DNA of 62,148 nucleotides from a virus, in IMG/VR virus record IMGVR_UViG_3300048778_000140, positions 1 to 62,148 of that record; one strand, written 5' to 3'. Made by a program: the position numbers and the translations under genes. Shown here one piece after another: positions 1 through 62,148 of this stretch. The notes under the pieces are model-generated. The model saw nothing but the letters and a program-made list of their open reading frames with translations. It made no database searches and was not told where the DNA came from. Within the stretch, counting starts at the first letter, position 1. Every line of letters starts with the position of its first letter.

Positions 1-53
1 CCCAAGCTCTTTTCTGAAAACGTTCATGGAACAAAGGCAGGACAAGGAATAAA

Positions 54-863
54 ATGGCCGGTTTAACAAACAAGCAACTCACTCTTATCCGTGAAACACC
101 CGAAGAATGGACCCCTTACGTATTCGACAAAGAGCCCGGAAAGAAGCCTCTGAAAACATTCAACTCCGTAGAAAAGATGGGGTTTATTGAAAAAACTCAA
201 ATCGACGGTGTTCTGTTAATACGAAGAACAGAGGCAGGCTCTCAAGCCTCTCACAAGAAAAAACTGTTGGACCCAAGCAGTTCTGCCAAAGTCTGCCCAA
301 CCTGCGGAATTGAAAAAGACAAAGAAACCGGATTCGGAAAAAATAGGTCCACCAGGGACGGGTATCAGTCTTGCTGTCTGATTTGTTCACGGGCCGCAAC
401 CGCCCGCTGGAAAGAGAAATCTGACAACAAATCCAAGATTAGGGCAACTAAGGCGGCTTGGAGAAAAGCAAACCCTGAGAGCGCCAAACAGTCTGTGCGA
501 AAATGCTGGGATAAGAACCACGACCGATACAAGGTAACCGGATGGAGACATTGGATCAAGACCAGGTATGGGCTGACCGAAGAGCAGTATTACGAAATCC
601 TGGAGAGACAAAACTTTGGGTGTGCAATATGCGGCAAAGCGGAGGCCGACTCAAAACGCAAAAGATTCTGTGTAGACCATTGCCACGATACTAATGTCGT
701 CCGTGGACTTCTTTGTTTTGGTTGCAACGTATCCTTGGGAAACATGAACGACCGAATCGACCTGCTAGAGAAGGCCATCGGCTACCTAAAGAAATTTCCC
801 AAGACAGGGATGAAGTGTGTTACAATGGACCAGAAGGAGAAAACTGATGTATCCTGTGCCTGA
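54..863 (+). CDS. Endonuclease VII-like HNH (His-Me finger) nuclease
   Basis: The 269-residue protein has one CxxC pair near residue 81 (CPTCG) and a second zinc ribbon in its C-terminal half. That half reads CAICGK, then a VDHCHDT catalytic stretch, then RGLLCFGCN and SLGNMND. This is the signature of the phage recombination endonuclease VII family, whose members either resolve branched DNA or act as free-standing homing nucleases. The N-terminal 75 residues are unlike the family and could bind DNA. An aaggaat sequence lies upstream of the ATG. Its 3' end overlaps the next gene by 17 nt. The family call is firm; whether it is a resolvase or a homing enzyme cannot be told from sequence. Confidence 0.85.
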   Translation: MAGLTNKQLTLIRETPEEWTPYVFDKEPGKKPLKTFNSVEKMGFIEKTQIDGVLLIRRTEAGSQASHKKKLLDPSSSAKVCPTCGIEKDKETGFGKNRSTRDGYQSCCLICSRAATARWKEKSDNKSKIRATKAAWRKANPESAKQSVRKCWDKNHDRYKVTGWRHWIKTRYGLTEEQYYEILERQNFGCAICGKAEADSKRKRFCVDHCHDTNVVRGLLCFGCNVSLGNMNDRIDLLEKAIGYLKKFPKTGMKCVTMDQKEKTDVSCA

Positions 864-1161
864 AGGATTGATGGCCCGCCTGGCCGAGATCATGCCCAAG
901 AAGCCGGAGCCGGTGTGGCCCAAAGATCAAAGGATGATCCTCAACTTGGAACCAATCCGGTACAGTGCCGAGGTGTTCCTGTCCTGGTTGGGAGACGATC
1001 TTCCCCAAGGACAATCTGAGGTTTTGGCTACTCTTTGGGTCTTTGGAGAACTGCTCTGCGGGGATATGGAAAAGATGATCAACCAGTCTTTCAAAATCGC
1101 AAATGATTTAGCCGCTTGCACAATCAGCCCCGTCCGGATAATGGACAAGGAGGTCCTGTGA
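847..1161 (+). CDS. Hypothetical protein, 104 aa
   Basis: No family is recognised. The ATG at 847 follows AAGGAG and gives a protein beginning MYPVPEGLMARL; the longer reading from 817 lacks a ribosome site. The last codons are written by a copy of the 15-bp repeat (1132-1146), giving SPVRIMD before the terminal KEVL. The stop overlaps the GTG start of the next gene. The protein is acidic to neutral with a helical C-terminal half. Confidence 0.65.
   Translation: MYPVPEGLMARLAEIMPKKPEPVWPKDQRMILNLEPIRYSAEVFLSWLGDDLPQGQSEVLATLWVFGELLCGDMEKMINQSFKIANDLAACTISPVRIMDKEVL
1132..1146 (+). repeat. 15-bp GTCC-N7-GGAC repeat, exact consensus
   Basis: GTCCGGATAATGGAC is followed directly by AAGGAGG and the GTG start of the 1158 gene, so it sits immediately upstream of a ribosome-binding site while coding the C-terminus of the preceding gene. 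Confidence 0.95.
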
Positions 1162-1421
1162 TTAAAACGACACACACCACCGTTAAAACGTGCGACAGAT
1201 GCAAGAAGGTCGTCCAACAACTTGGCACCTTAAAATTGAATCCGGTGGAACCCCGGGATTGGGACTTCCGAAGAGAGACGGTATTCTGGGGTGTCTCTGA
1301 GTTCGACAAAACCGTCGCCGATCTCTGCGACGACTGCTGGGACGAACTCATGCTCTTCTTGGGAAAAGAACCTTCTTGGTGGAAAAAGATGCTACGACCG
1401 TGGGAGAAGGAGACCCCGTGA
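1158..1421 (+). CDS. Small zinc-ribbon-like protein, 87 aa
   Basis: A CDRC knuckle near residue 12 and a CDDC knuckle near residue 61 suggest one zinc site. The GTG start at 1158 is chosen because AAGGAGG lies just upstream and the previous stop overlaps it (GTGA). The ATG at 1116 would lie deep inside the previous gene. The function is unknown; small CxxC proteins of this kind are common in phage early operons. Confidence 0.65.
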   Translation: MIKTTHTTVKTCDRCKKVVQQLGTLKLNPVEPRDWDFRRETVFWGVSEFDKTVADLCDDCWDELMLFLGKEPSWWKKMLRPWEKETP

Positions 1422-1633
1422 AGCGCCTAGTCATCGACGGAACCAAACCCGGGCCCCTCGACCTGCGGATAGAGGACAACAACTCTCCCTGGGGTTGGTT
1501 TATCCAGAAGCACATGCTAATGCAACCCGACGACTTCTCTGAATTGGTATTGCAAGGAAGCGACAGGTTTGTGGACTTTTTGAAGGAACTCGTAACCTAC
1601 GGATGTGGAGGAAAACATGACCTGGTGGAATAA
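1418..1633 (+). CDS. Hypothetical protein, 71 aa
   Basis: Read from the GTG at 1418, which overlaps the previous stop and follows GAGAAGGAG, this gives VKRLVIDGTKPGPLDLRI and an acidic C-terminus. No family is recognised. It is translationally coupled to both neighbours. Confidence 0.55.
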   Translation: MKRLVIDGTKPGPLDLRIEDNNSPWGWFIQKHMLMQPDDFSELVLQGSDRFVDFLKELVTYGCGGKHDLVE

Positions 1634-2060
1634 AAAGCCGAAGAAAGAACCCGAGACAGAAGAATCATTTCAGTCGGGATATGCTTGTTTGACAAATCAC
1701 CACGTTCTTAGGTCGGCTTGGGCGGTTTCCCCAACACCCAAAAACCCTTGGATAGTTTGCCCGGACTGCGGAGATTGTATGAAACCGGCAGTCCTCCGAA
1801 TAGTCGAACACGCACAGAAAGGAGGGTGGTTGCGGGAGGTGCCTTTGAGTGTAGAATTTGTCCGTTACCTGGACGAACCCAAACCCGAAAAGAAACCCAA
1901 AAGTGTGGCTCAGTACGAGTTGTGGCTGATCGAAGTTGAAAAGTACCTTCGTCGTTCCTTGTACCGGACAGAGATGTGCTTGGCCGCCGGGCTCTACACA
2001 CAACCATCTACTGCGAAAGATGCGGCGGCGGAGATTCGGAGATTGAGAGGGAAAAAATGA
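1617..2060 (+). CDS. Hypothetical protein, 147 aa, one CxxC
   Basis: The ATG at 1617 follows GTGGAGG. The protein has an N-terminal Lys/Glu-rich stretch, CPDCGDC near the middle, and a helical Arg/Lys-rich C-terminus with EVEKYLRR and AAAEIRRLRGKK. No family is recognised. The stop overlaps the next ATG. Confidence 0.6.
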   Translation: MTWWNKKPKKEPETEESFQSGYACLTNHHVLRSAWAVSPTPKNPWIVCPDCGDCMKPAVLRIVEHAQKGGWLREVPLSVEFVRYLDEPKPEKKPKSVAQYELWLIEVEKYLRRSLYRTEMCLAAGLYTQPSTAKDAAAEIRRLRGKK

Positions 2061-2263
2061 GCCTGTGCGCCTCGCATTGGAAACCAACCGGGGAATGCGA
2101 TTGCCCTTTTACGGGCTTTTGTTGTGAATGCGGGTCCCCTTGTAAGGACCACGATCTTGTTGGGAACGCTACAGAGCAGGACGGCCTGGGCGAGTGGCCA
2201 AAACATTGGTGTAACAACTGTATTAACACGCACCTAGAAGAAGATGCAAGGAGTAACGCATGA
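2057..2263 (+). CDS. Cysteine-rich small protein, 68 aa
   Basis: The protein carries Cys at CDC, CCECGSPC and CNNC plus several His, so it probably folds around zinc. The ATG overlaps the preceding stop (ATGA), as does its own stop with the nuclease start at 2260. No family name can be given. Confidence 0.6.
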   Translation: MSLCASHWKPTGECDCPFTGFCCECGSPCKDHDLVGNATEQDGLGEWPKHWCNNCINTHLEEDARSNA

Positions 2264-3447
2264 GTTTTCTGTACACCAGCGCCTCGGGGCGGGAAGTCGC
2301 CCACGGGTCTTCGTCGTCATTGGATCAGTTCCGGTTCTGCCGCCGCAAGTTCCGGCTGTCCCGCGTAGACGGGTGGAAGGAAAAGGCTAAGAAAGCCAGT
2401 TTGGAATTTGGAAAGTGCATCGAGGCCGCGATCCAGTTCTACTGCGACAACGGGAAGAAACCAGGAGAAGCTACTTCGGAATTCGAGCGCCTGTGGCTCA
2501 AGTGGTCCGATAACAAGGAACTGGTCTACACCGCCCAGGAGAACAACTGGTTCGATCTCTACACGATGGGCAAGGAGATGACTAAGCTCTTCGAGATTCT
2601 GCTCCCGACCCTGCCCATCAGGAATCCGAAGTGGCAGCTACAATTCTTGAAGAAGCTGTGGCCCGGGACCGACCTGGACGACCTGGAATTCATGGCATAC
2701 ATCGACTTGCTGTCTACCCTGGAAGACGGATCACGCTTGGTGCTCGACATCAAAACCGCAAAATCTGCTTTGGAAGCAGACCCTAAGTTGTTGACTATGG
2801 ACGGACAACTTCGAAAATATGCGTGGGTTACAGGATGCCGGGACGTGGGATTCCTCAATTTCGTGAAGGCCGGGAATCCAAACGAGTTCCGCAAAGGAAC
2901 GGTAGTAACTCTGCTTTCGGACGTTCGAGAACTTGGGTGGGACGCCGGACGACCTTTGGTAGTAGTAAAAACCGAGGAGATAACCGACCCCCTTGTCAAC
3001 AGCAAGCTCGCTCTCGTCGTTGGGGTCGCCGAAGATGTCCGGATAATGGACGAAGCCTTGGAGCAGATAAAAGGAAAGGGAAGCACCGAAGCCAAATCCC
3101 AAGTGTTGGCGGACTACCTGTTGGAAGGAAAGTTGTGTAAAGTAACCCGCGAATCCGTGACCCGCGTAAAAATCCAACTGGTGAAAGGCACAATACCCGA
3201 AGAAGAAATGGCCGAGATCGGGCAGCAGATTGGTACGGACATGATGGCAATCCGAGAAGCCTCTAAGTCCAATGCTTTCTTTATGGATGGCGGTACGAGA
3301 TTTCCGAACGCAATCTGTGTATGGTGTTCCTTCAATTCTATCTGCCTTCGAGACAACAAGAGGCGCGATGAAACTTTAGTCAAGATCGGTCCCGCAGCAA
3401 AAGAGGATGACTGGCTTACCGAATTAGAAGCCGGGGAGGAAGAATAA
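2260..3447 (+). CDS. PD-(D/E)XK nuclease, Cas4/RecB-like
   Basis: The 395-residue protein begins with SSSSLDQFRFCRRKFRL, the typical entry motif of the PDDEXK_1 (Cas4/RecB/AddB) nuclease group. The catalytic Asp then follows in FMAYIDLLSTL and the D-x-K pair in RLVLDIKTAKS (residues about 147-170). CVWCSFNSIC near the C-terminus, with the early Cys, could ligate an iron-sulfur cluster as in AddB and Cas4. In phages this family processes DNA ends during recombination or replication. A copy of the 15-bp repeat (3037-3051) is read in frame as VRIMD. The family is confident; exonuclease polarity is unknown. Confidence 0.8.
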   Translation: MSFLYTSASGREVAHGSSSSLDQFRFCRRKFRLSRVDGWKEKAKKASLEFGKCIEAAIQFYCDNGKKPGEATSEFERLWLKWSDNKELVYTAQENNWFDLYTMGKEMTKLFEILLPTLPIRNPKWQLQFLKKLWPGTDLDDLEFMAYIDLLSTLEDGSRLVLDIKTAKSALEADPKLLTMDGQLRKYAWVTGCRDVGFLNFVKAGNPNEFRKGTVVTLLSDVRELGWDAGRPLVVVKTEEITDPLVNSKLALVVGVAEDVRIMDEALEQIKGKGSTEAKSQVLADYLLEGKLCKVTRESVTRVKIQLVKGTIPEEEMAEIGQQIGTDMMAIREASKSNAFFMDGGTRFPNAICVWCSFNSICLRDNKRRDETLVKIGPAAKEDDWLTELEAGEEE

Positions 3448-3767
3448 TGTTCACACGACTCAGAAACGCTTGGGCAGTTCTCCGGAGCAAAACGGTTATG
3501 CCACAAAGCATCTATGTCTACCCCGCCGAGCATAACCCGAACAACCCCTTTCTGCCCGACCCAGAGTTCGACAAACGCTTTTGGGCGGCCTGGCCGCGCT
3601 GGCATTTTATCAACTGTTGGAAAAGCTACCAAGGACTCCGTAGCTTTAGCTTATTGGGGGTGTGGCGGGCTAAAGGAGGTTCTTTCGGCCTGAACCTGTT
3701 TAATTTTGCGGTCGAGTTTAACCCTCACCACAAGGAGAACCGAAAGGATTTCAAAACATGCGCGTAG
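3447..3767 (+). CDS. Hypothetical protein, 106 aa
   Basis: No family is recognised. The protein is rich in Trp, Phe and Pro. The ATG overlaps the stop of the nuclease gene, and the 3' end overlaps the start of the next gene. Placement suggests it is translated with the replication cluster. Confidence 0.55.
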   Translation: MFTRLRNAWAVLRSKTVMPQSIYVYPAEHNPNNPFLPDPEFDKRFWAAWPRWHFINCWKSYQGLRSFSLLGVWRAKGGSFGLNLFNFAVEFNPHHKENRKDFKTCA

Positions 3768-4525
3768 TTCTCATAAGCGACACGCACGGCCAGCACCGGA
3801 AATTTGCAATCCCGGAGGGAGACGTTTTGATCCACGCAGGGGACTTCATGTACTCCGGACGATACATGATGGAGATCAGTGACTTCAACGATTGGCTGGG
3901 CTCCCTCCCACACAAGCATAAAGTTGTGGTGGCAGGAAATCACGACATCCTGTTTGAAACGCAGCACGGTTCTCGGGCTCTGTTGACCAACGCAACCTAC
4001 TTGGAAAACTCCGGGGCGGTGATTGAGGGGCTCAAATTTTGGGGTTCCCCCGTCCAACCGGAGTTTAACGACTGGGCATTCAACGTAAAAAGAGGGCAGG
4101 ACATTAAGAAATACTGGGATATGATCCCCGACGACACCGACGTTCTGATTACGCACGGTCCTCCGTGGGGACTGCTAGATCAGATTCGTCCGGGACGGGA
4201 AGTTGAGCATCTGGGTTGCGGGGAGTTGCTCAAAGCTGTCCGCCGAATCAAACCAAAGCTGCATGTCTTCGGGCACATCCACGGGGGGTATGGGACGTTC
4301 AAAGAAGGACCCACCCAATTTGTAAATGCTTCTCTCTTGAATGAAGCATACAAGCCGGTGAATGCTCCAATTGTAGTAGACTTTCAAAGCGAGAAAGACT
4401 TGGTAGCCAAACTCCCCGCGTTTCCCCTCCCCCGGCAGAAAGAACTTACGGATCGGGAGCTTGCGCTGTTGGTTGACATGCTGACCGAAGAACCGAAAAT
4501 TGTGGGCGGGAAGTTGTCCGAATAG
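3758..4525 (+). CDS. Calcineurin-like metallophosphoesterase, 255 aa
   Basis: All the metal-site blocks of the family are visible in order: ISDTHGQ (about residue 6), HAGDFM, VVAGNHD, THGPPWG and VFGHIHGGYG. They form a two-metal phosphoesterase active site acting on phosphodiesters or nucleotides; the substrate is not predictable. It ends LSE followed by a degenerate repeat (GTCCGAATAGTGG), where TAG overlaps the GTG start of the second phosphoesterase. Confidence 0.85.
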   Translation: MRVVLISDTHGQHRKFAIPEGDVLIHAGDFMYSGRYMMEISDFNDWLGSLPHKHKVVVAGNHDILFETQHGSRALLTNATYLENSGAVIEGLKFWGSPVQPEFNDWAFNVKRGQDIKKYWDMIPDDTDVLITHGPPWGLLDQIRPGREVEHLGCGELLKAVRRIKPKLHVFGHIHGGYGTFKEGPTQFVNASLLNEAYKPVNAPIVVDFQSEKDLVAKLPAFPLPRQKELTDRELALLVDMLTEEPKIVGGKLSE

Positions 4526-5031
4526 TGGCAAACATATTCTTCATCTCGGATACCCATTTCGGACATGCGGGGATTCTTTCCTTCAAGAAAGAGGATGGTT
4601 CTCCCCTTCGGCACTTTGCTTCTGTCCAGGAAATGGACCAACACACCATCGACCGATGGAACTCCGTCGTGCGCCCGCAGGACCATGTCTACCATTTGGG
4701 CGATGTGGCAATGAAGAAGTCATGTTTGGAGACGATCTCCCGCTGCAACGGACATCTACGCCTGGTGAGGGGAAACCACGACATATTCCCTACCAAAGAA
4801 TATCTGAAGTTCTTCGACGAAATCTACGGGGTGCGCGTGCTCGACGGCATGATTTTCACCCACATACCGATCCATCCCGAGAGCCTGGGACGGTTCAAGG
4901 CCAACGTACACGGCCATACCCACGGATCGCCTTACGGAAAGTTCGGGCCCCGGTACATCCATGTCAGCGTCGAGGCCGTGGACTACGTTCCGGTTTCGCT
5001 GGAAGATTTGAAACTGAGGTTGTCCGAATAA
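4525..5031 (+). CDS. Calcineurin-like metallophosphoesterase, 168 aa
   Basis: This short member has FISDTHFGHA at the N-terminus, YHLGDVAM, LVRGNHD, and FTHIPIH plus VHGHTHG at the C-terminus. It resembles the YfcE/YkuE-like compact enzymes. The GTG start at 4525 overlaps the previous stop. Like its neighbour it ends LSE, written by a copy of the 15-bp repeat, which suggests tandem duplication of a gene plus junction unit. Confidence 0.85.
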   Translation: MANIFFISDTHFGHAGILSFKKEDGSPLRHFASVQEMDQHTIDRWNSVVRPQDHVYHLGDVAMKKSCLETISRCNGHLRLVRGNHDIFPTKEYLKFFDEIYGVRVLDGMIFTHIPIHPESLGRFKANVHGHTHGSPYGKFGPRYIHVSVEAVDYVPVSLEDLKLRLSE

Positions 5032-5036
5032 TGGAC
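5022..5036 (+). repeat. 15-bp repeat at stop codon and RBS
   Basis: GTCCGAATAATGGAC contains the TAA stop of the upstream phosphoesterase and is followed by AGGAG and the ATG at 5047. Confidence 0.9.
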
Positions 5037-5046
5037 AGGAGAACAG

Positions 5047-5448
5047 ATGCCAGCCAGAGTAGTTGATGGAGACGCAATCTACCTCTCCGGAAAAGTCAAA
5101 GCCTTGAAGCCAGAACACCGGGCAGAGTATTCGTACCTGATCCCCCTGGCCGAGGCTAATGGTGTGTTCGAAGCAGACCCTAACAGAATCTGGGCCAAGG
5201 CTTACGCATACCTGCGGGATGGGATTGATCCGGGATGGGTCCGGGACTTGCTTGAAGACTTTAAGAGTGTTGATTTGCTCCGCACATGGGAAGAAAATGG
5301 AAAGATTTGGGGGTGGTGGACCGGGATTGACAAGACAGGGAGGCTCCCTTCCAAGAAACATTTGGACCGATACAAGAACCTACCGCCAAGTGCCCCCCTT
5401 TCAGTAACTTCCGACTGTCCGGGAGAGTCCGGGACTGGTCCGGAGTAG
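5047..5448 (+). CDS. Possible replisome-organiser / DnaT-like protein, 133 aa
   Basis: The protein reads as a compact helix-rich domain with a Trp-rich segment (WEENGKIWGWW) and a KKHLDRYKNLPP tail. This loosely resembles the N-terminal winged-helix part of phage replication initiators and DnaT-like proteins. Its position between nucleases and the primase, with directly repeated sequence just downstream, fits that role. The assignment is weak and based on pattern, not on diagnostic residues. The C-terminus is coded by repeated GTCCGG units. Confidence 0.45.
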   Translation: MPARVVDGDAIYLSGKVKALKPEHRAEYSYLIPLAEANGVFEADPNRIWAKAYAYLRDGIDPGWVRDLLEDFKSVDLLRTWEENGKIWGWWTGIDKTGRLPSKKHLDRYKNLPPSAPLSVTSDCPGESGTGPE

Positions 5449-5455
5449 TCCCGCT

Positions 5456-5520
5456 AGGATTGGTATTGGTTTGGTATAGGATTGGTAAGGATAGGAACGG
5501 AGCCTGCGGCGCTCTTTTTC
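5456..5520 (+). other. Short direct repeats plus hairpin with T-run (candidate origin or terminator)
   Basis: AGGATTGGTA occurs at 5457-5466 and 5478-5487, with further TTGGTAT units between. This is iteron-like. It is followed by GAGC...GCTC and five Ts (about 5500-5518), a weak intrinsic-terminator shape. The block lies in the 103-nt gap between two genes. Which role, if either, is real is open. Confidence 0.35.
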
Positions 5521-5551
5521 AAAAACTTTTTAAGACGGACAAGGAGAAGAA

Positions 5552-6181
5552 ATGAAAATCAAGAAAGAACTTCAAGCAGTGTGTGCAGGATTTGGGGTTA
5601 AGGCCGGGGGCTACCAATCGACCTGGGAGGAGATTCAAACGCTGGCGACCGTCCACTCGGTCGGGGCTGTTGTCAGAGACTTCGAGGATTGGATGCAGGA
5701 GTACCGGGGTGACGATTTCCCGCAGGGGGCCGTCTCGAAGTACCTCCACGTCGCTGCGGAGCGCCTGGGGGCCGATTCTTCCCCCGCAGCAGCCTCTCTG
5801 AAGTCCCCAGAGGTAGTTTCCCTTGTCCGGGAGCTTGTCTACGCAGCAGACGGCCAACTGAGCTTCATAGACAAGCAAAAGATTCGACTAGCGGAAGTCC
5901 TGAAAGAGTTCTCGCAGGAAGAAGTGGTCTCCGTCTTCAAGACCTGGCTCAAGGACCAAGACCTGACCGACGCCAAAAACCTATCGTTTGCCCCGGGGAA
6001 GTTCGTCCAGGTAGTGGACAGCTTCGCCTACTGTGCCCGAAGGCGGAGGGAAGAAGCCAAGCGGACGGCGGTTCTTCGAGAAGCGGCAGTTGCCCAACTC
6101 CAGGCCCAGGCCGAAGAAGAGAGAGCGGAGTCCGAGAAGAAGAAAATGGCGGAAGACTCTCAGTTTGACCCTTTGGCTTGA
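5552..6181 (+). CDS. Hypothetical protein with C-terminal coiled coil, 209 aa
   Basis: The ATG follows AAGGAGAAGAA. Residues 1-150 are helical and neutral with no recognised family. From about residue 155 the chain becomes Arg/Glu/Lys/Gln rich (RRRREEAKR, QAQAEEERAESEKKK), which predicts a coiled coil. It lies just upstream of a strong extended -10 promoter. Confidence 0.6.
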   Translation: MKIKKELQAVCAGFGVKAGGYQSTWEEIQTLATVHSVGAVVRDFEDWMQEYRGDDFPQGAVSKYLHVAAERLGADSSPAAASLKSPEVVSLVRELVYAADGQLSFIDKQKIRLAEVLKEFSQEEVVSVFKTWLKDQDLTDAKNLSFAPGKFVQVVDSFAYCARRRREEAKRTAVLREAAVAQLQAQAEEERAESEKKKMAEDSQFDPLA

Positions 6182-6187
6182 AAATAG

Positions 6188-6218
6188 TTGTCCGGGTAAT
6201 GGATTTCTGTGGTATAAT
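6188..6218 (+). promoter_or_regulatory. Extended -10 promoter overlapping a repeat copy
   Basis: TGTGGTATAAT gives a perfect TATAAT at 6213-6218 with an upstream TGG extension. A TTGTCC -35-like hexamer (6188-6193, 19-nt spacer) lies within a degenerate copy of the 15-bp repeat (6190-6204). An excellent TAGGAGGT ribosome site and the ATG at 6239 follow. Confidence 0.65.
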
Positions 6219-6238
6219 GAGTTTTGTAGGAGGTAACC

Positions 6239-6454
6239 ATGAAATACGAAAACGTGAAACAAGCGATCATCGAGGCACACACCTTCATAGACAAGGCCAC
6301 CGACCTTCTTATCTTGACGGACAAAGAGGGCCTGAACAACCTTGACACCGTGGTCCAGGGGTCCGGCGCGGCCTCAACCCGAAGGGCCTCCCTCGAACTT
6401 ACTAAAGCTCTCGCACGGATGCGAGCTTCGGACTGGGTGGAGGTGGGGGCATGA
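6239..6454 (+). CDS. Hypothetical protein, 71 aa
   Basis: First gene after the 6213 promoter, with AGGAGGT upstream of the ATG. The protein is helical with no recognised domain. It is coupled to the next gene by an ATGA overlap. Confidence 0.65.
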   Translation: MKYENVKQAIIEAHTFIDKATDLLILTDKEGLNNLDTVVQGSGAASTRRASLELTKALARMRASDWVEVGA

Positions 6455-6624
6455 GCGGATTCGACAAGAAGTCCAACGCAAATTTCATCAACGACGTTGT
6501 GAACCAGGACCTCCTGGACACAGCCGTTGTCTGGATCGGGGACAACCTCCAACCGGAAGATGTGTTTTCCCAGAGAGAGCTTGAAGACTGGGCGTTCGCC
6601 GACGGATTTAGGAAATTCGAGTAG
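6451..6624 (+). CDS. Hypothetical protein, 57 aa
   Basis: The ATG at 6451 overlaps the preceding TGA and the frame runs to TAG at 6622-6624, giving MSGFDKKSNANF and a C-terminus of RELEDWAFADGFRKFE. It is acidic, probably helical and without a recognised family. GAGTAGGAGG at its end serves the next gene. Confidence 0.6.
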   Translation: MSGFDKKSNANFINDVVNQDLLDTAVVWIGDNLQPEDVFSQRELEDWAFADGFRKFE

Positions 6625-6633
6625 GAGGAAGAG

Positions 6634-6945
6634 ATGAATCAGCAAGATTGGGTCGAAAAGTTCAAAGCAATTCGCGCTCTCAGCCCCCTCGATACGGGAT
6701 TGTTTATGCGGAACGACGGAAGTTGGTATTTTCTCCAACACGGTGTCGAACGCAAAGAAGGCGGGTGCTCAAGCAGTGGATATGAGGCCGGGAGTTGCCC
6801 AGAACAAGCGACACACCAACGGTGGGCCTGGCTTACCAATCCGAAGTATTACCTTGTCCTTAATTCCTCTCGGGAAAACCGCAGGGCCGTCCGGTGGAAC
6901 AGTTTCATGTGGGAAGATGTTGTAGAGGAGAAGCGGGTTGACTGA
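6634..6945 (+). CDS. Hypothetical protein, 103 aa
   Basis: The ATG follows AGGAGGAAGAG. The protein has several Trp and Ser/Gly-rich stretches. It overlaps the TTG start of the primase gene by 8 nt. No family is recognised. Confidence 0.6.
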   Translation: MNQQDWVEKFKAIRALSPLDTGLFMRNDGSWYFLQHGVERKEGGCSSSGYEAGSCPEQATHQRWAWLTNPKYYLVLNSSRENRRAVRWNSFMWEDVVEEKRVD

Positions 6946-8812
6946 GGACCTCGATGCCCTAAAATCCGACCCCGGAGTTCTCCGGATATACGGGCAACTT
7001 GTTCCCGGTCTGAAGAAGGCAGGGAACAAGTACGTCGGCTGCTGTCCATTACCCGGACACAACGACAAAACACCCAGTTTCACGATCTTCCAGGACATGC
7101 GGTGCTCCTGCTTCGGTTGCGGGGAAAACCTCAACATTTTCCAACTCATCCAAAAAGTGGAAAACTGCGATTTTGCAACGGCGGTCGAGCGCGTGAAGAA
7201 AGAACTGGGACAGTCCGATTGGGAAGCTACTAAGCAGAAAGTGGAGTCTACTTTCAAGCCCGTTGCCGAGCCTAAGACCTACCGGACACTACCCCTATCT
7301 TCCTGGACCAAGCTGGAAACTGCTCTGGCCAACTCCAAGGATGCTGTCCATTATCTGGACAAAGAGCGCGGAATAACACTTGCGACTGCGCAGCAGCTTA
7401 GACTTGGGTTTGTGCAGAACATTGGTAACCTGACAGGAGAGCAGGGAGCCGACATCGCCGACCAAGGCTGGTTGGCCTTCCCTTGCATAGAGGGCAACCA
7501 GATCGTCTCTGTCAAATACCGCAGCCTGCAAAGGAAAAAGCCTGGTGGGTTTGCCCGGCAGCCAGGAATGGCGACTGCTCTGTGGAACACGGAAGCCATC
7601 GACTGTTTTGAACCTGTCTACCTCGTAGAAGGAGAATTTGATTGTGCTATCTTAGCGCAGGCCGGGTACAACGCTGTTTCTGTTCCAAGCGCCGGGACAA
7701 AACTAACCCCAGCCCAGAAAGACCAACTGATGCAAGCCTCGATGGTTATCCTATCCGGGGACACCGACCAGACGGGCTCTTCTTATATGTCGAAACTTTG
7801 GCAAGAGCTTGGGACGAAATGCTATCTGCTTTCCTGGCCTTCGCCAATGAAAGACGCGAACCAGACGTTTCTTGAGCACTGCGGACGAGACTTAGACAAG
7901 TTCCGGGCCCTGGTCGAGGAACTGACGAGCAAGGCTAAGTCACAGCCGATGCCCGACATCTATTCCATTCAGGAAGTCATGCAACACGGAGAAGACACTA
8001 GCCTCGTGGACCGAGCCGACCGGCTGCGATTTCCTTGGAAAGCGGTGGACGAAATGGCGGTGCTGCTTCCGGGCTCCGTACTGGGTTTGATGAGCACCAG
8101 CACCGGCCAAGGCAAGACTTGCTATTCTTTGCAATTTAGTTTATTTGGGTCTAGGAAATACAACGAAGTTGTGATAAATTGGCAATGCGAATTGTCCCCG
8201 TCTGAACTCGCCGTAATGGTAGCGGCTCAGGTTCTACATAAGAACAGGAATTTCCTATCCAAAGCAGATTTGAAACAGGCGGCGGATCAACTCAGTGACG
8301 CTCAATACTACGTGGGCAATAATTCAACCATCAACAACATCATGGACGTTCTGGATTTGATGGAGGCTGCTGTTCGGCGCACCGGGGCTACAGTTTGTGT
8401 ACTGGATAACTTGACCTTTTACACAACGGGAGTGGATGACGAGGTTCGAGTTCAAGCAGCAGCAATGAAGCGCATCAAGCAAATGGCCATTCAATATGGA
8501 TTGAAATTTATTGTCGTAAGTCAGCCAAGGAAGGCTTCGGCTCAGTCCAAAGGAAAGAAAACACATATCTCTGACGCAAAAGGATCAGCCAGTCTTGGAG
8601 ACACGTGCGACAGCTTCATGGCCCTTCATCGGGAATTGTCCAAGGATACGGACGGGACTGGTGTCAATGATCCGTATGAAGAGAAAACGCTAATCGAGAT
8701 GCTGAAGACGAGGTCTAAAGGTTTGGGAAAGTCCAGCACGACTCTCCAGTTCTTCGGAGAGTTCGCAGAATTTCAAGCCATCGAGAATAATTACGAAGGA
8801 GCACCAGAATGA
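6938..8812 (+). CDS. Primase-helicase (CHC2 zinc finger, Toprim, DnaB-type helicase)
   Basis: The 624-residue protein has the T7 gp4-like order. A CHC2-type zinc finger runs over residues 28-60 (CCPLPGHNDKTPSF, then CSCFGCG). A Toprim primase domain follows with VYLVEGEFDCA and ILSGDTDQTG. A RecA-fold helicase domain comes last, with Walker A STSTGQGKT (about residue 388) and Walker B VCVLDNL. It would make primers and unwind DNA at the phage fork. The TTG at 6938 follows GAGGAG. Two copies of the 15-bp repeat are read in frame. One (7044-7058) writes the zinc-finger CPLPG, an insertion relative to the usual CPFH form. Confidence 0.9.
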   Translation: MTEDLDALKSDPGVLRIYGQLVPGLKKAGNKYVGCCPLPGHNDKTPSFTIFQDMRCSCFGCGENLNIFQLIQKVENCDFATAVERVKKELGQSDWEATKQKVESTFKPVAEPKTYRTLPLSSWTKLETALANSKDAVHYLDKERGITLATAQQLRLGFVQNIGNLTGEQGADIADQGWLAFPCIEGNQIVSVKYRSLQRKKPGGFARQPGMATALWNTEAIDCFEPVYLVEGEFDCAILAQAGYNAVSVPSAGTKLTPAQKDQLMQASMVILSGDTDQTGSSYMSKLWQELGTKCYLLSWPSPMKDANQTFLEHCGRDLDKFRALVEELTSKAKSQPMPDIYSIQEVMQHGEDTSLVDRADRLRFPWKAVDEMAVLLPGSVLGLMSTSTGQGKTCYSLQFSLFGSRKYNEVVINWQCELSPSELAVMVAAQVLHKNRNFLSKADLKQAADQLSDAQYYVGNNSTINNIMDVLDLMEAAVRRTGATVCVLDNLTFYTTGVDDEVRVQAAAMKRIKQMAIQYGLKFIVVSQPRKASAQSKGKKTHISDAKGSASLGDTCDSFMALHRELSKDTDGTGVNDPYEEKTLIEMLKTRSKGLGKSSTTLQFFGEFAEFQAIENNYEGAPE

Positions 8813-8819
8813 GTGACAC

Positions 8820-9323
8820 TTGGTGAAACCCGGGGAGTTGCCCGCCAATTGGGGTTTGTACGTCGCGCAGAAGACCAAACTGAAGTGCGTAGCTCCCTGC
8901 CCGAAGATGGAACCCTTACCGATGGACCGAGGAATGCTGACAGCCCTGCTTTACGCCGTGCAGACGAAGCACTTAAAATTGGACGCTTCTGTCCTCACCA
9001 AAGCTCGGAACGACGGCTACGCAGAAGGAGTTGCTCGGACTCAAGAGGGAACCTACGAGAAAGCATATCGAGAACTTCAGGAGAGAGTCGAAGCCTTTGA
9101 TAAAGCGTCGGGGATTGATGTTCAATATGGTTGGAAAGTAGAAAAAATAGGAGAGGCTGTTCGTGTTATAATGAGTGGAGACTCGGAGATAAAGAGACTT
9201 TTATCCCAAGCCAAGTACGGGGTGCAGTCGGCGGAGAGACTAAAGACGGAACTACAGAACCACGCCGACATTTTGGAATCTGTGCTCTCTAAGCTACCCC
9301 AAGAAAAGGATGAAGAAGAATGA
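8820..9323 (+). CDS. Hypothetical protein with coiled-coil segment, 167 aa
   Basis: Read from TTG 8820 or the adjacent GTG 8823; no clear ribosome site distinguishes them. The N-terminus is Cys/Pro containing and residues 75-160 are helical with heptad-like Leu and Glu. It sits between primase and clamp and overlaps the clamp ATG (ATGA). A TATAAT at about 9166 lies inside it. No family is recognised. Confidence 0.6.
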   Translation: MVKPGELPANWGLYVAQKTKLKCVAPCPKMEPLPMDRGMLTALLYAVQTKHLKLDASVLTKARNDGYAEGVARTQEGTYEKAYRELQERVEAFDKASGIDVQYGWKVEKIGEAVRVIMSGDSEIKRLLSQAKYGVQSAERLKTELQNHADILESVLSKLPQEKDEEE

Positions 9324-10390
9324 ACATCGCCGCCACCGACCTCAAACATGCCCTCAAGCGCCTATCCGGCGTGAAGACGGAGACCTACCAAGTCAGCGAG
9401 ACCTCGGTCTCCGCACAAGACAGTGATGCCTGGGTTGTCGTCGATTGTCCATTATCCGGACTTGGTTCGGCCTTCAACATCGCGGGCAAGAAGTTATCGT
9501 CCGTGGTCAACAGGATGTCGGGCCAAATCGAGATTCTACGCGAAGACAAGAAGCTGACACTCCGTTCTGCCAAGGCGAGGATCGAGCTTGAAATCCAACC
9601 GGCAAAAACACCGGCAACCCCGAGCCAACCGGACAAGGTGCTGTCCCTGCCTGCCGCAGAATTCAAACAGGCTCTGGCCCTCGCTTTTGCCTCCGCATCT
9701 CCCGCCAAATCAGCGCCGTTCGGGGGCTGTGTCCAGCTTCAAAGCTTGGGTTTGGGTCTTGAGGAGGAAGGACCGAAGGGCTACCGGATCACCGGCACAG
9801 ATGGTATCATTCTGACCACGGTCAACGCCAAAGTGGAACTTCCCTTCGAGTTCCGGATGCTCCTGAACCTGACTGCGGCATCCATTGTCCAACTAATGGA
9901 TGGGGCCCAAATCGAAGTGGGTGAAACCAATACCCACCTGAAGATAACCTCCGGCGGCACAACGGTCTACGCCTCGAAGCCAATCCAGACGTACCCAAAT
10001 TATGACAGCTTGCTGTCCGCCGTTCCTCACACAAAACTGAGCTTTCTCGCGGAAGACCTGCTGTCCGTCCTGCGCACGGTCGAGCCTATGGTTGATGAAT
10101 CAGTAGACCAAGGGGCTGTCGCTTTACATTTCAAAGACGGTGTGGTACAATGTCTTAGTGGGGGAGTGGGGAGCGCGGCCCAGGACGAAACGGTTTACGA
10201 GCAGATTGACCCCGACCCGATCTTCGAACCCCGAGAAGTCCGCTTGAAGCTGAACGTCAAGTACCTGTCCAGTTTCCTTTCCAAGACTAAAGGACCGGCG
10301 GTTTTGAGCATTACGAACAAGCCCGTCTTTCTGGAGTCCGGAAACATGCTGGTACTGACCATGCCGATGCTTACCAAGGAGAAGAAATGA
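9320..10390 (+). CDS. dnaN: DNA polymerase III beta-like sliding clamp
   Basis: At 356 residues it matches the length of bacterial beta clamps. Three tandem clamp-like domains can be followed, with LPAAEFKQAL opening domain 2, YRITGTDGIILTTV as the strand typical of DnaN, and VRLKLNVKYLSSFL in domain 3. A phage clamp would tether the replicative polymerase, which here is outside the window or supplied by the host. Repeat copies at 9447-9461 and, degenerate, 9887-9901 are coded in frame. Confidence 0.75.
   Translation: MNIAATDLKHALKRLSGVKTETYQVSETSVSAQDSDAWVVVDCPLSGLGSAFNIAGKKLSSVVNRMSGQIEILREDKKLTLRSAKARIELEIQPAKTPATPSQPDKVLSLPAAEFKQALALAFASASPAKSAPFGGCVQLQSLGLGLEEEGPKGYRITGTDGIILTTVNAKVELPFEFRMLLNLTAASIVQLMDGAQIEVGETNTHLKITSGGTTVYASKPIQTYPNYDSLLSAVPHTKLSFLAEDLLSVLRTVEPMVDESVDQGAVALHFKDGVVQCLSGGVGSAAQDETVYEQIDPDPIFEPREVRLKLNVKYLSSFLSKTKGPAVLSITNKPVFLESGNMLVLTMPMLTKEKK
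10123..10151 (+). promoter_or_regulatory. Internal promoter candidate inside the clamp gene
   Basis: TTTACA (10123-10128), a 17-nt spacer and TACAAT (10146-10151) with the TGTGG extension match a sigma-70-type promoter. The downstream gene is the secreted-type protein at 10387. Confidence 0.45.
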
Positions 10391-10746
10391 AGCGCATAAT
10401 CCTGTTTCTCACTTTACTGTTGGCTCCTGCGCTGTACGCGCAGACGGTTAAGCCTGCACTACCAACCACGGCGACGGACAATGCTGCTATCAAGCCAGCA
10501 CTACCGACTATTACAGTACCTCCGGCAAGTTTGCTGCATTCTGACAACCTCGTCGATTTTTCTACTATTGCGTCGTTTGTTGTTCCGTTGTGCGGGTGGC
10601 AGGGTCGCGAGCGAGACGATGGCCAGTGCGAGATTACAATAACTGCTCCACCTGATTACGAAAACTTCAAATGCACAGTCCATCAACATAAGCAGGGTGA
10701 ACTGTACGTCATCACCTGCACATGGAAACCGAAGGCCAAGCCATGA
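10387..10746 (+). CDS. Exported small protein with signal peptide, 119 aa
   Basis: The N-terminus MKRIILFLTLLLAPALYA is a clear signal peptide with an AxA cleavage site. A Pro/Ala/Thr-rich linker with a PALPT repeat follows, then a C-terminal domain holding three Cys (LCGWQ, GQCEI, KCTVHQ) and a fourth in TCTWK, likely two disulfides. Export implies action in the periplasm or envelope, possibly superinfection control. No family is recognised. It overlaps both neighbours. Confidence 0.65.
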   Translation: MKRIILFLTLLLAPALYAQTVKPALPTTATDNAAIKPALPTITVPPASLLHSDNLVDFSTIASFVVPLCGWQGRERDDGQCEITITAPPDYENFKCTVHQHKQGELYVITCTWKPKAKP

Positions 10747-11450
10747 CCGATCTTGAAATTCTTCCCCCGGTCAACTCAGAAGCGGCGCAGCAGAAACAGA
10801 CAGAGATCGACGGGCTTCTCGAACAAATCTCTGCCCACGAGCTACGCCTGGCCAAACACTTCGCTCGCCTCTCCCGCTTGGTCCGGGAAGTGAAGGTCGA
10901 GCAGTATTGGATTCCCTTGGGGTATGACCGCTTCACCTCCTACTTGGAAGTAATCCGAAAGAAGATAGGGAGGGAACGCAGCCAGATGTACGCCGTGCTC
11001 TCCGTGTCAGAAGTTTTACACCCTTTTCTGACAGACGAGGAGCTTGAGACCGTCGGAATCACAAAGGCGCACGAACTCAAGCGCCTGGTCAAACAAGGAG
11101 GCAGGGTAGACGCGGAGGTTCCCGGGCTTTTGAGCCCCGTCCGGATAATGGACTTTGCTGCTGATCCAAAGACAACAGCTTTAATGCTCCGCGCCAAAGT
11201 CAGCGAGTTGCTACACGTCCACGAAGCTCCGAAGGGGTTGTGGTACGAGTTTGACCCTCCCGGGTTCTACGCCACCGCAGACGAACGGAAAGAGATCGCG
11301 GAGTTTTGGGAACTCGGAAAACTGATTTTGCAGGATACGTTCGAGTCCGAGCACGAAGAAAAGAAGCAGGTGTTCTTGGCCGCAGCCCGGGAATCCACAT
11401 CAACTTGGAGAGGGGAGTTGGCGAATGCCGAGCAAACTCGTCCGCGTTGA
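10743..11450 (+). CDS. Hypothetical DNA-binding-like protein, 235 aa
   Basis: The ATG at 10743 overlaps the preceding TGA. The N-terminal half is helical and reads like the fertility-inhibition/ParB-associated or DUF3102-type helical proteins (IGRERSQMYAVLSVSEVL, then GITKAHELKRLV). That would fit a helix-turn-helix region around residues 70-110. No catalytic motif is present. A 15-bp repeat (11139-11153) is read as VRIMD in the middle. Confidence 0.5.
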   Translation: MTDLEILPPVNSEAAQQKQTEIDGLLEQISAHELRLAKHFARLSRLVREVKVEQYWIPLGYDRFTSYLEVIRKKIGRERSQMYAVLSVSEVLHPFLTDEELETVGITKAHELKRLVKQGGRVDAEVPGLLSPVRIMDFAADPKTTALMLRAKVSELLHVHEAPKGLWYEFDPPGFYATADERKEIAEFWELGKLILQDTFESEHEEKKQVFLAAARESTSTWRGELANAEQTRPR

Positions 11451-11835
11451 ACTCGGGGATGAAGGACGCCCAATCCGAATTTTCAGGGACAAGTCCTGGC
11501 TGACGTGCGAGAACCCCGTCCAGTTAATGGACAGAGCTAGGGCTGTTCTCTCGATTAGAGAGCAGGTGTTTTGGCGGGCGAGAGACTTCAAGAATATGCG
11601 CCCCGTATTTTGTATCGAAGCCTACGCCTGTGAACGCTGCGGACGACGAATAACCTGGGAGACCTTTGAAATGAACGAAATCCGGCCCAAGGGGGCCGGG
11701 GGAGGTAAGACCGGCGGAGAAGTTTCCCTCGAAAATTGTGAGGCATTGTGCCACCAATGCCACCAGGGTAGTCCAGATTCCGCTCACGGGAATCGGCGGT
11801 GGCAAACAGCAAAACTCGATCCCGAAGGATCATAA
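11425..11835 (+). CDS. HNH-type endonuclease-like protein, 136 aa
   Basis: The C-terminal half has the zinc-ribbon HNH layout: CERCGRRI, then EMNEIRPKGAGG, then SLENCEALCHQCHQ. The usual first His is replaced by the EMNEI context, so activity is uncertain. It starts inside the 3' end of the previous gene. A repeat copy (11518-11532) is read as VQLMD. It may be a free-standing homing nuclease. Confidence 0.65.
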   Translation: MPSKLVRVELGDEGRPIRIFRDKSWLTCENPVQLMDRARAVLSIREQVFWRARDFKNMRPVFCIEAYACERCGRRITWETFEMNEIRPKGAGGGKTGGEVSLENCEALCHQCHQGSPDSAHGNRRWQTAKLDPEGS

Positions 11836-12354
11836 ATGGACGCTCTCAAATACCAACCCGTAATCAAAGATGTCATGGCCAAACTGAAGGTGCGTAAAAA
11901 CCAGCAGGAGGATATGACACAAGAATGCTACTTGGCTCTGCTTGCCGGAGAAGATAAGCTGAAAGCAGCAGACGACGACATGGGGTACGCAGCTACAATC
12001 TGCCGGAACAGAATTCGACAGTGTTGGTCGAAGGAGCGATTCGGGATTCCAAATTTCAACCAGATAAAAGACGACCCGCCCCAGATCAGATTCGATTCCT
12101 TGTCTGAGCCTAAGATACAGAGGAAGGCGGCCAAGGTTGCTTCTCTTTCTCCGGCCCCGGACGCTGGGCTTTTATTCATGGACCTGCGGGCGGCTGTTTC
12201 CAAGCTCTCGGAGGAGGAACAAGACGTGGTTCAAAGGATTCTTGGGGGCGAGTCCCGGGAGCAGATAGCAGCCGCTTTGGGGCTTAGTCGGAGAGCAGTG
12301 GGCAGGCGGTACAAAGCCGCTGTCGAGAAACTGAAGAAAGTGCTGGGGGTTTGA
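11836..12354 (+). CDS. ECF-like sigma-70 family RNA polymerase sigma factor
   Basis: The 172-residue chain shows a region-2-like N-terminus (QQEDMTQECYLALL, then YAATICRNRIRQCW). A region-4 helix-turn-helix follows at the C-terminus (LSEEEQDVVQRILGGES, then IAAALGLSRRAVGRRYKAA). This is the two-domain plan of ECF sigma factors, so it could redirect host RNA polymerase to phage promoters. The start follows directly on the previous stop. Its binding sequence is unknown; extended -10 boxes and a 15-bp repeat are candidates in this window. Confidence 0.8.
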   Translation: MDALKYQPVIKDVMAKLKVRKNQQEDMTQECYLALLAGEDKLKAADDDMGYAATICRNRIRQCWSKERFGIPNFNQIKDDPPQIRFDSLSEPKIQRKAAKVASLSPAPDAGLLFMDLRAAVSKLSEEEQDVVQRILGGESREQIAAALGLSRRAVGRRYKAAVEKLKKVLGV

Positions 12355-12355
12355 A

Positions 12356-12754
12356 ATGGGCGTATCGAAAACAGTAACGGTTATTTGCGATTATTCCAAA
12401 TGTTTGGGCAACAAAACCGGCCCGGCTGTGGTACAATGGAATGAGACGGATGTCTCGTCTGGAAAAGCCGAACTTCCGGAAGAAGCAAAGTACCTGGTCC
12501 TCATCACGCACAACAACATTCAAAAAGCCTTTTGCTGTCAACTACACGCGGCGGAATACTTCCTTCCCCCCGGGTACGAAGCGAAGCAGAAACAAGTGAT
12601 TGAGTTTCCAACCCCGAAGGAAGAGCCGGGACCTTGCCCGCCGATGCGTGCTTGGGTGGATGAACCGCTTCGGTCAGAAGAAAGTCCGGATAATGGACAA
12701 TCCGGTTTTGTCTACGGCGAGAAGAACAACGGACCGGGAGGAATCAACGAATGA
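12356..12754 (+). CDS. Hypothetical protein, 132 aa
   Basis: Beta-rich N-terminus with CDYSKC and a single later Cys. The C-terminal third is disordered and includes a repeat copy (12684-12698) coding SPDNGQ. It overlaps the next gene by ATGA. No family is recognised. Confidence 0.6.
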   Translation: MGVSKTVTVICDYSKCLGNKTGPAVVQWNETDVSSGKAELPEEAKYLVLITHNNIQKAFCCQLHAAEYFLPPGYEAKQKQVIEFPTPKEEPGPCPPMRAWVDEPLRSEESPDNGQSGFVYGEKNNGPGGINE

Positions 12755-13116
12755 TTACTACTTCCGACTACTCCAATGCCACCATAGCCACCGCTTGCTG
12801 GCGGGCGGCCCGGGGGGAGCTACACTCGGTCATGCTGTCTGTCTGCATGGTCTTCAAGAACCGGGCGGACGCTGGGTGGTTCGAACACGACCTTTATCAG
12901 AACTGCGTTCAGTGGCTGATCGAAAACCCCGGGGAGTTTCCGGACACACGCGACCCAGAGTTCCGACAAATGCTGGCCAGGCTTGACTCCGTAACCTCGG
13001 GGTTGGTGCCTGACCGAACAGGTGGGGCTATGTACTTCTGCCCCAAGTCTCAACTGCCCGAAAAGATCGAGGGGCAAATAACCACAACGATTGGTGGTGT
13101 TGTGTTCATCCGGTGA
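12751..13116 (+). CDS. SleB/CwlJ-like cell-wall hydrolase domain, 121 aa
   Basis: The spacing of key blocks matches the Hydrolase_2 (SleB) family. ATACWRAARGEL corresponds to the arm that carries the catalytic E-A-R-G-E-like motif, MVFKNRAD to the VxxNR block, and PDRTGGAMYF to the D-x-T-x-GA-x-x-F block. The first Glu of the usual EARGE is Ala here, so catalysis may be impaired or use the second Glu. It would attack peptidoglycan at lysis or entry. It precedes a tiny membrane protein. Confidence 0.55.
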   Translation: MITTSDYSNATIATACWRAARGELHSVMLSVCMVFKNRADAGWFEHDLYQNCVQWLIENPGEFPDTRDPEFRQMLARLDSVTSGLVPDRTGGAMYFCPKSQLPEKIEGQITTTIGGVVFIR

Positions 13117-13121
13117 GGGAT

Positions 13122-13220
13122 ATGGACGAGAAATTTCAGTGGTGGGAGTTCCTGGCCGGGGTCTGCATTGGGGCCTGCCTCATGTTCCTTGGCCTGTTCC
13201 TCGCTGCCTTTTTCGAATAG
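13122..13220 (+). CDS. Tiny single-pass membrane protein, 32 aa
   Basis: The ATG at 13122 runs to TAG at 13218-13220. The first eight residues are charged or aromatic (MDEKFQWW) and the rest is a hydrophobic helix. It lies directly after the SleB-like hydrolase, so a holin-like role is possible but unproven. Confidence 0.5.
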   Translation: MDEKFQWWEFLAGVCIGACLMFLGLFLAAFFE

Positions 13221-13226
13221 GAGATT

Positions 13227-13391
13227 ATGCCGATTCAAACGTTTACTTGTACGAACTGCGGGCACAAGTTCGAGGAAATCGTCAGGCAGGGTGCGCCGCC
13301 TCTTCCCTGCCCGAAGTGCGGAGAGCCCACTGTTCAGGTGTGGAGTGTACCAGCCGTCGCTTTTTGGAAATGTTCGAGAGGGAGCTTGTGA
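13227..13391 (+). CDS. FmdB-type zinc ribbon protein, 54 aa
   Basis: It begins MPIQTFTCTNCGHKFE and has a second knuckle CPKCGE, the standard FmdB/CxxC-ssSSSS zinc ribbon layout. AGGAG precedes the ATG at 13227, and the TGA overlaps the following ATG. Such proteins are usually small putative regulators. Confidence 0.75.
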   Translation: MPIQTFTCTNCGHKFEEIVRQGAPPLPCPKCGEPTVQVWSVPAVAFWKCSRGSL

Positions 13392-13894
13392 TGGGAATAT
13401 CAAAGCACGGCGGAAACCCGAACTATAAACCGCCAACGAAGAAAGCCAAGACGCAAGCGCAACTCGACCGCGCCACAGACCTTCGGCTGCAAAAAGCGTA
13501 CAACATCACCTTAGCCGACTATGAAAAAATGGAGAAGACCCACGGGGGCAAGTGTTGGATAAGCGGAAGACCTCCAGGTTCAAGGCGGTTGCACGTCGAT
13601 CACGACCATAGCTGGAAGAAGGTAAAAATCACCACCAGCAAACTTTCCGAAACGGGCAATTGGGTGGCAACAGCGAATTACCTTCACACGGACTACACGG
13701 GGTACGGAGCCAAGAAGTCTTTGGCTGTTCGAGAAGTCAAACGTAAACTGCTTCGTGCTTCGGTTCGGGGGCTGCTCACATACTCCATCAATGCGGGGTT
13801 GCAGAAATTTTCAGACGACCCAAAACTTCTTAGAGTGGCGGCGGACTACCTTGAGAAACACCAAGGTCCATTAACTGGACAGGAGACAACATGA
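13391..13894 (+). CDS. Endonuclease VII-like / HNH nuclease, 167 aa
   Basis: Read from the ATG at 13391, which overlaps the FmdB stop. The protein has LQKAYNITLADYEKM, then CWISGRPPG, then LHVDHDHSWKK, followed by KRKLLRASVRGLLTYSIN. This matches the EndoVII order (Y.LT..Y..M, C..CG, VDHDH, RGLLC..CN), but the zinc cysteines are mostly lost (CWIS, LLTY). It is probably a diverged EndoVII-type homing nuclease. The longer frame from 13091 crosses two other small genes and is not used. Confidence 0.7.
   Translation: MGISKHGGNPNYKPPTKKAKTQAQLDRATDLRLQKAYNITLADYEKMEKTHGGKCWISGRPPGSRRLHVDHDHSWKKVKITTSKLSETGNWVATANYLHTDYTGYGAKKSLAVREVKRKLLRASVRGLLTYSINAGLQKFSDDPKLLRVAADYLEKHQGPLTGQETT
13866..13880 (+). 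repeat. 15-bp repeat upstream of RBS
   Basis: GTCCATTAACTGGAC is followed by AGGAGACAAC and the ATG at 13891. It is the reverse orientation of the common form. Confidence 0.9.
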
Positions 13895-14375
13895 CCGAAC
13901 CCATTCCAGATTTCGCAACACCTCGCAAGTGTGGTATCTGCCAAGAGCCCGCTAACTGCTGGCACTTCCGTCCAAACAGATCGCGGCGGAATCTCCCGTC
14001 GCATCCGTCCGCGAAGAAGCTCGCCGTTTGGTGCGGGTTACGGGTGAGCGCGTGGAGTTTGTCGATCACATGGTCGCCTGCCCACGGTGCGACGGAATGA
14101 ATCTCTCTTGCGAGTTCTGTGATGGAAGAGGACATGTATTATCCTCGCAGGCGCGGGAGTACCGGCGGCAGTTCAACGTTGACGAGCTGATCCGCCACGA
14201 TGAATCACGCACTGACGAAAAGCTCTTACATGCAATTGCAGCGGCGGACGCGGAGGCGGACCGTGATGACGGCAGAGAGCCTGGCGACACTAGAGACGAG
14301 GAATCTCTGGAAGATCACAACATTCAAGGACTCGGAGCCTTTCGGGACGTGTTCGATGCGGGCGGTGAGCAATGA
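13891..14375 (+). pseudogene. Zinc-ribbon protein, apparently frameshifted
   Basis: The frame from ATG 13891 opens with MTEPIPDF and a CGIC knuckle but loses protein-like composition after about residue 35 and stops at 14100. A frame offset by -1 is open from about 13950, gives plausible text (VASVREEARRLVRVTGERV), and continues through CPRCDG and CEFCDGRG knuckles to 14375. Either a -1 shift joins them or there are two overlapping genes, the second starting at TTG 14028. A sequencing error would also explain it. Confidence 0.45.
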
Positions 14376-14680
14376 GCGATGACGAAATGGTTGTCAAGTC
14401 GGTTTGGAAGAGCGCCCATGCTGTGCGGGATTGGCCGGGAATGGTAACGATCCGCCGCTTTAGCCCGTTCAAGAATGAACAAGTTGAGGGCCAAGGCGCA
14501 ACGGAAGCGGATGCTTGGAAGAACGTGGCCGACAAAATTCGCGCTATTGGGAAGCCTGAGTGGACTGTCGATGTTATTACGTCAGAGCAACAGGCGATTG
14601 CCGATGAAGCCGACTGGCAGGCAATGGTTGACGAAAAGGAAAAAGAAAGACGACGTGCGAATCGAAAGGCGGACCGATAA
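14372..14680 (+). CDS. Hypothetical protein, 102 aa
   Basis: A small alpha/beta protein with a charged C-terminal helix (DEKEKERRRANRKADR). It is coupled at both ends by ATGA and TAATG overlaps. No family is recognised. Confidence 0.55.
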   Translation: MSDDEMVVKSVWKSAHAVRDWPGMVTIRRFSPFKNEQVEGQGATEADAWKNVADKIRAIGKPEWTVDVITSEQQAIADEADWQAMVDEKEKERRRANRKADR

Positions 14681-15063
14681 TGAAGCCCATCGACAGAATG
14701 TGCCCAGCTTGCAAGGTTCCTCCTGGCGTTGGTTGCCTACCGTTTGGCGTTAAACCTGGCTGTGGGTATCCGATGAAAGGGTTCCACTGGGAACGGCGCA
14801 CGCGGACGGAAAGCATTAGCGCCGGTCCTATTGAGGGCCCAGGGCGGTGCGACATCGAGATTCGCTGGAATGCGCAGGCTAGAGCGTTCTTTGTGGACTA
14901 TGGCAATGTGCACTTTTCGGTGACGCGGTTAGGCGCGATTCTCCTCGGAGACGCTTTGCGCGAAGCTGTAAGGACTCTAACGGTTGCTCAGTATACCGGA
15001 CATGACGACGACGATCTTATGACGAAACGGTGGTACGCGGCAGGTTGCCGCAAGGAGGATTGA
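14680..15063 (+). CDS. Hypothetical protein with N-terminal CxxC, 127 aa
   Basis: Starts at a TAATG overlap and carries CPACKVPPGVGC, which resembles the short zinc-binding segment seen in actinophage and soil-phage proteins of unknown role. A later acidic patch reads GHDDDDL. No function can be assigned. Confidence 0.55.
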   Translation: MKPIDRMCPACKVPPGVGCLPFGVKPGCGYPMKGFHWERRTRTESISAGPIEGPGRCDIEIRWNAQARAFFVDYGNVHFSVTRLGAILLGDALREAVRTLTVAQYTGHDDDDLMTKRWYAAGCRKED

Positions 15064-15124
15064 CAATCGCACCAAACCACAGTACAAATCAACACAGCGG
15101 TAATCAACCGCACAAGGAGCAGCA

Positions 15125-15298
15125 ATGAAACTGCCTGACTCAGTGGTTGAAGGTTTGAGAAAGATAGCGGGCCGCCCCCTGTTGGACTACACCTTCGCCT
15201 TCGGGGAAGACCGCGACATCTACGAAGCGGGAGTCCTGGACGGGGGAGCAAGCTTGGCGCAGTATGTTCTGGACGGTCTTGAAAAGGAGTCCGAATAA
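15125..15298 (+). CDS. Hypothetical protein, 57 aa
   Basis: The ATG at 15125 follows AAGGAGCAGC. It begins MKLPDSVVEGLRKIAGRP and ends EKESE with its TAA provided by the 15-bp repeat. It is helical and of unknown role. Confidence 0.6.
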   Translation: MKLPDSVVEGLRKIAGRPLLDYTFAFGEDRDIYEAGVLDGGASLAQYVLDGLEKESE

Positions 15299-15303
15299 TG
15301 GAC
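15289..15303 (+). repeat. 15-bp repeat supplying stop and start codons
   Basis: In GTCCGAATAATGGAC the TAATG is simultaneously the stop of one gene and the ATG (15298) of the next, which begins Met-Asp. Confidence 0.9.
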
Positions 15304-15483
15304 AAAACTGATGAAGAATTGGTGGAGTTGACCCTGGCGGGGATGACTCCCGAGGAAGCAAAAGAAGTAGTCAAGGAGATAAGCTATCGGGCGGCCCTCC
15401 TTCTCGGTTTGCCTGTTCAATACCCTTGGTTAACAGATATGTTTAAGAAAACTCTCAAGAAAGAGGAGGTCTCGAATGCCTAA
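15298..15483 (+). CDS. Hypothetical protein, 61 aa
   Basis: The start codon lies inside a repeat copy. The sequence is amphipathic helical (EELVELTLAGMTPEEAKEVV) with a basic tail. It overlaps the next gene by 8 nt. No family is recognised. Confidence 0.6.
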   Translation: MDKTDEELVELTLAGMTPEEAKEVVKEISYRAALLLGLPVQYPWLTDMFKKTLKKEEVSNA

Positions 15484-16954
15484 GACAACCCCCGTACCCG
15501 AATACCTGAAGAAGTCAGTCCACCAGATTCATTCCTTGCATCCCGAAACATCGGCGCGGACGATTGCCAAGCAAATAGGTCTTCATCACAAGACCGTTTC
15601 GAGAATACTCAAACAGCAGGAAGTGGACGAGATTGTGCAGGGGATTCAAGCGGACGATCAGGAGCCCGTCCAGTTACTGGACGAGACAGCGAATGAAGTT
15701 CCCAACGGACAGTGGGTGGAGGGGAAGTCCTACGTCTACAACGGAACAAGTGACAGCTATGTTACAGTCCTCAAGTGCCGCCCGAAACCCCTGGTAATGA
15801 CGGGAACCAAATTCCGAGCCATGAAAAAGGCGTACAGCAACTGGGACGGAAACCCGGCGACGATCAACGAAATATGCCGTAGATTTGCTGTTCCCCGGGA
15901 TCAGTTCATCGAACTAAAAGCCATTCATGGTTGGACCCACGAGCAGGAGCCATATACCCGGGAAGAGGTGATGTCTCGTGAAGTTGACGACCTCGCCGAC
16001 GACGCTTTCCAGCAACGCAGGCAGTCTATCTGGGAAGGGTTTGAGAAGAAAAAGTGGCACCAGACCAAGGAGGACGCTCAGAAGTGGAACAACTTGGAGC
16101 AGAACTTCATGCTCCCCTTGCAAGATCAACTGTCCACTTTGATTCCTTCTTATGAGCCTCCTCGCTTGAACTTAAAGACTTCTCGTAATCCTTTTGCGGT
16201 TGTGACCAGCGCGGGAGAACTTCACTACGGGGGGAGCGGCTGGGTTCTGGAAACTGGGGAAGAGTTTAACCGAGCAGATGCGGAAGAGCGTCTGATTTAT
16301 GCCCGAACCAGGATGCTAGAAGAAGTGGCGGACAAGGGGAGGCCCGAGAAGTTCTTCTATTGTGTGGGCCATGACTTCTTAACAGTTGACACCGATTTCG
16401 GAACCACGACCAAGGGAACTCCGCAGGAAATGGACGGAACCGCCGCTCAGATTCTGGCGGAAGGCTTCGATCTGGCTGTTCGAGACATTGACGCTCTCCG
16501 AAGCGTATCTCGAATTCAGATTCTGTCAATTCCCGGGAACCACGACAGACTTTTGACTGTGGCCTTGCTCAAATTCCTCCAAGCCTGGTACAGAAACCAG
16601 GACGACGTGGAAATCGAATTCAGCGCCAAGTCTCGGTCGTATGCTGCCTATGGAGACACGCTGCTTGGGTTTGCACACGGGGATGGGGCCTTAAAACCCA
16701 AGGACTACATGGCGACAATGGCCAAGGAGGCTCCTGGGTTGTGGGCAAACACGATCTATCGGGCCTTCTTTACAGGGCACCTGCATTCGGAAGTTGTCCG
16801 CGAGTTGGTGGGGGGCACCCACTATCAGATGCCGTCTCTCAGAGGACGCGACCGATTCCACGAACGTCAAGCCTACCTGTCTGAAGCAGCTTTGGCGAGT
16901 TATGTAGTAGACCGAGCAAAAGGGATCACTAGCACGATCTACACGCGAGTCTGA
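15476..16954 (+). CDS. Metallophosphoesterase with N-terminal helix-turn-helix, 492 aa
   Basis: Residues 10-45 form a helix-turn-helix (ETSARTIAKQIGLHHKTVSRIL). The C-terminal 270 residues carry phosphoesterase blocks: YCVGHDFLTVD, SIPGNHDRLL, GFAHGDG and FFTGHLHSEV. Fusion of DNA recognition to a two-metal phosphoesterase suggests a DNA-acting enzyme. I know of phage proteins with this plan but not their substrate. A repeat copy (15668-15682) is coded as VQLLD at the linker after the DNA-binding domain. Confidence 0.75.
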   Translation: MPKTTPVPEYLKKSVHQIHSLHPETSARTIAKQIGLHHKTVSRILKQQEVDEIVQGIQADDQEPVQLLDETANEVPNGQWVEGKSYVYNGTSDSYVTVLKCRPKPLVMTGTKFRAMKKAYSNWDGNPATINEICRRFAVPRDQFIELKAIHGWTHEQEPYTREEVMSREVDDLADDAFQQRRQSIWEGFEKKKWHQTKEDAQKWNNLEQNFMLPLQDQLSTLIPSYEPPRLNLKTSRNPFAVVTSAGELHYGGSGWVLETGEEFNRADAEERLIYARTRMLEEVADKGRPEKFFYCVGHDFLTVDTDFGTTTKGTPQEMDGTAAQILAEGFDLAVRDIDALRSVSRIQILSIPGNHDRLLTVALLKFLQAWYRNQDDVEIEFSAKSRSYAAYGDTLLGFAHGDGALKPKDYMATMAKEAPGLWANTIYRAFFTGHLHSEVVRELVGGTHYQMPSLRGRDRFHERQAYLSEAALASYVVDRAKGITSTIYTRV

Positions 16955-16956
16955 CA

Positions 16957-17613
16957 ATGATCGAGTCCATAAAAACTAAGATTTGTGCGGGTTGTCGATC
17001 TTTACTGGAGGCCGACAACTTTCACAAAAACCAAAACTCTCCAGACGGGCTTTGCCGACTGTGTAAGGGCTGCACGAGAGAGTATCAAAAAAGATGGAGA
17101 GCAGACAACAAGGAGTCTATAAAAACTCGTTTTCAAAACAGACCGAAGGCTCGGAAAGAGAGGGACAACGCCCGAACAAGGGCCTGGACGGCGGAGCATC
17201 CCGAAGAAAAGAAAGCAATGGATGCCCAATATCGAAGTCTCCACAAGGACGAGAAGAAGAAACGACACGACCTCCGGATGGGAAATGATGTTCAGTACAA
17301 GTTAGCGTGCGACTTGCGTTGGAGAATGAATCGGGCTATTCGTCTCTGTTCTAAGTCTGGATCGGCTGTCAAGGATTTGGGGTGCTCAATTGAAGAACTC
17401 AAGAAGCACCTCGAATCAAAATTTCAACCGGGAATGACTTGGGACAATTGGGGGTTTGGGGAAGGTTGTTGGCATATCGACCATGTTCGTCCTCTAATAT
17501 CCTTCAACTTGGAAGATCGAACGCAGTTTCTAATCGCTTGTAACTTTCGTAATCTTCAACCCTTATGGGCGAAAGAAAACATTTCAAAGGGCGGAAAATT
17601 TACGCGAGTTTAG
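16957..17613 (+). CDS. HNH endonuclease, 218 aa
   Basis: An N-terminal zinc ribbon (CAGCRSLLEADNF, CRLCKGC) and a long Arg/Lys helical linker lead to an HNH core with WDNWG, CWHIDHVRPL and NFRNLQPLWAKENISKG. It is paralogous to the nuclease at 41936-42691, sharing the same C-terminal block. Placement between unrelated genes without disrupting them fits a free-standing homing endonuclease. A repeat copy follows its stop directly. Confidence 0.85.
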   Translation: MIESIKTKICAGCRSLLEADNFHKNQNSPDGLCRLCKGCTREYQKRWRADNKESIKTRFQNRPKARKERDNARTRAWTAEHPEEKKAMDAQYRSLHKDEKKKRHDLRMGNDVQYKLACDLRWRMNRAIRLCSKSGSAVKDLGCSIEELKKHLESKFQPGMTWDNWGFGEGCWHIDHVRPLISFNLEDRTQFLIACNFRNLQPLWAKENISKGGKFTRV

Positions 17614-17627
17614 TCCGGATAATGGAC
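17613..17627 (+). repeat. 15-bp repeat between HNH stop and next RBS
   Basis: TAG-TCCGGATAATGGAC overlaps the stop of the HNH gene and is followed by AGGAGG and the ATG at 17638. Confidence 0.9.
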
Positions 17628-17637
17628 AGGAGGAATC

Positions 17638-17850
17638 ATGTCAGACGGTTTGAAGATGAAGTATTTCGTGCTGAAACCCGAGGGGACGGACGACTACGCT
17701 CGGGCTTCGAGAGCCGCGATGATGACGTATGCGGATTTTATCGTCACAAAGAACCCGGAGCTTACAGAAGAACTTCGGGCCTGGGCTGGCCGAGAATTCA
17801 TCAATGCTCTTGAAACTGGGGAGAAGGAACGAGAGGCGGCAAGACAGTAA
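17638..17850 (+). CDS. Hypothetical protein, 70 aa
   Basis: The ATG follows AGGAGGAATC. The protein begins MSDGLKMKYFVLKPEG, a phrase seen in small phage proteins that I cannot assign, and ends in a charged helix. The TAATGG overlap couples it to the HAD gene. Confidence 0.6.
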   Translation: MSDGLKMKYFVLKPEGTDDYARASRAAMMTYADFIVTKNPELTEELRAWAGREFINALETGEKEREAARQ

Positions 17851-18236
17851 TGGCCTACCAGAAAACCATTTGTGTCGATTTCGATGGCACCATAGTAGAC
17901 CACGAGTTCCCAAAGATCGGTGCGCTCAAACCCGGGGCCCGGTCTGCGCTCCAGGCTTTCCGTCGGATGGGATTCCGCATCATTGTTTGGTCCTGCCGAA
18001 CTTGTAAGTGGCAGGAAGACACCTTCGGGAGTTGGGACTGCCCGACTTTGGAACGGCCTCTAGTCCGGGAGATGATTGAGTTCTTGGACAAAGAAGGTGT
18101 TCCCTACGACGAGATTGACGACGGGGAAAAGGGTAAACCCTTGGCTGATCTTTACCTCGACGACAAAGCTCTCCGGGTCGAGGATAACTGGGGAGACGTA
18201 GCGCAATGGGTGCGTGAGAACGGGGGGCGGCTTTGA
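17850..18236 (+). CDS. HAD-superfamily hydrolase (phosphatase), 128 aa
   Basis: Motif I is VDFDGTIVDH with the nucleophile and acid-base aspartates. Motif II is IIVWSCR and motif IV is LYLDDKALR. The short capless form resembles phage HAD phosphatases of the 5'-nucleotidase or polynucleotide-phosphatase type. It stands beside other nucleotide-related genes, which supports a nucleotide or nucleic-acid end substrate. Confidence 0.8.
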   Translation: MAYQKTICVDFDGTIVDHEFPKIGALKPGARSALQAFRRMGFRIIVWSCRTCKWQEDTFGSWDCPTLERPLVREMIEFLDKEGVPYDEIDDGEKGKPLADLYLDDKALRVEDNWGDVAQWVRENGGRL

Positions 18237-18553
18237 GCTTACTGCCGAGCGGAGCAAAAAAGCGGAAGGAAACCCCAATAGCCACAGGAGTCCTCGACTA
18301 CTTCCCCAAGTCTATGGCCGAGATTTCACGTGTGTCTCTGGCGGGCAACAGGCAGCATTTTCCTCCTGGGACTCCTTTGCACTGGGACCGGGATAAGTCC
18401 GTGGACGACGCGGATGCCCTTATTCGACATTTCATCGAGAGAGGGACAGTAGACGAGAACGGAATCAGGGCCACCGCCCGCATGGCTTGGAGAGCTTTGG
18501 CTGTTTTGGAGCGGGAACTGGACGCCGTCGAAGTTACCGTTCAGGAATCTTAA
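18233..18553 (+). CDS. DUF5664 / MazZ-N-terminal-like protein, 106 aa
   Basis: The blocks GVLDYFPKSMAEISRVS, GNRQHFPPGTPLHWDR, then KSVDDADALIRHFIERG and ARMAWRALAVLERE match the PF18909-type domain. That domain forms the N-terminus of the dATP/dGTP diphosphohydrolase MazZ of 2-aminoadenine phages and also occurs widely in other phages. No PurZ-like gene is seen here, so a Z-genome should not be assumed. The TTG start overlaps the HAD stop. Confidence 0.7.
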   Translation: MSLLPSGAKKRKETPIATGVLDYFPKSMAEISRVSLAGNRQHFPPGTPLHWDRDKSVDDADALIRHFIERGTVDENGIRATARMAWRALAVLERELDAVEVTVQES

Positions 18554-18596
18554 CGCAATACCGGCTTAGGACCAGAATAATGTTCCCGAGCGGGAA

Positions 18597-18611
18597 GTCC
18601 ATTAACCGGAC
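18597..18611 (+). repeat. 15-bp repeat just upstream of start
   Basis: GTCCATTAACCGGAC is followed by AGACT and the ATG at 18617. A CCCGAGCGGGAA stem lies immediately before it. Confidence 0.9.
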
Positions 18612-18616
18612 AGACT

Positions 18617-19123
18617 ATGTACAAAGAAGCAGTTATTAGCGACGACGAGGTTTATCGCTATTCTCTTTACCGAGAGTGGTCGGAGGACCTGTTTGATGTT
18701 CGGATTCTAAACTTCGTTATGTTGAACCCCAGTACCGCCGACGCCGACAAGGACGATCCGACTATACGAAAATGCGTGGGGTTAGCAAAACTTGGGAACT
18801 TTAATGCAATCCGGGTAGTCAATTTATTTGCCTTCAGAGCAACTAAGCCCGGAGACATGCAGTGGTCACATATCAATGGTGGGGACATAGTAGGGCCAAA
18901 CAACGATTCCTATGTCCAGGAAATTCCTCCCAAAGAGACTGTAGTAGCTGCCTGGGGAGCAACCTTCAAGAACGAATACTTCTGGAAAAGACGAGTTAGT
19001 AAAACCATAGAACTTCTTAATCGGAGTTTGTGGTGCCTGAAGAAAACCAAAGATGGAAATCCGTGGCATCCTTTGTATGTGCCCTACGGACCGCTGATTG
19101 AGTTTCAAAACGTCAACACTTAA
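18617..19123 (+). CDS. DUF1643-family protein, 168 aa
   Basis: FVMLNPSTADADKDDPTIRKC, then FNAIRVVNLFAFRAT and VVAAWGA are the diagnostic blocks of DUF1643. The family occurs in phages and bacteria and its biochemical role is not established. Full family length is present. Confidence 0.85.
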   Translation: MYKEAVISDDEVYRYSLYREWSEDLFDVRILNFVMLNPSTADADKDDPTIRKCVGLAKLGNFNAIRVVNLFAFRATKPGDMQWSHINGGDIVGPNNDSYVQEIPPKETVVAAWGATFKNEYFWKRRVSKTIELLNRSLWCLKKTKDGNPWHPLYVPYGPLIEFQNVNT

Positions 19124-19144
19124 CCACAAGTAATGAGGAGAAAC

Positions 19145-19471
19145 ATGGAGCACACTCGGGAATTTATAGCCGGATACCGGCAAGCGGTTGGAGAGGCGAC
19201 AGAGCCTTTTCCACTGCTTGAAGTTCCGGGGAAGACCGTCAACAATTTGATGGAAGACCGGCGAAAGAAACTGCTCACCAAGAAGGTAACCCGGTGGCTG
19301 ATCGTAATACCGGCTACCGAACAAGGGTGCGTGTCTGACCCGGCCAGGCAGTATGAATACTACTCGTCGGATCGACTTCTTTACGACTCCAAAGAATCCG
19401 CAGAGGCCGCTTCAGTCCGTTATGAAGAAACCTTTGGCATATTCCCCGTCGAAATCGAAGTACCACTTTAG
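19145..19471 (+). CDS. Hypothetical protein, 108 aa (last rightward gene)
   Basis: The ATG at 19145 follows AATGAGGAG. The C-terminal part with YYSSDRLLYDSKESAEAA looks like a small phage accessory domain. It ends in a repeat copy (19471-19485) just ahead of the terminator. Confidence 0.6.
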   Translation: MEHTREFIAGYRQAVGEATEPFPLLEVPGKTVNNLMEDRRKKLLTKKVTRWLIVIPATEQGCVSDPARQYEYYSSDRLLYDSKESAEAASVRYEETFGIFPVEIEVPL

Positions 19472-19485
19472 TCCGGGTAATGGAC
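19471..19485 (+). repeat. 15-bp repeat at end of rightward arm
   Basis: GTCCGGGTAATGGAC overlaps the final TAG of the last rightward gene. Confidence 0.9.
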
Positions 19486-19547
19486 AAGGTTCTCGAAGGC
19501 CGGTGTCGCATCCGCCATCAGTCGGAGCCGGTCTCATAAAGCAAGCC

Positions 19548-19603
19548 GCCTGTCTTGTGAGAAAAACAGGCACACAAAAAGGCCCTCCGTTTTGGAGGGC
19601 CTT
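19548..19603. terminator. Bidirectional intrinsic terminator between convergent arms
   Basis: AAGGCCCTCC-GTTTT-GGAGGGCCTT (19579-19603) is a perfect 10-bp stem with A-rich sequence before it and T-rich after, so it can stop transcription from both sides. A second hairpin GCCTGT...ACAGGC (19548-19571) precedes it. It lies in the only convergent gap, 19472-19625, which holds no gene. Confidence 0.9.
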
Positions 19604-19625
19604 AGTGTTTGTAGCGGGTTGTTAG

Positions 19626-20267
19626 TTATTCTTCTAGTCTGAGCTTCTTCATTTCTTTCGGGTCCTTGTCTGGCATGTTTCCCTCCCCCTTGTATGAGGG
19701 AGTATACACCCTGTCCGGTGTTCCGGTATTGGTCCAGGCGTGTGTTTGTCCCGCGTATTTATCTGCCGCATCTCCGCTAGAAAAGACTCCAAGATGTTCT
19801 TTGGTTTTGACGTAGTGTTTCTTGGCCTCCTCGTACAAAGCGTCGTTAGCCTCCTTGTCTTTTTCGTCCGGTTTCTTTCCGGAGGAGGTCAAGAACTTAC
19901 CGTCGGCTATCTGCGGGATCAGGGCGTACCTCGGGGCGTGGTCGTAATCTTCTTCCGGCCACAGTTCTCCCTTTTCATCGAGGGGGATGGTTGCTGAATA
20001 AATACTGCTATAGGAGCCATCCTCGTTCCGAATTCCAGGACGGTGGTTGACATCAATATTTCCGGACTGAACCATGCCGGGAACAGGCGTTCCTTGAAGC
20101 GGCCCCACGTCGTAAACAGGAGGGGGAACCGGCTGCGGGTTTGGTTTGGTTGTTCCGGGGGTCGGGACTCCGGAGTCCATCACATACCCAGCCGGAAGAG
20201 CCGCGTCTAATACATACCCCGGGGGAGGGGTTGGTTGTCCGGATAATGGACTTGCTGGGCTACCCAT
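19626..20267 (-). CDS. Pro-rich protein with polyvalent-associated domain, 213 aa
   Basis: The N-terminal 70 residues are Pro/Gly/Val rich and disordered and include PLSGQ coded by a repeat copy (20237-20251). The C-terminal part reads NIDVNHRPGIRNEDGSYSS, then YALIPQI, then KEHLGVFSSGDAADKYAGQTH. This matches the short domain that often appears in or beside phage polyvalent ejection proteins. It follows the giant gene with an 8-nt overlap and is likely co-packaged with it. Confidence 0.6.
   Translation of the reverse strand: MGSPASPLSGQPTPPPGYVLDAALPAGYVMDSGVPTPGTTKPNPQPVPPPVYDVGPLQGTPVPGMVQSGNIDVNHRPGIRNEDGSYSSIYSATIPLDEKGELWPEEDYDHAPRYALIPQIADGKFLTSSGKKPDEKDKEANDALYEEAKKHYVKTKEHLGVFSSGDAADKYAGQTHAWTNTGTPDRVYTPSYKGEGNMPDKDPKEMKKLRLEE
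20237..20251 (-). repeat. 15-bp repeat near 5' end of the 213-aa gene
   Basis: GTCCGGATAATGGAC on the plus strand lies about 16 nt inside the gene that starts at 20267. Confidence 0.9.
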
Positions 20268-23200
20268 TTATAGGTTCTCCCGTTTGGCGATCAACCCAAT
20301 TGTGCCCGTCATTCGAAGCGACCTGGTGTCCTGTTATCGGATGAGTTGCCGTGTGAAGATACTGTTGGACGCCCGCGTTAAGATGTGCTGCTTCTTGCTG
20401 AACCGCAGGAGGAATAACAGGAGCGGGTGCCGCCGATGCTTGCGGGATTCCCCCTGGGTGCATCATGTTCAGAATCCTCTGGAGCACCGGGTCCTTGGCT
20501 CTTTCAGAGGGAGTCATGTCCTTCATGGCCTTGGCTGTGTACCGTTTCATCACCGACTGAGTTAAGGGGATGAGCGCGGTTTTCTCGCTGTTGTTCATTG
20601 TATCGAACAGCTTGAAAAACTCAGCAGCGGGCAGCCTAGATGCTCTCGTGTACAACGAGGCCATCGTGGAGTCCATGCCTTTTGTCTTGGTCAGGTTGAG
20701 TTGGATTTTCTTCAGTTCGGACTCTTTGAGTTGGTCTGTGTTATAAGCCAACTTGACCAACTCCGGCCACGAAGTTTCCCCGGACCTTACCTGATCTTCC
20801 AGGTCCATGATTCTCCGGTGCCTGTCCATTTGAGCCTTGTCTATCGGGCCGTCTTCGTTGTGATTTGCGGCAAGCTCGGCTGCCATCTTCTGTGCAGGAG
20901 TAGCGTACACTTGGGCGGTTCCGCCCCCCGCTTTCCAAACCTGGCCCACGGTTCCAACTTGGGGCCCGGTTCCGGTGACAGCCTGTCCGATAGCCTGTCC
21001 AGGGATAGGCATCATGTTGTGGAACACGTCAGCCCACAGGTCTTCCGGACCTAGCTTACGCCCGAAGGAGTCGCGCTGCGTCAGTAGTTCTTGTCCGGCA
21101 TGAATTGTGGGCGACAACCGGCCCTTGATGAAGCCCACAGGGTCTGTAGCAGCGTGAAGAAGGTCAGTCGGCAACGTCCTCATCCCGAAGATGATTTCCT
21201 TGCCTTCCTTGTTCTTGACAGCCAAGCCGAAGGGGGCTTCCAAGTGCGGACTTCCCGTGGACAAGGTGTTGAGGACTCTTGCGATTCCCCACATTCCCAG
21301 GGTCATCATCACGACCTGTTTGCGGCCTATGTTACCTTCTTCTCGGTTGAAGAGTCGGGCCCCACTTCTCATTTCCGATTCTAACCAGTCCGGGGCCAGA
21401 AGCATTAAGCGGCCCCAGTCCTGCGTAGTTGTGGAGCGCCCCATCGCTCTCCAATTGATACCGCCAAAACTTTCGTTTGCGTGCAGAGCCGCAGCTTTGG
21501 CCACGCGGTCATTGGACCACTCTGGGTGAGACGCTCGGTACTGGTCAAACAAGTGCTCGCCCGCCGTCGCTTTCATGGCAGGAATGTAACGTTTGAACAA
21601 GAAGTCCTGATACCAGTTCATGGAGTTGGCAATTGTGTTTCCAATTCCTGGAATCCTGCGCAAGGCATCACCCCCCGTGGACAAGCCTTCGGACATCTGT
21701 TGTTGGCCCCGGAAGTCCGTTCCAGTGGTGTAGCCCTGGCGAACCATTGCCAGGAGCTTCGTTTCTGAATGTGGATTAGATGGGTCGATCTTAGCCCCAT
21801 CCAAAAGGTCAGGTCCGTGGAGAGTAAACGGGTTGATCCCAGTCATCACACCACGGAGCCCAATCTGGACCATGTGGAATGGAGACAGAGACAGCAGGAC
21901 ATGCTTAGCCGCAGACCCCGCGCCCAACAACGCTTTGCCTATGGGGTTTTTGGCGATTCCAGACTCTTCCAAGCCCAGCCTGTTCTTCAGGTACTGAGCA
22001 AATTCGGGGTGGGCCTTGATGTCGGCATCAACTAGGATACCGTGCCCGGCGGAGTCGTTGGTCACAAAGTTCCAGCCGCGCATAGCGTTGTGATCCAGCG
22101 TGACGTAGTCCTGCGGGTCCCAGGCATAGACGGGCTTCTGTGCGCCGTTGAACTCGCGCAGGCCCGAGTAGTCTTTGTTCGCCAGCATGGACTTCAGGTA
22201 CATGAGGTCGGTCCGAAGTTTATTGTTTCCCATTTCGTCGTACTGTGCGTTCTTACTCAGAGCCTGCTTTTCCAGACGATCAATTGCCATCCCGATGTTG
22301 TCCGGATGAACGTGGGGCGTTATGTCCTTGATGGTGCCGTCGGCCAGGAAGCGGTCGAAGTACCCCGTCTTCTTCATTTCGTCAATGTTGCTCTGCGCGA
22401 TGTTGATTTTCTGCACGCGGTCCGGGGAGATGAATGTCTTGGGGTCTTCCCCGTCTTGACCAGTTACAACTCTGCCCGATCCCGCGAGAACCACCGCCGG
22501 TCGGCCATCGCTTCCCCGGGAGAAATCGTCTCTCAGGCTACGAATGAACTGCCGGTTGGCTGCGGCCTTGATGATTTCGGCTCTGCCCCTGGCCATGTTG
22601 TTCACTATGTCGAACTTCAACTGCTTGGGGGATTTCAACAGCCCGGTCAAGGTTGAGTCATATACGCGGCGGCGTGCCATCGTTACGTTGGTGGCAAACT
22701 TTCCGTTCTTGGCATCAGAGGATATAACTCGACCTTCCGGGTTGGAGTTATCCCATGTCCGCTGGAAGTAGTCGTCGATGTAGTGTTGCAATATGTCGTT
22801 TGTCGAGCCTATTTCGAAGCTGCGGTCGTGCTCGTTCCTGATGAAGTCCATTGCGGATTTCATCTGGGGGTCAGGCGCGGTGGTTGCCGCTTTCCTATGC
22901 ACACTCATCACCAAGTCCCGGTATTCCTTGGGCTTGTCTTTGAAGACGTTATTCTGGATCATGTCGTCGATGTTCGGCGGGAGATGTCCATTATCCGGAC
23001 TTTCTCTTGAGAACAGCGGCTGACCTTGATGCAGGACAGACTCACGCATGGAATCTGTGATGGGGAAGTAGGGAACAGCAGAAGTTTTGACTTCCTTTTG
23101 GATATTTAACTTTCCGCCGATTTTTTCTGCGTAGGCTTCCGATCCAAAATCCCGTACAGCTTCTGCAAAAGGAATCCGGCTATAACGCACTTCATAAGCA

Positions 23201-26200
23201 ACAGCCCGGGCTTGCCCCTCAAGTTGAGTTCCTTCTGCTTCCGAAGCTATTTTGTCTAGGTCCGCTGTCGATAGGGTCGGTCCCTCATATATTCTTGTTT
23301 TAGACCCGTCAGATACCTTGATCTTCGTCTCCCCAACCTTAGCCCCAAACTGTTTTCCAAGTTTGTTGGCAACCTGCGGGGTGATCTGATCGTAGTAGCT
23401 TTCGAATCCTTCCTTCCGGGGCATGCTCGCTCCGGTTGGCTCTGTCTGCATCCGATCCCAGAGTTTCTTGGTGACAGCGTCTACCTTCTCACGACCAGCA
23501 ATATGCAGGACCCGGTGTACAATTGCTCTCAGGTCGGCTTGGGACTTTACTTGTCCTCCACTTTTGTTGAGCAATCCCCGGCGCGTAGCTTCGCCTTCTA
23601 GATCAACCCCTCCGGCATTTCCGCCGTGCTGATATGTTCCAGCAACCGTCCATTTTCCGTCTTCGGTCTTTTCCCAATCGAAGCGTTCCGACCCCCACCG
23701 GTTGAAGTGTTCAACTCCCGGGGTCCACGAGATTCCATCATATCCGTTTTCGGCGGCGTATCGGATCATTCTCTTGAAGAATAATCCGGTCCATTCGTCT
23801 GTCTTCTTGAAGGGGGCGTCGGGGACTCCAGAATGGACAGTCTCTTTGCTGATTTCGTTCAGACGAGCCTGTAGCTCCGGATGAACGTCTCCGGCGTCCG
23901 GTCTTGTTGAGTGGGTCCGGTCGTATTCTCGGGGGTCTAGTTCTCCCGTTTCCGGGTCTATCGCATGAACCTTGACACTCCAAACACGATCCCATCCCTT
24001 TCCGTTGGGGTCTGCGGGATGGAAAGAGATTACCTTGTCTTTTCCTCCGTAGCTGTTTACAATATTTCCTGGCTTGAAGTAGTTCGCAAGTTCTTCGTCG
24101 GTTACCGGGTCCTTCAGTCTTTCGCGGAGATCGGACGCTTCCTTACGGAGACTCTCAATTCTTGCTGGGTCGAGATTGTACCCCTGTGTCCTTCCTTTCT
24201 GGTGCCAATCAGATTGCAGTTCTTCCAGGTGCAGCAGCTTCTCGCCGTTGGGGCCTGTGCGGTCGTTGAAGCGGACATGGCCTACTACGTTGGGTTCGTC
24301 CCAGTGAGCGGAGCGGAAGTCCTCGTTATAATCGAATACATTCTTCGATTGCCCGTAGTTTGGAAGCGTCATCAACAACTCTCGGTACGAACCTGGTTCT
24401 GCTCCGGGGAGGGTGTATGTGCCGAATTTGGCGGGGTCAAATTTTTCTCCGGCATCCCACCTGTTTACCGCACTATCAACGACCTCTCTTTGGTCTTCAG
24501 AAAGACCACCATAATCTCTTCCATAAAGCTGTCTGGAAATCCTATCCGGCGGGGGAGTGTTTTCCTGTTTCGTAACCTCTTGTACCTGCAAGTTATTCGC
24601 CGCCAGGTAGTCCTTGACTTCTTCCGGACGCACGGGGGCGCTTCCCTTCTCGCGGAGGAAGTCAGAGAGACCTGTGTATTTTAGCTCGTCCGGTTTTACG
24701 CCGTTGTTCTCCAGCATTTTGAGAACGGTGTCGGCGGGCATGGGTCCTTGCATCCGGCTATCAACTAGCTGGTTGGACTTCAAGTACCAGACGGGAGCGC
24801 GGTTATCCTTCTCTTTGGAAAACAGTCCATTATCCGGACCGAATTCTGTGTCAAATAATGAAGCTCCTGATTTCCGAGCAAGGTGTGAGGCTATCCGCGA
24901 GTCTCTGCGGGCGGCTTCGAGTCTACCAGCCGCGTTAAGAAGTTCAGGACTAGAGCCCGCAGCTTCTCCGGTGGAAGGTTTTCTTGGGACGTAGGTTTCG
25001 AGTTTTGTGTCGAGGGCATTGAGGTCTCCTCCAAGTTTCTTGATTACGCCCCTGATTTCGGGGTTGGTTTTGAGCATGTCCGCAAAGTCAGCAGAGTGTT
25101 GGGCCACAAGTTCGGGTGTTAGCAGTCCTTGCTTGATAATTTCTTGCGGGGGTATCCAGCGGTCGTTCCCCCAACCAGACAGTTCGGCCAGAGATTTGAT
25201 GAAGCACCAGATTGCGGCCTGCGCCTGGCGAGGCTCGACGCCCTCCGCCTTGGCCGCTTCGCGGACCTTGGCAGACATGGCGTCATAAACTGCTGGTTTG
25301 TTAATCCGATTCGGGTCGTGATCTCCGAAGACCGCCATCCAGGTGTCGTTTGTGACCCGGCTTGAATCCTTGCCCAGGTTCTTTGTGAAAGAAGATACCT
25401 TGGGGCCGGATAGAGGCTCTCCCTGTAAGGCGTGAATAGCGTTGCCCATTCTTGCAGGCAGGTCTACGCCTTGTGTTTCTCCACGACCGGCGAGAACTCT
25501 GTAGAGAGAAGCGTTCTTGCTGGCGACCTTCCCGTCTTTCCAGGTTACGTCCTGGGGGCGGCCCGCCTTGTCCCACTTGGCCCAGAGGTTGAGGGCCATG
25601 CGCAGGTTGGCTTGAACCGGCTGAACCGGGGATAGAGCGGCGGTAAAGTTCAGGAACTTGTCTTTGTCCGCTTTCCCCAGCCACGGAATTCCAGAGTCGA
25701 TCAGAGCGTCGAAGGCCCGGGTCGATCTTTCATACCACAACTGTCCGGCTTTGCCCGCACGAATAGCAGCCGTCCACTCTTCGTGGTCGGGCATGGAGTT
25801 GAAGGCGGCGGTGAGCAGGTTCTGCTTTTCGGGTGTGTCGTGCTTCTGAACTTCCTCTGGGGTAAGGTGGGACTTGATGTCTTCCCACTCTGCGGGTTTT
25901 TCTCGGGAAGCCAGTCCGGATAATGGACTGATTGGTTCTCCGCGAAGAGCAGCTTTTTGAACGGCTTCCCCGCCTTGGTATGAGTCTACCCGTACCCCTT
26001 GTCCGGGTTCGTAAGGTCCTTTGTACGTTGGGTCATACGCCATGAACACAACGTCGGGATGGCCACCGTTGTACTGCTTCATTTTGTCGTAGTTCCAACC
26101 TTCGGGGGCATATGCGTCATTCCACGGAAGACGAGCCACGACCTTCATTCCCTCCCGAGCGTTTATTGCCGGAAGGTAGGTATCGAATCCGTCGGACCGA

Positions 26201-29200
26201 CGCCCTCCATTTTCAATAGCAACGCGCATCAAATTGGCATTAGCTCTTGGGGTATCAGTAGGATGAGAGAACTTCGACACAATAAGGTCTCCATCCAGAG
26301 CGATTCCGGTCTTTCCGTCCGGGCTCATAAAGGTTTTCATTCCTTTATACTCTTCTGGAGAGTAGACAGAAAGCTGCTGATCCGCTCCGGAGGACTCGTG
26401 CGCTTTCTTGACTTGGGAAATAGCAGAGTGGAACTTCTCCGCCGACGTTGGCACTATGCCATAGTCACGGAAAACTTTGACAGGTTCGAAGGATTTGACT
26501 ACGTTTTGGGCTCTGTACCCGGAGAAGCCTTTTTGCTGAAGCAGCTTTTCGAGGTTATATTCAATCGGATCGCCATTTTTGCGAGTTAATTTGCGGGCCT
26601 GGTCTACAAGACTGAGCGGGTCTTTCGCCCTGTCGTAGATTTTGTTGTAGTCAAGGTTCGCAAAATACTTCTTGGAGTTTCCCTGGACAGCGGGTTCTCT
26701 GTAGGATTCTTCTCCGAAGTACGTTCCTGGAACCTGTAAACGATCCCGTTCGGCCCCGCGCACACCTGTTCCTGCCAACTCCGGGTTGGTTTCCGTGAAG
26801 TCTGGTTTTCTGCTCCAATGGTAGACGCGGCGAAGGTCCTTGTTTTCGTCCAGTTCCCGGACGCGGGAAGCTAGACCTTGCTGTTTTCCTTTAGTAGGCT
26901 CAAATCGAACTTCAGCCTGAGTGCCCTCAGATTCTGCTGCTTTGGTAGCTTCTTCGTGGGTTGGGAAAGAATCTAGGAGATGGCCTTCCCCGTCGTAGAC
27001 GTACCATTCTCCTTCAGCACCTTGGCCAGCCCCGCCTTCCCCTCCTTCTTCCAGGCGTCGTACACTTCCAGCGCCCGTTCCTTGCTCGGCCAACCCACTT
27101 GCTCTTGCTTCTGCTGCTTGTCTTTCGGCATAAATGTCCTCCACGTGTTGTCTTGCAATTTCGTTGATGCGGGCAAATTTCTCCCGCGCTTGGGGTCCGT
27201 GCTTGGCTTCAAGTTCCTTGAAATACTCATCTAGGAAATTGATTCTCTCTGTTTTTGATGCGCCCGTGTCCACGCCCGCCTGATATTTAGCAGCGGTCTC
27301 GGCCACACGAACAACCGGGTTTTGGTCATAATCCAGCGAATCAAAATATGAATGAGTCACTGTTGGTATTATACCATGTAAACGGTCCCAGGGGGAACCC
27401 GGTTCCACTTTAATTTCTCCGCTTGGAAGCCTTGTGGCCCCGTCTAGGAGGTTGTATACCTCCCCGTTTTGGGAGAGCCATCTTTGCTCGGCGTGTTGAG
27501 CTTCTTCTTGTGCAACTAGAATTGAAAACTCAGGATTCTCCCCCGGGGTTTTGAGGACAGATGTAGGTCCGGCGAGTTGACGGGCCTTGGAAATCAACTG
27601 TCCGATTGAACTCTCTGGATTGAAACGACTTAGGAGGATGTCCGCTTCCCTCGGAGAGTAGTTTACGCCCGTGCCCGGAGCTTGAGCAATCGTTTGAAAG
27701 TCGCCGTAATCTTCTGGACTGAGCCAAACAACAGGCCGACCATCTGAGCCTACACGCACTTCTCCCGAAGAGGTAGTAGCAACGGACTTGGTTCCTGCTC
27801 TCGGCGGGGCTTCGTTGTCGGCTAGAGGGGTTCCCAGCGGGGCCGGTATGGGCTGGTACTCTCCACCACCTTGGGCTTCAACCAAAACGTTATGTAGTAC
27901 CCGCGCCTTTTCCGGGTCGGTTTCTGTCGCTATACGGGTTTGGCATTCGGCGAGGCGCTCGGTATTGAAGGCTTTATCCTCTTTGGACAAACCGAGAACT
28001 GGGTGTGCTTTTCGGAGACCTAGCAGGTCGAAGGCTGTGTTGTACTTGTTGACAGCGTCCTGCTCAGCGACCGCGTGGGCGGCCTCCCTGTCCTTGTTGA
28101 CTCTCTCTATTGCCAACCAGCGGTCGGACAGCCTGGGAACGTCTGTGGAGCCTAGCAGGGGGTTAAACAACTCGCCCGCCGAGCGCAAAGCGTGCGGGGC
28201 CCCCAAAGCTCCCATAGCCCCGGAGGCGAACATTTCTGTTCCATATTCCCAAGCGTGATCGGCGTCCCCTTCTTTCAGGGCGTCGAAGAACCGGGGCGAC
28301 ATCTGAGCCGCTGTTTCCAACTGTTGGTAGGTGAATCCCCAGTTCATCACAGTGTTCGCCGTGTCGGCGGCCTTGGTCAGGGCCCCAAAAGACACATCGG
28401 GCGCTGCTTTGTGCAGAATCTGGAAGGCTCCTCTTTGGAGAAGGTTTCCTCCCAGAAGGTCCTTGGTCACGTCCAGTTTTTTATCGGACAGTATGGCAGT
28501 TGCTTTTTTCCAATTGTCTACGTTGTACCCGGCGTCACGAACCGCGTCAGCCAGGGGGAGGAAACCGGACTTGGCTTTGGCTACCGTATCGCCCGTATCC
28601 GACAGAGCCTTCAGTTCGTCGGTGGAAAACCCGGGCATCTTTGTGTTCGCCGTGGCGATAGCAGACCTTTCCGCTTCGGAAAGTGTTCCTTCCTTTAGGG
28701 CAGTCCTCTGTGCTTCGCTCAAGCCTACTTCAGACAGGTTCTTCTGAAGTTCTTCCGAGGCTAGTTCTGCGTCCCTGTTGATGGGGAAGGTTAGAGCCCG
28801 GGCTCGTTCCAACAAACCCAGGTCGTGTCCGCCCGCTTTCAGGGCACCAGAGATGACCGGCTCAATATCGGGCATACTCTTGGCGGTCTTCAGCGCGATT
28901 TTTGACGCACTTATGGCGTCGGCGATCTGAGCGGCGGTAAATTCCCCAGACTCTTTGAGCGCAGTTTCGCCCGCTCCGGCGATAAATCCTCCGGAGCCGA
29001 AAGTTGCGGCAGCTAGAGCCAGCGAAAGTGGACTCGTGAGACCCGCCGCGATGTGCTCCACACCGCGCCCAAACCCGCCCATTCCCAAATCTTCGGGAAG
29101 ACCAAAGACAGAGGAGTCGAGCAGGGGGGTGTTCGCCCAATCCCAAGCGCGAGAGTACCAGCTTTGACTTGGGTCTTGGTACAAGTGCTGAGGAGGAGTG

Positions 29201-29391
29201 GCGGGGCCAACAGATTGTTGTCCATTACCCGGACTAGAAGCGGAAGAACCCCCAAATAATAGGCCAAACGCAGAAGACCCAGAACCCCCAACAGCCGGGG
29301 CCGCTGCGCCAACGGCGGCCTCTCCTGTCGAAGGAGTCTGGGTTTCTTTGTTTTCCGAAGAGAAAAGCAGGGAGTAAGCTGAATCGGGCAT
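20260..29391 (-). CDS. Giant polyvalent protein, 3,043 aa (ejected internal protein)
   Basis: One uninterrupted 9.1-kb frame. The central part has an ADP-ribosyltransferase-like segment (VYHWSRKPDF, then VPGTYFGE). A helical domain with TNDTWMAVFGDHD and QAQAAIWC follows. Next is a polyvalent domain with EPNVVGHVRF, LHLEELQSDWHQKGR and FFKRMIRYAAENGYDGISW. The last third is helical (LSPFHMVQIGLRGV, then GGINWRAMGRS), matching large-polyvalent-domain C-termini such as LPD38. Domains are joined by linkers with LFSRE, LFSKE and LASRE, three of which abut a 15-bp repeat copy. Polyvalent proteins are thought to be injected with the genome and counter host defences. Individual activities are not established from sequence. 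Confidence 0.8.
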   Translation of the reverse strand: MPDSAYSLLFSSENKETQTPSTGEAAVGAAAPAVGGSGSSAFGLLFGGSSASSPGNGQQSVGPATPPQHLYQDPSQSWYSRAWDWANTPLLDSSVFGLPEDLGMGGFGRGVEHIAAGLTSPLSLALAAATFGSGGFIAGAGETALKESGEFTAAQIADAISASKIALKTAKSMPDIEPVISGALKAGGHDLGLLERARALTFPINRDAELASEELQKNLSEVGLSEAQRTALKEGTLSEAERSAIATANTKMPGFSTDELKALSDTGDTVAKAKSGFLPLADAVRDAGYNVDNWKKATAILSDKKLDVTKDLLGGNLLQRGAFQILHKAAPDVSFGALTKAADTANTVMNWGFTYQQLETAAQMSPRFFDALKEGDADHAWEYGTEMFASGAMGALGAPHALRSAGELFNPLLGSTDVPRLSDRWLAIERVNKDREAAHAVAEQDAVNKYNTAFDLLGLRKAHPVLGLSKEDKAFNTERLAECQTRIATETDPEKARVLHNVLVEAQGGGEYQPIPAPLGTPLADNEAPPRAGTKSVATTSSGEVRVGSDGRPVVWLSPEDYGDFQTIAQAPGTGVNYSPREADILLSRFNPESSIGQLISKARQLAGPTSVLKTPGENPEFSILVAQEEAQHAEQRWLSQNGEVYNLLDGATRLPSGEIKVEPGSPWDRLHGIIPTVTHSYFDSLDYDQNPVVRVAETAAKYQAGVDTGASKTERINFLDEYFKELEAKHGPQAREKFARINEIARQHVEDIYAERQAAEARASGLAEQGTGAGSVRRLEEGGEGGAGQGAEGEWYVYDGEGHLLDSFPTHEEATKAAESEGTQAEVRFEPTKGKQQGLASRVRELDENKDLRRVYHWSRKPDFTETNPELAGTGVRGAERDRLQVPGTYFGEESYREPAVQGNSKKYFANLDYNKIYDRAKDPLSLVDQARKLTRKNGDPIEYNLEKLLQQKGFSGYRAQNVVKSFEPVKVFRDYGIVPTSAEKFHSAISQVKKAHESSGADQQLSVYSPEEYKGMKTFMSPDGKTGIALDGDLIVSKFSHPTDTPRANANLMRVAIENGGRRSDGFDTYLPAINAREGMKVVARLPWNDAYAPEGWNYDKMKQYNGGHPDVVFMAYDPTYKGPYEPGQGVRVDSYQGGEAVQKAALRGEPISPLSGLASREKPAEWEDIKSHLTPEEVQKHDTPEKQNLLTAAFNSMPDHEEWTAAIRAGKAGQLWYERSTRAFDALIDSGIPWLGKADKDKFLNFTAALSPVQPVQANLRMALNLWAKWDKAGRPQDVTWKDGKVASKNASLYRVLAGRGETQGVDLPARMGNAIHALQGEPLSGPKVSSFTKNLGKDSSRVTNDTWMAVFGDHDPNRINKPAVYDAMSAKVREAAKAEGVEPRQAQAAIWCFIKSLAELSGWGNDRWIPPQEIIKQGLLTPELVAQHSADFADMLKTNPEIRGVIKKLGGDLNALDTKLETYVPRKPSTGEAAGSSPELLNAAGRLEAARRDSRIASHLARKSGASLFDTEFGPDNGLFSKEKDNRAPVWYLKSNQLVDSRMQGPMPADTVLKMLENNGVKPDELKYTGLSDFLREKGSAPVRPEEVKDYLAANNLQVQEVTKQENTPPPDRISRQLYGRDYGGLSEDQREVVDSAVNRWDAGEKFDPAKFGTYTLPGAEPGSYRELLMTLPNYGQSKNVFDYNEDFRSAHWDEPNVVGHVRFNDRTGPNGEKLLHLEELQSDWHQKGRTQGYNLDPARIESLRKEASDLRERLKDPVTDEELANYFKPGNIVNSYGGKDKVISFHPADPNGKGWDRVWSVKVHAIDPETGELDPREYDRTHSTRPDAGDVHPELQARLNEISKETVHSGVPDAPFKKTDEWTGLFFKRMIRYAAENGYDGISWTPGVEHFNRWGSERFDWEKTEDGKWTVAGTYQHGGNAGGVDLEGEATRRGLLNKSGGQVKSQADLRAIVHRVLHIAGREKVDAVTKKLWDRMQTEPTGASMPRKEGFESYYDQITPQVANKLGKQFGAKVGETKIKVSDGSKTRIYEGPTLSTADLDKIASEAEGTQLEGQARAVAYEVRYSRIPFAEAVRDFGSEAYAEKIGGKLNIQKEVKTSAVPYFPITDSMRESVLHQGQPLFSRESPDNGHLPPNIDDMIQNNVFKDKPKEYRDLVMSVHRKAATTAPDPQMKSAMDFIRNEHDRSFEIGSTNDILQHYIDDYFQRTWDNSNPEGRVISSDAKNGKFATNVTMARRRVYDSTLTGLLKSPKQLKFDIVNNMARGRAEIIKAAANRQFIRSLRDDFSRGSDGRPAVVLAGSGRVVTGQDGEDPKTFISPDRVQKINIAQSNIDEMKKTGYFDRFLADGTIKDITPHVHPDNIGMAIDRLEKQALSKNAQYDEMGNNKLRTDLMYLKSMLANKDYSGLREFNGAQKPVYAWDPQDYVTLDHNAMRGWNFVTNDSAGHGILVDADIKAHPEFAQYLKNRLGLEESGIAKNPIGKALLGAGSAAKHVLLSLSPFHMVQIGLRGVMTGINPFTLHGPDLLDGAKIDPSNPHSETKLLAMVRQGYTTGTDFRGQQQMSEGLSTGGDALRRIPGIGNTIANSMNWYQDFLFKRYIPAMKATAGEHLFDQYRASHPEWSNDRVAKAAALHANESFGGINWRAMGRSTTTQDWGRLMLLAPDWLESEMRSGARLFNREEGNIGRKQVVMMTLGMWGIARVLNTLSTGSPHLEAPFGLAVKNKEGKEIIFGMRTLPTDLLHAATDPVGFIKGRLSPTIHAGQELLTQRDSFGRKLGPEDLWADVFHNMMPIPGQAIGQAVTGTGPQVGTVGQVWKAGGGTAQVYATPAQKMAAELAANHNEDGPIDKAQMDRHRRIMDLEDQVRSGETSWPELVKLAYNTDQLKESELKKIQLNLTKTKGMDSTMASLYTRASRLPAAEFFKLFDTMNNSEKTALIPLTQSVMKRYTAKAMKDMTPSERAKDPVLQRILNMMHPGGIPQASAAPAPVIPPAVQQEAAHLNAGVQQYLHTATHPITGHQVASNDGHNWVDRQTGEPING

Positions 29392-29403
29392 GTTGTCCTA
29401 TAT

Positions 29404-31224
29404 TTACCGAGAGGCGCTGGTTGTTACGTTCGAAGAATTCAAATTGGGATAGGGAGACATTACGCGGCCATCGGTTGGGCGGGGGGCAACAGTGATCCCC
29501 TTCTCCTGCGCCTGTTGAATTACTTTCCGAAGAGCAGCTTCTCGGGACATGGGGGTCTTAGCTATCAATTGATCGGCGGCTTCCGTGGCTCTTATCCAAG
29601 GCATCGGAGTTTTGGAATCCCGCAGCGCGGCTTGTTGGTCCTCTGGTTTGAGATTAGAAGACGTGATATACCTGTAAGCGTCCGGGGTTCCTGGCTGAAT
29701 TTTATCATCCTGTTGCATCTTACCCAAGAGCAGGGATGAAGGCGCATCGGGCGGAGGTGGCGGGTTAACTATGTCTTCTTTCTTCTTCTTGGTTCCGGGA
29801 TGTAGCTCGTGGTACTTGTCCACGACAGCTTTCCAACCGTCGTCCATTTGCGTCTGAAGAGCTTTGTAATTTGGGTCTGTTGGTTGCAATTCTTTCTGTT
29901 GCTTCAAAAGCTCGTCGTTCTGTGCCTTAGTTAGGTCGAACAAGTCCTTGTATTCCCTCTCCCCCTGCTCTCTGCTTGCGTTAGTATTCGCACGGTTCAT
30001 ATTTTGTTGCGCTCTAAATTGATTTCCCAACCCAATAACTCGGTCAAGAGACATGTTGACAGTGCCTTCGGGATTCGGGAACACCGTTTCTCCCGCGAGT
30101 TTGTTTACCTGCGCCTTGTCCATAGGGAACAACTTAGTCATAGAATCTACCGGAACGTCGTAAATTCGAACGTTGGTATTCGCGGTCTTGTCCATTGGCT
30201 TGCCCGTGGTTTGATCCGTCCAAGCGTTTTGGTCTGGGTCCCATTTCTCTTGGTCCCCAGTAATCGTGTCCACGAAAATGCGATGTGAGTTTTGTTCTGT
30301 CGGATCATTATCCGGGTGTAGCGCAGCCCCTTTAGTCTCCACGACTTTGTCTCGAAGAGCATAGAAATTCATAATCGGGGGCAAGTCTTTAGGGTCTTGG
30401 GCCCCCCGCGCCTCTAGCGTGTCCATTATGACTCTTGTCGAATCATTGATCTTGTCAATACGACCCTGATCCTCAAAGTCCATTGTGTGCTGGGACTCTA
30501 TGATGTTGTGCTGATACATTTTTATTTGGGCTTGTGACACCAGCTTTTGTTGGTAAGCAGTATCAGCCTTCTGTGCATCTTCAGTCGCCTGCCGCTGGTT
30601 CTGCCATTGTTCTTGTGCTTGGTCGTGGGCCCGCGCTCTTGCTTTGTCTTGCATTTCGGTTGCGGCGTTCCAGCCCATACCAGCACCAGCAACACCGTGC
30701 CCCGCTCCGGAGGCGGCCCCGGCCAAAACCCCGGCCAGGAGATTGCGGAAGAAGAAGCCAGGAGAGTTTTGTTTTGGCTGATTGACCGGAGCCCCTGTAG
30801 GATTTCCATCCGCGTCTACCGGCTGAACATATTGGTCGCTCTTGCCTTCGATGGCTTGCATGATCTTTGAATGAAGAAAACCGTGCTGCACGACGGGGTC
30901 CGATAGAGTGGTATGAAACGGCTTTCCAACATCGGACATCGGCACAAACCCGACGGTCTTCCGAACAGCAGGAGCCGCCCCCTCAGCAGGGGTTCCGCCT
31001 GCCCTCGAAGCGGGGGCCGTCGTGGTTTGAGCCGGAGCTTGAGTAGGCGCAGGAGTTCCCGGGGTCGTGTTCGCCGCCGCAGCGGGGGGAACAGAAGACA
31101 CGGTAGGCGGCACCTGGGCTGCTGCGGCGTCCCCGTTAGGCGACGGGGAAAAGCCCGACATATTGGAAGTTGCTGCGGGGGAGGGGGTTGCCATTGCGTT
31201 TGGGGAGTCGGTTGGTCCTGGCAT
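29404..31224 (-). CDS. Internal virion / ejection protein, 606 aa
   Basis: The N-terminal 110 residues are Pro/Ala/Thr rich and disordered. A Gly/Ala segment (LLAGVLAGAASGAGHGVAG) at about 160-180 could be membrane active. The remaining chain is Gln/Asp-rich helix (AQEQWQNQRQATED, then LLKQQKELQP). It lies directly upstream of the giant polyvalent gene, the usual place of ejection proteins in podovirus-like genomes. No enzymatic motif is seen. Confidence 0.5.
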   Translation of the reverse strand: MPGPTDSPNAMATPSPAATSNMSGFSPSPNGDAAAAQVPPTVSSVPPAAAANTTPGTPAPTQAPAQTTTAPASRAGGTPAEGAAPAVRKTVGFVPMSDVGKPFHTTLSDPVVQHGFLHSKIMQAIEGKSDQYVQPVDADGNPTGAPVNQPKQNSPGFFFRNLLAGVLAGAASGAGHGVAGAGMGWNAATEMQDKARARAHDQAQEQWQNQRQATEDAQKADTAYQQKLVSQAQIKMYQHNIIESQHTMDFEDQGRIDKINDSTRVIMDTLEARGAQDPKDLPPIMNFYALRDKVVETKGAALHPDNDPTEQNSHRIFVDTITGDQEKWDPDQNAWTDQTTGKPMDKTANTNVRIYDVPVDSMTKLFPMDKAQVNKLAGETVFPNPEGTVNMSLDRVIGLGNQFRAQQNMNRANTNASREQGEREYKDLFDLTKAQNDELLKQQKELQPTDPNYKALQTQMDDGWKAVVDKYHELHPGTKKKKEDIVNPPPPPDAPSSLLLGKMQQDDKIQPGTPDAYRYITSSNLKPEDQQAALRDSKTPMPWIRATEAADQLIAKTPMSREAALRKVIQQAQEKGITVAPRPTDGRVMSPYPNLNSSNVTTSASR

Positions 31225-31619
31225 TATTTGTTCTCCAAGAAGTAGCTAAGTGGTGTGGTCCGGGAAATGGACGTGTCTTTCAGGGCCCTCTTCAGGAACT
31301 TCAAAATCTGATCTTGTCCAAGTTTTTCATTGAATCCCAAGACCCTCATAAGGTTTTCGAGTTTGTCGTCCTTTTTAATACCGGCGCGAGACTCCCCTTT
31401 GATCTTGATCTCCAGGTCAAAGCAAGAAGCACGATACCCGGCGAGCCACGACGTAAACAACCTCATGCCTTTTTCATCTATCGAGTTTTTGCCCGGGCGA
31501 CTGAAGTTCAAGACTCCAATTGGATTACGAGCCTGGTAGAGGTCTCCATCGGGGTTTGTGGTTGCCCCTTTGAGGTGCGCCAAAGCATCAACTAGGGCTT
31601 CTACGCGATTAACGGACAT
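31224..31619 (-). CDS. Hypothetical virion-region protein, 131 aa
   Basis: Helical protein whose C-terminal TSISRTTPL is coded by a repeat copy (31258-31272). Its stop overlaps the start of the 606-aa gene. No family is recognised. Confidence 0.55.
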   Translation of the reverse strand: MSVNRVEALVDALAHLKGATTNPDGDLYQARNPIGVLNFSRPGKNSIDEKGMRLFTSWLAGYRASCFDLEIKIKGESRAGIKKDDKLENLMRVLGFNEKLGQDQILKFLKRALKDTSISRTTPLSYFLENK

Positions 31620-31673
31620 GGCGTACCTTCTCTCTGTGCTTTTGCTTTTGCGAGTAAGTATTCAAACATCAGG

Positions 31674-32387
31674 CTATCCTCCCGACATCACTTTAGCGGC
31701 CCCGCCCATAGCTCCGGTAGCCAGACCCATGATGTTGTTCATCTCTTCTTGGTTGGCAGCCTGAACGGCGTTGGCCTCGGAGTTGGCGGAGTTGCTCATG
31801 CCCGTGGCGGCGTTGGCCATACCCGTAGCGTTTTGCTGACCGGCCACACTTAGTTCTCCGGATAAGGCGTTGTTGTAGTTCTGATAGCCTTGGTTGTAGC
31901 TGGCTTGCAGGTTTTGGGTCAGGCCGGATTGGGTTTCGTTTGCGGCGGCGGTTGCGAGGGTGGCCGCTTGCTGCGAAGCTACGCCGGAGGGCAGCATGGA
32001 GTTTCCTCCACCTTGGGCGGCTTGGTTTTCTTGCAGAGTCTTTTTCGCCGAGGCGTACTGCTGTCCAGTATTCTGAATCACCGAGGAGTTCAGGGTGTTC
32101 ATTTCCTGCGTGTTGTAGCCCTGCTGGTTCGAACCCGCAGCGATTACAGAAGCGAACGTCGTGTTCAAAGACCCCAGGATGCTTTGGTTCGCCGCAAACT
32201 GTGTGTTTACGTCGTCAAGATAAGTCTTTTGCGCGGCAAGCTCGGCGTCCTGAGCTTGTGTTTGGGCTGCCGAAGCACCTTTCAGGAGAGCAAAGGGGCC
32301 CGTCCGGGTAATGGACTTTTCATAGAGCAGGATATAGCGGGATTGGCGCTCGCTCCAAACATAGACTGCTTTTGTAGTGACCTTCAT
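31674..32387 (-). CDS. Ala/Gln/Asn-rich helical virion protein, 237 aa
   Basis: The low-complexity helical composition (AQTQAQDAELAAQKTYLDD, then SNSANSEANAVQAANQEE) with a Gly-rich end (GLATGAMGGAAKVMSGG) is typical of internal core or ejection proteins. A repeat copy (32302-32316) writes SITRTG near the N-terminus. It lies between a GNAT-like gene and the other ejection genes. Confidence 0.5.
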   Translation of the reverse strand: MKVTTKAVYVWSERQSRYILLYEKSITRTGPFALLKGASAAQTQAQDAELAAQKTYLDDVNTQFAANQSILGSLNTTFASVIAAGSNQQGYNTQEMNTLNSSVIQNTGQQYASAKKTLQENQAAQGGGNSMLPSGVASQQAATLATAAANETQSGLTQNLQASYNQGYQNYNNALSGELSVAGQQNATGMANAATGMSNSANSEANAVQAANQEEMNNIMGLATGAMGGAAKVMSGG

Positions 32388-32798
32388 TTAGCCCTCTAAT
32401 TCTCTGATCTTAACGCGGTAAACGGACCAAGGCAGCTTCTCAAAGACTTCCTGGTTCGTTGTCATGTGGTTCGTTCCGTCCTGTGTCCCCAGGAAATAAA
32501 TCTCACCCACGCCCTTGAGGTGGGCTTGCGTAACCGTCTCCTGAAATAATTCTTTCATCGCGGTTGCAATTTGAAGCTTGGTGGCTCCCGGGCGGGCGGC
32601 GAAGCTGTCCATTATGAACGCTTGCTGAATCGGTTGGTAGGCCAAGGCCCCGTCTTTGTCGTAGGCGCAGAGCACGAACGTAGACGGGTATTTGACAACC
32701 TCCGGGTCGAACTCGTTGTCCGGGGTCTCCAGGGACCAGTCTACAAATTTCTTCGTATCGTCAGGTTTTGCAGGCCGCACGAAAACAAGATTGTGCAT
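32388..32798 (-). CDS. GNAT-like acetyltransferase fold, 136 aa
   Basis: The start at 32798 (MHNLVFVRPAKPDD) follows AGGAGAAAC. The layout of an opening strand, a long helix from residue 13, then FVLCAYDKDG and a helix beginning AIATAMKELFQE agrees with phage GNAT-like proteins found among podovirus tail and ejection genes. The acetyl-CoA loop is not clearly seen, so activity is doubtful. Confidence 0.45.
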   Translation of the reverse strand: MHNLVFVRPAKPDDTKKFVDWSLETPDNEFDPEVVKYPSTFVLCAYDKDGALAYQPIQQAFIMDSFAARPGATKLQIATAMKELFQETVTQAHLKGVGEIYFLGTQDGTNHMTTNQEVFEKLPWSVYRVKIRELEG

Positions 32799-32812
32799 TG
32801 TTTCTCCTTTAA

Positions 32813-33199
32813 CTATTTCCAAAAATGCCCTACGGCGTACATTATGGCGGCTAAGAACAAGGGCCAAAACTTTTCCAGCAAGCTCTTCTCACCGGACGAA
32901 GAGTCACGACTTGCCCGCAGGTCGTCTATCTCCTCGCAAAGCCGCTGATGCTCCCGGTCGTACACCTCTCGCTTGACAAAGTCCGCCCGGTCTTCGGCGA
33001 GTTGTTCCTTTGTCCTGTTTAGGTGTACCAAGTGAATATCAGTTGCTGCCTTCGCCAAATCAAGAGCTTTGGCTTCCAGCCGATGGGTCTCCGGGTGCTG
33101 ATCCTGCCACTTCTCAACCACCGCCAGGCGAACAAAGATCGACGGAAGAGCGGCGTGAACCTTCTCGAATTCTTTTGAAAGGTGATCTATGTCGGTCAT
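32813..33199 (-). CDS. Coiled-coil protein with C-terminal membrane helix, 128 aa
   Basis: Residues 35-95 are charged heptad-like helix and residues 107-125 (LLEKFWPLFLAAIMYAVG) form a membrane segment. Its topology suggests a lysis or membrane-anchored factor. The stop of the next gene abuts it. No family is recognised. Confidence 0.5.
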   Translation of the reverse strand: MTDIDHLSKEFEKVHAALPSIFVRLAVVEKWQDQHPETHRLEAKALDLAKAATDIHLVHLNRTKEQLAEDRADFVKREVYDREHQRLCEEIDDLRASRDSSSGEKSLLEKFWPLFLAAIMYAVGHFWK

Positions 33200-33568
33200 C
33201 TACGGCATCCTTGAGAGTAAGATGTTGATGCTGTCGCTTAAACGAGAAAACCCGTCTCGTAGGTCTTCTCGCAAGCCGTATAAAGCGTCGTTGGTCTTGT
33301 CCAGCTTATCGTTGGTCTTTTCCTGCTCGGCTTGAATGTGCGCTAAATGGTTGTCTTTGATTTGGACAAGGTCGCCGCTGGCGGTATCAAGCTTATCCCC
33401 GTATTTTTCAAACTTACGGGCGACAGAATACAGCCGCTGAAGAAATAGCAGGAGCGCAGCCCAGCCCGCAACATACTGCCAGTTTTGAGAGAGCCACACA
33501 CCGGGGTTCCAAGGAGAATTAAACATTTGTCGGCCTAAAGCAAGGGATGAGTCTCTAACGTAGTCCAT
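33200..33568 (-). CDS. Membrane-anchored coiled-coil protein, 122 aa
   Basis: Starts Met-Asp inside a repeat copy. A hydrophobic helix (YVAGWAALLLFL) around residue 35 is followed by a long charged coiled coil (KDNHLAHIQAEQEKTNDKL). It pairs with the mirror-topology protein downstream, as holin/spanin-like partners can. Confidence 0.5.
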   Translation of the reverse strand: MDYVRDSSLALGRQMFNSPWNPGVWLSQNWQYVAGWAALLLFLQRLYSVARKFEKYGDKLDTASGDLVQIKDNHLAHIQAEQEKTNDKLDKTNDALYGLREDLRDGFSRLSDSINILLSRMP

Positions 33569-33577
33569 TATCCGGAC
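33563..33577 (-). repeat. 15-bp repeat holding stop and start codons
   Basis: In the minus-strand sense GTCCGGATAATGGAC overlaps the TAG of the upstream gene, and its ATGGAC is the Met-Asp start at 33568. Confidence 0.9.
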
Positions 33578-34080
33578 TAATTTACTGCAATAATGCTGAA
33601 AGTCCCCCCGGCGGTTGCGGGGTGTGTCACGGTAATCTGCCCGTTGTTGGACTTCCCCGAAATATATACACCCGTCATGGCAGCGGCTGTCGCGTTGGTC
33701 GGGGTGAGCGTTACCGAACTGTTGGAAGTCACCCCCACGATTGTGACTATGTCCGAAGTTGAAGCTGTAGTAGTTAGCGTGCCAGTTAAAGACTTAGCCG
33801 GAGCGAGTGCCGGGGCTAACGTCGGAACAACAGCAGCGGGACTAGCAGTTAAAGCAGCGGCGGGGGTAAGCCTGTACTGCGGAATTTGCCCTCCGGTCTG
33901 ATATTGACGAAGGCCATCAGGCGTTGAAGCCGTGGGCATGATCGGCAAGGGGCAGCGCAGAATCGGGCTCACTCCCGAGGTGGGCAAAGGAGGATGTGGT
34001 AGACTCCGGGGGGGAATTGGTCCTGCCCCCACAGCACCGGAGCGTGGTTCGGAATCGAGTCTGGAGGCTATGCTTGGCAT
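33577..34080 (-). CDS. Virion protein with shared C-terminal beta module, 167 aa
   Basis: A Pro-rich N-terminus leads to a Ser/Thr/Val beta domain ending ITVTHPATAGGTFSIIAV. The same closing module (VVTHPATAAATFDIIV) ends the 171-aa protein at 41421-41936, so both carry a repeated surface or fibre-type fold. It is probably a minor virion or decoration protein. Confidence 0.55.
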   Translation of the reverse strand: MPSIASRLDSEPRSGAVGAGPIPPRSLPHPPLPTSGVSPILRCPLPIMPTASTPDGLRQYQTGGQIPQYRLTPAAALTASPAAVVPTLAPALAPAKSLTGTLTTTASTSDIVTIVGVTSNSSVTLTPTNATAAAMTGVYISGKSNNGQITVTHPATAGGTFSIIAVN

Positions 34081-37000
34081 TACAATTCCTGTTCCCAGTC
34101 CCCGAACAAGGACAAGCTAAGTAGCTCATTCTTAACCACATCAGACCCAAAATTGACTTGTACCTGAAGGTGACGGCAGAGCGCGGGTTCTTCAGTTTGA
34201 GACAGCCAGAATCTTTGTGCTTCTACCGAGAGACTGGGAGACAACTGCGGGGGGTCTGTTGTGTAGACCGTCAGGGGTTCGAAATACCCGGAGGACACAG
34301 GAGCTATCTCGTCCAACTGTACAGCCAGAGTAAGGGGGGTTCCGACCTTGACCGAGTCCGTGGTGAAAAATGCGGTGTGTGCAGTTTGGCCGGGCTGTGC
34401 CAAAACCAAACTGCCCAATATGGCCCAGGCCGGGTAAGGAGCCCCGTCGTCCTCGTAAACAGCGGAATCCCGCTTCAGAATGGGTCCGCCTGCGGCTGGG
34501 GGGCCTATCAGAAGGGCATGAACCCCAGAAGAAGTCTCGACGGACTGCACCGCCGAAAAACCGGAAACGATTTGAGCTTTAGGGCTCCACACAGTTCCGG
34601 TCTCGGGCGAGGGGGTGGGACACATCCTCCACCACGTATCGGCATAATCGGAGACGTACAGACCTTTGTCCGCCGACCCCGAAACGTGCCAAGTCAACTG
34701 AGTTTGCAGAGCGGTAAAGGTTGAGGTCGGGAACTGATCTCCAATTGGAAAGCCGATTTCGGACAGACCCGAACTGGGGTCCAGGGTTAAAATCTGATTG
34801 TCCGAGGAATACAGGAACACGATGCTTCCGTTGACGGCAAAAGCGTCGTAGGAAGACAGCCCGATCCCGGTCATAAATGGAGTAGAGAAAAAGGAGCTAG
34901 ACGAAGTCCCAAGCCCCTGAATGAGGTAGATGTCTGCTGTTGTGAAGACATACAAACCACTCGTGGTGGGGAACATCCGAATTACTGTGTCGGGGAAGAC
35001 AAAGACATTGGCCGGAGGCCAAGCTTCATTTCCGCTCCCAACCAAAGCATCAGGACCGGCGGAGAAATAAACAGAGGTATTGACCGCGCCCCAGATTCTT
35101 CCCAAGTGATAAACCAAGGCGGATATTCCAACAGGCGGAGGGTCGTTCGAGTTGTCTACCGGAGCTTCAATAAGTTCGTCTAGGTTCGTGTCCGCTGTTG
35201 TGTCCGTGTAAATCCAGGTTTTTCCCCCGCCGGGGTTTGGAATTTCATCCAAGTAAAAGAGAGTGGAACCCCCTTGAACTGTGCGCCAAATGTAGATTTC
35301 ATTAACCTGCGGGTCGGCTGATCCTAAACCCTGCACCACGGCGAGGTTTCCAGCAGATACAACTATCGGAGCACTTTGAGGATCAGAAGTGCTGACTGTG
35401 TCCGTCAAAGTGTTGACGTAGCTGAAGGCATATATCCACGCGCCCGTGTTGGCGGCTGTATACGGTCCGGTGTTTAGCCAAGTTTGCGTGTTATCATAAG
35501 TATAAGCTCCTGTGGTTGTGCTCCATCCTCCGGTAGGAACTGCCCCCGCTCCAGTTTCTCCGAACGCTTGTACTTGCTGTAAATTTCCGTTGGAGTCAAG
35601 AATCTGTGTAGCCAAACTTAGATTTTGACTAGCTCCCGGCCAGGTGGAAGAGGAAGCTCCCCGGTTAGTCCAGGACACCCCCGTGGTCTCGGTTACGGTT
35701 GTGCCGAGCCCATTAGTCCACTGCGGAGCCGAAGTCCCAGTTGTTCCCGCAACAGTGCATTGGAAAACACCCTCGGCGCTAACAAGCTGTTGGACATTGA
35801 CTGTGGTGTAGGAGTAGTGGCCCGGGATCGACCCATTAGCCGGAATCCATGTTGTTACAGTTTGCGGGACAGTGATGTAATAAAAGATGAGAGCTTCTAT
35901 TACGTCCCCAACTGTGTAGGGAGTTGCGGCGACCCAAGCGGGGGTGCCAAGGCAAGTCCATTGTGCTGGGGTGGCTGGGGACCCGTGGTTGTCAATAGTA
36001 ACGTGTCCTGTGTGTGTGTCCCAAGTAGGAGCCGAAGTCCCAGTTGTTCCGGCAGAAGTTAGCTGAAACAGATAGAGATTGCTCCCGACCGTGACTTCAA
36101 TAACGAACGACGGAGCGTACCATGTGTTCTGTGCCCAGGATGAAGACAACGGAGCGGGAGCCTGTGTTACGAGAGGCGCGGAAACCGGAGTTGCTATTCC
36201 CCAATTCTCGGTCTGAAGCCCCGCGTTTTCCCACTGAGCCCCGCCATCTTGTGTTATTGCTCCAAACGTAGTGGCCCAGGTGGGTTGAGATGGTCCGGCT
36301 CCGCTCACTCCTGTTCCTGTGGTGGCGGTTCCGGTTTCTGCACGAGTACTTTGCGTCAGGGCGGAAGCGAATTGGACCTGTTGTCCGTTCACAACAGAAG
36401 TAACAGTTTGAGTAGTGCCGTTGAGAGCGGGAACCGAGGTTAGCCCGGTCAAATATAGCTTTGTACCAACAGGAATGGACAACTGAGTCGAAGGATCGAA
36501 AAACAGCGTGGCCGTGCCCGACCCAATCGAAATGTTGGTGATGGTCGCTGTCTGGCTGCCAATAACAACTTGTAGGTATCCGTTCGAGTCTACAATGAAG
36601 TTGCCTTGGTCATAGGAAGTCGAAGCCGTCCAGGACAGCAGGCTTCCGACAATCTTTTGCACATCCACGCCGTCCGAAAAATACAGCGTGTTGCCCACAC
36701 TCAGGAACGAGGATTTTCCAGCCCCCGCAGATTTAGTAAAGACCGGAGTTGGGCTCGCGTTTCCCGAGCCTGCGGGCGGAACATCGTAGACAGCATTCGC
36801 CGTATCCGCCAGAACTTTTATCTTCTCGGTATTGGAATTGAATAAGTGCCAGGAGTACCAGCGGTCAACGGCGGGGAAGGTGTCGGGAGTTCCTGTCTGA
36901 TAGGGAGACGATCCTGGGCGACGGACAAGAGTTAGCTTGGTGCTGATCTCGGTGTTTAGGCCGTCGATCAGACATTCGGTTCTCTCGCCATAGAACTCAG

Positions 37001-37136
37001 CCTCAATATGCGCGGCGTTAGAACGAAGTGGGTTTCTTTGAGTTACGATACCGTCATAGAAGGAGTTGTTCCAGAGAACTCCGAACTTCGGCGGGCGGCT
37101 AGGCTGTGATCCCTTTTTCGCTAACTCGTTTGGCAC
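34080..37136 (-). CDS. Large tail-tube/nozzle-like protein, 1,018 aa
   Basis: The N-terminus (YDGIVTQRNPLRSNAAH, then LIDGLNTEIS and LTLVRRPGS) matches a family of podovirus tail proteins comparable in position to tail tubular protein B. The middle has repeated beta segments with APQWTNG/APTWDTH phrases, suggesting duplicated Ig-like inserts. The C-terminal half is propeller-like. The start is GTG at 37136 after GGAGA, downstream of a repeat copy. Confidence 0.55.
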   Translation of the reverse strand: MPNELAKKGSQPSRPPKFGVLWNNSFYDGIVTQRNPLRSNAAHIEAEFYGERTECLIDGLNTEISTKLTLVRRPGSSPYQTGTPDTFPAVDRWYSWHLFNSNTEKIKVLADTANAVYDVPPAGSGNASPTPVFTKSAGAGKSSFLSVGNTLYFSDGVDVQKIVGSLLSWTASTSYDQGNFIVDSNGYLQVVIGSQTATITNISIGSGTATLFFDPSTQLSIPVGTKLYLTGLTSVPALNGTTQTVTSVVNGQQVQFASALTQSTRAETGTATTGTGVSGAGPSQPTWATTFGAITQDGGAQWENAGLQTENWGIATPVSAPLVTQAPAPLSSSWAQNTWYAPSFVIEVTVGSNLYLFQLTSAGTTGTSAPTWDTHTGHVTIDNHGSPATPAQWTCLGTPAWVAATPYTVGDVIEALIFYYITVPQTVTTWIPANGSIPGHYSYTTVNVQQLVSAEGVFQCTVAGTTGTSAPQWTNGLGTTVTETTGVSWTNRGASSSTWPGASQNLSLATQILDSNGNLQQVQAFGETGAGAVPTGGWSTTTGAYTYDNTQTWLNTGPYTAANTGAWIYAFSYVNTLTDTVSTSDPQSAPIVVSAGNLAVVQGLGSADPQVNEIYIWRTVQGGSTLFYLDEIPNPGGGKTWIYTDTTADTNLDELIEAPVDNSNDPPPVGISALVYHLGRIWGAVNTSVYFSAGPDALVGSGNEAWPPANVFVFPDTVIRMFPTTSGLYVFTTADIYLIQGLGTSSSSFFSTPFMTGIGLSSYDAFAVNGSIVFLYSSDNQILTLDPSSGLSEIGFPIGDQFPTSTFTALQTQLTWHVSGSADKGLYVSDYADTWWRMCPTPSPETGTVWSPKAQIVSGFSAVQSVETSSGVHALLIGPPAAGGPILKRDSAVYEDDGAPYPAWAILGSLVLAQPGQTAHTAFFTTDSVKVGTPLTLAVQLDEIAPVSSGYFEPLTVYTTDPPQLSPSLSVEAQRFWLSQTEEPALCRHLQVQVNFGSDVVKNELLSLSLFGDWEQEL

Positions 37137-37152
37137 TAGAAGTCTCCGAAAA

Positions 37153-37167
37153 GTCCATTATCTGGAC
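37153..37167 (-). repeat. 15-bp repeat upstream of tail-protein RBS
   Basis: Minus-strand GTCCAGATAATGGAC, then TTTTCGGAGA and the GTG start at 37136. Confidence 0.9.
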
Positions 37168-37176
37168 AGAAAAGTG

Positions 37177-37206
37177 TTGACAAAACTTGGGCGGGTGTGG
37201 TACAGT
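37177..37206 (+). promoter_or_regulatory. Consensus-like promoter pointing against the leftward operon
   Basis: TTGACA (37177-37182), an 18-nt spacer with TGTGG, and TACAGT (37201-37206) are followed by TTGGAGGA. It faces rightward into the 3' end of the leftward tail gene at 37235-38329, so it would make antisense RNA or a 38-residue peptide from TTG 37225. Confidence 0.5.
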
Positions 37207-37234
37207 AATCTTGGAGGACTTATCTTGAGAAGTA

Positions 37235-38329
37235 TCAGAAACCTACGCCCGGACAAGGTCCATAAGGCCAAGCCGCCCCAATGTTTTGAGGAGCGTTCAT
37301 CGCCCCATAGCCGCCGCCCATCAGGCTCTGCTCCGGTGTGAATCTGAAATCTTCTTGTTGACGATCTGCGGCGCGGAGGGCTTTTTGAAGAGTTTCGAGC
37401 CATTCGCCGTACATCTGCATTCCTTGTTGTAGATTGTTTTCTCTATAGAGGGCCGCCCGAACTCCAGCACGAAACAAATAAGACAGCTCAGCGGGAAGCG
37501 GCCAGATTGTCTGCTGCAAGGTATATAGTACGGGAGGCCGTACCTGGTATTGTACAACTGCCCACCACTCCAGCCCATTCAACGCGGGAACGGGGCTCAT
37601 TCTCAAGCACATCCCCAACGGATCGGCGACGGTCCACACAACCGTCCCATCCTGAATCATGGTCCCGGGCGTTGCGTTTGGGGGAGCGAAGGGTTGTGTG
37701 CTTCCCGAAATTCCATAGGGATAAAATCCGGGTGGGGTTAGGGTAGTTCCTGTGTAGCCGGGGGACTCGATGTTCAGCCCCAGATTGGTGGAGTCGATGT
37801 ACAGGATGTTCCCGTTTATGTCCATGAATTGCTGAATGGGCGACCGGGGAAGTTGAGCCTGGCCATACCCGCAGCTATACGCAGTATTAGCCTGCCACAA
37901 GCCGAGAGAAGCAAGAGAATTGGGAATGAAGGAGATATTGAAGGGAACCGTCTGCGCGGCTGTCCAAGTCAAATCCCGGACAGTCTCCATCTCACGAATT
38001 GGCTTCGGCGCTCCGTTGTTGTTGGATGTGGAGTTGTTGATGTCCACGACCCAAGCGTTTTCCAGCCAGCCTATGTCGGTAACTTGCGTGCAATAGTCCT
38101 GCTGTAAGCTCACGGTCAGAAATGGGGGAATGATTTTCCGGTTCCACTTCCAAGGCATGTTTTCTGCCAGAATCCGCGAAAGCACTTCATTGCAAATGGA
38201 AAGGAAAGGTTCTGTGGTGTAACCAGGAGCGCCGCCCAAGACGCTATAGAAATCCGGATTCGCCTTCATCTGCATAACGATGGTTTGCAACGTCGGGCTT
38301 GTGCTCTGGCTTCCTGACAATACTGTCAT
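37235..38329 (-). CDS. Tail adaptor-like protein, 364 aa
   Basis: Shares with the 312-aa protein at 42688 the PWKWNRK versus AWSWNRA block, a similar C-terminal helical layout (ELSYLFRAGVRAALYREN) and similar size. The two look like distant paralogues. Position next to the nozzle-like protein suggests a tail adaptor or tube-A role. The ATG follows GGAGATAGT. Confidence 0.5.
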   Translation of the reverse strand: MTVLSGSQSTSPTLQTIVMQMKANPDFYSVLGGAPGYTTEPFLSICNEVLSRILAENMPWKWNRKIIPPFLTVSLQQDYCTQVTDIGWLENAWVVDINNSTSNNNGAPKPIREMETVRDLTWTAAQTVPFNISFIPNSLASLGLWQANTAYSCGYGQAQLPRSPIQQFMDINGNILYIDSTNLGLNIESPGYTGTTLTPPGFYPYGISGSTQPFAPPNATPGTMIQDGTVVWTVADPLGMCLRMSPVPALNGLEWWAVVQYQVRPPVLYTLQQTIWPLPAELSYLFRAGVRAALYRENNLQQGMQMYGEWLETLQKALRAADRQQEDFRFTPEQSLMGGGYGAMNAPQNIGAAWPYGPCPGVGF

Positions 38330-38338
38330 ACTATCTCC

Positions 38339-38353
38339 GTCCGGTTAATGGAC
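38339..38353 (-). repeat. 15-bp repeat upstream of adaptor-like gene
   Basis: Minus-strand GTCCATTAACCGGAC followed by GGAGATAGT and the ATG at 38329. Confidence 0.9.
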
Positions 38354-38379
38354 TTTTTGTGTCTGTGTTCGGATCGTTT

Positions 38380-38447
38380 CCGATTACTGGATATGCAGCG
38401 CGTCCGTGTTCTGATTTCATGCCCTAGTTTCCGTCGCAGTGATAGAA
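38380..38447. repeat. 68-bp direct repeat, copy 1 (fibre 3' end)
   Basis: Identical to 61839-61906. It covers the last codons of the fibre gene (FYHCDGN and stop) plus about 44 nt beyond the stop. Confidence 0.9.
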
Positions 38448-41408
38448 CAGGTTGCCGGTCAGTGCCGGAAAAGTGAATGTCACCGCTGTCTTGCTTTGGG
38501 TGCTGTTATAGACGTTGGTTGCCAGCGTTGTACTGGAATTGGCCGTGCAGAACGCTGCGTTCGTCCAGCCTGAGTTGGCAAAGGTGATGGTGACACTCGT
38601 TGCCGCGCTCAGGCCGGTGATCTTGCCACCTGCATTGGTGGAGTAGGCTGCGATAGTTCCCGCTGAGGTTATGGGCGCTGTTGCTGTGATGTGCTGAGTG
38701 CCATTCAGCCATGTTCCCAGCGTTGTTGTGTTGCCCAGCGTTGTTGTGTTGCTGCCCTCCCCAACTGCTCCGTTGCCAATCACATTTTCATTCGTGTCGC
38801 CGCTGGCATTTGCCTCCGTGTTAACGCCCAAATAGACGCTGTTTGAAGAGGTTGTGTTGGCTGTCGAACCGTCGCTGATAAATTGACCAGCGCTGTACCC
38901 CTGCGCGGTGTTGTTGTTGCCGGTGGTGTTGGAGATGAGGGCCAGATACCCATTCGCGGTGTTGTCGGCGCCGGTGCCAGTCAGGTTTCCCGCTCCCCCA
39001 GAGTAGTAGTTATTGAGTGATGTCTGCGCCTGTAGGGCCGGAACCCCATTTAACAAAACACCGTTTGATCCTATGGTCGTAGGTGTTATAGTGCCAGCCG
39101 CGACGGTGCCTGGAAATGTGCTGACCTGCGAACTTGTGCCAAGCGTGCCAGTCTGTGTTACGCCGGTGATGTTCAGGTTTGCCCCCGCTGCTGTGGTTGC
39201 GCCTGTGCCGCCCGACGCCGGAAGCAATGGCGATCCAAGCGTCTCACTGCCAGCGGCCAAATTTCTGGAGACTAGCACGTCGCCTGTGGTATTAAGGGCT
39301 GGAGGTGTAAAAGACACCACAGATTGTCCAATATCGCTGGATGATGGTAGTGCGTTAGAGTTTGGACATACACTCGCTCCACTAGCCGAATTCTGCGGAA
39401 GCTGGTGTGCCGTATCAGTTTTAAGGACATCCCAACAAACAACACCATCAATCGAAGGGGGTACGATAGTTATATAGTGCGTAGAATCCAATGTGGCAGG
39501 CCCGCTCACAGTCGCAAAAGCAGATGGCATTGTAATTCCGCCGTTAGCGTCATAGCCTATCACTGCATAAGTGTAAGTTGTTCCGGTACCTCCAGTGGCT
39601 GTGAGTGTCGGCGTCGCCGGATTTGCAATGGCGCTTACTGTCACCTTTCCTGTACTAGCGATCCCCGATGTTGGAATGAGTTCGCCTGCATAAAATGGAG
39701 CACCCCCATAACGACCGTAAATCGAAGTTTGTAGCCCTTGATAGGATAAGCTCAAACCGCCATTGTTCAATTGCAGTAGATTGCTAACATCGTACCCATT
39801 GCTGTACATGAACTTTGAACCAAAATAGATGCCTGTCCTTAAGCCGATGGTCGGTGTGGTAGCATCAGGCCCCCAAACGAAGTTAGTGCCGTATCCTCCG
39901 CAAGGTGCCCACGCACCACCGCCGTAGGACATCGGGCCTAGTATAAGATTGTCGGTCCCGCCAAGAACGTCACACCCGTTAGCCTCTTCATAAGGACTGA
40001 TGATTGAGTCGCCATAATCGTTAAGGTTAATTCCGTGCAGACTAGCACCTTCGATATCTGGATGAATGAAGGTATTTTTCGCTCCACCAGAGAGATACAG
40101 TCCCGTAGCTCCCCACCACGTACCACCGTAAAAGCTGTTTGAGTTGACTCCTGAAGGGTAACCACTGCTGTTTTTTGTGTACAGTCCGTAGGTAGCTCCA
40201 TTGGAATCAACATCATGAAAACTGTTGTAGCAGGTGCACCCTCCGGGGCCGTCCATATAAGTTCCAGTATCAAACGCATTGATGGTCAACCTCTCAATGC
40301 GAGTGCCTAGTACATTGCTTCCATTACCACCTACCATAAGCCCGATAGAACCACTCGCAGGAGTGACCCCAAATACAGACTGAATACTAAAATCGGCAAG
40401 CTGTGCCCCCTGTAAACCAGCGAAGGTACTTCCACTCTCGTTATAGTTTTGCACACACACGCTAGTTGTTGATGTAGCGCAATAGATGATCGAACCACTA
40501 CCAGCAGGCTGTCCGTAGTAGTTATAAGTTCCGAACATGCCCACGCCTAAGATTTGAGCGTGAGAGCGGTAAACCATATTCGTCCCTGCGGCAAACGATA
40601 CTGACGCGGCAGGAAGCAGGAGCGTTACGGAGAGTGCTCCATTACCTACTGTTACCGTGCTAGACGAGGACTGGAGGCCAACGAAGTTCCGTGCATCACA
40701 AGTGCCTCCCCCTGCCACCACTACGGCTGCGAGACAAGCGTTTACTTTCGCGCCCCAGTCCGCCCCCGGAAACTGATCCGCCTGAAAGGGTGCACCGATC
40801 TGCTTTCCAGTTACCGAAGTGGCCGCCGCAACGGTGCCTGGGAAAGTGGCCGTACCACTAGCCCCGATGGCCCCTGTCTGCGTTGCGCCAAGGTTGACTT
40901 GAGCGCCGATACTCGCTGGCACTTCCACGCTGATGTTGCTGCCGCTGTGCTTCCACGTTCCGAGCGTGTAGCCCGCGTCTGCCGTTGGCGTTGTGCTGTC
41001 CAGGTTGGGGCTGGATACTACCGTGCCGTCCACGCTGAGAGTGCCGCCTCCGCCCGAGCCTCCAGAACAAATATTGGGCATATTTTGAATCCCTTGGCCC
41101 GGGAACGAAACGGACTCCGTGACGCAGTAGCTTAGCGGTATGTAGTAGCTATAGTTGCCCGAGGCGTCTGCATGTACAACGGGGGGAGAAATCAGAGCAG
41201 TCAAAAGAGGATCAGAATAGATAGTTGCCGCTAGGCCGGTGGTGGTGCTAGTTACCGAAACCGTTGCATAGGGAACCACGTTCGCCGCAACCCCTTGGGG
41301 GGCGCGGGCGATAACCTGAGACAAACGATGGTAGCCCGTAGTGGACTGTCCGGATAATGGACAAATCGACAGGGCGGCGAGCACGACGGCGAGCAGAAAC
41401 TTTTTCAT
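38424..41408 (-). CDS. Tail fibre / tailspike, 994 aa, with signal-peptide-like start
   Basis: The N-terminus MKKFLLAVVLAALSICPLSGQ looks like a signal peptide, unusual for a fibre. It is followed by a TTGYHR module shared with the 171-aa neighbour. Residues about 205-560 hold the pectate-lyase-type right-handed beta-helix opening (DWGAKVNACLAA) and a long Gly/Asn-rich helix. The C-terminus (ITGLSAATSVTITFANSGW, then FYHCDGN) recurs in the partial gene at the window end. It likely binds or degrades a host surface glycan. A repeat copy (41348-41362) encodes CPLSGQ in the signal-like segment. Confidence 0.7.
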   Translation of the reverse strand: MKKFLLAVVLAALSICPLSGQSTTGYHRLSQVIARAPQGVAANVVPYATVSVTSTTTGLAATIYSDPLLTALISPPVVHADASGNYSYYIPLSYCVTESVSFPGQGIQNMPNICSGGSGGGGTLSVDGTVVSSPNLDSTTPTADAGYTLGTWKHSGSNISVEVPASIGAQVNLGATQTGAIGASGTATFPGTVAAATSVTGKQIGAPFQADQFPGADWGAKVNACLAAVVVAGGGTCDARNFVGLQSSSSTVTVGNGALSVTLLLPAASVSFAAGTNMVYRSHAQILGVGMFGTYNYYGQPAGSGSIIYCATSTTSVCVQNYNESGSTFAGLQGAQLADFSIQSVFGVTPASGSIGLMVGGNGSNVLGTRIERLTINAFDTGTYMDGPGGCTCYNSFHDVDSNGATYGLYTKNSSGYPSGVNSNSFYGGTWWGATGLYLSGGAKNTFIHPDIEGASLHGINLNDYGDSIISPYEEANGCDVLGGTDNLILGPMSYGGGAWAPCGGYGTNFVWGPDATTPTIGLRTGIYFGSKFMYSNGYDVSNLLQLNNGGLSLSYQGLQTSIYGRYGGAPFYAGELIPTSGIASTGKVTVSAIANPATPTLTATGGTGTTYTYAVIGYDANGGITMPSAFATVSGPATLDSTHYITIVPPSIDGVVCWDVLKTDTAHQLPQNSASGASVCPNSNALPSSSDIGQSVVSFTPPALNTTGDVLVSRNLAAGSETLGSPLLPASGGTGATTAAGANLNITGVTQTGTLGTSSQVSTFPGTVAAGTITPTTIGSNGVLLNGVPALQAQTSLNNYYSGGAGNLTGTGADNTANGYLALISNTTGNNNTAQGYSAGQFISDGSTANTTSSNSVYLGVNTEANASGDTNENVIGNGAVGEGSNTTTLGNTTTLGTWLNGTQHITATAPITSAGTIAAYSTNAGGKITGLSAATSVTITFANSGWTNAAFCTANSSTTLATNVYNSTQSKTAVTFTFPALTGNLFYHCDGN

Positions 41409-41420
41409 CTTTCCTCTTGA

Positions 41421-41936
41421 TTAGTAGGGGGTAACGATTATGTCGAAGGTTGCTGCCGCTGTTGCGGGGTGCGTTACCACAAAACTTCCAGCAGACTTGG
41501 ACGAAATATAGGTGGAGGTGAGCATTGTTGCAGCCGCCGCGTTGGTGGGTTGTACAGAAAAATGGCTAGTGCTTAAAGCTCCTGCGAGGATGACCGTGTC
41601 CGTTGTGTTTGCGGTTGTAGTCAGAGAAGCAACTAGAGGGCCATTCTGCACAACATTCACAAGCGTCAGCAAAGCTCCGCTCGGGGAGGAAATGGTTTCG
41701 GTAACTGAGTAGTTCAGGGGGATATAGTAGTCATAAGCTCCTGTTACATCGGCTACCACCAAGGACCCAATGATAGAAATGGACAGCCCTGGGTCGGAAT
41801 AAATGATTGCCGCATCCCCGGTAGAAGTCAAGGTAACATAGATCGAAGCACCAGGGACAACCTGTTGCTCTATTCCTGCCTGTGCCCGGGCCGTAACAGA
41901 GCCAAAGCGGTGGTATCCGGTTGTGACAACTCCCAT
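41421..41936 (-). CDS. Short fibre-like protein, 171 aa
   Basis: The first 100 residues parallel those of the 994-aa fibre after its signal-like start (TTGYHRFGSVTARAQAG, then YDYYIPLNYSVTET). The last 70 residues parallel the 167-aa protein at 33577. It reads as a recombined two-module protein, probably a fibre-base or decoration component. Confidence 0.6.
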   Translation of the reverse strand: MGVVTTGYHRFGSVTARAQAGIEQQVVPGASIYVTLTSTGDAAIIYSDPGLSISIIGSLVVADVTGAYDYYIPLNYSVTETISSPSGALLTLVNVVQNGPLVASLTTTANTTDTVILAGALSTSHFSVQPTNAAAATMLTSTYISSKSAGSFVVTHPATAAATFDIIVTPY

Positions 41937-42691
41937 TATGAATCTCCTGTGATTAAAATCTTAGCGCCTTTTGAGAAGTTTTCTTTCTGCCAGAGAGGCT
42001 GGAGGTTTGTATAGTGGCAGACGTGAAGAACGTCTTCTCTCTTAGTGAGGTCATGCACCGCGAAAGGAATAATGTGGTCTATGTTCCATTTGTCATCGCC
42101 CGCACCATAGTTGTCCCAGGACATCCCCGATTGAAATTTAGATTCTAGGTATACTTTTAGTTCCGCAGCGGTACACCCCAAATCTCGTACAGCGTGGCCC
42201 GTTTTATACCCTTGTTTAAGGAGCTTTTTTAGGCGAACGCGAAGGTTAGTGGCAATTCTTACCTGAGGGTTGTTAGTCCTTCTTTGCCTCACATAAAGGT
42301 TTCGCTCTTCTTGATATTCCGGACCCTGTGCTTTTACCCACGCCCTTTGACTAATTCTTTTTCGCTCTCGCTGCTCTTCGGTGGGTTCCTCAAATTTTCT
42401 TATCGTTGCCCAATAGATAGCGTTTCTTACGGACTGCTCTTTCGCATGAGTTTTTCTGTACTCAGCCAATTCTTCCGCATGTTCTTTGCGATAAATCGTA
42501 TGATAGGATTTTATTTCTTCTTCGTGTTGTTTGGCGTGTTTGGCGGAGTATGCTGCTCTTTCTGGTTTATGTTCTTCATAATACTTTTTGCTGTCTTCGG
42601 ACCTACAGGGCTTACATCGAACCTTTCCGGGAGAAAAGCACGAAATATCTTTTTCAACCCCACACTTAGCGCAAACCTTAGTCATCGTCAA
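41936..42691 (-). CDS. HNH endonuclease, 251 aa
   Basis: N-terminal zinc ribbon (CAKCGVEKDISCF, CKPC), then a long charged helix with repeated YHTIYRKEHAEEL-like units. The HNH core follows: WDNYGAGDDKWNIDHIIPF and YTNLQPLWQKENFSKG. It is paralogous to the nuclease at 16957-17613, and probably a free-standing homing nuclease between structural genes. Confidence 0.85.
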   Translation of the reverse strand: MTMTKVCAKCGVEKDISCFSPGKVRCKPCRSEDSKKYYEEHKPERAAYSAKHAKQHEEEIKSYHTIYRKEHAEELAEYRKTHAKEQSVRNAIYWATIRKFEEPTEEQRERKRISQRAWVKAQGPEYQEERNLYVRQRRTNNPQVRIATNLRVRLKKLLKQGYKTGHAVRDLGCTAAELKVYLESKFQSGMSWDNYGAGDDKWNIDHIIPFAVHDLTKREDVLHVCHYTNLQPLWQKENFSKGAKILITGDS

Positions 42692-43626
42692 CCGCGCCCT
42701 TGCTGAACTTGCATCGTTTGGCGCATAGAGGCTAACTTACTGTCCAGCCACAGGTTACGTTGTGTAATGTTTAATCCTTCGGACACTCCTACTAAATCTG
42801 TGAGGAAAAGCTGCAAGGCTCCCTGAGAGCGGGGGTCACCGCAATACTCGGCGCACTTCGCCAACATTCCCTCGTTGTAGATATACGATAGGTAGTCTGG
42901 TACGGGGGACCACGTTTGCGTGAGCGCGGAGAATTGAGGAGCAGATTTCTGGTACTCGACAACAATGTTGTAAATCTTGTCCGGGGCCGGGGTAAGGCGG
43001 AAGGTTATGTTGTCGGATGTGTCTCTGTATTGCGCCGCAATCCTGGTCATTTGGTTGGGCAGCGTCTCCGCCCCCATAACCAATTCGTTCTGCAACTCGA
43101 AAGCGTAGTATCCGCTGCTCGGGTCGTAGGCCACAGCTTTTTCGATCCATCCGAAAGAGGGTAGATTGACTTTGTAGTCTGTATTCCCGATTATAGTGGG
43201 AAAAGTTGGAACAGAAGGCGAGGCCCCCGCTCGGTTCCAAGACCAGGCGAAGGGGGGAGCAAGAATAGTCTGCATCACCCAGTCTGCGTTCGAGAAGGCG
43301 GGGTCAGAAGACGTGGAGGTGTTGACCTTCAAGCCGGACCCGGTCCCCCCTGTAGTGACAACTCCGGTGGCTCCGTTGATGTACCCAGCCCCGCCGGTAA
43401 GAACGTTTAGTCCGGTTACTGGACCTGTTGCTCCACCCCCACTGATATTGGTTACTTGCGCGGTTCCGCCCGAGCCCCCAGCCACCGTAACAACATCCCC
43501 AACGGTGTACGCAGTTCCACCCGCGCTGACCGTCAGGCTAAATAGCGCGGAGAAAGTCAGCGGGCGGTTGTACAGGTATTGCTGGGCCAATCCAATGGTC
43601 CTAGACAGTTGTATGGTGCTTGCCAT
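42688..43626 (-). CDS. Tail adaptor-like structural protein, 312 aa
   Basis: A Gly/Thr/Val-rich insertion spans residues 30-105 (GGTAYTVGDVVTVAGGSGG). It is followed by FAWSWNRAGASP, KVNLPSFGWIEKAV and IYNEGMLAKCAEYCGD. It parallels the 364-aa protein at 37235. A repeat copy (43410-43424) lies within the Gly-rich insertion. Confidence 0.5.
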   Translation of the reverse strand: MASTIQLSRTIGLAQQYLYNRPLTFSALFSLTVSAGGTAYTVGDVVTVAGGSGGTAQVTNISGGGATGPVTGLNVLTGGAGYINGATGVVTTGGTGSGLKVNTSTSSDPAFSNADWVMQTILAPPFAWSWNRAGASPSVPTFPTIIGNTDYKVNLPSFGWIEKAVAYDPSSGYYAFELQNELVMGAETLPNQMTRIAAQYRDTSDNITFRLTPAPDKIYNIVVEYQKSAPQFSALTQTWSPVPDYLSYIYNEGMLAKCAEYCGDPRSQGALQLFLTDLVGVSEGLNITQRNLWLDSKLASMRQTMQVQQGRG

Positions 43627-44032
43627 TCTTTGGCCTCGGGGGAATGAGTTTCTTGGGGAGGGTTTTGCGGATGACCATCGTTATCTTTTGCGTTTGGTTT
43701 TCGAGGGTTCCCATGAACAACGGGGTCGTTGTCAGGGACAGATGCGGGTGCATCCAATCCTGAAACGGGTCAACAAAGATATGGACCATCTCATGCACGA
43801 CTGCCGTGATTAAATGGTCCATTTCTCCCGCTTCAAAATCTAACCGGGACTGCCTATAAAACGTCAGGGTGGAGTACATATACAAGGAGTTGATGTCGTT
43901 CTCCGCATACGTGCCTATTTTGTCTTCCGCCTCGGAAAACTCGACAAGGATCGTCCACCCGGACAGATTAAAGTAGTCCGAGAGATTCTCTACGAAACCA
44001 ACAACCCAGCTTTCGTAAGCTGATCTCTTCAT
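43601..44032 (-). CDS. HExxH zinc metalloprotease-like protein, 143 aa
   Basis: ITAVVHEMVHIFVDPF provides the HExxH zinc site with a helical context like SprT/Wss1-type or minigluzincin proteases. No third ligand is certain. It sits among head/tail genes and could process virion proteins. It overlaps the 312-aa gene by 26 nt. Confidence 0.6.
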   Translation of the reverse strand: MKRSAYESWVVGFVENLSDYFNLSGWTILVEFSEAEDKIGTYAENDINSLYMYSTLTFYRQSRLDFEAGEMDHLITAVVHEMVHIFVDPFQDWMHPHLSLTTTPLFMGTLENQTQKITMVIRKTLPKKLIPPRPKNGKHHTTV

Positions 44033-44047
44033 GTTTACCCTTCGGAA

Positions 44048-44698
44048 CTAGCTATCGCGCAGAACTGATTTATCCAGAGCGTCCGCGTAGTTCAACACAG
44101 TGCGCTGGCCCGCAGAAGACATCTTGCCAAACTGCGGCTTTCTCCGCCACTCCATGTACCTCGGATTGTCGGGCAGAAGGATGTCCTGGCAGATGCTGCA
44201 AACGCCGACTTCTACGCCGACATCGTTGCGGTGCCACTGGTAGGACGTTCGTCCTTGAAGGTCCTTGAAACCCTCGCCGATCTTGTTACTGCCCGCGATG
44301 TGCTCGCAGATACCGTGGAGATACTCGTCGTTGCGTTTCTTCGTGCGCTCCAAAGCAATCTGACGGTCCTGGAACAGCTTCTCGTTTTCTTCGTCAGCGA
44401 CCTGCTTGCGGGACTTGAGCGGAGCTTTGGGTGTCGCCAGGTCCTTGATGGCTCCGGCCAGTTCGGCGGTGGCAGATTGGGACGCCAGCAACTGCTTCTG
44501 CATCGAAGCAATAATGGTGAGCAAATCAGTTTGCGTCAAGGCAGGTAAAGTTTCGGGTTCGGCCTGGGTTTCCACAACTTCGTTTTCAACGGCTGTTGAA
44601 TCAACGGATTCGGGTGAAACTGGGTTCTTGCGGGGTCTTCCTGCGGGCATAGCGGTCTCCTCGGGCAAATCCGGCCCGGCGGGTTGGGTTGTGTCCAT
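44048..44698 (-). CDS. Hypothetical protein with AT-hook-like start and CxxC, 216 aa
   Basis: Starts Met-Asp inside a repeat copy. AGRPRKNP near residue 19 is an AT-hook-like DNA-contact motif. The middle is coiled coil and CSICQD near residue 165 may bind metal. The role is unknown. Confidence 0.5.
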   Translation of the reverse strand: MDTTQPAGPDLPEETAMPAGRPRKNPVSPESVDSTAVENEVVETQAEPETLPALTQTDLLTIIASMQKQLLASQSATAELAGAIKDLATPKAPLKSRKQVADEENEKLFQDRQIALERTKKRNDEYLHGICEHIAGSNKIGEGFKDLQGRTSYQWHRNDVGVEVGVCSICQDILLPDNPRYMEWRRKPQFGKMSSAGQRTVLNYADALDKSVLRDS

Positions 44699-44707
44699 TA
44701 GCTGGAC
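44693..44707 (-). repeat. 15-bp repeat supplying a start codon
   Basis: Minus-strand GTCCAGCTAATGGAC, whose ATGGAC is the Met-Asp start at 44698. Confidence 0.9.
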
Positions 44708-44710
44708 TGA

Positions 44711-45382
44711 TTAGTTTTGATTGCGGTACTGACGGAGTTTCTTGTACCAAATGGAGTTCTCTCCGCCGGACGGGGGTCCGAATTCGGCGAGAACCTGGGC
44801 TTCGGTCAAAATCTTCTTCTCGATGAAACGCAGAAGAATAGACCGCCAGCCTATATGAGAAGCTCTAAGCATAATATCGCGGGCCCGGTCGAACTCGTAC
44901 TTCGAGAATTCGGGCATGACACCGAGAGTAGCATACCCGGCGTAAGCGAAAGTGTTGCCGCCCCATTCGGGTTTGGCTGTGCCGGACGTGGCGTAGAGGG
45001 CTATGTCCCCAAGGATTCCGCCTTGCGTAATATAGAGGGCTGTGTACAGGTGATGGAGCTTCTGGAGGAATAACGAGCAGTCCATCGGGCGGCCTGTGCG
45101 GTCTTGGTGGAAGAACTCTTGATCTTCGTGTCTTTGGCGACGAGTTCCGGCAGAGTTATAGTTCATCTCCTGGAGACGGGCCGTGTGTTCTTTGAGGCTG
45201 AGCCGGGGTTGGGCGAGGCACCAAGAGCACTGGTACTTGCGTCCGCCCTCGCAAGAGGAGTCTCGGTCGAAGAAATTCCAGGTCAGGAGACGGAAGCAAG
45301 AACTACACTCGCGGCCCCGGACCTCGTTATCTACCCCGGCTTCGTAGTTTATAACGTCGTAGTCGGATTGAATTAGTCCCAT
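44711..45382 (-). CDS. Zinc-finger-containing hypothetical protein, 223 aa
   Basis: The start at 45382 overlaps the GroES stop (TAATG); the longer frame to 45505 runs inside GroES. CSSC and CSWC knuckles near residues 27 and 54 suggest a zinc site, followed by an alpha-helical body. No family is recognised. Confidence 0.55.
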   Translation of the reverse strand: MGLIQSDYDVINYEAGVDNEVRGRECSSCFRLLTWNFFDRDSSCEGGRKYQCSWCLAQPRLSLKEHTARLQEMNYNSAGTRRQRHEDQEFFHQDRTGRPMDCSLFLQKLHHLYTALYITQGGILGDIALYATSGTAKPEWGGNTFAYAGYATLGVMPEFSKYEFDRARDIMLRASHIGWRSILLRFIEKKILTEAQVLAEFGPPSGGENSIWYKKLRQYRNQN

Positions 45383-45663
45383 TAGAGAACCCCGAGTATT
45401 TCTTCCTCGCGGAGAATAAGCAAGTCCTCTCCGTCGATCTTGACCTCGGTTCCAGAATACTTTCCAAACAGAACCCGGTCCTTGACAGAAACATCGACGG
45501 GCCACAACTTTCCATCACTTCTCCAAACGCCTTTTCCTATTGCAAGAACTTCCCCTTCTAAAGGCTTTTCTTTGGCTACGTCTGGTATATAAAGTCCGCT
45601 CTGAGTCTTCTCTTCGACTTCGACGACTTTAACTACTACTCGGTCGCGCAAGGGCTTAAACAT
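45382..45663 (-). CDS. groES: GroES co-chaperonin, 93 aa
   Basis: [19 protein letters not shown], then [18 protein letters not shown], then [15 protein letters not shown] with the C-terminal [14 protein letters not shown] are the full GroES pattern, including the mobile loop region. The start at 45663 is preferred over 45681. A phage co-chaperonin would pair with host GroEL to fold capsid or tail proteins, as T4 gp31 does. A degenerate repeat copy lies upstream at 45676-45690. Confidence 0.9.
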
Positions 45664-45692
45664 ACAAACTCCTCTGTCCATTTCTCGGGCGG

Positions 45693-45953
45693 TTAGTTGG
45701 GGAGCCAGAGCTTTGGCTCAGGTTCTTTGTTCGGGTCGGGGAAAGCCTCGTTCAGCTTGGCCTCAATTTCCTTGACCGTTGCTTCTGCGAGTTGGTTGTC
45801 CTCCGCAGAGTCGGCGTTGACAGCAATGTCTCGCTCAAGAGTAATCGAGCCGTCTTCACCTTTTACAACAAGGGCAAGGACGTGGCCTATGACCCCATCA
45901 TAGTATTTGGTGTGGTCTATATCCGACGTTTCTACACCTATCGTGATTGCCAT
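45693..45953 (-). CDS. Hypothetical protein, 86 aa
   Basis: The ATG follows GAGGT after a repeat copy. It is a small acidic alpha/beta protein with no recognised family, transcribed ahead of GroES. Confidence 0.6.
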
Positions 45954-45966
45954 TTTACCTCACTTA

Positions 45967-45981
45967 GTCCATTAACCGGAC
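45967..45981 (-). repeat. 15-bp repeat upstream of RBS
   Basis: Minus-strand GTCCGGTTAATGGAC, then TAAGTGAGGTAAA and the ATG at 45953. Confidence 0.9.
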
Positions 45982-46069
45982 AAACTTCTTGTCTTGGAAA
46001 TACTAATGATTCCCAGATACGGAGGCCCAGCCGTTTGCCAGCGGGCTTCCGTATCGTGGGCGTGTGCCA

Positions 46070-46807
46070 TTAGATAGTCGAAAGCGTGAACTCCAGAGGA
46101 GTCACCTTGACCACAGCACCTGCAACGGTTGTGTACGTCAGCGTTGCGAAGAAGTTCAACGCTGTGTAGGCAACTACCGAGGCTCCCGCTGTGTAAGCAC
46201 GGGTGGCGTAGGTGGGTGTGGAGCCGTAAGCTGGGCCGTAGTGTACCCCGAAGTATTCACCACCCAGAATCTGCGTGGTAGAATCCCAGAAGAACGAAGC
46301 GCCTGCCAAGAAGTTGTAGGTTCCAGTCGCCGCTGTTGTGGTTCCGGCTACCGAGAAGAGAGCAGCCGAAGCGGAAACGAGGGCGGCGTTTCCACCTGTA
46401 CCAGCAGCCAGCGCGGTTGCCATAGTAGCCGCAGAACACTGATATACGTTGATAGTTGGGGCCACAGAGCAAGCACCAACCGACACCACATACCGGCCTT
46501 GAATCTCTAACGCGAGGGGGTGACCGTCGAAGCTGGACGAACTAAAGAATGGAGACGCCCCGCGATCCTCGCCGGTACGACCAAAGTTGTTCTTCAGCGC
46601 CGCCGCGTTCCGGTTAATGTCAAGCGGAGTTTTGGTTCCGATTACCGAAGTCTGAAGAGGGACGCTGGCAAAGTACGGAAGGTTAGTTCCGGAGTCGGTC
46701 TGAACCTGGAACAGACCAGTAGAGGCCGAACCTGAAGTTGCTGTCACGGTTGCGAAAGTGTTGCGTGTTGTGCCGAATCCGGCAGAAGAGAAGGAATCAG
46801 AGTTCAT
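46070..46807 (-). CDS. Probable virion (decoration or head) protein, 245 aa
   Basis: Ser/Thr/Ala/Gly-rich beta protein without charge clusters (ASTGLFQVQTDSGTNLP, then FLAGASFFWDSTTQ), typical of phage surface or head-fibre proteins. It lies between the capsid block and GroES. No named family. Confidence 0.5.
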   Translation of the reverse strand: MNSDSFSSAGFGTTRNTFATVTATSGSASTGLFQVQTDSGTNLPYFASVPLQTSVIGTKTPLDINRNAAALKNNFGRTGEDRGASPFFSSSSFDGHPLALEIQGRYVVSVGACSVAPTINVYQCSAATMATALAAGTGGNAALVSASAALFSVAGTTTAATGTYNFLAGASFFWDSTTQILGGEYFGVHYGPAYGSTPTYATRAYTAGASVVAYTALNFFATLTYTTVAGAVVKVTPLEFTLSTI

Positions 46808-46873
46808 TTTGTGTCCTTTGTTGGTTGGTTGCCTTGTTCGGCTGTTGAGGTCATTTCGGCCATAAGCCCGAAA

Positions 46874-47509
46874 TTATGTTATTGTCTCCGCGTGGGAACC
46901 CGGAGCCTTCAGGGGTTTGAAGATAGCCTCGGCGTCGAGCTTGGACCCGTTGAAGAAAATTGCAACCGCTCCGCCAGGCTCCACTAGAAGGGCGGTATGC
47001 TTCCCTTTTAGTAGCGTTCCTATTTCATGGATGATTGACGAGTGCGCAACAATTAACGGGGGAACCCCGCACTTAGAAAACAACTCTACTGCTTCTTGCA
47101 GGCACGGGCCAATTCTTTGCTTGAAATCGTTCAGAGATTCTCCGCCCGGAATAGGGGTATCGGGGTCATCCAAGTATGTTTGAAGGTTGGCTTCGGACTC
47201 GGGAGTGCGCTTCTGACCCGAAAATTCTCCTACGTCGAGGGCCTGCAAAGCCGCAGATGTGTGTACTTGGGCGTGCTCGACTTCGGCTATGATGTCGGCT
47301 GTCTGAGTTGCTCTTTGTTTATCGGAGCAAAAGATGTGGGAGATTTCTATTGGCGCAAAAAGCTCGGCCAGTTCCCGCGCCTCTTTTACGCCCACCGAAT
47401 CGAGGGGAGGGTTTGCTTGCCCTCGGAACGAATTTGAGGCGTTCAAGGCTGTTCTGCCATGTCTGGCAACGAAGCAGACCGCAGTTCCTTTAGGGATTTT
47501 CAGTGGCAT
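46874..47509 (-). CDS. Histidine phosphatase (phosphoglycerate-mutase-like), 211 aa
   Basis: The start at 47509 gives MPLKIPKG. The phosphohistidine motif is FVARHGRTALN, followed by FCSDKQRATQTA, GGESLNDF and the second catalytic His in IVAHSSIIHE. All elements of a branch-1 histidine phosphatase are present. The phage substrate is unknown. Confidence 0.85.
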   Translation of the reverse strand: MPLKIPKGTAVCFVARHGRTALNASNSFRGQANPPLDSVGVKEARELAELFAPIEISHIFCSDKQRATQTADIIAEVEHAQVHTSAALQALDVGEFSGQKRTPESEANLQTYLDDPDTPIPGGESLNDFKQRIGPCLQEAVELFSKCGVPPLIVAHSSIIHEIGTLLKGKHTALLVEPGGAVAIFFNGSKLDAEAIFKPLKAPGSHAETIT

Positions 47510-47801
47510 TCGGTTCTCCGAATAAGTTTTTGGTGGTAAACCCGGCCACCATCGGCCCGGGGCCCGGCTCGGGCGCAGGATAATCAAACTGAAGTTCTCC
47601 CATTTCGGCTTCTAGTTCCCGGACAAACTCTCTCAGGTCTTCGTGTTCGGCGTAGGGGGATTTTCTTGCGAGAAGCAGTTCGACCGCGAACTTCCGGTAG
47701 TCGTGGGGGGCACTGTCGTTACGGGCCACATCCCGGAGGATCGAATCAGTAAGATGTTGCAGGTGGGAGTAGTGGTCGTCGAGCGGGTCTGCTAGGATCA
47801 T
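47490..47801 (-). CDS. Hypothetical protein, 103 aa
   Basis: The start at 47801 (MILADPLDDHY) overlaps an upstream TGA. It is an acidic helical protein with a Pro/Gly-rich C-terminus (PAPEPGPGPM). No family is recognised. Confidence 0.55.
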   Translation of the reverse strand: MILADPLDDHYSHLQHLTDSILRDVARNDSAPHDYRKFAVELLLARKSPYAEHEDLREFVRELEAEMGELQFDYPAPEPGPGPMVAGFTTKNLFGEPNATENP

Positions 47802-48034
47802 AGGTTTCCTTGGTCTTGGGTAACGGACGAGAAATAATGTAAAAAGTGCGGGCCGATGAACTCTCGGTTTTGGACCGACGTTGCCCGGTTCGGCTTCTGA
47901 GCGGACAAGCAGGGAGATCGTCCGTTGCTTAACCAACTCGTCGTCCTTACCTGCCGGAACAATCTTGCCTCCGCTCTAGGGCTAGTAGAGAAGCGGTTTG
48001 ACCCCTGCTGAACAAAGGCCCGCTGGAAGTCCAT
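47798..48034 (-). CDS. Doubtful ORF, 78 aa, in a 335-nt gap
   Basis: Between 47802 and 48136 no convincing gene is seen. This frame starts at the Met-Asp of a repeat copy and ends with an ATGA overlap, which favours it, but its composition (many Arg, Ser, Gln) and lack of a ribosome site argue against it. The rest of the gap holds a GGGGGTCGG/CCGACCCCC stem around 48060-48091. Confidence 0.3.
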   Translation of the reverse strand: MDFQRAFVQQGSNRFSTSPRAEARLFRQVRTTSWLSNGRSPCLSAQKPNRATSVQNREFIGPHFLHYFSSVTQDQGNL

Positions 48035-48043
48035 TAACTGGAC
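48029..48043 (-). repeat. 15-bp repeat in gene-poor gap
   Basis: Plus-strand GTCCATTAACTGGAC between the KTSC-like gene and the doubtful ORF. Confidence 0.9.
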
Positions 48044-48136
48044 TAAACTTGAAGGAGCGGGGGTCGGAGAAAGGAGAGAAGCCGACCCCCGGGACCGCCG
48101 CGAAAAGGAGGAGTATGCGCGACGGTCGATCTTGAT

Positions 48137-48358
48137 TTAACTTACTCTAGTAATTTCGTGCCCACCCTTTACAAAGACCTGGTGGAAGAATTTTCCGTGG
48201 CTGTCCGCTTCTCCAAACGCTATGGCCTTGTCTTGATCGACATTCTGGACAGCGAAGGTTCCGTCGTTGAGCTTGACGGTCAAGCGTTGGGCTCTCGGGT
48301 CGTACCGGGCCTCATGTACGTTCGTGCTCGGCTTCAAGCGCATGGGGATGTCGGCCAT
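48137..48358 (-). CDS. KTSC-domain-like protein, 73 aa
   Basis: NVHEARYDPRAQRLTVKL, then GTFAVQNVDQDKAIAFGEA and HGKFFHQVF follow the KTSC domain pattern, a small beta domain with a terminal S/H-GKFF block. The family's function is unknown, though it is common in phages and on some lysyl-tRNA synthetases. Confidence 0.6.
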   Translation of the reverse strand: MADIPMRLKPSTNVHEARYDPRAQRLTVKLNDGTFAVQNVDQDKAIAFGEADSHGKFFHQVFVKGGHEITRVS

Positions 48359-48483
48359 TACTTCTCTGCCTTCTTGTCCACTTTTCGGGCAACGAGTCGT
48401 CCATCAGGAAGTCGTAAAGCAATACCCACGTGTTTGGGAAGGGGCCGGAAATCGGGAAGAAATAGAACGTAGTGCTCGTCCAT
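48358..48483 (-). CDS. Hypothetical protein, 41 aa
   Basis: The Met-Asp start comes from a degenerate repeat (48478-48492, GTCCATTAGTTGGGC on the plus strand). A basic peptide with no recognised family, coupled by overlaps on both sides. Confidence 0.45.
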   Translation of the reverse strand: MDEHYVLFLPDFRPLPKHVGIALRLPDGRLVARKVDKKAEK

Positions 48484-48575
48484 TAGTTGGGCTCCTTTAT
48501 GTTGGCCCCAAAGGCCAGGTAGGTCAGAAACCCGAAGCAAGCCGCCAACCCGAGTATGGTTAGGAAGAGGAGCAT
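48483..48575 (-). CDS. Tiny membrane protein, 30 aa
   Basis: Begins MLLFLTILGLAACFGFL; almost the whole peptide is one membrane helix. Its stop overlaps the next start (TAATG). Confidence 0.45.
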   Translation of the reverse strand: MLLFLTILGLAACFGFLTYLAFGANIKEPN

Positions 48576-48688
48576 TACTTTTTCTTCGGCTTCTTCTTGG
48601 TCTTCGGTCTGGGTTTGGTTCCGTAGTAGACAGCGGTCGTGCTGGGAAGTGCGGCGGACGTTACTGCTGAGGCGGGGCTGGCGGGCAT
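48575..48688 (-). CDS. Small Lys/Pro-tailed peptide, 37 aa
   Basis: Begins MPASPASAVTSA and ends in a basic KPRPKTKKKPKKK tail. It overlaps the upstream gene by 28 nt. May be real, judging by coupling only. Confidence 0.35.
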   Translation of the reverse strand: MPASPASAVTSAALPSTTAVYYGTKPRPKTKKKPKKK

Positions 48689-48828
48689 GTGGGCTCCAAA
48701 AGTTTTTCTGCTTCTTCGAGATATTCTTCGCACTGAGAACAAGTACAACCGCAATCTTCGTCGAGCCAAAGGTGGACAAGGAACCGAAATCTCTCGCAGG
48801 CTGACTTGTATTTTTCTAGGTCGGTCAT
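48661..48828 (-). CDS. Cysteine-containing hypothetical protein, 55 aa
   Basis: The start at 48828 overlaps the GIY-YIG stop. DCGCTCSQCEEY could bind zinc. An acidic helix follows. No family. Confidence 0.5.
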   Translation of the reverse strand: MTDLEKYKSACERFRFLVHLWLDEDCGCTCSQCEEYLEEAEKLLEPTCPPAPPQQ

Positions 48829-49631
48829 GGGGTCTCCACGTTCTTGACTCGAATTTCTTGTTCGGGGCCGAAGCCTACGCGGTTTGATAGCTGGTAGCCC
48901 AAAGCGACCGGGGGTTGCTGGAAGGAATCGAGAGGGAAAGTTGCTCTTCGGCGATCCCAAGCTCTCTCCATACTGGCTTTAATCTTAGCCTTGGTCTCTT
49001 CCGTCTGTTTTGTTCCCAGTTTGTGGTTTCCGGTGTGGTTCTTGGCGATGTTCGCTCGTCCTTCGGGAGTATGATGCTTTCCCGTATTAGCGGCGGACAT
49101 GCGGGCCGCGTACTCGGGGTCTTTCCATCTTTCTTTGCATTTGTCCCCGATTAACTTCTTAATTTCATCCGTGTGGGGTTGACCCAGGTCGTGGCGACCA
49201 AACATCGGGTTGCGCTCCCCGACTAAAAGACCTTTACGGGATTCTGAAGCTCGCTTCTTGTTCTCGGGGTTCTGCCACCACTCTTTGCTCTTCTTTGAAA
49301 TCTTAACTTTGTTCTCTGGGAGGTGTCTACCAGCCCGACCACCCAACATTCTGTTATATCCAACAGAGGGGTCGGTGGCATTAAAATGAGCGATGTAGAA
49401 GGTTTCGAGTTCGTTGCCCTCTTCTCGACTGGGCGCCTCGTCTATTTTCTCAATAACGAAGGAGTCTTTTCCGTGGTCTCGAATTGCTTGGTGAAAATCT
49501 TGTGGGGCCTTCTTAACGAGGGCGTCGTACAAATGACGACTCCAACGCCTCCGCAGAATCTGTACCGTCTGCCCGACGTAGATAATACCGTTAGTCGAGT
49601 CTGTGACTTTGTAAATGCTTACTGTTTCCAT
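48825..49631 (-). CDS. GIY-YIG homing endonuclease, 268 aa
   Basis: The N-terminal catalytic domain reads SIYKVTDSTNGIIYVGQTV with Arg in RRRWSRH and Glu in EEGNELETFYIAHF. The C-terminal half holds NUMOD-type DNA-binding repeats (MLGGRAGRHLPENKVKIS, RNPMFGRH, TGKHHTPEGRANIAKN). It is the I-TevI/SegA-type plan. It lies directly downstream of the intron-rich capsid gene with its own promoter and may mobilise the ORF-less introns there. Confidence 0.9.
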   Translation of the reverse strand: METVSIYKVTDSTNGIIYVGQTVQILRRRWSRHLYDALVKKAPQDFHQAIRDHGKDSFVIEKIDEAPSREEGNELETFYIAHFNATDPSVGYNRMLGGRAGRHLPENKVKISKKSKEWWQNPENKKRASESRKGLLVGERNPMFGRHDLGQPHTDEIKKLIGDKCKERWKDPEYAARMSAANTGKHHTPEGRANIAKNHTGNHKLGTKQTEETKAKIKASMERAWDRRRATFPLDSFQQPPVALGYQLSNRVGFGPEQEIRVKNVETP

Positions 49632-49658
49632 TTTGTCCTCATCTTGCCATGAGGGTTT

Positions 49659-49682
49659 GGGGCCGAGGGCAAGCTCGACCCC
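49659..49682 (-). other. Hairpin in leader of the GIY-YIG gene
   Basis: On the minus strand GGGGTCGAG and CTCGGCCCC form a 9-bp stem (one G-U) with a 6-nt loop, just upstream of the ribosome site. It could terminate capsid transcripts poorly or limit nuclease translation. Confidence 0.45.
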
Positions 49683-49708
49683 TTACCGTCTGATTCGAAT
49701 CTACTTGT

Positions 49709-49736
49709 ATTATACCACACTTTCATGCTTCTGCAA
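49709..49736 (-). promoter_or_regulatory. Extended -10 promoter for the GIY-YIG gene
   Basis: Minus strand TTGCAG, a 16-nt spacer ending TGTGG, then TATAAT (49714-49709). It lies in the 130-nt gap between the capsid stop and the nuclease ATG. Confidence 0.6.
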
Positions 49737-49761
49737 CAAGTATTTTCGAACTATTTTCGTC

Positions 49762-52413
49762 CTAGCTGGACGATGTCTGCGCCTGAATACGCTGTCTGTT
49801 ACCCGTTTAGAATCAACGGACTGACTCATTTCTGGTCAGTTCATACGGTTTTCTTTCCCGTATGGTCGGACTATTGCATGTCCTTTCGGACCCACTTCGC
49901 TTAGTCTCTCAGCCTGCTTTCGCTTGGCCCTCCTTGGCATTTCAGCGTCGGAGTCAATCAGAAGGGGTTTATCCTGCGCCGTTGTGTTAACGCAGTGTCA
50001 TTGTAGAACCCGGCGGCTCTGTTACCTCGTCCAGGTAATGGACGCGGGCAAGTCGTTTCTGTTCCGCTTGCCTCATACGGTTCGTTTCCCGTATGCCCAG
50101 ACTGTTGCATACCCTTTCGGGTCTTCTTCGCTCAGTCGTTCACGGTCTCTTTCGAGTTCCGCCTCGTTGGCATTTCAGCGTTCGAGTCAATCAGAAGAAG
50201 TTTTACCTGCGCCGATGTTTTAACGCAGTGTGTTGGTGTAGCGAACGTTGTAGCTCACCCACGGAGACTACTTACATCAACTTTGTTGTCGGAGGCTGGG
50301 TTTGGTCACCACCGATTTGCCGAGCGGGGTCAGAACTGGAACCCTGCTCAGGTGCGCTCTGGATAAACAGCTTGTAGTTCTTGCTGTTATCATTCGGGTT
50401 TTTGCCCAGGAAAACGCTGAAGATCGCGTCTTCACCGAAAATATAAGTGTTATAAACTCTCTGTTAACTGCTGTGTTATCAGCAAGATACGTCATTTCTG
50501 CGTATCTCTCATACTTCATTTCGTATGAGAACGGACTATCGCATCGTCCATTACCTGGACGCCCCATCGTTTAGTCTCTCACGGTCCCTTTCGGGTTCCG
50601 CCTTGTTGGCTTCTCAGCTTCCAAGTCGATTAGACGGGGTTCTCATTCGAGGGTTTCACCTCGATGACGCCTACATTATTGACGTGTTGCCACTTATAGT
50701 CACGGTCGGAGCAGTTGTGGTTTGTTTGAACGTTACGCCAGCGAACGAGATAACATCCTCGTTCTTCGGCAGTTCAAACAGCATGGAACGCATGGAGTCG
50801 TCGCGCTTGATGATGTCGGACAATCCGTTGAAGGACGTGTCGTTCAGGATGTCGCGGACCACTGACGGGTGAATGATTCCGCCAAATTTGTTGTCCACGA
50901 GCGGACGTGCGTTCACGGCTACCAGGGACTGAGCGGCGGAACGAACGTTGTTGGCCGTCAGGTAGGAACCGTTTGCGAGTTGAATGTTGACCAGGTTGTC
51001 AATCGCAACAGCCGAGTCAGCGGTAAGCTGGACAAGGGTGTTGAGGGTGAGGGCCAAGCGGTAGTTCAACTCATTTGCGAGATTCTGGAGTAGACCGGGG
51101 TCGTCGATTGCGACATCAAGTGCGAGGTCGCTAGAATTTATAAAATCGGCGTATTGCCCAATTGTGGCCAAAATCTTGTTGCTGGATTCAGAGATCGGAC
51201 TTCCGACAGTGCCTTCTGCGGACTGGTTCAGGTTAGCGGAAAGCAGTGCGTAGGTGTAGACTTTATGTGTTTAGGCCGTCAGCATCTCTGCTGGGGCGCT
51301 CTCGTCGTCGCCGACGAGAACAGGCTGTGTCTTCGGATTATTGAGAAAACGAATTGCATCGCACAACTTCTTACGAAGCTCCCTATTTGGAGTTCTTGGA
51401 AGACGGACAAGCTCTAGAGCTATCTTGGCTTGCGGCCTCTTTGTTCTCAGGTAGGGTAGCACTTGGAGTAGAAAACTTTTGCGGTTCTCTTTTCCGGTGA
51501 GTTCCCAAGTGTAGAACTCTCTGGTGTTTCCTTTGGCTTCTTGCGTGTGAAACCACCCGCCGTACAACCGCAGAAACAACTGGATAAGAGGGGCATAATT
51601 GTTGCCCATTCTAATTCGTAGCATCGGTTTACCGTCAGGAGTAAAAGCTGCTGATATGCAACCTTCGCCGTCCATGATTCCGGCCACGTATGCGTGCGTT
51701 AGTTTGTCTTCAACAAACCCGTCTAGCGTGTCAGTCGTTACGCATTCCCTGTTTTTCATCCCCCGGATTTTGTCCATCAACTCTTTGCGTTTCGATGGGT
51801 TCTGCTGATCGCCGAGGTCGTAGAACTCCTGAAGTACCAGAGCCTCTTCCTTTTTGATTCGCAGATACGGAAGGATATAAGAGAGAAATTGTGGGGCGGC
51901 ATTCCTGCCGTTGATGTTCCACTGATACCAAACTTGGCCGCGTGCTGGCGTGTGCTTGGTGTAGAAGCCCCCAAAAGTTTCGACTAGCCCCTTTACCAGG
52001 GACAGTTCAACGCTGCTCATAACGATTCTAGGTTGGTAAGGAGTTGCTTTTCCGCCTTCTTTTACAGTCGGCTTGTATATCGAAAAGCACCCTTCCGCGT
52101 CCATCAAACCAGCGGCGTAGGCTTTTGTTCTTTCTCTCATAGGGTCTTTGCTCGGCATTGTCTGCTCCAATTATTATACTACCACACCGATAGTATTTTG
52201 TCAAGCAGATTTTCACCGATTTAGCTAGATTTTAATTCAGCACCATAGATACTGAATCTGGTTGCCTTGGCGCAACGGCAGCGGACGCTGCTTGGTCATG
52301 CTAAGGAATGGAGTGTTTGCCTTCAGGTTAGGAATTGCTTCCCGCTCGTAGTGAATTGCTACCAAGTTGGGGAGAGCGCCCGAGGTGACTATACTGGCTG
52401 GTGAATAACTCAT
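49762..52413 (-). CDS. Major capsid protein (N4-gp56 family), split into five exons
   Basis: Exons, in minus-strand order, are 52413-52251, 51260-50682, 50456-50223, 50013-49990 and 49791-49762. Joined, they read MSYSPASIVTSGALPNLV..., QIQ-FYTYALL, SGNT-FYNTYIFGED, TNTLR-PGSTMTLR-RIQAQTSSS, which matches the N4-gp56-type coat protein from end to end. Boundaries were placed using protein continuity, a U-G pair in P1 and a G at each intron end. Exon 3 has a problem. After QIGG the frame meets TAA (50274-50272) directly beside TAG (50270-50268), and the next family block WVSYN is in another frame, so about 46 nt must be bypassed, removed, or are in error. Confidence 0.8.
49792..49989 (-). ncRNA. 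Group I intron D (198 nt, no ORF)
   Basis: P1 is identical in design to intron C (CTGCGT with GCGCAG). P7 is GACTA/TAGTC (49869-49873 with 49902-49906). P8 is GTCC-GAAA-GGAC (49880-49891). The 3' boundary after ACAG joins CGT codons in frame and an ACG/CGT P10 is possible. Confidence 0.8.
50014..50222 (-). ncRNA. Group I intron C (209 nt, no ORF)
   Basis: P1 is exon CTGCGT with intron GCGCAG, closing in U-G. P7 is GACTG/CAGTC (50100-50104 with 50133-50137), a compensated version of the pair in B and D. P8 is closed by GAAA. A repeat copy (50029-50043) lies 16 nt before the 3' splice site. Confidence 0.8.
50457..50681 (-). ncRNA. Group I intron B (225 nt, no ORF)
   Basis: P1 pairs exon ACGT(C) with GGCGT, ending in U-G. 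P7 is GACTA/TAGTC (plus strand 50534-50538 with 50572-50576). The core GAAGCTGAGAAGCC...GGCGGAACC is shared with introns C and D. The stem between the P7 halves (P8 position) is GTCC-AGGTAAT-GGAC, a copy of the genome-wide 15-bp repeat (50546-50560), where introns C and D have a GAAA tetraloop. Confidence 0.8.
51271..52170 (-). CDS. LAGLIDADG homing endonuclease, 299 aa
   Basis: Two LAGLIDADG helices are seen, AYAAGLMDAEGCFSI (about residue 14) and AYVAGIMDGEGCISA (about residue 160), so it is a single-chain enzyme with both catalytic acids present. It lies wholly within intron A of the capsid gene and would cut intron-less capsid genes to spread the intron. Confidence 0.95.
   Translation of the reverse strand: MEQTMPSKDPMRERTKAYAAGLMDAEGCFSIYKPTVKEGGKATPYQPRIVMSSVELSLVKGLVETFGGFYTKHTPARGQVWYQWNINGRNAAPQFLSYILPYLRIKKEEALVLQEFYDLGDQQNPSKRKELMDKIRGMKNRECVTTDTLDGFVEDKLTHAYVAGIMDGEGCISAAFTPDGKPMLRIRMGNNYAPLIQLFLRLYGGWFHTQEAKGNTREFYTWELTGKENRKSFLLQVLPYLRTKRPQAKIALELVRLPRTPNRELRKKLCDAIRFLNNPKTQPVLVGDDESAPAEMLTA
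52172..52204 (-). promoter_or_regulatory. Promoter of the LAGLIDADG gene
   Basis: Minus strand TTGACA (52204-52199) followed after 17 nt by TAGTAT or after 21 nt by TATAAT, with TGTGG before it. The ATG at 52170 follows almost at once, with GGAGCAGAC as ribosome site, so the transcript leader is very short or an upstream transcript is used. Confidence 0.5.
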
Positions 52414-52431
52414 TTGAGTTACTCCTTTGTG

Positions 52432-53571
52432 TTAGATAGAGCGCCGACTTTTTGCAATGTGCATCTGAGTTGCCCGCCACAATGCTTGGTGGGCTTCGTC
52501 TGACATATTGTTTAAGTCCTCGGCTGAGGGCGCTGTGAGGGTCTCGGGCGGCGCGACGGGTGTTACGTCGTTTCTCCCAATTCCCAAAGCCGCTCTCGGG
52601 CGCGTCACCACTTGAACAATCCGTTCGTTGGGGCGCGGCGCAGGCAGTGCCGGTCCGTTTGACGGAACCGCTACCGGCGGAGTGGGTTCGGCCTGTGGTT
52701 CAGGCGGAATTTGTCTTGACCTCGGGGCCGTGAGTAGCAATCCATCGCTGCTCAGGTCCGCAAAAGCCTCTTCAATGTTTGAAACTGTCCATTGTCCGGC
52801 GGAGTGAAGATCGAACATATTCGCGTCGGGTTTGCCGAGCTTGAACTTGCTCAGCCAGCGGACAATGAGGTTGAAATTCTTTCCCTCTCTGTCCGGGTAA
52901 TAGTCGGGGTTCCTTCGAACAAACTCCTCGCCCACGGCCCCGGTTTCGAGGTTGGCGTCCGCGTTCGCTCCCTTTTGCGCCAAGGAGAACACTTCGTCCA
53001 TTGTTACTCCCCGTGTCTTTTGCATCAGAGCATCGAAGGCAGCAGAGGGATCGGATTCCCACATGGTCTTGATCTCGAAGACTTCGTCCGCCGTCAGCTT
53101 CCGGGTAGTGGTCGCCATCTTTGGCGTGGCGGGCTGCGCGGGGGCGGGCGTTCCGAACTTCAGCTTCCCACTCAACTCCCGGATTTTCTTCGTGGCGTTC
53201 AGCTTGCCGGTCAGAACGTTAATCAGAAGCTCGTCTTTGTTCTTGCCCCAGAAGACCTCCGGTTTAGCGCCAGTGCCTGGGTCGAGCACAGCCTTCCACT
53301 GCCCTTTTTCCTTCGTGCGGGTAACGTAGGCCCCGTCTTCCAACTGAAAGACTTCCGGGCCTTCGGGCTCGGGCTCCACTACGGGAACAACGATCTCTGG
53401 TTCCGGCTGAGGATAGTTTGTAACTATCTCCGGAGTGATTAAGGGGTGCTCGTCCAAAAGGTCGGGGTTGATCTCGTCCAAGTGGGTTGCGCTAAAATCA
53501 ACGTTGTTGAAAGGGTCGGGGGTGCCGTCTGAATTGAGGGCCCAGGGATCAATTACTGGTTGGTTTGCCAT
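52432..53571 (-). CDS. Scaffold / capsid assembly protein, 379 aa
   Basis: Acidic and Pro-rich N-terminus (LDEHPLITPEIVTNYPQPE), a central helical region and a Pro/Ala-rich tail. It sits immediately before the capsid gene, the standard place and composition of a scaffold. No protease motif is seen. A degenerate repeat copy lies at 52787-52801. Confidence 0.6.
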   Translation of the reverse strand: MANQPVIDPWALNSDGTPDPFNNVDFSATHLDEINPDLLDEHPLITPEIVTNYPQPEPEIVVPVVEPEPEGPEVFQLEDGAYVTRTKEKGQWKAVLDPGTGAKPEVFWGKNKDELLINVLTGKLNATKKIRELSGKLKFGTPAPAQPATPKMATTTRKLTADEVFEIKTMWESDPSAAFDALMQKTRGVTMDEVFSLAQKGANADANLETGAVGEEFVRRNPDYYPDREGKNFNLIVRWLSKFKLGKPDANMFDLHSAGQWTVSNIEEAFADLSSDGLLLTAPRSRQIPPEPQAEPTPPVAVPSNGPALPAPRPNERIVQVVTRPRAALGIGRNDVTPVAPPETLTAPSAEDLNNMSDEAHQALWRATQMHIAKSRRSI

Positions 53572-53612
53572 GTCTTTCCTTCTTCCTGGAATCCCCAGGA
53601 ACGCTTAGGTTT

Positions 53613-53627
53613 GTCCATTATCCGGAC
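53613..53627 (-). repeat. 15-bp repeat upstream of scaffold gene
   Basis: Plus-strand GTCCATTATCCGGAC between the 77-aa gene and the scaffold start; intergenic. Confidence 0.9.
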
Positions 53628-53630
53628 GGG

Positions 53631-53864
53631 TTAGTTGTAAGATTGAACTTGAGGGCCTTCGAACGTATTACAGCCGCCCGTCGTGTAAACAGGATTATAA
53701 GGCACCCAAAAAGGAATAGGATCATACGGCGAAGGACAACCCGGCCACGGAGGGTAAGAAGGAACCGGCACCGCGTTTTTGCGTCCACAACAGGGGCAAT
53801 AGCCGCAAGCAGGACATACGTGCTGTTGGCCGCTCTGATAGTTTCCCAAAGGTTCTAAAGTCAT
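53631..53864 (-). CDS. Small Cys/Pro-rich protein, 77 aa
   Basis: The start at 53864 gives MTLEPLGNY. A knuckle pair CPACGYCPCCGRK suggests zinc. The rest is Pro/Tyr rich (YPPWPGCPSPYDPIPFW). Lies between portal-region genes and the scaffold. No family. Confidence 0.55.
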   Translation of the reverse strand: MTLEPLGNYQSGQQHVCPACGYCPCCGRKNAVPVPSYPPWPGCPSPYDPIPFWVPYNPVYTTGGCNTFEGPQVQSYN

Positions 53865-54223
53865 TATGCCCCCCTCTCTTTCATTAACTGAGCTACATCC
53901 GCTGCTTTGTACGCGCCGGACAACCAAGCGGCCACTTCTTCTGACGGGTGGTTGGCCGCCTCAATAGCCGAGTTGATGTCTTGTTGAAACTTCACAAACT
54001 GATCGTCCAAGGCAGAGGCCGCAGCGTGTACGGTCGGGACTGTGGGGTCGCCTGGGGGGAGATCGACTAAAGCTTGTACTGCCTTGTCCCTATAGTCCCG
54101 CAAAACCTGAATGACGGTTTCCCACCCGGGGTGTGTGGTGACTATGCGAAGGGCCCGGCCTTTCTCGTACAAGCCGAGTTGGGCTTCTATCTCGGAAGGT
54201 TCGTATCTCTCATCTTCCAACAT
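53864..54223 (-). CDS. Hypothetical helical protein, 119 aa
   Basis: A helical protein with an EIEAQLGLYEKGRAL N-terminal segment that reads like a small virion-region helper. Overlaps both neighbours by one base. No family. Confidence 0.6.
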   Translation of the reverse strand: MLEDERYEPSEIEAQLGLYEKGRALRIVTTHPGWETVIQVLRDYRDKAVQALVDLPPGDPTVPTVHAAASALDDQFVKFQQDINSAIEAANHPSEEVAAWLSGAYKAADVAQLMKERGA

Positions 54224-54441
54224 TACAGTCCCCCGAGGATGTGTTCCAGGTTAACTACTCGTTTAGCGACCGGGGGCGGGGCGGAAGACAAGTTTCCTGG
54301 TCTTCCTGTCTTGACTTGGTGGGCCGCGTTGATGAGTCGCTGCAAATCGGCTTCCGACATGTTATCGAATTCGGTGCCCAGAATTCTGGCATCGGTGCTA
54401 GTATTTACTTGAAAATTGGGTTGGTACGTTGTACTAGACAT
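54223..54441 (-). CDS. Hypothetical protein, 72 aa
   Basis: The ATG at 54441 lies inside the 3' end of the 121-aa gene. Starts MSSTTYQPNFQV, ends NLEHILGGL. The longer frame to 54492 is not needed. No family. Confidence 0.55.
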   Translation of the reverse strand: MSSTTYQPNFQVNTSTDARILGTEFDNMSEADLQRLINAAHQVKTGRPGNLSSAPPPVAKRVVNLEHILGGL

Positions 54442-54799
54442 TCTCGGCCCCCCGTTTCCAGGGCTTATAGGCGTCCTGACCGGAGCATCCATCCCAACTA
54501 AACCCGCAAGGCGCTCCGCTGCCGTCTCTGTCGGAGACCACTAGATCATACAGCCAGCTATCTTTTGACTTGCTTGGTCGTATCTTAGCCGCGAAGTATT
54601 TATCCACGAAAGCCGCTGGGTTCTTCTTGGCTTCCCCGTAGGCTGTTCCCGCAAGCAGCAAGGCTGTGATCTGAGAGTCCGAGTATTCTTCTAAAGAACT
54701 CGGCCTAATCTTTACACCCCGAAATTCAAGCCAGCGGTATTTGAGGCGTAACTTGGCAAGTCTAAGGCGCTTCCAAAGGTCTTCAAACCAATTCTTCAT
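54434..54799 (-). CDS. Hypothetical protein, 121 aa
   Basis: Basic N-terminal helix (WKRLRLAKLRLKYRWLEF), then a domain with two Cys near the C-terminus. Lies just downstream of the portal. No family. Confidence 0.55.
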   Translation of the reverse strand: MKNWFEDLWKRLRLAKLRLKYRWLEFRGVKIRPSSLEEYSDSQITALLLAGTAYGEAKKNPAAFVDKYFAAKIRPSKSKDSWLYDLVVSDRDGSGAPCGFSWDGCSGQDAYKPWKRGAENV

Positions 54800-54840
54800 T
54801 CAATTTCCTCTCGGCAATCCGCCGAAACGGGTAGGTTGTT

Positions 54841-54855
54841 GTCCGGGAAATGGAC
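54841..54855 (-). repeat. 15-bp repeat downstream of portal gene
   Basis: Plus-strand GTCCGGGAAATGGAC in the gap between portal and the 121-aa gene. Confidence 0.85.
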
Positions 54856-54858
54856 GGC

Positions 54859-56943
54859 TTACGCCTGACTCCCAAACCCGGTCGTCTGAGTGTCCGGAGA
54901 GCCGGAAAGTTCTTCCGGTTCCACTGCTTTCTTGAAGGTCTCGCGGAGTACGTCACGCGCGGCGCGAGCCGTGTTGTCGGCATCCGCTTGCTGTTGCTGA
55001 GCCGCTGATTTCTGAGCGAGCAGAGCTTGCTGCGCCTGGAACTTTTGTTGCAGAACCCCGCCCTGGCTTTGCTGTTGCTGTCTCTGCAAGTCCTTGGGCG
55101 TCATCGGAACAACAACATCGTTCTGATTTTTCCAGTCGCTGGCTTCAAACCACATGCGAACTATCTCGTTTACGTCAATCTTCTTGCCTTCGACCGCAAG
55201 CTGTTCTACGATGGCGGGGTTGGACAGGAACTGTGATAGCATGGGCAAGCCCTGGGCCATGTTTCGGCGGGTCTGCATTTTGCTTCCAGCCAGTATCGCA
55301 AACTTGACTTTGGCATTCAGGATGTCGATCAAGTCGCCGCCCTGCGTCACATAGTCGTGCTTCAACTCCTCGCTCATAATCCAATCAAGCTGAGAAAGCG
55401 GAAGCATCATCTGGTTCATTTCCTGCATATCATATAGAAACGGAACGATAACCTGGTTGGCAATTTTGTCCACGAATTCGGAGACGGGGGTGCTTGCGCC
55501 TTGCAGCAAGCCTTGGGCTCCGGCAGAGGATCGAGCGAGATTTGAGTGTCCGCTTGCTCCCGATACCCCTTGCCCGCTCATTGAGCTATTTCCCGATACC
55601 GAGTCTACTCGGCTTTGGGACATGCCCAAGATTTGTCCAGCCTCGGGGACTGGGTCTCCAAATTTGAGGACCTCTAAATCTCCCTTGGTATCCACTTCTA
55701 TCATCTTGGCGGGTCCGATGCGCACGCTCTGCGTCGGGATGCTCTTGCCTCGCACGCGGACAAACGGGGCTTGCAACTTCAAACTTACTGTATCAAGCAG
55801 CAGGTTTGTGGTTCCGGTTTGCAGGCGTTGTTCCGTGCCCACGGTCCGGCCCAAACCCATGCCCCAGAAACTTCCGGGGCTGTCCCACCAGCCAATGCTG
55901 AGGAACGGAATCTTGCCGTAGACGTTCTTGTCGTTGTAGATGACAAGTTTCTTTTGCAGGACGATGATGTAGGTTTTATTGTCCCACCGCTCCAAAACCT
56001 CTAGGGGTTTTTGGAAAGGATCGGCAGTCGTCTCTTCCCACCGGGATTCAGCCCTTGCGTCATACAAGGGATTTCTTCCTTCTTCCTCTTGGATGTTGGA
56101 CTCAACAGGCTCCTGTGGGGGGAAGAACAATTCGAGGAGTTTTTCCCTTGAAGGAATATCATAGCCTTCCCGGTCGCGCAGCTTGTCCAGGTCATCCCAC
56201 GTCATGTAGCGGCGGCGGATAACATACTTCGCTTTGCGAATGTCCGGCACGTTTAGTCCGGGGTCCACCAAGACTTCTTTCAGGTTGACGATGTGCTCGA
56301 AGGTGGGTCGGTCTATGACCTCTTCTATGATGTCTTCTTCTAACTCATCGTCCCCAATCGTAGTATCGGGGGCTCCGGGGATCGCGCTCTTGATTGTTAC
56401 CGAAGGTGTTTTGCGCTTGACTATTTTGCGCTCACGTGTGAACTTTTCCCATCCTTCCTGGAATATGGCCGTGCCAAACAACAGGCAGTTTGCCATTCCC
56501 AAGCGCAGTTCTTCCCTGAAGTTGATGTCTTCCAGTTGGAAACCGAGCAACGCTTTTACTGCTCGGGCACATTGCGAACTTGTTCCCGGTCTTTCCTGAG
56601 CGAGGAATGGTGGGTTCTCGTAGAACAACCCGGCCAGGGCTTGGGGATTTATGCCGTTGACAGCGAGCGCGACCGTGAAGAAATTGACGGAGGCGGCTTC
56701 GAGTTGAGTGCCAGGCCAGTATCGAGCAACGAACTGCGAGTTATACAGATCGCGGGCCGTCGCAAATTGAAGAATCCATTGGCGACGATTTTCTTCCTGC
56801 TCCGCTCTTTCAGTATCCTGAATAACCAGTTTCAAACTGGCATTCTCTTCGGAGGCCCAGGACCCGACAGAAAGGAAGGACTTCGCTTCTTTGAGCGTTA
56901 TGTCTTGGTGCGGATTAGGTACGGGCTCTGGAAGAATGCTCAT
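54859..56943 (-). CDS. Portal protein, 694 aa
   Basis: Long portal of the podovirus-like kind. The N-terminal helical wing includes WILQFATARDLYNSQFVARYW. The stem part includes FLSIGWWDSPGSFWGMGLGRTVG and MQEMNQMMLPLSQLD. A Gln-rich coiled tail follows (QRQQQQSQGGVLQQKF). Position between TerL and scaffold supports the call. It forms the dodecameric DNA gate. Confidence 0.8.
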   Translation of the reverse strand: MSILPEPVPNPHQDITLKEAKSFLSVGSWASEENASLKLVIQDTERAEQEENRRQWILQFATARDLYNSQFVARYWPGTQLEAASVNFFTVALAVNGINPQALAGLFYENPPFLAQERPGTSSQCARAVKALLGFQLEDINFREELRLGMANCLLFGTAIFQEGWEKFTRERKIVKRKTPSVTIKSAIPGAPDTTIGDDELEEDIIEEVIDRPTFEHIVNLKEVLVDPGLNVPDIRKAKYVIRRRYMTWDDLDKLRDREGYDIPSREKLLELFFPPQEPVESNIQEEEGRNPLYDARAESRWEETTADPFQKPLEVLERWDNKTYIIVLQKKLVIYNDKNVYGKIPFLSIGWWDSPGSFWGMGLGRTVGTEQRLQTGTTNLLLDTVSLKLQAPFVRVRGKSIPTQSVRIGPAKMIEVDTKGDLEVLKFGDPVPEAGQILGMSQSRVDSVSGNSSMSGQGVSGASGHSNLARSSAGAQGLLQGASTPVSEFVDKIANQVIVPFLYDMQEMNQMMLPLSQLDWIMSEELKHDYVTQGGDLIDILNAKVKFAILAGSKMQTRRNMAQGLPMLSQFLSNPAIVEQLAVEGKKIDVNEIVRMWFEASDWKNQNDVVVPMTPKDLQRQQQQSQGGVLQQKFQAQQALLAQKSAAQQQQADADNTARAARDVLRETFKKAVEPEELSGSPDTQTTGFGSQA

Positions 56944-56981
56944 CTTTCCCCTTGTCGTTCAATATTCAAGAATATAGAATA

Positions 56982-56996
56982 GTCCATTAACCGGAC
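56982..56996 (-). repeat. 15-bp repeat upstream of portal gene
   Basis: Minus-strand GTCCGGTTAATGGAC, 39 nt before the portal ATG. It overlaps the stop of the preceding gene. Confidence 0.9.
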
Positions 56997-57265
56997 TACT
57001 CGCAGTCGTGGCTTCCGGAAGTTAGGTTCACGGAACAAGCGACTTTCACCGCTGTTCCGGCATCCGCCGAACTTGAGCCAACCTTGAAGTCGGAAGCGGT
57101 CACGTCGTTATTGACGTTCTGTGTCGGGGATTGTTTGACCAACTGGCCTTCGCCAGATGAAGAACCTTCGGCTCCGGTAGGGCCTACGGCAGGATAGTCA
57201 GACGGCTTGGAATCACGAGGATTTTCGAGATTGCCGCCACTTTTTACTAGAGTTCCAACAGCCAT
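56996..57265 (-). CDS. Hypothetical protein, 89 aa
   Basis: The start at 57265 gives MAVGTLVKSGGNLEN. Gly/Ser/Asp-rich and probably extended. Sits between TerL and portal. No family. Confidence 0.55.
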   Translation of the reverse strand: MAVGTLVKSGGNLENPRDSKPSDYPAVGPTGAEGSSSGEGQLVKQSPTQNVNNDVTASDFKVGSSSADAGTAVKVACSVNLTSGSHDCE

Positions 57266-57267
57266 TT

Positions 57268-57660
57268 TTAACCTCTTGATGTAGGCGCGAAGCCCAGGGT
57301 TGAGTTGTTCGTTAATTGTGGTGTCGGGGCAGACGCGCCCCACATGCTTATGGGCTTAGCCCCTTGTTGTTTAGGGAGAAGCCCGGGAGGAAAGTTCGGA
57401 GGAAGCGCCGGTCCATTATTCGGACCAGGGGGCGGGGTCGTCCACCCGTTGGGGCGGTCTACTTTGAGATGCGGCTGAAACGTAATTCCGAAGATTTCAT
57501 ACGTTCCGTTGTTTTCCACGTCCGAGGCGTTGCGCGGCATTTTGCTTATGAGCCGCTGTCCGATAGGTATGTTCCACCGGCTAGGAGTAGACAGGTGGTC
57601 CGCGTCGTGTGTGTAGAGGACCGTTCCGTCATCATCTTGGATTTCTACGTGGAGTTTCAT
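57268..57660 (-). CDS. Hypothetical protein, 130 aa
   Basis: Beta-rich N-terminus (MKLHVEIQDDDGTVLYTHD) and a Pro/Gly-rich tail that includes a repeat copy (57411-57425). Overlaps the terminase stop by one base. No family. Confidence 0.55.
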   Translation of the reverse strand: MKLHVEIQDDDGTVLYTHDADHLSTPSRWNIPIGQRLISKMPRNASDVENNGTYEIFGITFQPHLKVDRPNGWTTPPPGPNNGPALPPNFPPGLLPKQQGAKPISMWGASAPTPQLTNNSTLGFAPTSRG

Positions 57661-59696
57661 TAACCAAATATACCAGCGCCCAAAATGTTAGGCATTCCGT
57701 GGGGGGTTCCCGACCAAACTTCTGGTTCGGGGGAGAACATATCAGAAACAACAGGTTCCGGCTGAGCACTCACGATGTTCCCGTTTTCGTCCAGGTACGA
57801 GCCTTTCCTTGCCATGTACTCTTCGTCAAACAATTGACCCCAGCCCTGTCGGTCGATATTGAAGAACATCTCCGTGCTGTTTTCGACTATGGCTTGAGTC
57901 GCCCTCGGCGCGTAGCGAGGTTGGTATCCGAGGTTGTCTGGAATATCATCGTGGTGGTGACTGGACATGCAGGCTTGGAATTCTTTGTAAAGAGCGTCCA
58001 GGGTTGGATACTTCGGCTGCATCGCAAAATTAGCGAACTTCAGTCTGCCTTCTTGAATCCAGGGGAGCAAACTGCCCATGCGAATTTTCTTGGCGTCCTT
58101 CTCGTTGCTGGGGGTTACCCAATCTATGTGCGTGCAAACCGCAATAACATAAGGATCGCCTGTCTTTTGCGCCTCGGCGTGGATGGCGGGCTCTAAGTTC
58201 TTGGAGCCGCCCGCGTCTTCTATCCCAAGGATGAAAGGTCGTTCTTCCACGACAAGTTGGACAATGGCTTGGGCCGCCGAGAAAGGGTTGAATCGGTCCC
58301 GAATGACTTTTCGAACATAGCCTACGGTTTTGCGTGCTCCGGTTCTCTTCTCAACAGAGTCAAGTACGTCTTCTTCCCCCCACATTACAGAGCTTCCAAC
58401 GCAGTAGTCGGTGCCTTTCTTTTCGCTGAAGGACAAGTCCCAAAACTGGGATACTGGGCCCTGGCGCGGCAGCATGTGATAAGGAACCGTAGCGCGTAGA
58501 AGGGAAGGCAGGTCGAAGACCACCGAGCTTGCGGTCCTGGGGTTCTGATTTAGCTGCCCCTCGAAGACCCTCTCGTTGTTCGCGTACTCGCCCATCAACC
58601 AGGGATAGGGTTGCTTTTTGGGAAGCAGGAGTATGCAGCCGTCTTCTCCGGCCTCGATGTAATTTACCGGCTTACCTTCGCGTCGGAGCCGTTCTTCAAC
58701 TTCTGGATTGATCTGACAGGCTTTGCCAATCAGTATTTTAATGGCGTAGGTTTTGTTGTAAGTGAGCGTCCAACCAACTCCGGTCGTGGTTTCGATCTCG
58801 CCGTTGGTTAGGTACTTGTCGAGCAAAATCCCATAATGATCTTCTTCCGCATAGCGGGTTCCCACGTAGTCTTTGTAAAAACCGCCAGGCATCAGCAGCT
58901 TTTCGGAAAGAAACAGCTTCTCCGACACGGTGGAACACTGTTCCGAGGTTTCAGTATTCTTGTCCGAAACGGCGTCGTCTGACTTGATGACTTCGTAGTG
59001 CCACCCGGATTTAGTCTTTCCCACAGAGGAAGCAACAACCGTCGGCTCTTTGCGGCCCGTCTTTTTGGCCTTGTATACCGGGGTTGTAAAAAGGGTTCCA
59101 GCCCCCATATCTTTGGGCAAGCAGCAATGTTCGGGAAAGAATAGATTGAAGAGAGTCGGAGCGTCTTCTCTCAGAGTAAAATACCCTTTCAATTCTCCGG
59201 TAAAGCCCTTGGACAGCGTGGCTTCGGCAGTTTGGTACAGGATTCTAAGTACGGGAAAAGCTATAATCCATTGAAGGGCGTCGATATGGTCATACGACGA
59301 TTTTGCGCCGCCACGCGGCCAGAGCAAAACTCGGGTCTTAACCGGGTCCTGATCCTGAATGGATTTGGTTGGGTCCTTCTTAACGAACAACTCAGCGAAA
59401 ATGTCGTACTGCGGGTCGAGGAAGATGTTCTCTGAAATCGGGACTTCGCCCCCGTTGCTCACGGACATGGAGTCCCACAAGAAATACTTTGCCAGCCACT
59501 TCAGGTCTGCGATGCTGCGCCTGCGAACTTCCTTGCCCAGGTTGGAATTGGGGATGTGGTCCGAGCCCAGCTTGGACATGTTGACCAGGTCCTGCTTGCC
59601 GCCCTGAAGGAGGTCATAGAGCGCGTCATCGGGGATTAGCTCGTACCCACCGTATTGGTCATAGAGCGCGTCTATTTGGTCAGAGAAACTAAGCAT
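57660..59696 (-). CDS. terL: Terminase large subunit, 678 aa
   Basis: The ATPase has Walker A VLLWPRGGAKSSYDH (about residue 128). The C-terminal nuclease shows SQFWDLSFSEKKGTDYCVG and GIEDAGGSKN, which carry acidic metal ligands. Length and order are those of a packaging terminase. The start at 59696 follows a repeat copy. No small subunit was recognised. Confidence 0.85.
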   Translation of the reverse strand: MLSFSDQIDALYDQYGGYELIPDDALYDLLQGGKQDLVNMSKLGSDHIPNSNLGKEVRRRSIADLKWLAKYFLWDSMSVSNGGEVPISENIFLDPQYDIFAELFVKKDPTKSIQDQDPVKTRVLLWPRGGAKSSYDHIDALQWIIAFPVLRILYQTAEATLSKGFTGELKGYFTLREDAPTLFNLFFPEHCCLPKDMGAGTLFTTPVYKAKKTGRKEPTVVASSVGKTKSGWHYEVIKSDDAVSDKNTETSEQCSTVSEKLFLSEKLLMPGGFYKDYVGTRYAEEDHYGILLDKYLTNGEIETTTGVGWTLTYNKTYAIKILIGKACQINPEVEERLRREGKPVNYIEAGEDGCILLLPKKQPYPWLMGEYANNERVFEGQLNQNPRTASSVVFDLPSLLRATVPYHMLPRQGPVSQFWDLSFSEKKGTDYCVGSSVMWGEEDVLDSVEKRTGARKTVGYVRKVIRDRFNPFSAAQAIVQLVVEERPFILGIEDAGGSKNLEPAIHAEAQKTGDPYVIAVCTHIDWVTPSNEKDAKKIRMGSLLPWIQEGRLKFANFAMQPKYPTLDALYKEFQACMSSHHHDDIPDNLGYQPRYAPRATQAIVENSTEMFFNIDRQGWGQLFDEEYMARKGSYLDENGNIVSAQPEPVVSDMFSPEPEVWSGTPHGMPNILGAGIFG

Positions 59697-59700
59697 AGTT

Positions 59701-59715
59701 GTCCGGGTAATGGAC
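59701..59715 (-). repeat. 15-bp repeat directly before terL
   Basis: Minus-strand GTCCATTACCCGGAC followed by AACT and the ATG at 59696. Overlaps the stop of the DUF6496 gene. Confidence 0.9.
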
Positions 59716-59879
59716 TATTTCTTCTTGGCTTTCTTGGGGAGCGGGATTTTAGCCCCCTCTTTCCGGGCGTATGAAATTTCAATTGCCCGGGCTTGGGCCG
59801 CGTTTTTGACGATGGGGCCGCCTTTTCCCGAGTGCAGTTTTCCGGCTCTAAAATCCGTCATTATTTCTTTGGCTGGCAT
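59715..59879 (-). CDS. DUF6496-like protein, 54 aa
   Basis: MTDFRAGKLHSGKGGPIVKN, then QARAIEISYARKEGAKIP is the pattern of small DUF6496 proteins (F..GKL.SG..GP.VKN..QA.AI). A basic Lys tail follows. Function unknown; the family is frequent in soil bacteria and phages. Confidence 0.7.
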   Translation of the reverse strand: MPAKEIMTDFRAGKLHSGKGGPIVKNAAQARAIEISYARKEGAKIPLPKKAKKK

Positions 59880-60046
59880 TCGTTCTCCAAGTCTTTGAGA
59901 ATAAGATCGGCAAAAGCCGCCTCGTTCTCGTGCTCCAGGGCGACAGCTTTGTATCCGTTTTCTCGGGCGTACACGGCGGCTACTAAAGATTTGTGCCGAT
60001 GTCCAAGAACAAATAGTCTGATTCTTTCCAAAGACTCAGATGTCAT
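59861..60046 (-). CDS. Hypothetical protein, 61 aa
   Basis: Small alpha/beta protein (LFVLGHRHKSLVAAVYARE). It overlaps the DUF6496 gene by 19 nt. No family. Confidence 0.5.
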   Translation of the reverse strand: MTSESLERIRLFVLGHRHKSLVAAVYARENGYKAVALEHENEAAFADLILKDLENECQPKK

Positions 60047-60066
60047 ACGCCTCTTGTTAGAGCTTG

Positions 60067-60222
60067 TTAGAGCTTCTTTGCAACCGCAGTTTCGATGCCC
60101 TTCAAGCGGGCTTCAATGGTGGTTTCCAAACTTGCGACAGCGGCGGCCAACTGCTTCGAAAAGTAGTGACCCCCGACGAATCCGACGATAGCCGACAATA
60201 CTGCTGTGTAAACGTAGTCCAT
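60067..60222 (-). CDS. Small membrane protein, 51 aa
   Basis: Starts MDYVYTAVLSAIVGFVGGH: one membrane helix, then a charged amphipathic helix (SLETTIEARLKGIETAV). Start codon in a degenerate repeat context (GTCCATTTG). Probably part of the lysis set. Confidence 0.55.
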   Translation of the reverse strand: MDYVYTAVLSAIVGFVGGHYFSKQLAAAVASLETTIEARLKGIETAVAKKL

Positions 60223-60241
60223 TTGTTCTCCTATGGTGCTG

Positions 60242-60568
60242 TTATGGTGCTGGTGTGGTGGGTGGTTGAACTTGCTGGGTTGCGTTCGGTGCCCGGTTGT
60301 TCACGGCGTCCGCGCTGTATTTCAAACCGGCAAGCACTCCGCAAAGCATAGTGGCGAACGTTCCGACCGACCCGACAAAAGTAACGATGTCAGTGACCGA
60401 GATGGCCCCGTGGAGTTTGTAAATCAGGCAGCTAATCCAGGACAGGGCCGCTGTCACCACCATCAAGATACAAACCTTAGTGTTGCTAACCGTCCCGTCT
60501 TTGTCAGACAACTGCGACCGCAGGAACCCCGCCGCCCAGTTGCCGCCTAATGTTGAAGTTCCGTTCAT
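60242..60568 (-). CDS. Holin-like membrane protein, 108 aa
   Basis: The start at 60568 overlaps the upstream stop (TAATG). Two hydrophobic helices (CILMVVTAALSWISCLIY and DIVTFVGSVGTFATMLCGV) separated by a short loop, with a Pro-rich tail. The topology fits a class II holin. No lysin lies beside it. Confidence 0.55.
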   Translation of the reverse strand: MNGTSTLGGNWAAGFLRSQLSDKDGTVSNTKVCILMVVTAALSWISCLIYKLHGAISVTDIVTFVGSVGTFATMLCGVLAGLKYSADAVNNRAPNATQQVQPPTTPAP

Positions 60569-61200
60569 TACTTTTTCCCAAGGGCATAGGCCGTGCCACC
60601 CGCGACAACAGCCGTAATCCCGATGATTTTTGCGTCGTGCCGGAACCTCTGCCAAAACGTACCGCCTTTAAGCGCGGTCTTATAGGCATCCCGTTGGGTA
60701 GTAGTTTCTTTCAGTTCGTCCACAGTCGTTGCTTGAGTAAGAGTACACGCTGAGAGTTTCGCGCTGTTTTCTTCGCAGTTAATGGCGTAGTCCTGAAGGG
60801 TCTTCAAATCCACGGCAGGAATCTGAACTACAGGAGCAGACGGAACTTCCGTTGGTTTTCCGTTCACGACTTGTTGCGTCGGAGGAGGAGTAACCACTTG
60901 CAAGGGCTGAGCCAGATTGGGAAACAACTTGGAGGCCGAAATGACAATCTGCTGCGGAGTCGCTGGGAGGCTTCTTGCTGATTCCAAATCGGACAGTCTT
61001 GCCGCCAAGTCTGTTTGAACTTTGGCTGCGTTAGCTTTGTCCGCCTGAATCTGCGTCTGGGCAGTAGCCACCGTTGCCTCGGCCTTGATGCGGGCGTCGT
61101 GCTCTTGTAACCATTCGTAGGCACCAAAGATCAGAACCGCAGCGACGACAGCGGTAACGATCCAGCCCAGCTTCGAACTTGGAACGACGGTGGTTGTCAT
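60568..61200 (-). CDS. Membrane-anchored coiled-coil protein, i-spanin-like, 210 aa
   Basis: An N-terminal membrane helix (GWIVTAVVAAVLIFGAYEWL) is followed by a coiled coil and Pro-rich linker, then a second helical part. The topology recalls Rz-type inner-membrane spanins, and the neighbour is holin-like. A C-terminal hydrophobic stretch (IIGITAVVAGGTAYAL) is atypical. Confidence 0.5.
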   Translation of the reverse strand: MTTTVVPSSKLGWIVTAVVAAVLIFGAYEWLQEHDARIKAEATVATAQTQIQADKANAAKVQTDLAARLSDLESARSLPATPQQIVISASKLFPNLAQPLQVVTPPPTQQVVNGKPTEVPSAPVVQIPAVDLKTLQDYAINCEENSAKLSACTLTQATTVDELKETTTQRDAYKTALKGGTFWQRFRHDAKIIGITAVVAGGTAYALGKK

Positions 61201-61575
61201 TTACATTCCTTGCTGCGGCGCGGGAGCCGGGGGTCCGCCCGGTCCGGGGGCTGCCGCTCCTGCGGCTGCGGGTCCTGCTTGAGACATATCCGGAGAAGGA
61301 GCGGCCTGCGGAACGGGGGCCTGATCTCCCATGTTGGCATCCATGTGCGAATGCAAGGCTTCGAGGTCTGGGAGGACATGCTCTTCATCCGGCTCGGGAG
61401 CCGTGTCGGGAGAGTTGGGGTCTGCGTCGTGAATATGCTTGGCGATAAAGCCGCCAGACTTACCGCGCCGGATATGAATTTCCTTTGGGTGCTTCTTGGT
61501 CTTCGACTTCTTGGAGGACTTCTTGCTGCCCCCGCTCATTGCGGAATGAGCCCGGGATGTTTTTTCTTCTGCCAT
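61201..61575 (-). CDS. Hypothetical protein, basic N-terminus and Pro/Ala tail, 124 aa
   Basis: KHPKEIHIRRGKSGGFIAKH is a conserved phrase seen in small phage proteins of unknown function. A Lys-rich segment precedes it and a Pro/Ala/Gly tail follows. Confidence 0.6.
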   Translation of the reverse strand: MAEEKTSRAHSAMSGGSKKSSKKSKTKKHPKEIHIRRGKSGGFIAKHIHDADPNSPDTAPEPDEEHVLPDLEALHSHMDANMGDQAPVPQAAPSPDMSQAGPAAAGAAAPGPGGPPAPAPQQGM

Positions 61576-61592
61576 ATTGGTTTCCTTTGTGC

Positions 61593-61607
61593 TGTCCGGG
61601 TAATGGA
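61593..61607 (-). repeat. 15-bp repeat between two small genes
   Basis: Plus-strand GTCCGGGTAATGGAC, 18 nt upstream of the ATG at 61575. Confidence 0.9.
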
Positions 61608-61626
61608 CGGGGTTAGAAAAAGTCGG

Positions 61627-61740
61627 TTACTTTTTCTTTGCGATAGCTTTCAAACCTGTGGCTACCTGTTGGGGCGAGCCCTTCAGCTTGATTTTGATCT
61701 TGGCCTCTGGGGCCTTGACTGACGGTTTCTTCGTGGTCAT
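61627..61740 (-). CDS. Small basic protein, 37 aa
   Basis: Read as MTTKKPSVKAPEAKIKIKLK and ending AIAKKK, with a clear stop at 61627. GGAGAAAC precedes the ATG. Function unknown. Confidence 0.5.
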   Translation of the reverse strand: MTTKKPSVKAPEAKIKIKLKGSPQQVATGLKAIAKKK

Positions 61741-61838
61741 GTGTTTCTCCTGTTGTACCTCTGGTCTATTGTCGCGTGAAATCTCCTCGGCCAGCATCAT
61801 CTCTCCTGGCCGCTTCCCTGGCCCGTTGTTGCGCCGCC

Positions 61839-61906
61839 CCGATTACTGGATATGCAGCGCGTCCGTGTTCTGATTTCATGCCCTAGTTTCCGTCGCAGTG
61901 ATAGAA
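61839..61906. repeat. 68-bp direct repeat, copy 2
   Basis: Identical to 38380-38447, covering the fibre C-terminal codons and the downstream noncoding sequence. Confidence 0.9.
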
Positions 61907-62148
61907 AACTACGCCTGTTTCCGCTGCCGTGAATGTGATCGTGAACCCCGTCTTGCTGATGGCGCTGATGTAGGGAATGGCCGTCGCATTATCCGGTGTC
62001 ACCACGCAGAACGCCGCATTGGTCCAGCCGGAGTTGGCAAAGGTGATATTCACACTTGTAGCTGCGCTCAGGCCAGTGATCTCTCCGCCCATGTTGCTGC
62101 TGTAAGCGGCTACGCTTCCTGCTGAGGCTGTTGGGGCTGTGGCTGTGA
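61883..62148 (-). CDS. Second tail fibre, C-terminal part only (runs off the window)
   Basis: The frame is open to the window edge and ends with ITGLSAATSVNITFANSGW, AAFC and FYHCDGN. This is the same C-terminal module as the 994-aa fibre but diverged in between. Its start lies beyond 62148. The ATG at 62092 is internal. Probably an alternative receptor-binding protein. Confidence 0.75.
   Translation of the reverse strand, partial: TATAPTASAGSVAAYSSNMGGEITGLSAATSVNITFANSGWTNAAFCVVTPDNATAIPYISAISKTGFTITFTAAETGVVFYHCDGN

Follow-up and report, generated by a model that had tools for sequence, protein, structure and literature searches.

The 62,148-nt stretch of viral DNA analysed here (IMG/VR record IMGVR_UViG_3300048778_000140; hereafter the window) carries a genome-wide array of the near-palindrome GTCC-N7-GGAC. 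The sites are probably operators of one phage-encoded, presumably dimeric protein acting on the whole genome, the likeliest candidate being the product of gene g82. An earlier note, made from the letters alone, had described the array; its interpretation was borne out in part.

The GTCC-N7-GGAC array of the window

The window contains 43 exact copies of GTCC-N7-GGAC (Table 1). In 100 dinucleotide shuffles, a check proposed in the earlier note, 1.27 copies were expected (sd 1.14) and the largest count was 5; the array is genuine and far above chance. The same arms separated by other spacers (3–6 and 8–12 nt) occurred just 0–5 times each, and GTCC-N7-GGAC was the strongest dyad in the window. 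All 39 starts listed earlier were present, although one was displaced by a single base and four matches had been missed. Among six copies listed as degenerate, those at 6190, 9887, 45676 and 48478 are one base off the pattern, and those at 4516 and 52787 two bases off. The consensus, GTCC-RR-N-TAAT-GGAC, is a near-palindrome with a consistent asymmetry. The covariation of inner bases claimed previously was absent: positions 5 and 11 are complementary in 11 of the 43 sites, and positions 6 and 10 in four.

Table 1. Sites and candidate binding protein in the window. Every entry called a site is an exact match to GTCC-N7-GGAC.
Feature	Position	Strand	Remarks
site GTCCGGATAATGGAC	1132..1146	+	at gene end, just 5' of SD-like sequence
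site GTCCGTTACCTGGAC, weak	1860..1874	-	absent from earlier list
site	3037..3051	+	kept at equivalent place in 6/7 compared relatives
pattern match GTCCTCCGTGGGGAC, off consensus, probably chance	4158..4172	.	missed earlier
site GTCCAGGAAATGGAC	4624..4638	+	
site	5022..5036	+	upstream gene's stop codon inside site
site GTCCAGGTAGTGGAC	6005..6019	+	missed earlier
site	7044..7058	-	within primase-helicase gene
site	7346..7360	-	within primase-helicase gene
site	9447..9461	-	
candidate site-binding protein g82, 235 aa	10743..11450	+	predicted fold ParB/Noc DNA-binding-domain-like; no CTPase domain seen
site within g82	11139..11153	+	counted conserved in 7/7 compared relatives
site	11518..11532	+	
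site	12684..12698	+	
site	13866..13880	-	
site	15289..15303	+	at TAATG stop/start junction
site	15668..15682	+	
site	17613..17627	+	stop codon on one side, SD on other
site	18597..18611	-	
site	19471..19485	+	gene end
site	20237..20251	+	
site	22986..23000	-	within 9.1-kb gene
site	24825..24839	-	within 9.1-kb gene
site	25914..25928	+	within 9.1-kb gene
site GTCCAGTTCCCGGAC, weak	26848..26862	-	within 9.1-kb gene; missed earlier
site	29220..29234	-	switched lineage has TTCCAGATAATGGAA at homologous place
site	31258..31272	+	
site	32302..32316	+	counted conserved in 7/7 relatives by position (within 20 nt)
site	33563..33577	-	
site	37153..37167	-	
site	38339..38353	+	directly 5' of SD + ATG; gene 37235-38329
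site	41348..41362	+	
site	43410..43424	+	
site	44693..44707	-	
site	45967..45981	-	kept in 6/7 compared relatives
site	48029..48043	-	
site	50029..50043	+	
site	50546..50560	-	inside capsid-gene insert
site	53613..53627	-	
site	54841..54855	+	
site	56982..56996	-	
site	57411..57425	-	
site	59701..59715	+	just upstream of terminase start codon
site	61594..61608	+	given earlier as 61593

The sites occur at a density of about one per 1.4 kb and favour gene junctions (genes were called with a simple purpose-made caller), yet they are over-dispersed: the coefficient of variation (CV) of their spacing was 0.55 versus 0.96, and spacings under 300 bp numbered 0 versus 7.0, both beyond gene-junction effects. 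The start association suggested in the earlier note holds for many sites, their centres peaking 17–24 nt upstream of called start codons, but not for the many that lie mid-gene, including inside long genes. The start-associated sequences of cluster K mycobacteriophages, as described in part of PMC4351075, are repeats closely linked to translation starts; the window sites differ from them in being near-palindromic and often mid-gene.

Orientation was scored in nine mutually related phages, where the asymmetric half was co-directional with transcription at 223 of 330 sites and opposed at 107; the sister contig G002 gave 36 versus 25 (p 0.20). An RNA element, in which a GUCC/GGAC hairpin lying 5' of ribosome binding sites would govern translation or processing, would suit the peak at -17 to -24, but is very improbable, since opposed sites carry the same asymmetric half, which an RNA loop reader would not accept, and many sites are mid-gene. 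An Rfam search of window positions 47500–54000 at E 0.1 returned zero matches. That the sites are enriched, not avoided, tells against a restriction-site reading.

The earlier note had also likened the array to stoperators. Like those of cluster A/CA phages, the window sites resemble short operators dispersed over a phage genome, in intergenic regions or at gene ends, and the distribution is comparable. Stoperators, however, lack symmetry and point in a single direction with respect to transcription (parts of PMC13313380 and PMC4351075), whereas the window sites are near-palindromic, with mixed orientation. Silencing of this type, in which a repressor bound at many sites blocks elongation for lysogeny or superinfection immunity, would fit the sites at gene ends and starts, the roughly 2:1 co-directional orientation, and a tyrosine-recombinase gene conserved in several relatives; the binder could still be g82. 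We nevertheless consider it unlikely: the sites are not strictly polar and are over-dispersed also within genes, 50 early proteins from the sister contig matched 13 Pfam families, none being a repressor family, and a portal-profile search of genome contigs gave a single relative, on a 50.7-kb MAG contig. The array most likely acts genome-wide, given that its sites are over-dispersed, occur within long genes as well and are not strictly tied to the direction of transcription, although a purely architectural role leaves the 2:1 bias unexplained.

Conservation and change of the sites in related phages

At least 11 related contigs (at least 29.8 kb long) carry 25–76 copies each, the 28 records counted being a selection from loci among the matches listed. 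The earlier note had held that absence from equivalent positions in close relatives would tell against the array; in seven relatives, 31–46% of mappable sites were found at homologous positions, versus 1.5–2.7% by chance. Within genes, the arms were 0.75 identical, compared with 0.55 for the flanks (134 site-relative pairs).

In one related lineage (G013) the sites have largely switched to TTCC-N7-GGAA, with 31 copies versus 2.66 expected. The switch is incomplete, since six GTCC..GGAC and 18 mixed sites coexist with the 31. Both outer bases are altered together at the counterpart of window position 29220, while at some other homologous in-gene places GTCC is kept or half-changed. Arm identity in the switched lineage was about 0.61 (mean of columns) versus 0.525 in flanks, over 26 pairs, several of them unaligned. 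For the junction, position, orientation and spacing analyses its sites were matched with [TG]TCC-N7-GGA[AC]. The existence of a lineage with largely TTCC-N7-GGAA sites points to a trans-acting reader. A pattern scan for a second TTCC-type lineage, which named at least 120 stretches, was without success in the eight records counted among the matches listed: an 8.7-kb record had two sites, G137 had eight in 76 kb, and the others one to three. In G137 the reversed control gave 0, the eight sites were mostly off consensus, and the first 40 kb showed no such array. Spacing was uneven in G011 (CV 1.22) and marginal in G018.

That a host nucleoid-associated or partition protein uses the sites is highly unlikely. 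ParB and Noc are indeed host proteins with comparable palindromic sites, but KTCC-N7-GGAM matched 460 times versus 449 for the control in one MAG of the inferred host type, 100 genomes of the putative host family gave 24 matches (in 20 genomes) versus 42 for the reversed pattern, and the motif varies between related phages.

A candidate binding protein

The leading candidate for the binder is g82, with a predicted fold similar to that of the ParB/Spo0J/Noc DNA-binding domain. In a second structural comparison the eight best rows were ParB/Spo0J/Noc chains (Z 8.4–7.1) and the next, unrelated row had Z 6.8; for a helical protein such values can mean merely a common helical arrangement. Foldseek E-values were not significant (best PDB 0.83, best viral 0.03). 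The N-terminus of the model is all-helical. A Pfam search of seven g82 proteins at E 10 found no ParB or ParB_N domain, although a missing match does not exclude one, nor did Pfam show a ParA family in the 50 sister-contig early proteins. A profile search of PDB sequences gave unrelated names (best E 0.076). By tblastn, g82 was detected in G006, G007, G018, G011, G004, G008, G009, G013 and G016, plus G002; at E 1 the search gave no named phage and one doubtful plasmid match, and megablast of window positions 20001–44000 against named phages gave zero matches.

Residue 79 is lysine in the switched lineage alone among 14 aligned g82 proteins (L204 was omitted because of a stop codon). By motif, R79 corresponds to ParB R173, a residue bonded to the outer G of parS; Noc has glutamine there, and specificity at the outer base is altered via R173Q, in the recognition helix (part of PMC7383237). 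R79K represents one evolutionary event, and that lineage also departs at 17 of the 62 columns that are otherwise invariant. Many other core genes occur together with g82, so its presence does not by itself mark it out. G001, a 70-kb contig, has 54 sites but no g82 was found in it; this contig looks like a fragment, nearly all neighbouring window genes being missing too. No site lies just upstream of g82, the nearest being within the gene.

We infer that g82 binds the sites as a dimer and serves an organising function. The sites would be read as double-stranded DNA, roughly evenly spread, with each subunit taking one GTCC half-site and R79, the N-terminal arginine of the putative recognition helix, contacting the outer G. 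The array would most probably decorate, anchor or condense phage DNA, possibly dampening transcription globally. ParB-parS, Noc-NBS and KorB operators likewise pair palindromic sites with a DNA-binding domain of apparently similar predicted fold. The window differs in that tens of sites occur on one phage genome and in that g82 shows no CTPase domain, whereas KorB is a CTP-dependent clamp (part of PMC11790492).

In site length the array matches SPBRE of phage SPbeta, a 15-bp element present in several genome places and read by one phage DNA-binding protein, the part that g82 would play here. Its reader, MrpR, is a recombinase-fold master repressor with nine ChAP-seq peaks (part of PMC10516654), far fewer than the window sites. 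A tyrosine-recombinase-like protein is present in G002, G006, G007, G018 and G013, and could act as such a repressor; we regard this as improbable. A repressor of the MrpR type would be marked by lost catalytic residues; the five sequences all keep Arg, Lys, His-x-x-Arg and Tyr, so that the phage recombinase, unlike MrpR, looks largely intact. Moreover, G007 carries 56 sites even though its copy, as called, has 284 aa and not about 370.

Two other candidates were dropped. A 133-aa winged-helix gene (5047–5448) and a 209-aa gene (5552–6181) together resemble, by eye, what we take to be a replication initiator, and were set aside for that look and for the longer N-terminus of the second gene in G013, G018 and G006. 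The ECF-like sigma factor raised in the earlier note does exist (11836–12354), but it is 30–37% conserved and no link to the sites was found.

Similar proteins and arrays in other phages

The best viral structural match of g82 was taken, from its 449-aa length, to be SM1_050 of Pseudomonas phage SM1. Chosen on this basis, SM1 proved to have a palindrome array of its own, as predicted: TGCAA-N4-TTGCA occurs 30 times versus 0.12 expected. Aligning g82 with SM1_050-like profiles in hhalign gave a probability of 94.65. DUF3102 (PF11300) matched SM1_050 at a domain score of 16.2 bits (E 0.013), below the curated cut-off of 24.4 bits, and none of seven g82 proteins.

Strong arrays were found in four of five further genomes bearing an SM1-type gene (50 kb read each). 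Across SM1-type relatives in Rhizobium, Vibrio and Aeromonas phages arrays were mostly present, with exceptions: Vibrio 1.215.B has the gene and a sparse array with a post hoc consensus, the consensi of HJ05 and 1.215.B having been derived from the very sequences scored. Ten of 15 new IMG/VR loci scored above the best of 29 control loci and five did not; the controls (at least 10 kb) had a lower mean length than the 17 test loci, which include SM1 and L338C, and among which L406/L407 and L403/L405 look related. A site lay within 250 bp upstream of the start of the SM1-type gene in nine of 17 loci, versus 81 of 442 other genes, with a cut-off picked after the positions were seen. Two of 14 control contigs (33–40 kb read) had regional palindrome arrays and no detected homologue, and one of 15 controls, G136, owed a high score to a local tandem repeat.

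These data tentatively suggest an unnamed phage class of genome-organising system, in which a stand-alone protein with a ParB/Noc-type domain would act on tens of roughly even, parS-like, lineage-specific sites. It would span at least two seemingly unrelated phage groups, the Acidobacteriota-associated family of the window and SM1-like phages of Pseudomonas, Vibrio, Rhizobium and Aeromonas; the cluster O mycobacteriophage repeats may belong to it too. If the function is organisational, phages would own a system of spaced genome landmarks based on the DNA-binding module of a partition protein, which could also serve for imaging phage DNA in cells or pulling it down. The question can be tested directly, given a candidate binder, a naturally altered specificity and isolated phages that have both a like protein and an array (SM1, Rhizobium L338C and Vibrio VH2_2019).

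The literature matched comprised only the works cited here, in a search whose coverage mostly excluded subscription journals. Dispersed palindromic repeats were already described in 2015 for cluster O (Corndog and relatives): more than 30 dyad copies, inter- and intragenic, with little orientation, positions mostly alike in five genomes and unknown function (part of PMC4351075). The window array shares the tens of dispersed dyad copies, the inter- and intragenic placement and the positions kept among relatives. The 17-bp cluster O sequence, TGTTCGG-N3-CCGAACA, is unlike the window's in letters and spacing, Firecracker spacing is uneven (CV 0.94 over 31 kb), and the parts of cluster O genomes examined show no lineage-wide sequence switch of the kind seen among the window's relatives. 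The authors of PMC4351075 name gp90 as one of three candidate DNA-binding proteins and deem a genome-stability role unlikely. Cluster O phages encode a ParB-like protein, Firecracker gp94 having an N-terminal ParB_N domain, and Firecracker and Catdawg each carry 25 repeat copies in 31 kb.

Form and placement of the site

The GTCC-N7-GGAC near-palindrome described in an earlier note was confirmed to exceed chance, with 43 copies in the 62,148 bases of the window against 1.27 expected and a maximum of five in 100 shuffles. Enrichment was seen at an arm spacing of 7 bases only, and the oriented consensus was GTCC-RR-N-TAAT-GGAC. One half was mostly GTCCAT(TA) and the second GTCCGG, GTCCAG or GTCCGA; these preferences varied by phage. 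The inner-base covariation proposed to keep the arms complementary did not hold: the two inner pairs were complementary in only 11 and 4 of the 43 sites.

Non-coding DNA was touched by 19 of the 43 sites (3.7 expected). Site centres were concentrated 17–24 nt upstream of start codons, immediately 5′ of the SD. Another peak lay at -2, where the TAATG within the site forms a stop/start junction; the simple in-house gene caller used may have placed some starts at this TAATG. Under a null preserving the gene-junction fraction of sites, spacing was over-dispersed in the window (CV 0.55 vs 0.96), and no spacings were below 300 bp (7.0 expected). The sister contig G002 and relatives G004 and G024 showed similar over-dispersion; G006, G007 and G013 showed less, G018 a marginal effect and G011, under the same null, none. 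Orientation followed transcription about 2:1 (223 vs 107), the bias individually reaching p <0.05 in G007, G004 and G013 among nine phages tested. A single 9-kb gene contained five pattern matches.

A job on the whole molecule, not at promoters, would fit these data, since the spacing spans structural and early genes alike and five matches lie in the 9-kb gene. The preferred role would be organisation or marking of phage DNA; transcriptional dampening ranks second and would be compatible with it.

The array across the phage family

The window, a virus record from IMG/VR, has terminase and head-tail adaptor matches; further genes encode a DNA primase/helicase and one protein of 3,043 aa. Contig G002 (97 kb) shows complete protein identity to it from about 2 kb onward. 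Among named phages, the terminase best matched that of Tunturiibacter phage Tunturi_3 (27% identity; host Tunturiibacter), and a portal relative (51%) was found within a Candidatus Sulfotelmatobacter MAG; the hosts are therefore probably Acidobacteriota.

Among 28 selected records searched, GTCC-N7-GGAC was clearly enriched in 19 (for example, 76 copies in G002, 60 in G006, 56 in G007, 53 in G018, 40 in G011 and 30 in G004), the reversed-pattern controls of these 19 giving 0–7. It was not enriched in seven records reached by single matches only, and a dyad scan of Tunturi_3 returned no comparable array. The array is a family trait. The presence of sites at equivalent positions in relatives, on which the earlier note's reading turned, was borne out: G002 sites mapped through orthologous genes coincided (≤20 nt) with those of G006 (20/45 mappable sites), G007 (19/44), G018 (18/39), G011 (14/31), G004 (15/39), G008 (11/24) and G013 (12/39), shifted controls giving 1.5–2.7%. 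For in-gene sites, compared over 134 site-relative pairs from six GTCC-type relatives, identity was 75% in the eight arm bases and 54–56% in flanking codons, showing selection on the DNA beyond the protein.

Two records of one lineage, G013 and G016, held only 6 and 5 GTCC-N7-GGAC copies. A dyad scan of G013 found TTCC-N7-GGAA 31 times vs 2.66 expected, with unchanged geometry and a different outer base; the place homologous to window 29220 reads TTCCAGATAATGGAA. The switch is incomplete, with six GTCC..GGAC and 18 mixed sites remaining in G013, some of them homologous in-gene sites. That most sites changed together points to a trans-acting reader with altered specificity. The more distant MAG phage showed a weak further form, TCCG-N5-CGGA (11 vs 2.3), alongside GTCC-N7-GGAC (7 vs 0.8).

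A candidate reader, g82, and its SM1-type relatives

Sites were not enriched in genomes of the putative host family, so the binder is likely a phage protein. The candidate g82 had tblastn matches in nine other records and none in Tunturi_3; it was not found in G001 (70 kb), where almost all neighbouring window genes are missing too. The MAG phage encodes a 31% homologue. In structural alignment of the AlphaFold model (mean pLDDT 79), the eight top rows were ParB/Spo0J and Noc chains (Z 8.4–7.1, values that can arise by chance in helical proteins) covering residues 7–160 (one to 216), with unrelated rows from Z 6.8 down. Foldseek alone gave no significant match for g82. The predicted ParB/Noc likeness is a lead, not proof.

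As described in PMC7383237, ParB G170, K171, S172 and R173 touch parS, R173 bonding the outer guanine, and in Noc a Q at the R173 position accompanies adenine in Noc sites. The g82 counterpart of G170–R173 would be G76-R77-E78-R79, placed by motif, not by residue-level structural alignment. Residue 79 is K in G013 alone among 14 aligned g82 proteins and may be tied to the changed specificity; this is suggestive only, because 17 of the 62 otherwise invariant columns are also altered in G013.

The near-palindrome, the changeable outer base and the fold suggest that a dimer would read two half-sites. A CTPase domain was not seen in g82 (Pfam search; AlphaFold model), so ParB-like sliding is not expected. 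The known operators compared were the parS, NBS and KorB sequences. Cluster O mycobacteriophages have a similar, unexplained array together with a ParB-like protein (PMC4351075), and the two may be linked; the array was confirmed in parts of Firecracker and Catdawg, and gp94 of Firecracker was confirmed to carry a ParB_N domain.

Among viral proteins, the closest structural match of g82 was a 449-aa Pseudomonas phage SM1 protein (Foldseek E 0.03, probability 0.99), taken from its length to be SM1_050; profile–profile comparison of g82 with the SM1_050 domain gave a probability of 94.65 (E 6.4e-8, 103 columns). The SM1 genome, examined after the structural match to put the candidate to the test, contained TGCAA-N4-TTGCA 30 times (0.12 expected). 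An SM1_050-like protein was detected by tblastn in 43 records, and four of five non-SM1 genomes with an SM1-type gene (50 kb each read) had strong arrays: TGCA-N6-TGCA in Vibrio VH2_2019 (21 vs 0.53) and KarBoss (12 vs 0.61), and TGCAA-N4-TTGCA in Rhizobium RHph_I4 (25 vs 0.07) and L338C (27 vs 0.07). The same 50-kb scan showed no strong array in Vibrio 1.215.B, where a sparse variant chosen post hoc occurred 6 times vs 0.53; TTTGAAAC-N2-GTTGCAAA variants, also chosen post hoc, lay at 8 places in Aeromonas HJ05 (26 kb). Sites in SM1 and the four phages with strong arrays were evenly spaced (CV 0.32–0.57 vs 0.88–0.96) and preferred non-coding DNA.

The SM1-type protein was encoded at 17 IMG/VR loci; ten of 15 (without SM1 and L338C) exceeded the top dispersed-dyad score of 29 chance-picked loci. 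A site lay ≤250 bp upstream of its own start for the SM1-type gene at 9 of 17 loci; among other genes the count was 81 of 442 (Fisher p 0.0018), a difference to be expected of autoregulation. Regional arrays occurred in two of 14 control contigs, a third scoring high through a tandem repeat; dispersed arrays are not confined to SM1-type phages.

Other features of the window and its relatives

The inserts in the capsid gene, which is named after its Tunturi_3 counterpart, are likely intron-type interruptions; an Rfam search of window 47500–54000 at E 0.1 gave no match. In tyrosine recombinases, His or Trp is usual where that of G002 has Asp; the G007 enzyme is shorter as called.

Coordinates of features in the window and other records
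Record	Coordinates	Strand	Feature
Window	1-2000		Possible recombination junction or chimeric contig; genes 1-4 (to 1633) 100% protein identity to G024, 60-86% or no match to G002; from gene 6 (2260) 100% to G002
Window	5047-6181	+	Two genes, likely one replication initiator or helicase loader in split form; second has longer N-terminus in G006, G013, G018
Window	10743-11447	+	g82
Window	11836-12354	+	ECF-like sigma factor, conserved at just 30-37% identity among relatives; putative fast-evolving phage sigma
Window	20260-29391	-	3,043-aa protein; 52-64% identity in more distant relatives having it, 35% in Tunturi_3; weak PHROG matches, one an endolysin family
Window	48825-49631	-	GIY-YIG-type homing endonuclease adjoining capsid region
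Window	50223-52413	-	Major capsid gene, apparently split relative to 327-aa relative
Window	52413-52249	-	Capsid residues 1-55
Window	51264-50683	-	Capsid residues 54-247
Window	50454-50223	-	Capsid residues 249-310
Window	51271-52158		HNH endonuclease gene inside one capsid-gene insert
G002	11765-12874		Tyrosine recombinase (L135); Arg, Lys, His-x-x-Arg, Tyr invariant, Asp at one further position
G138 (IMG/VR control phage)	29383-38946		Regional ATTAA-N6-TTAAT array (L363)
G139 (IMG/VR control phage)	8991-21955		Regional GTGA-N6-TCAC array (L364, L365)
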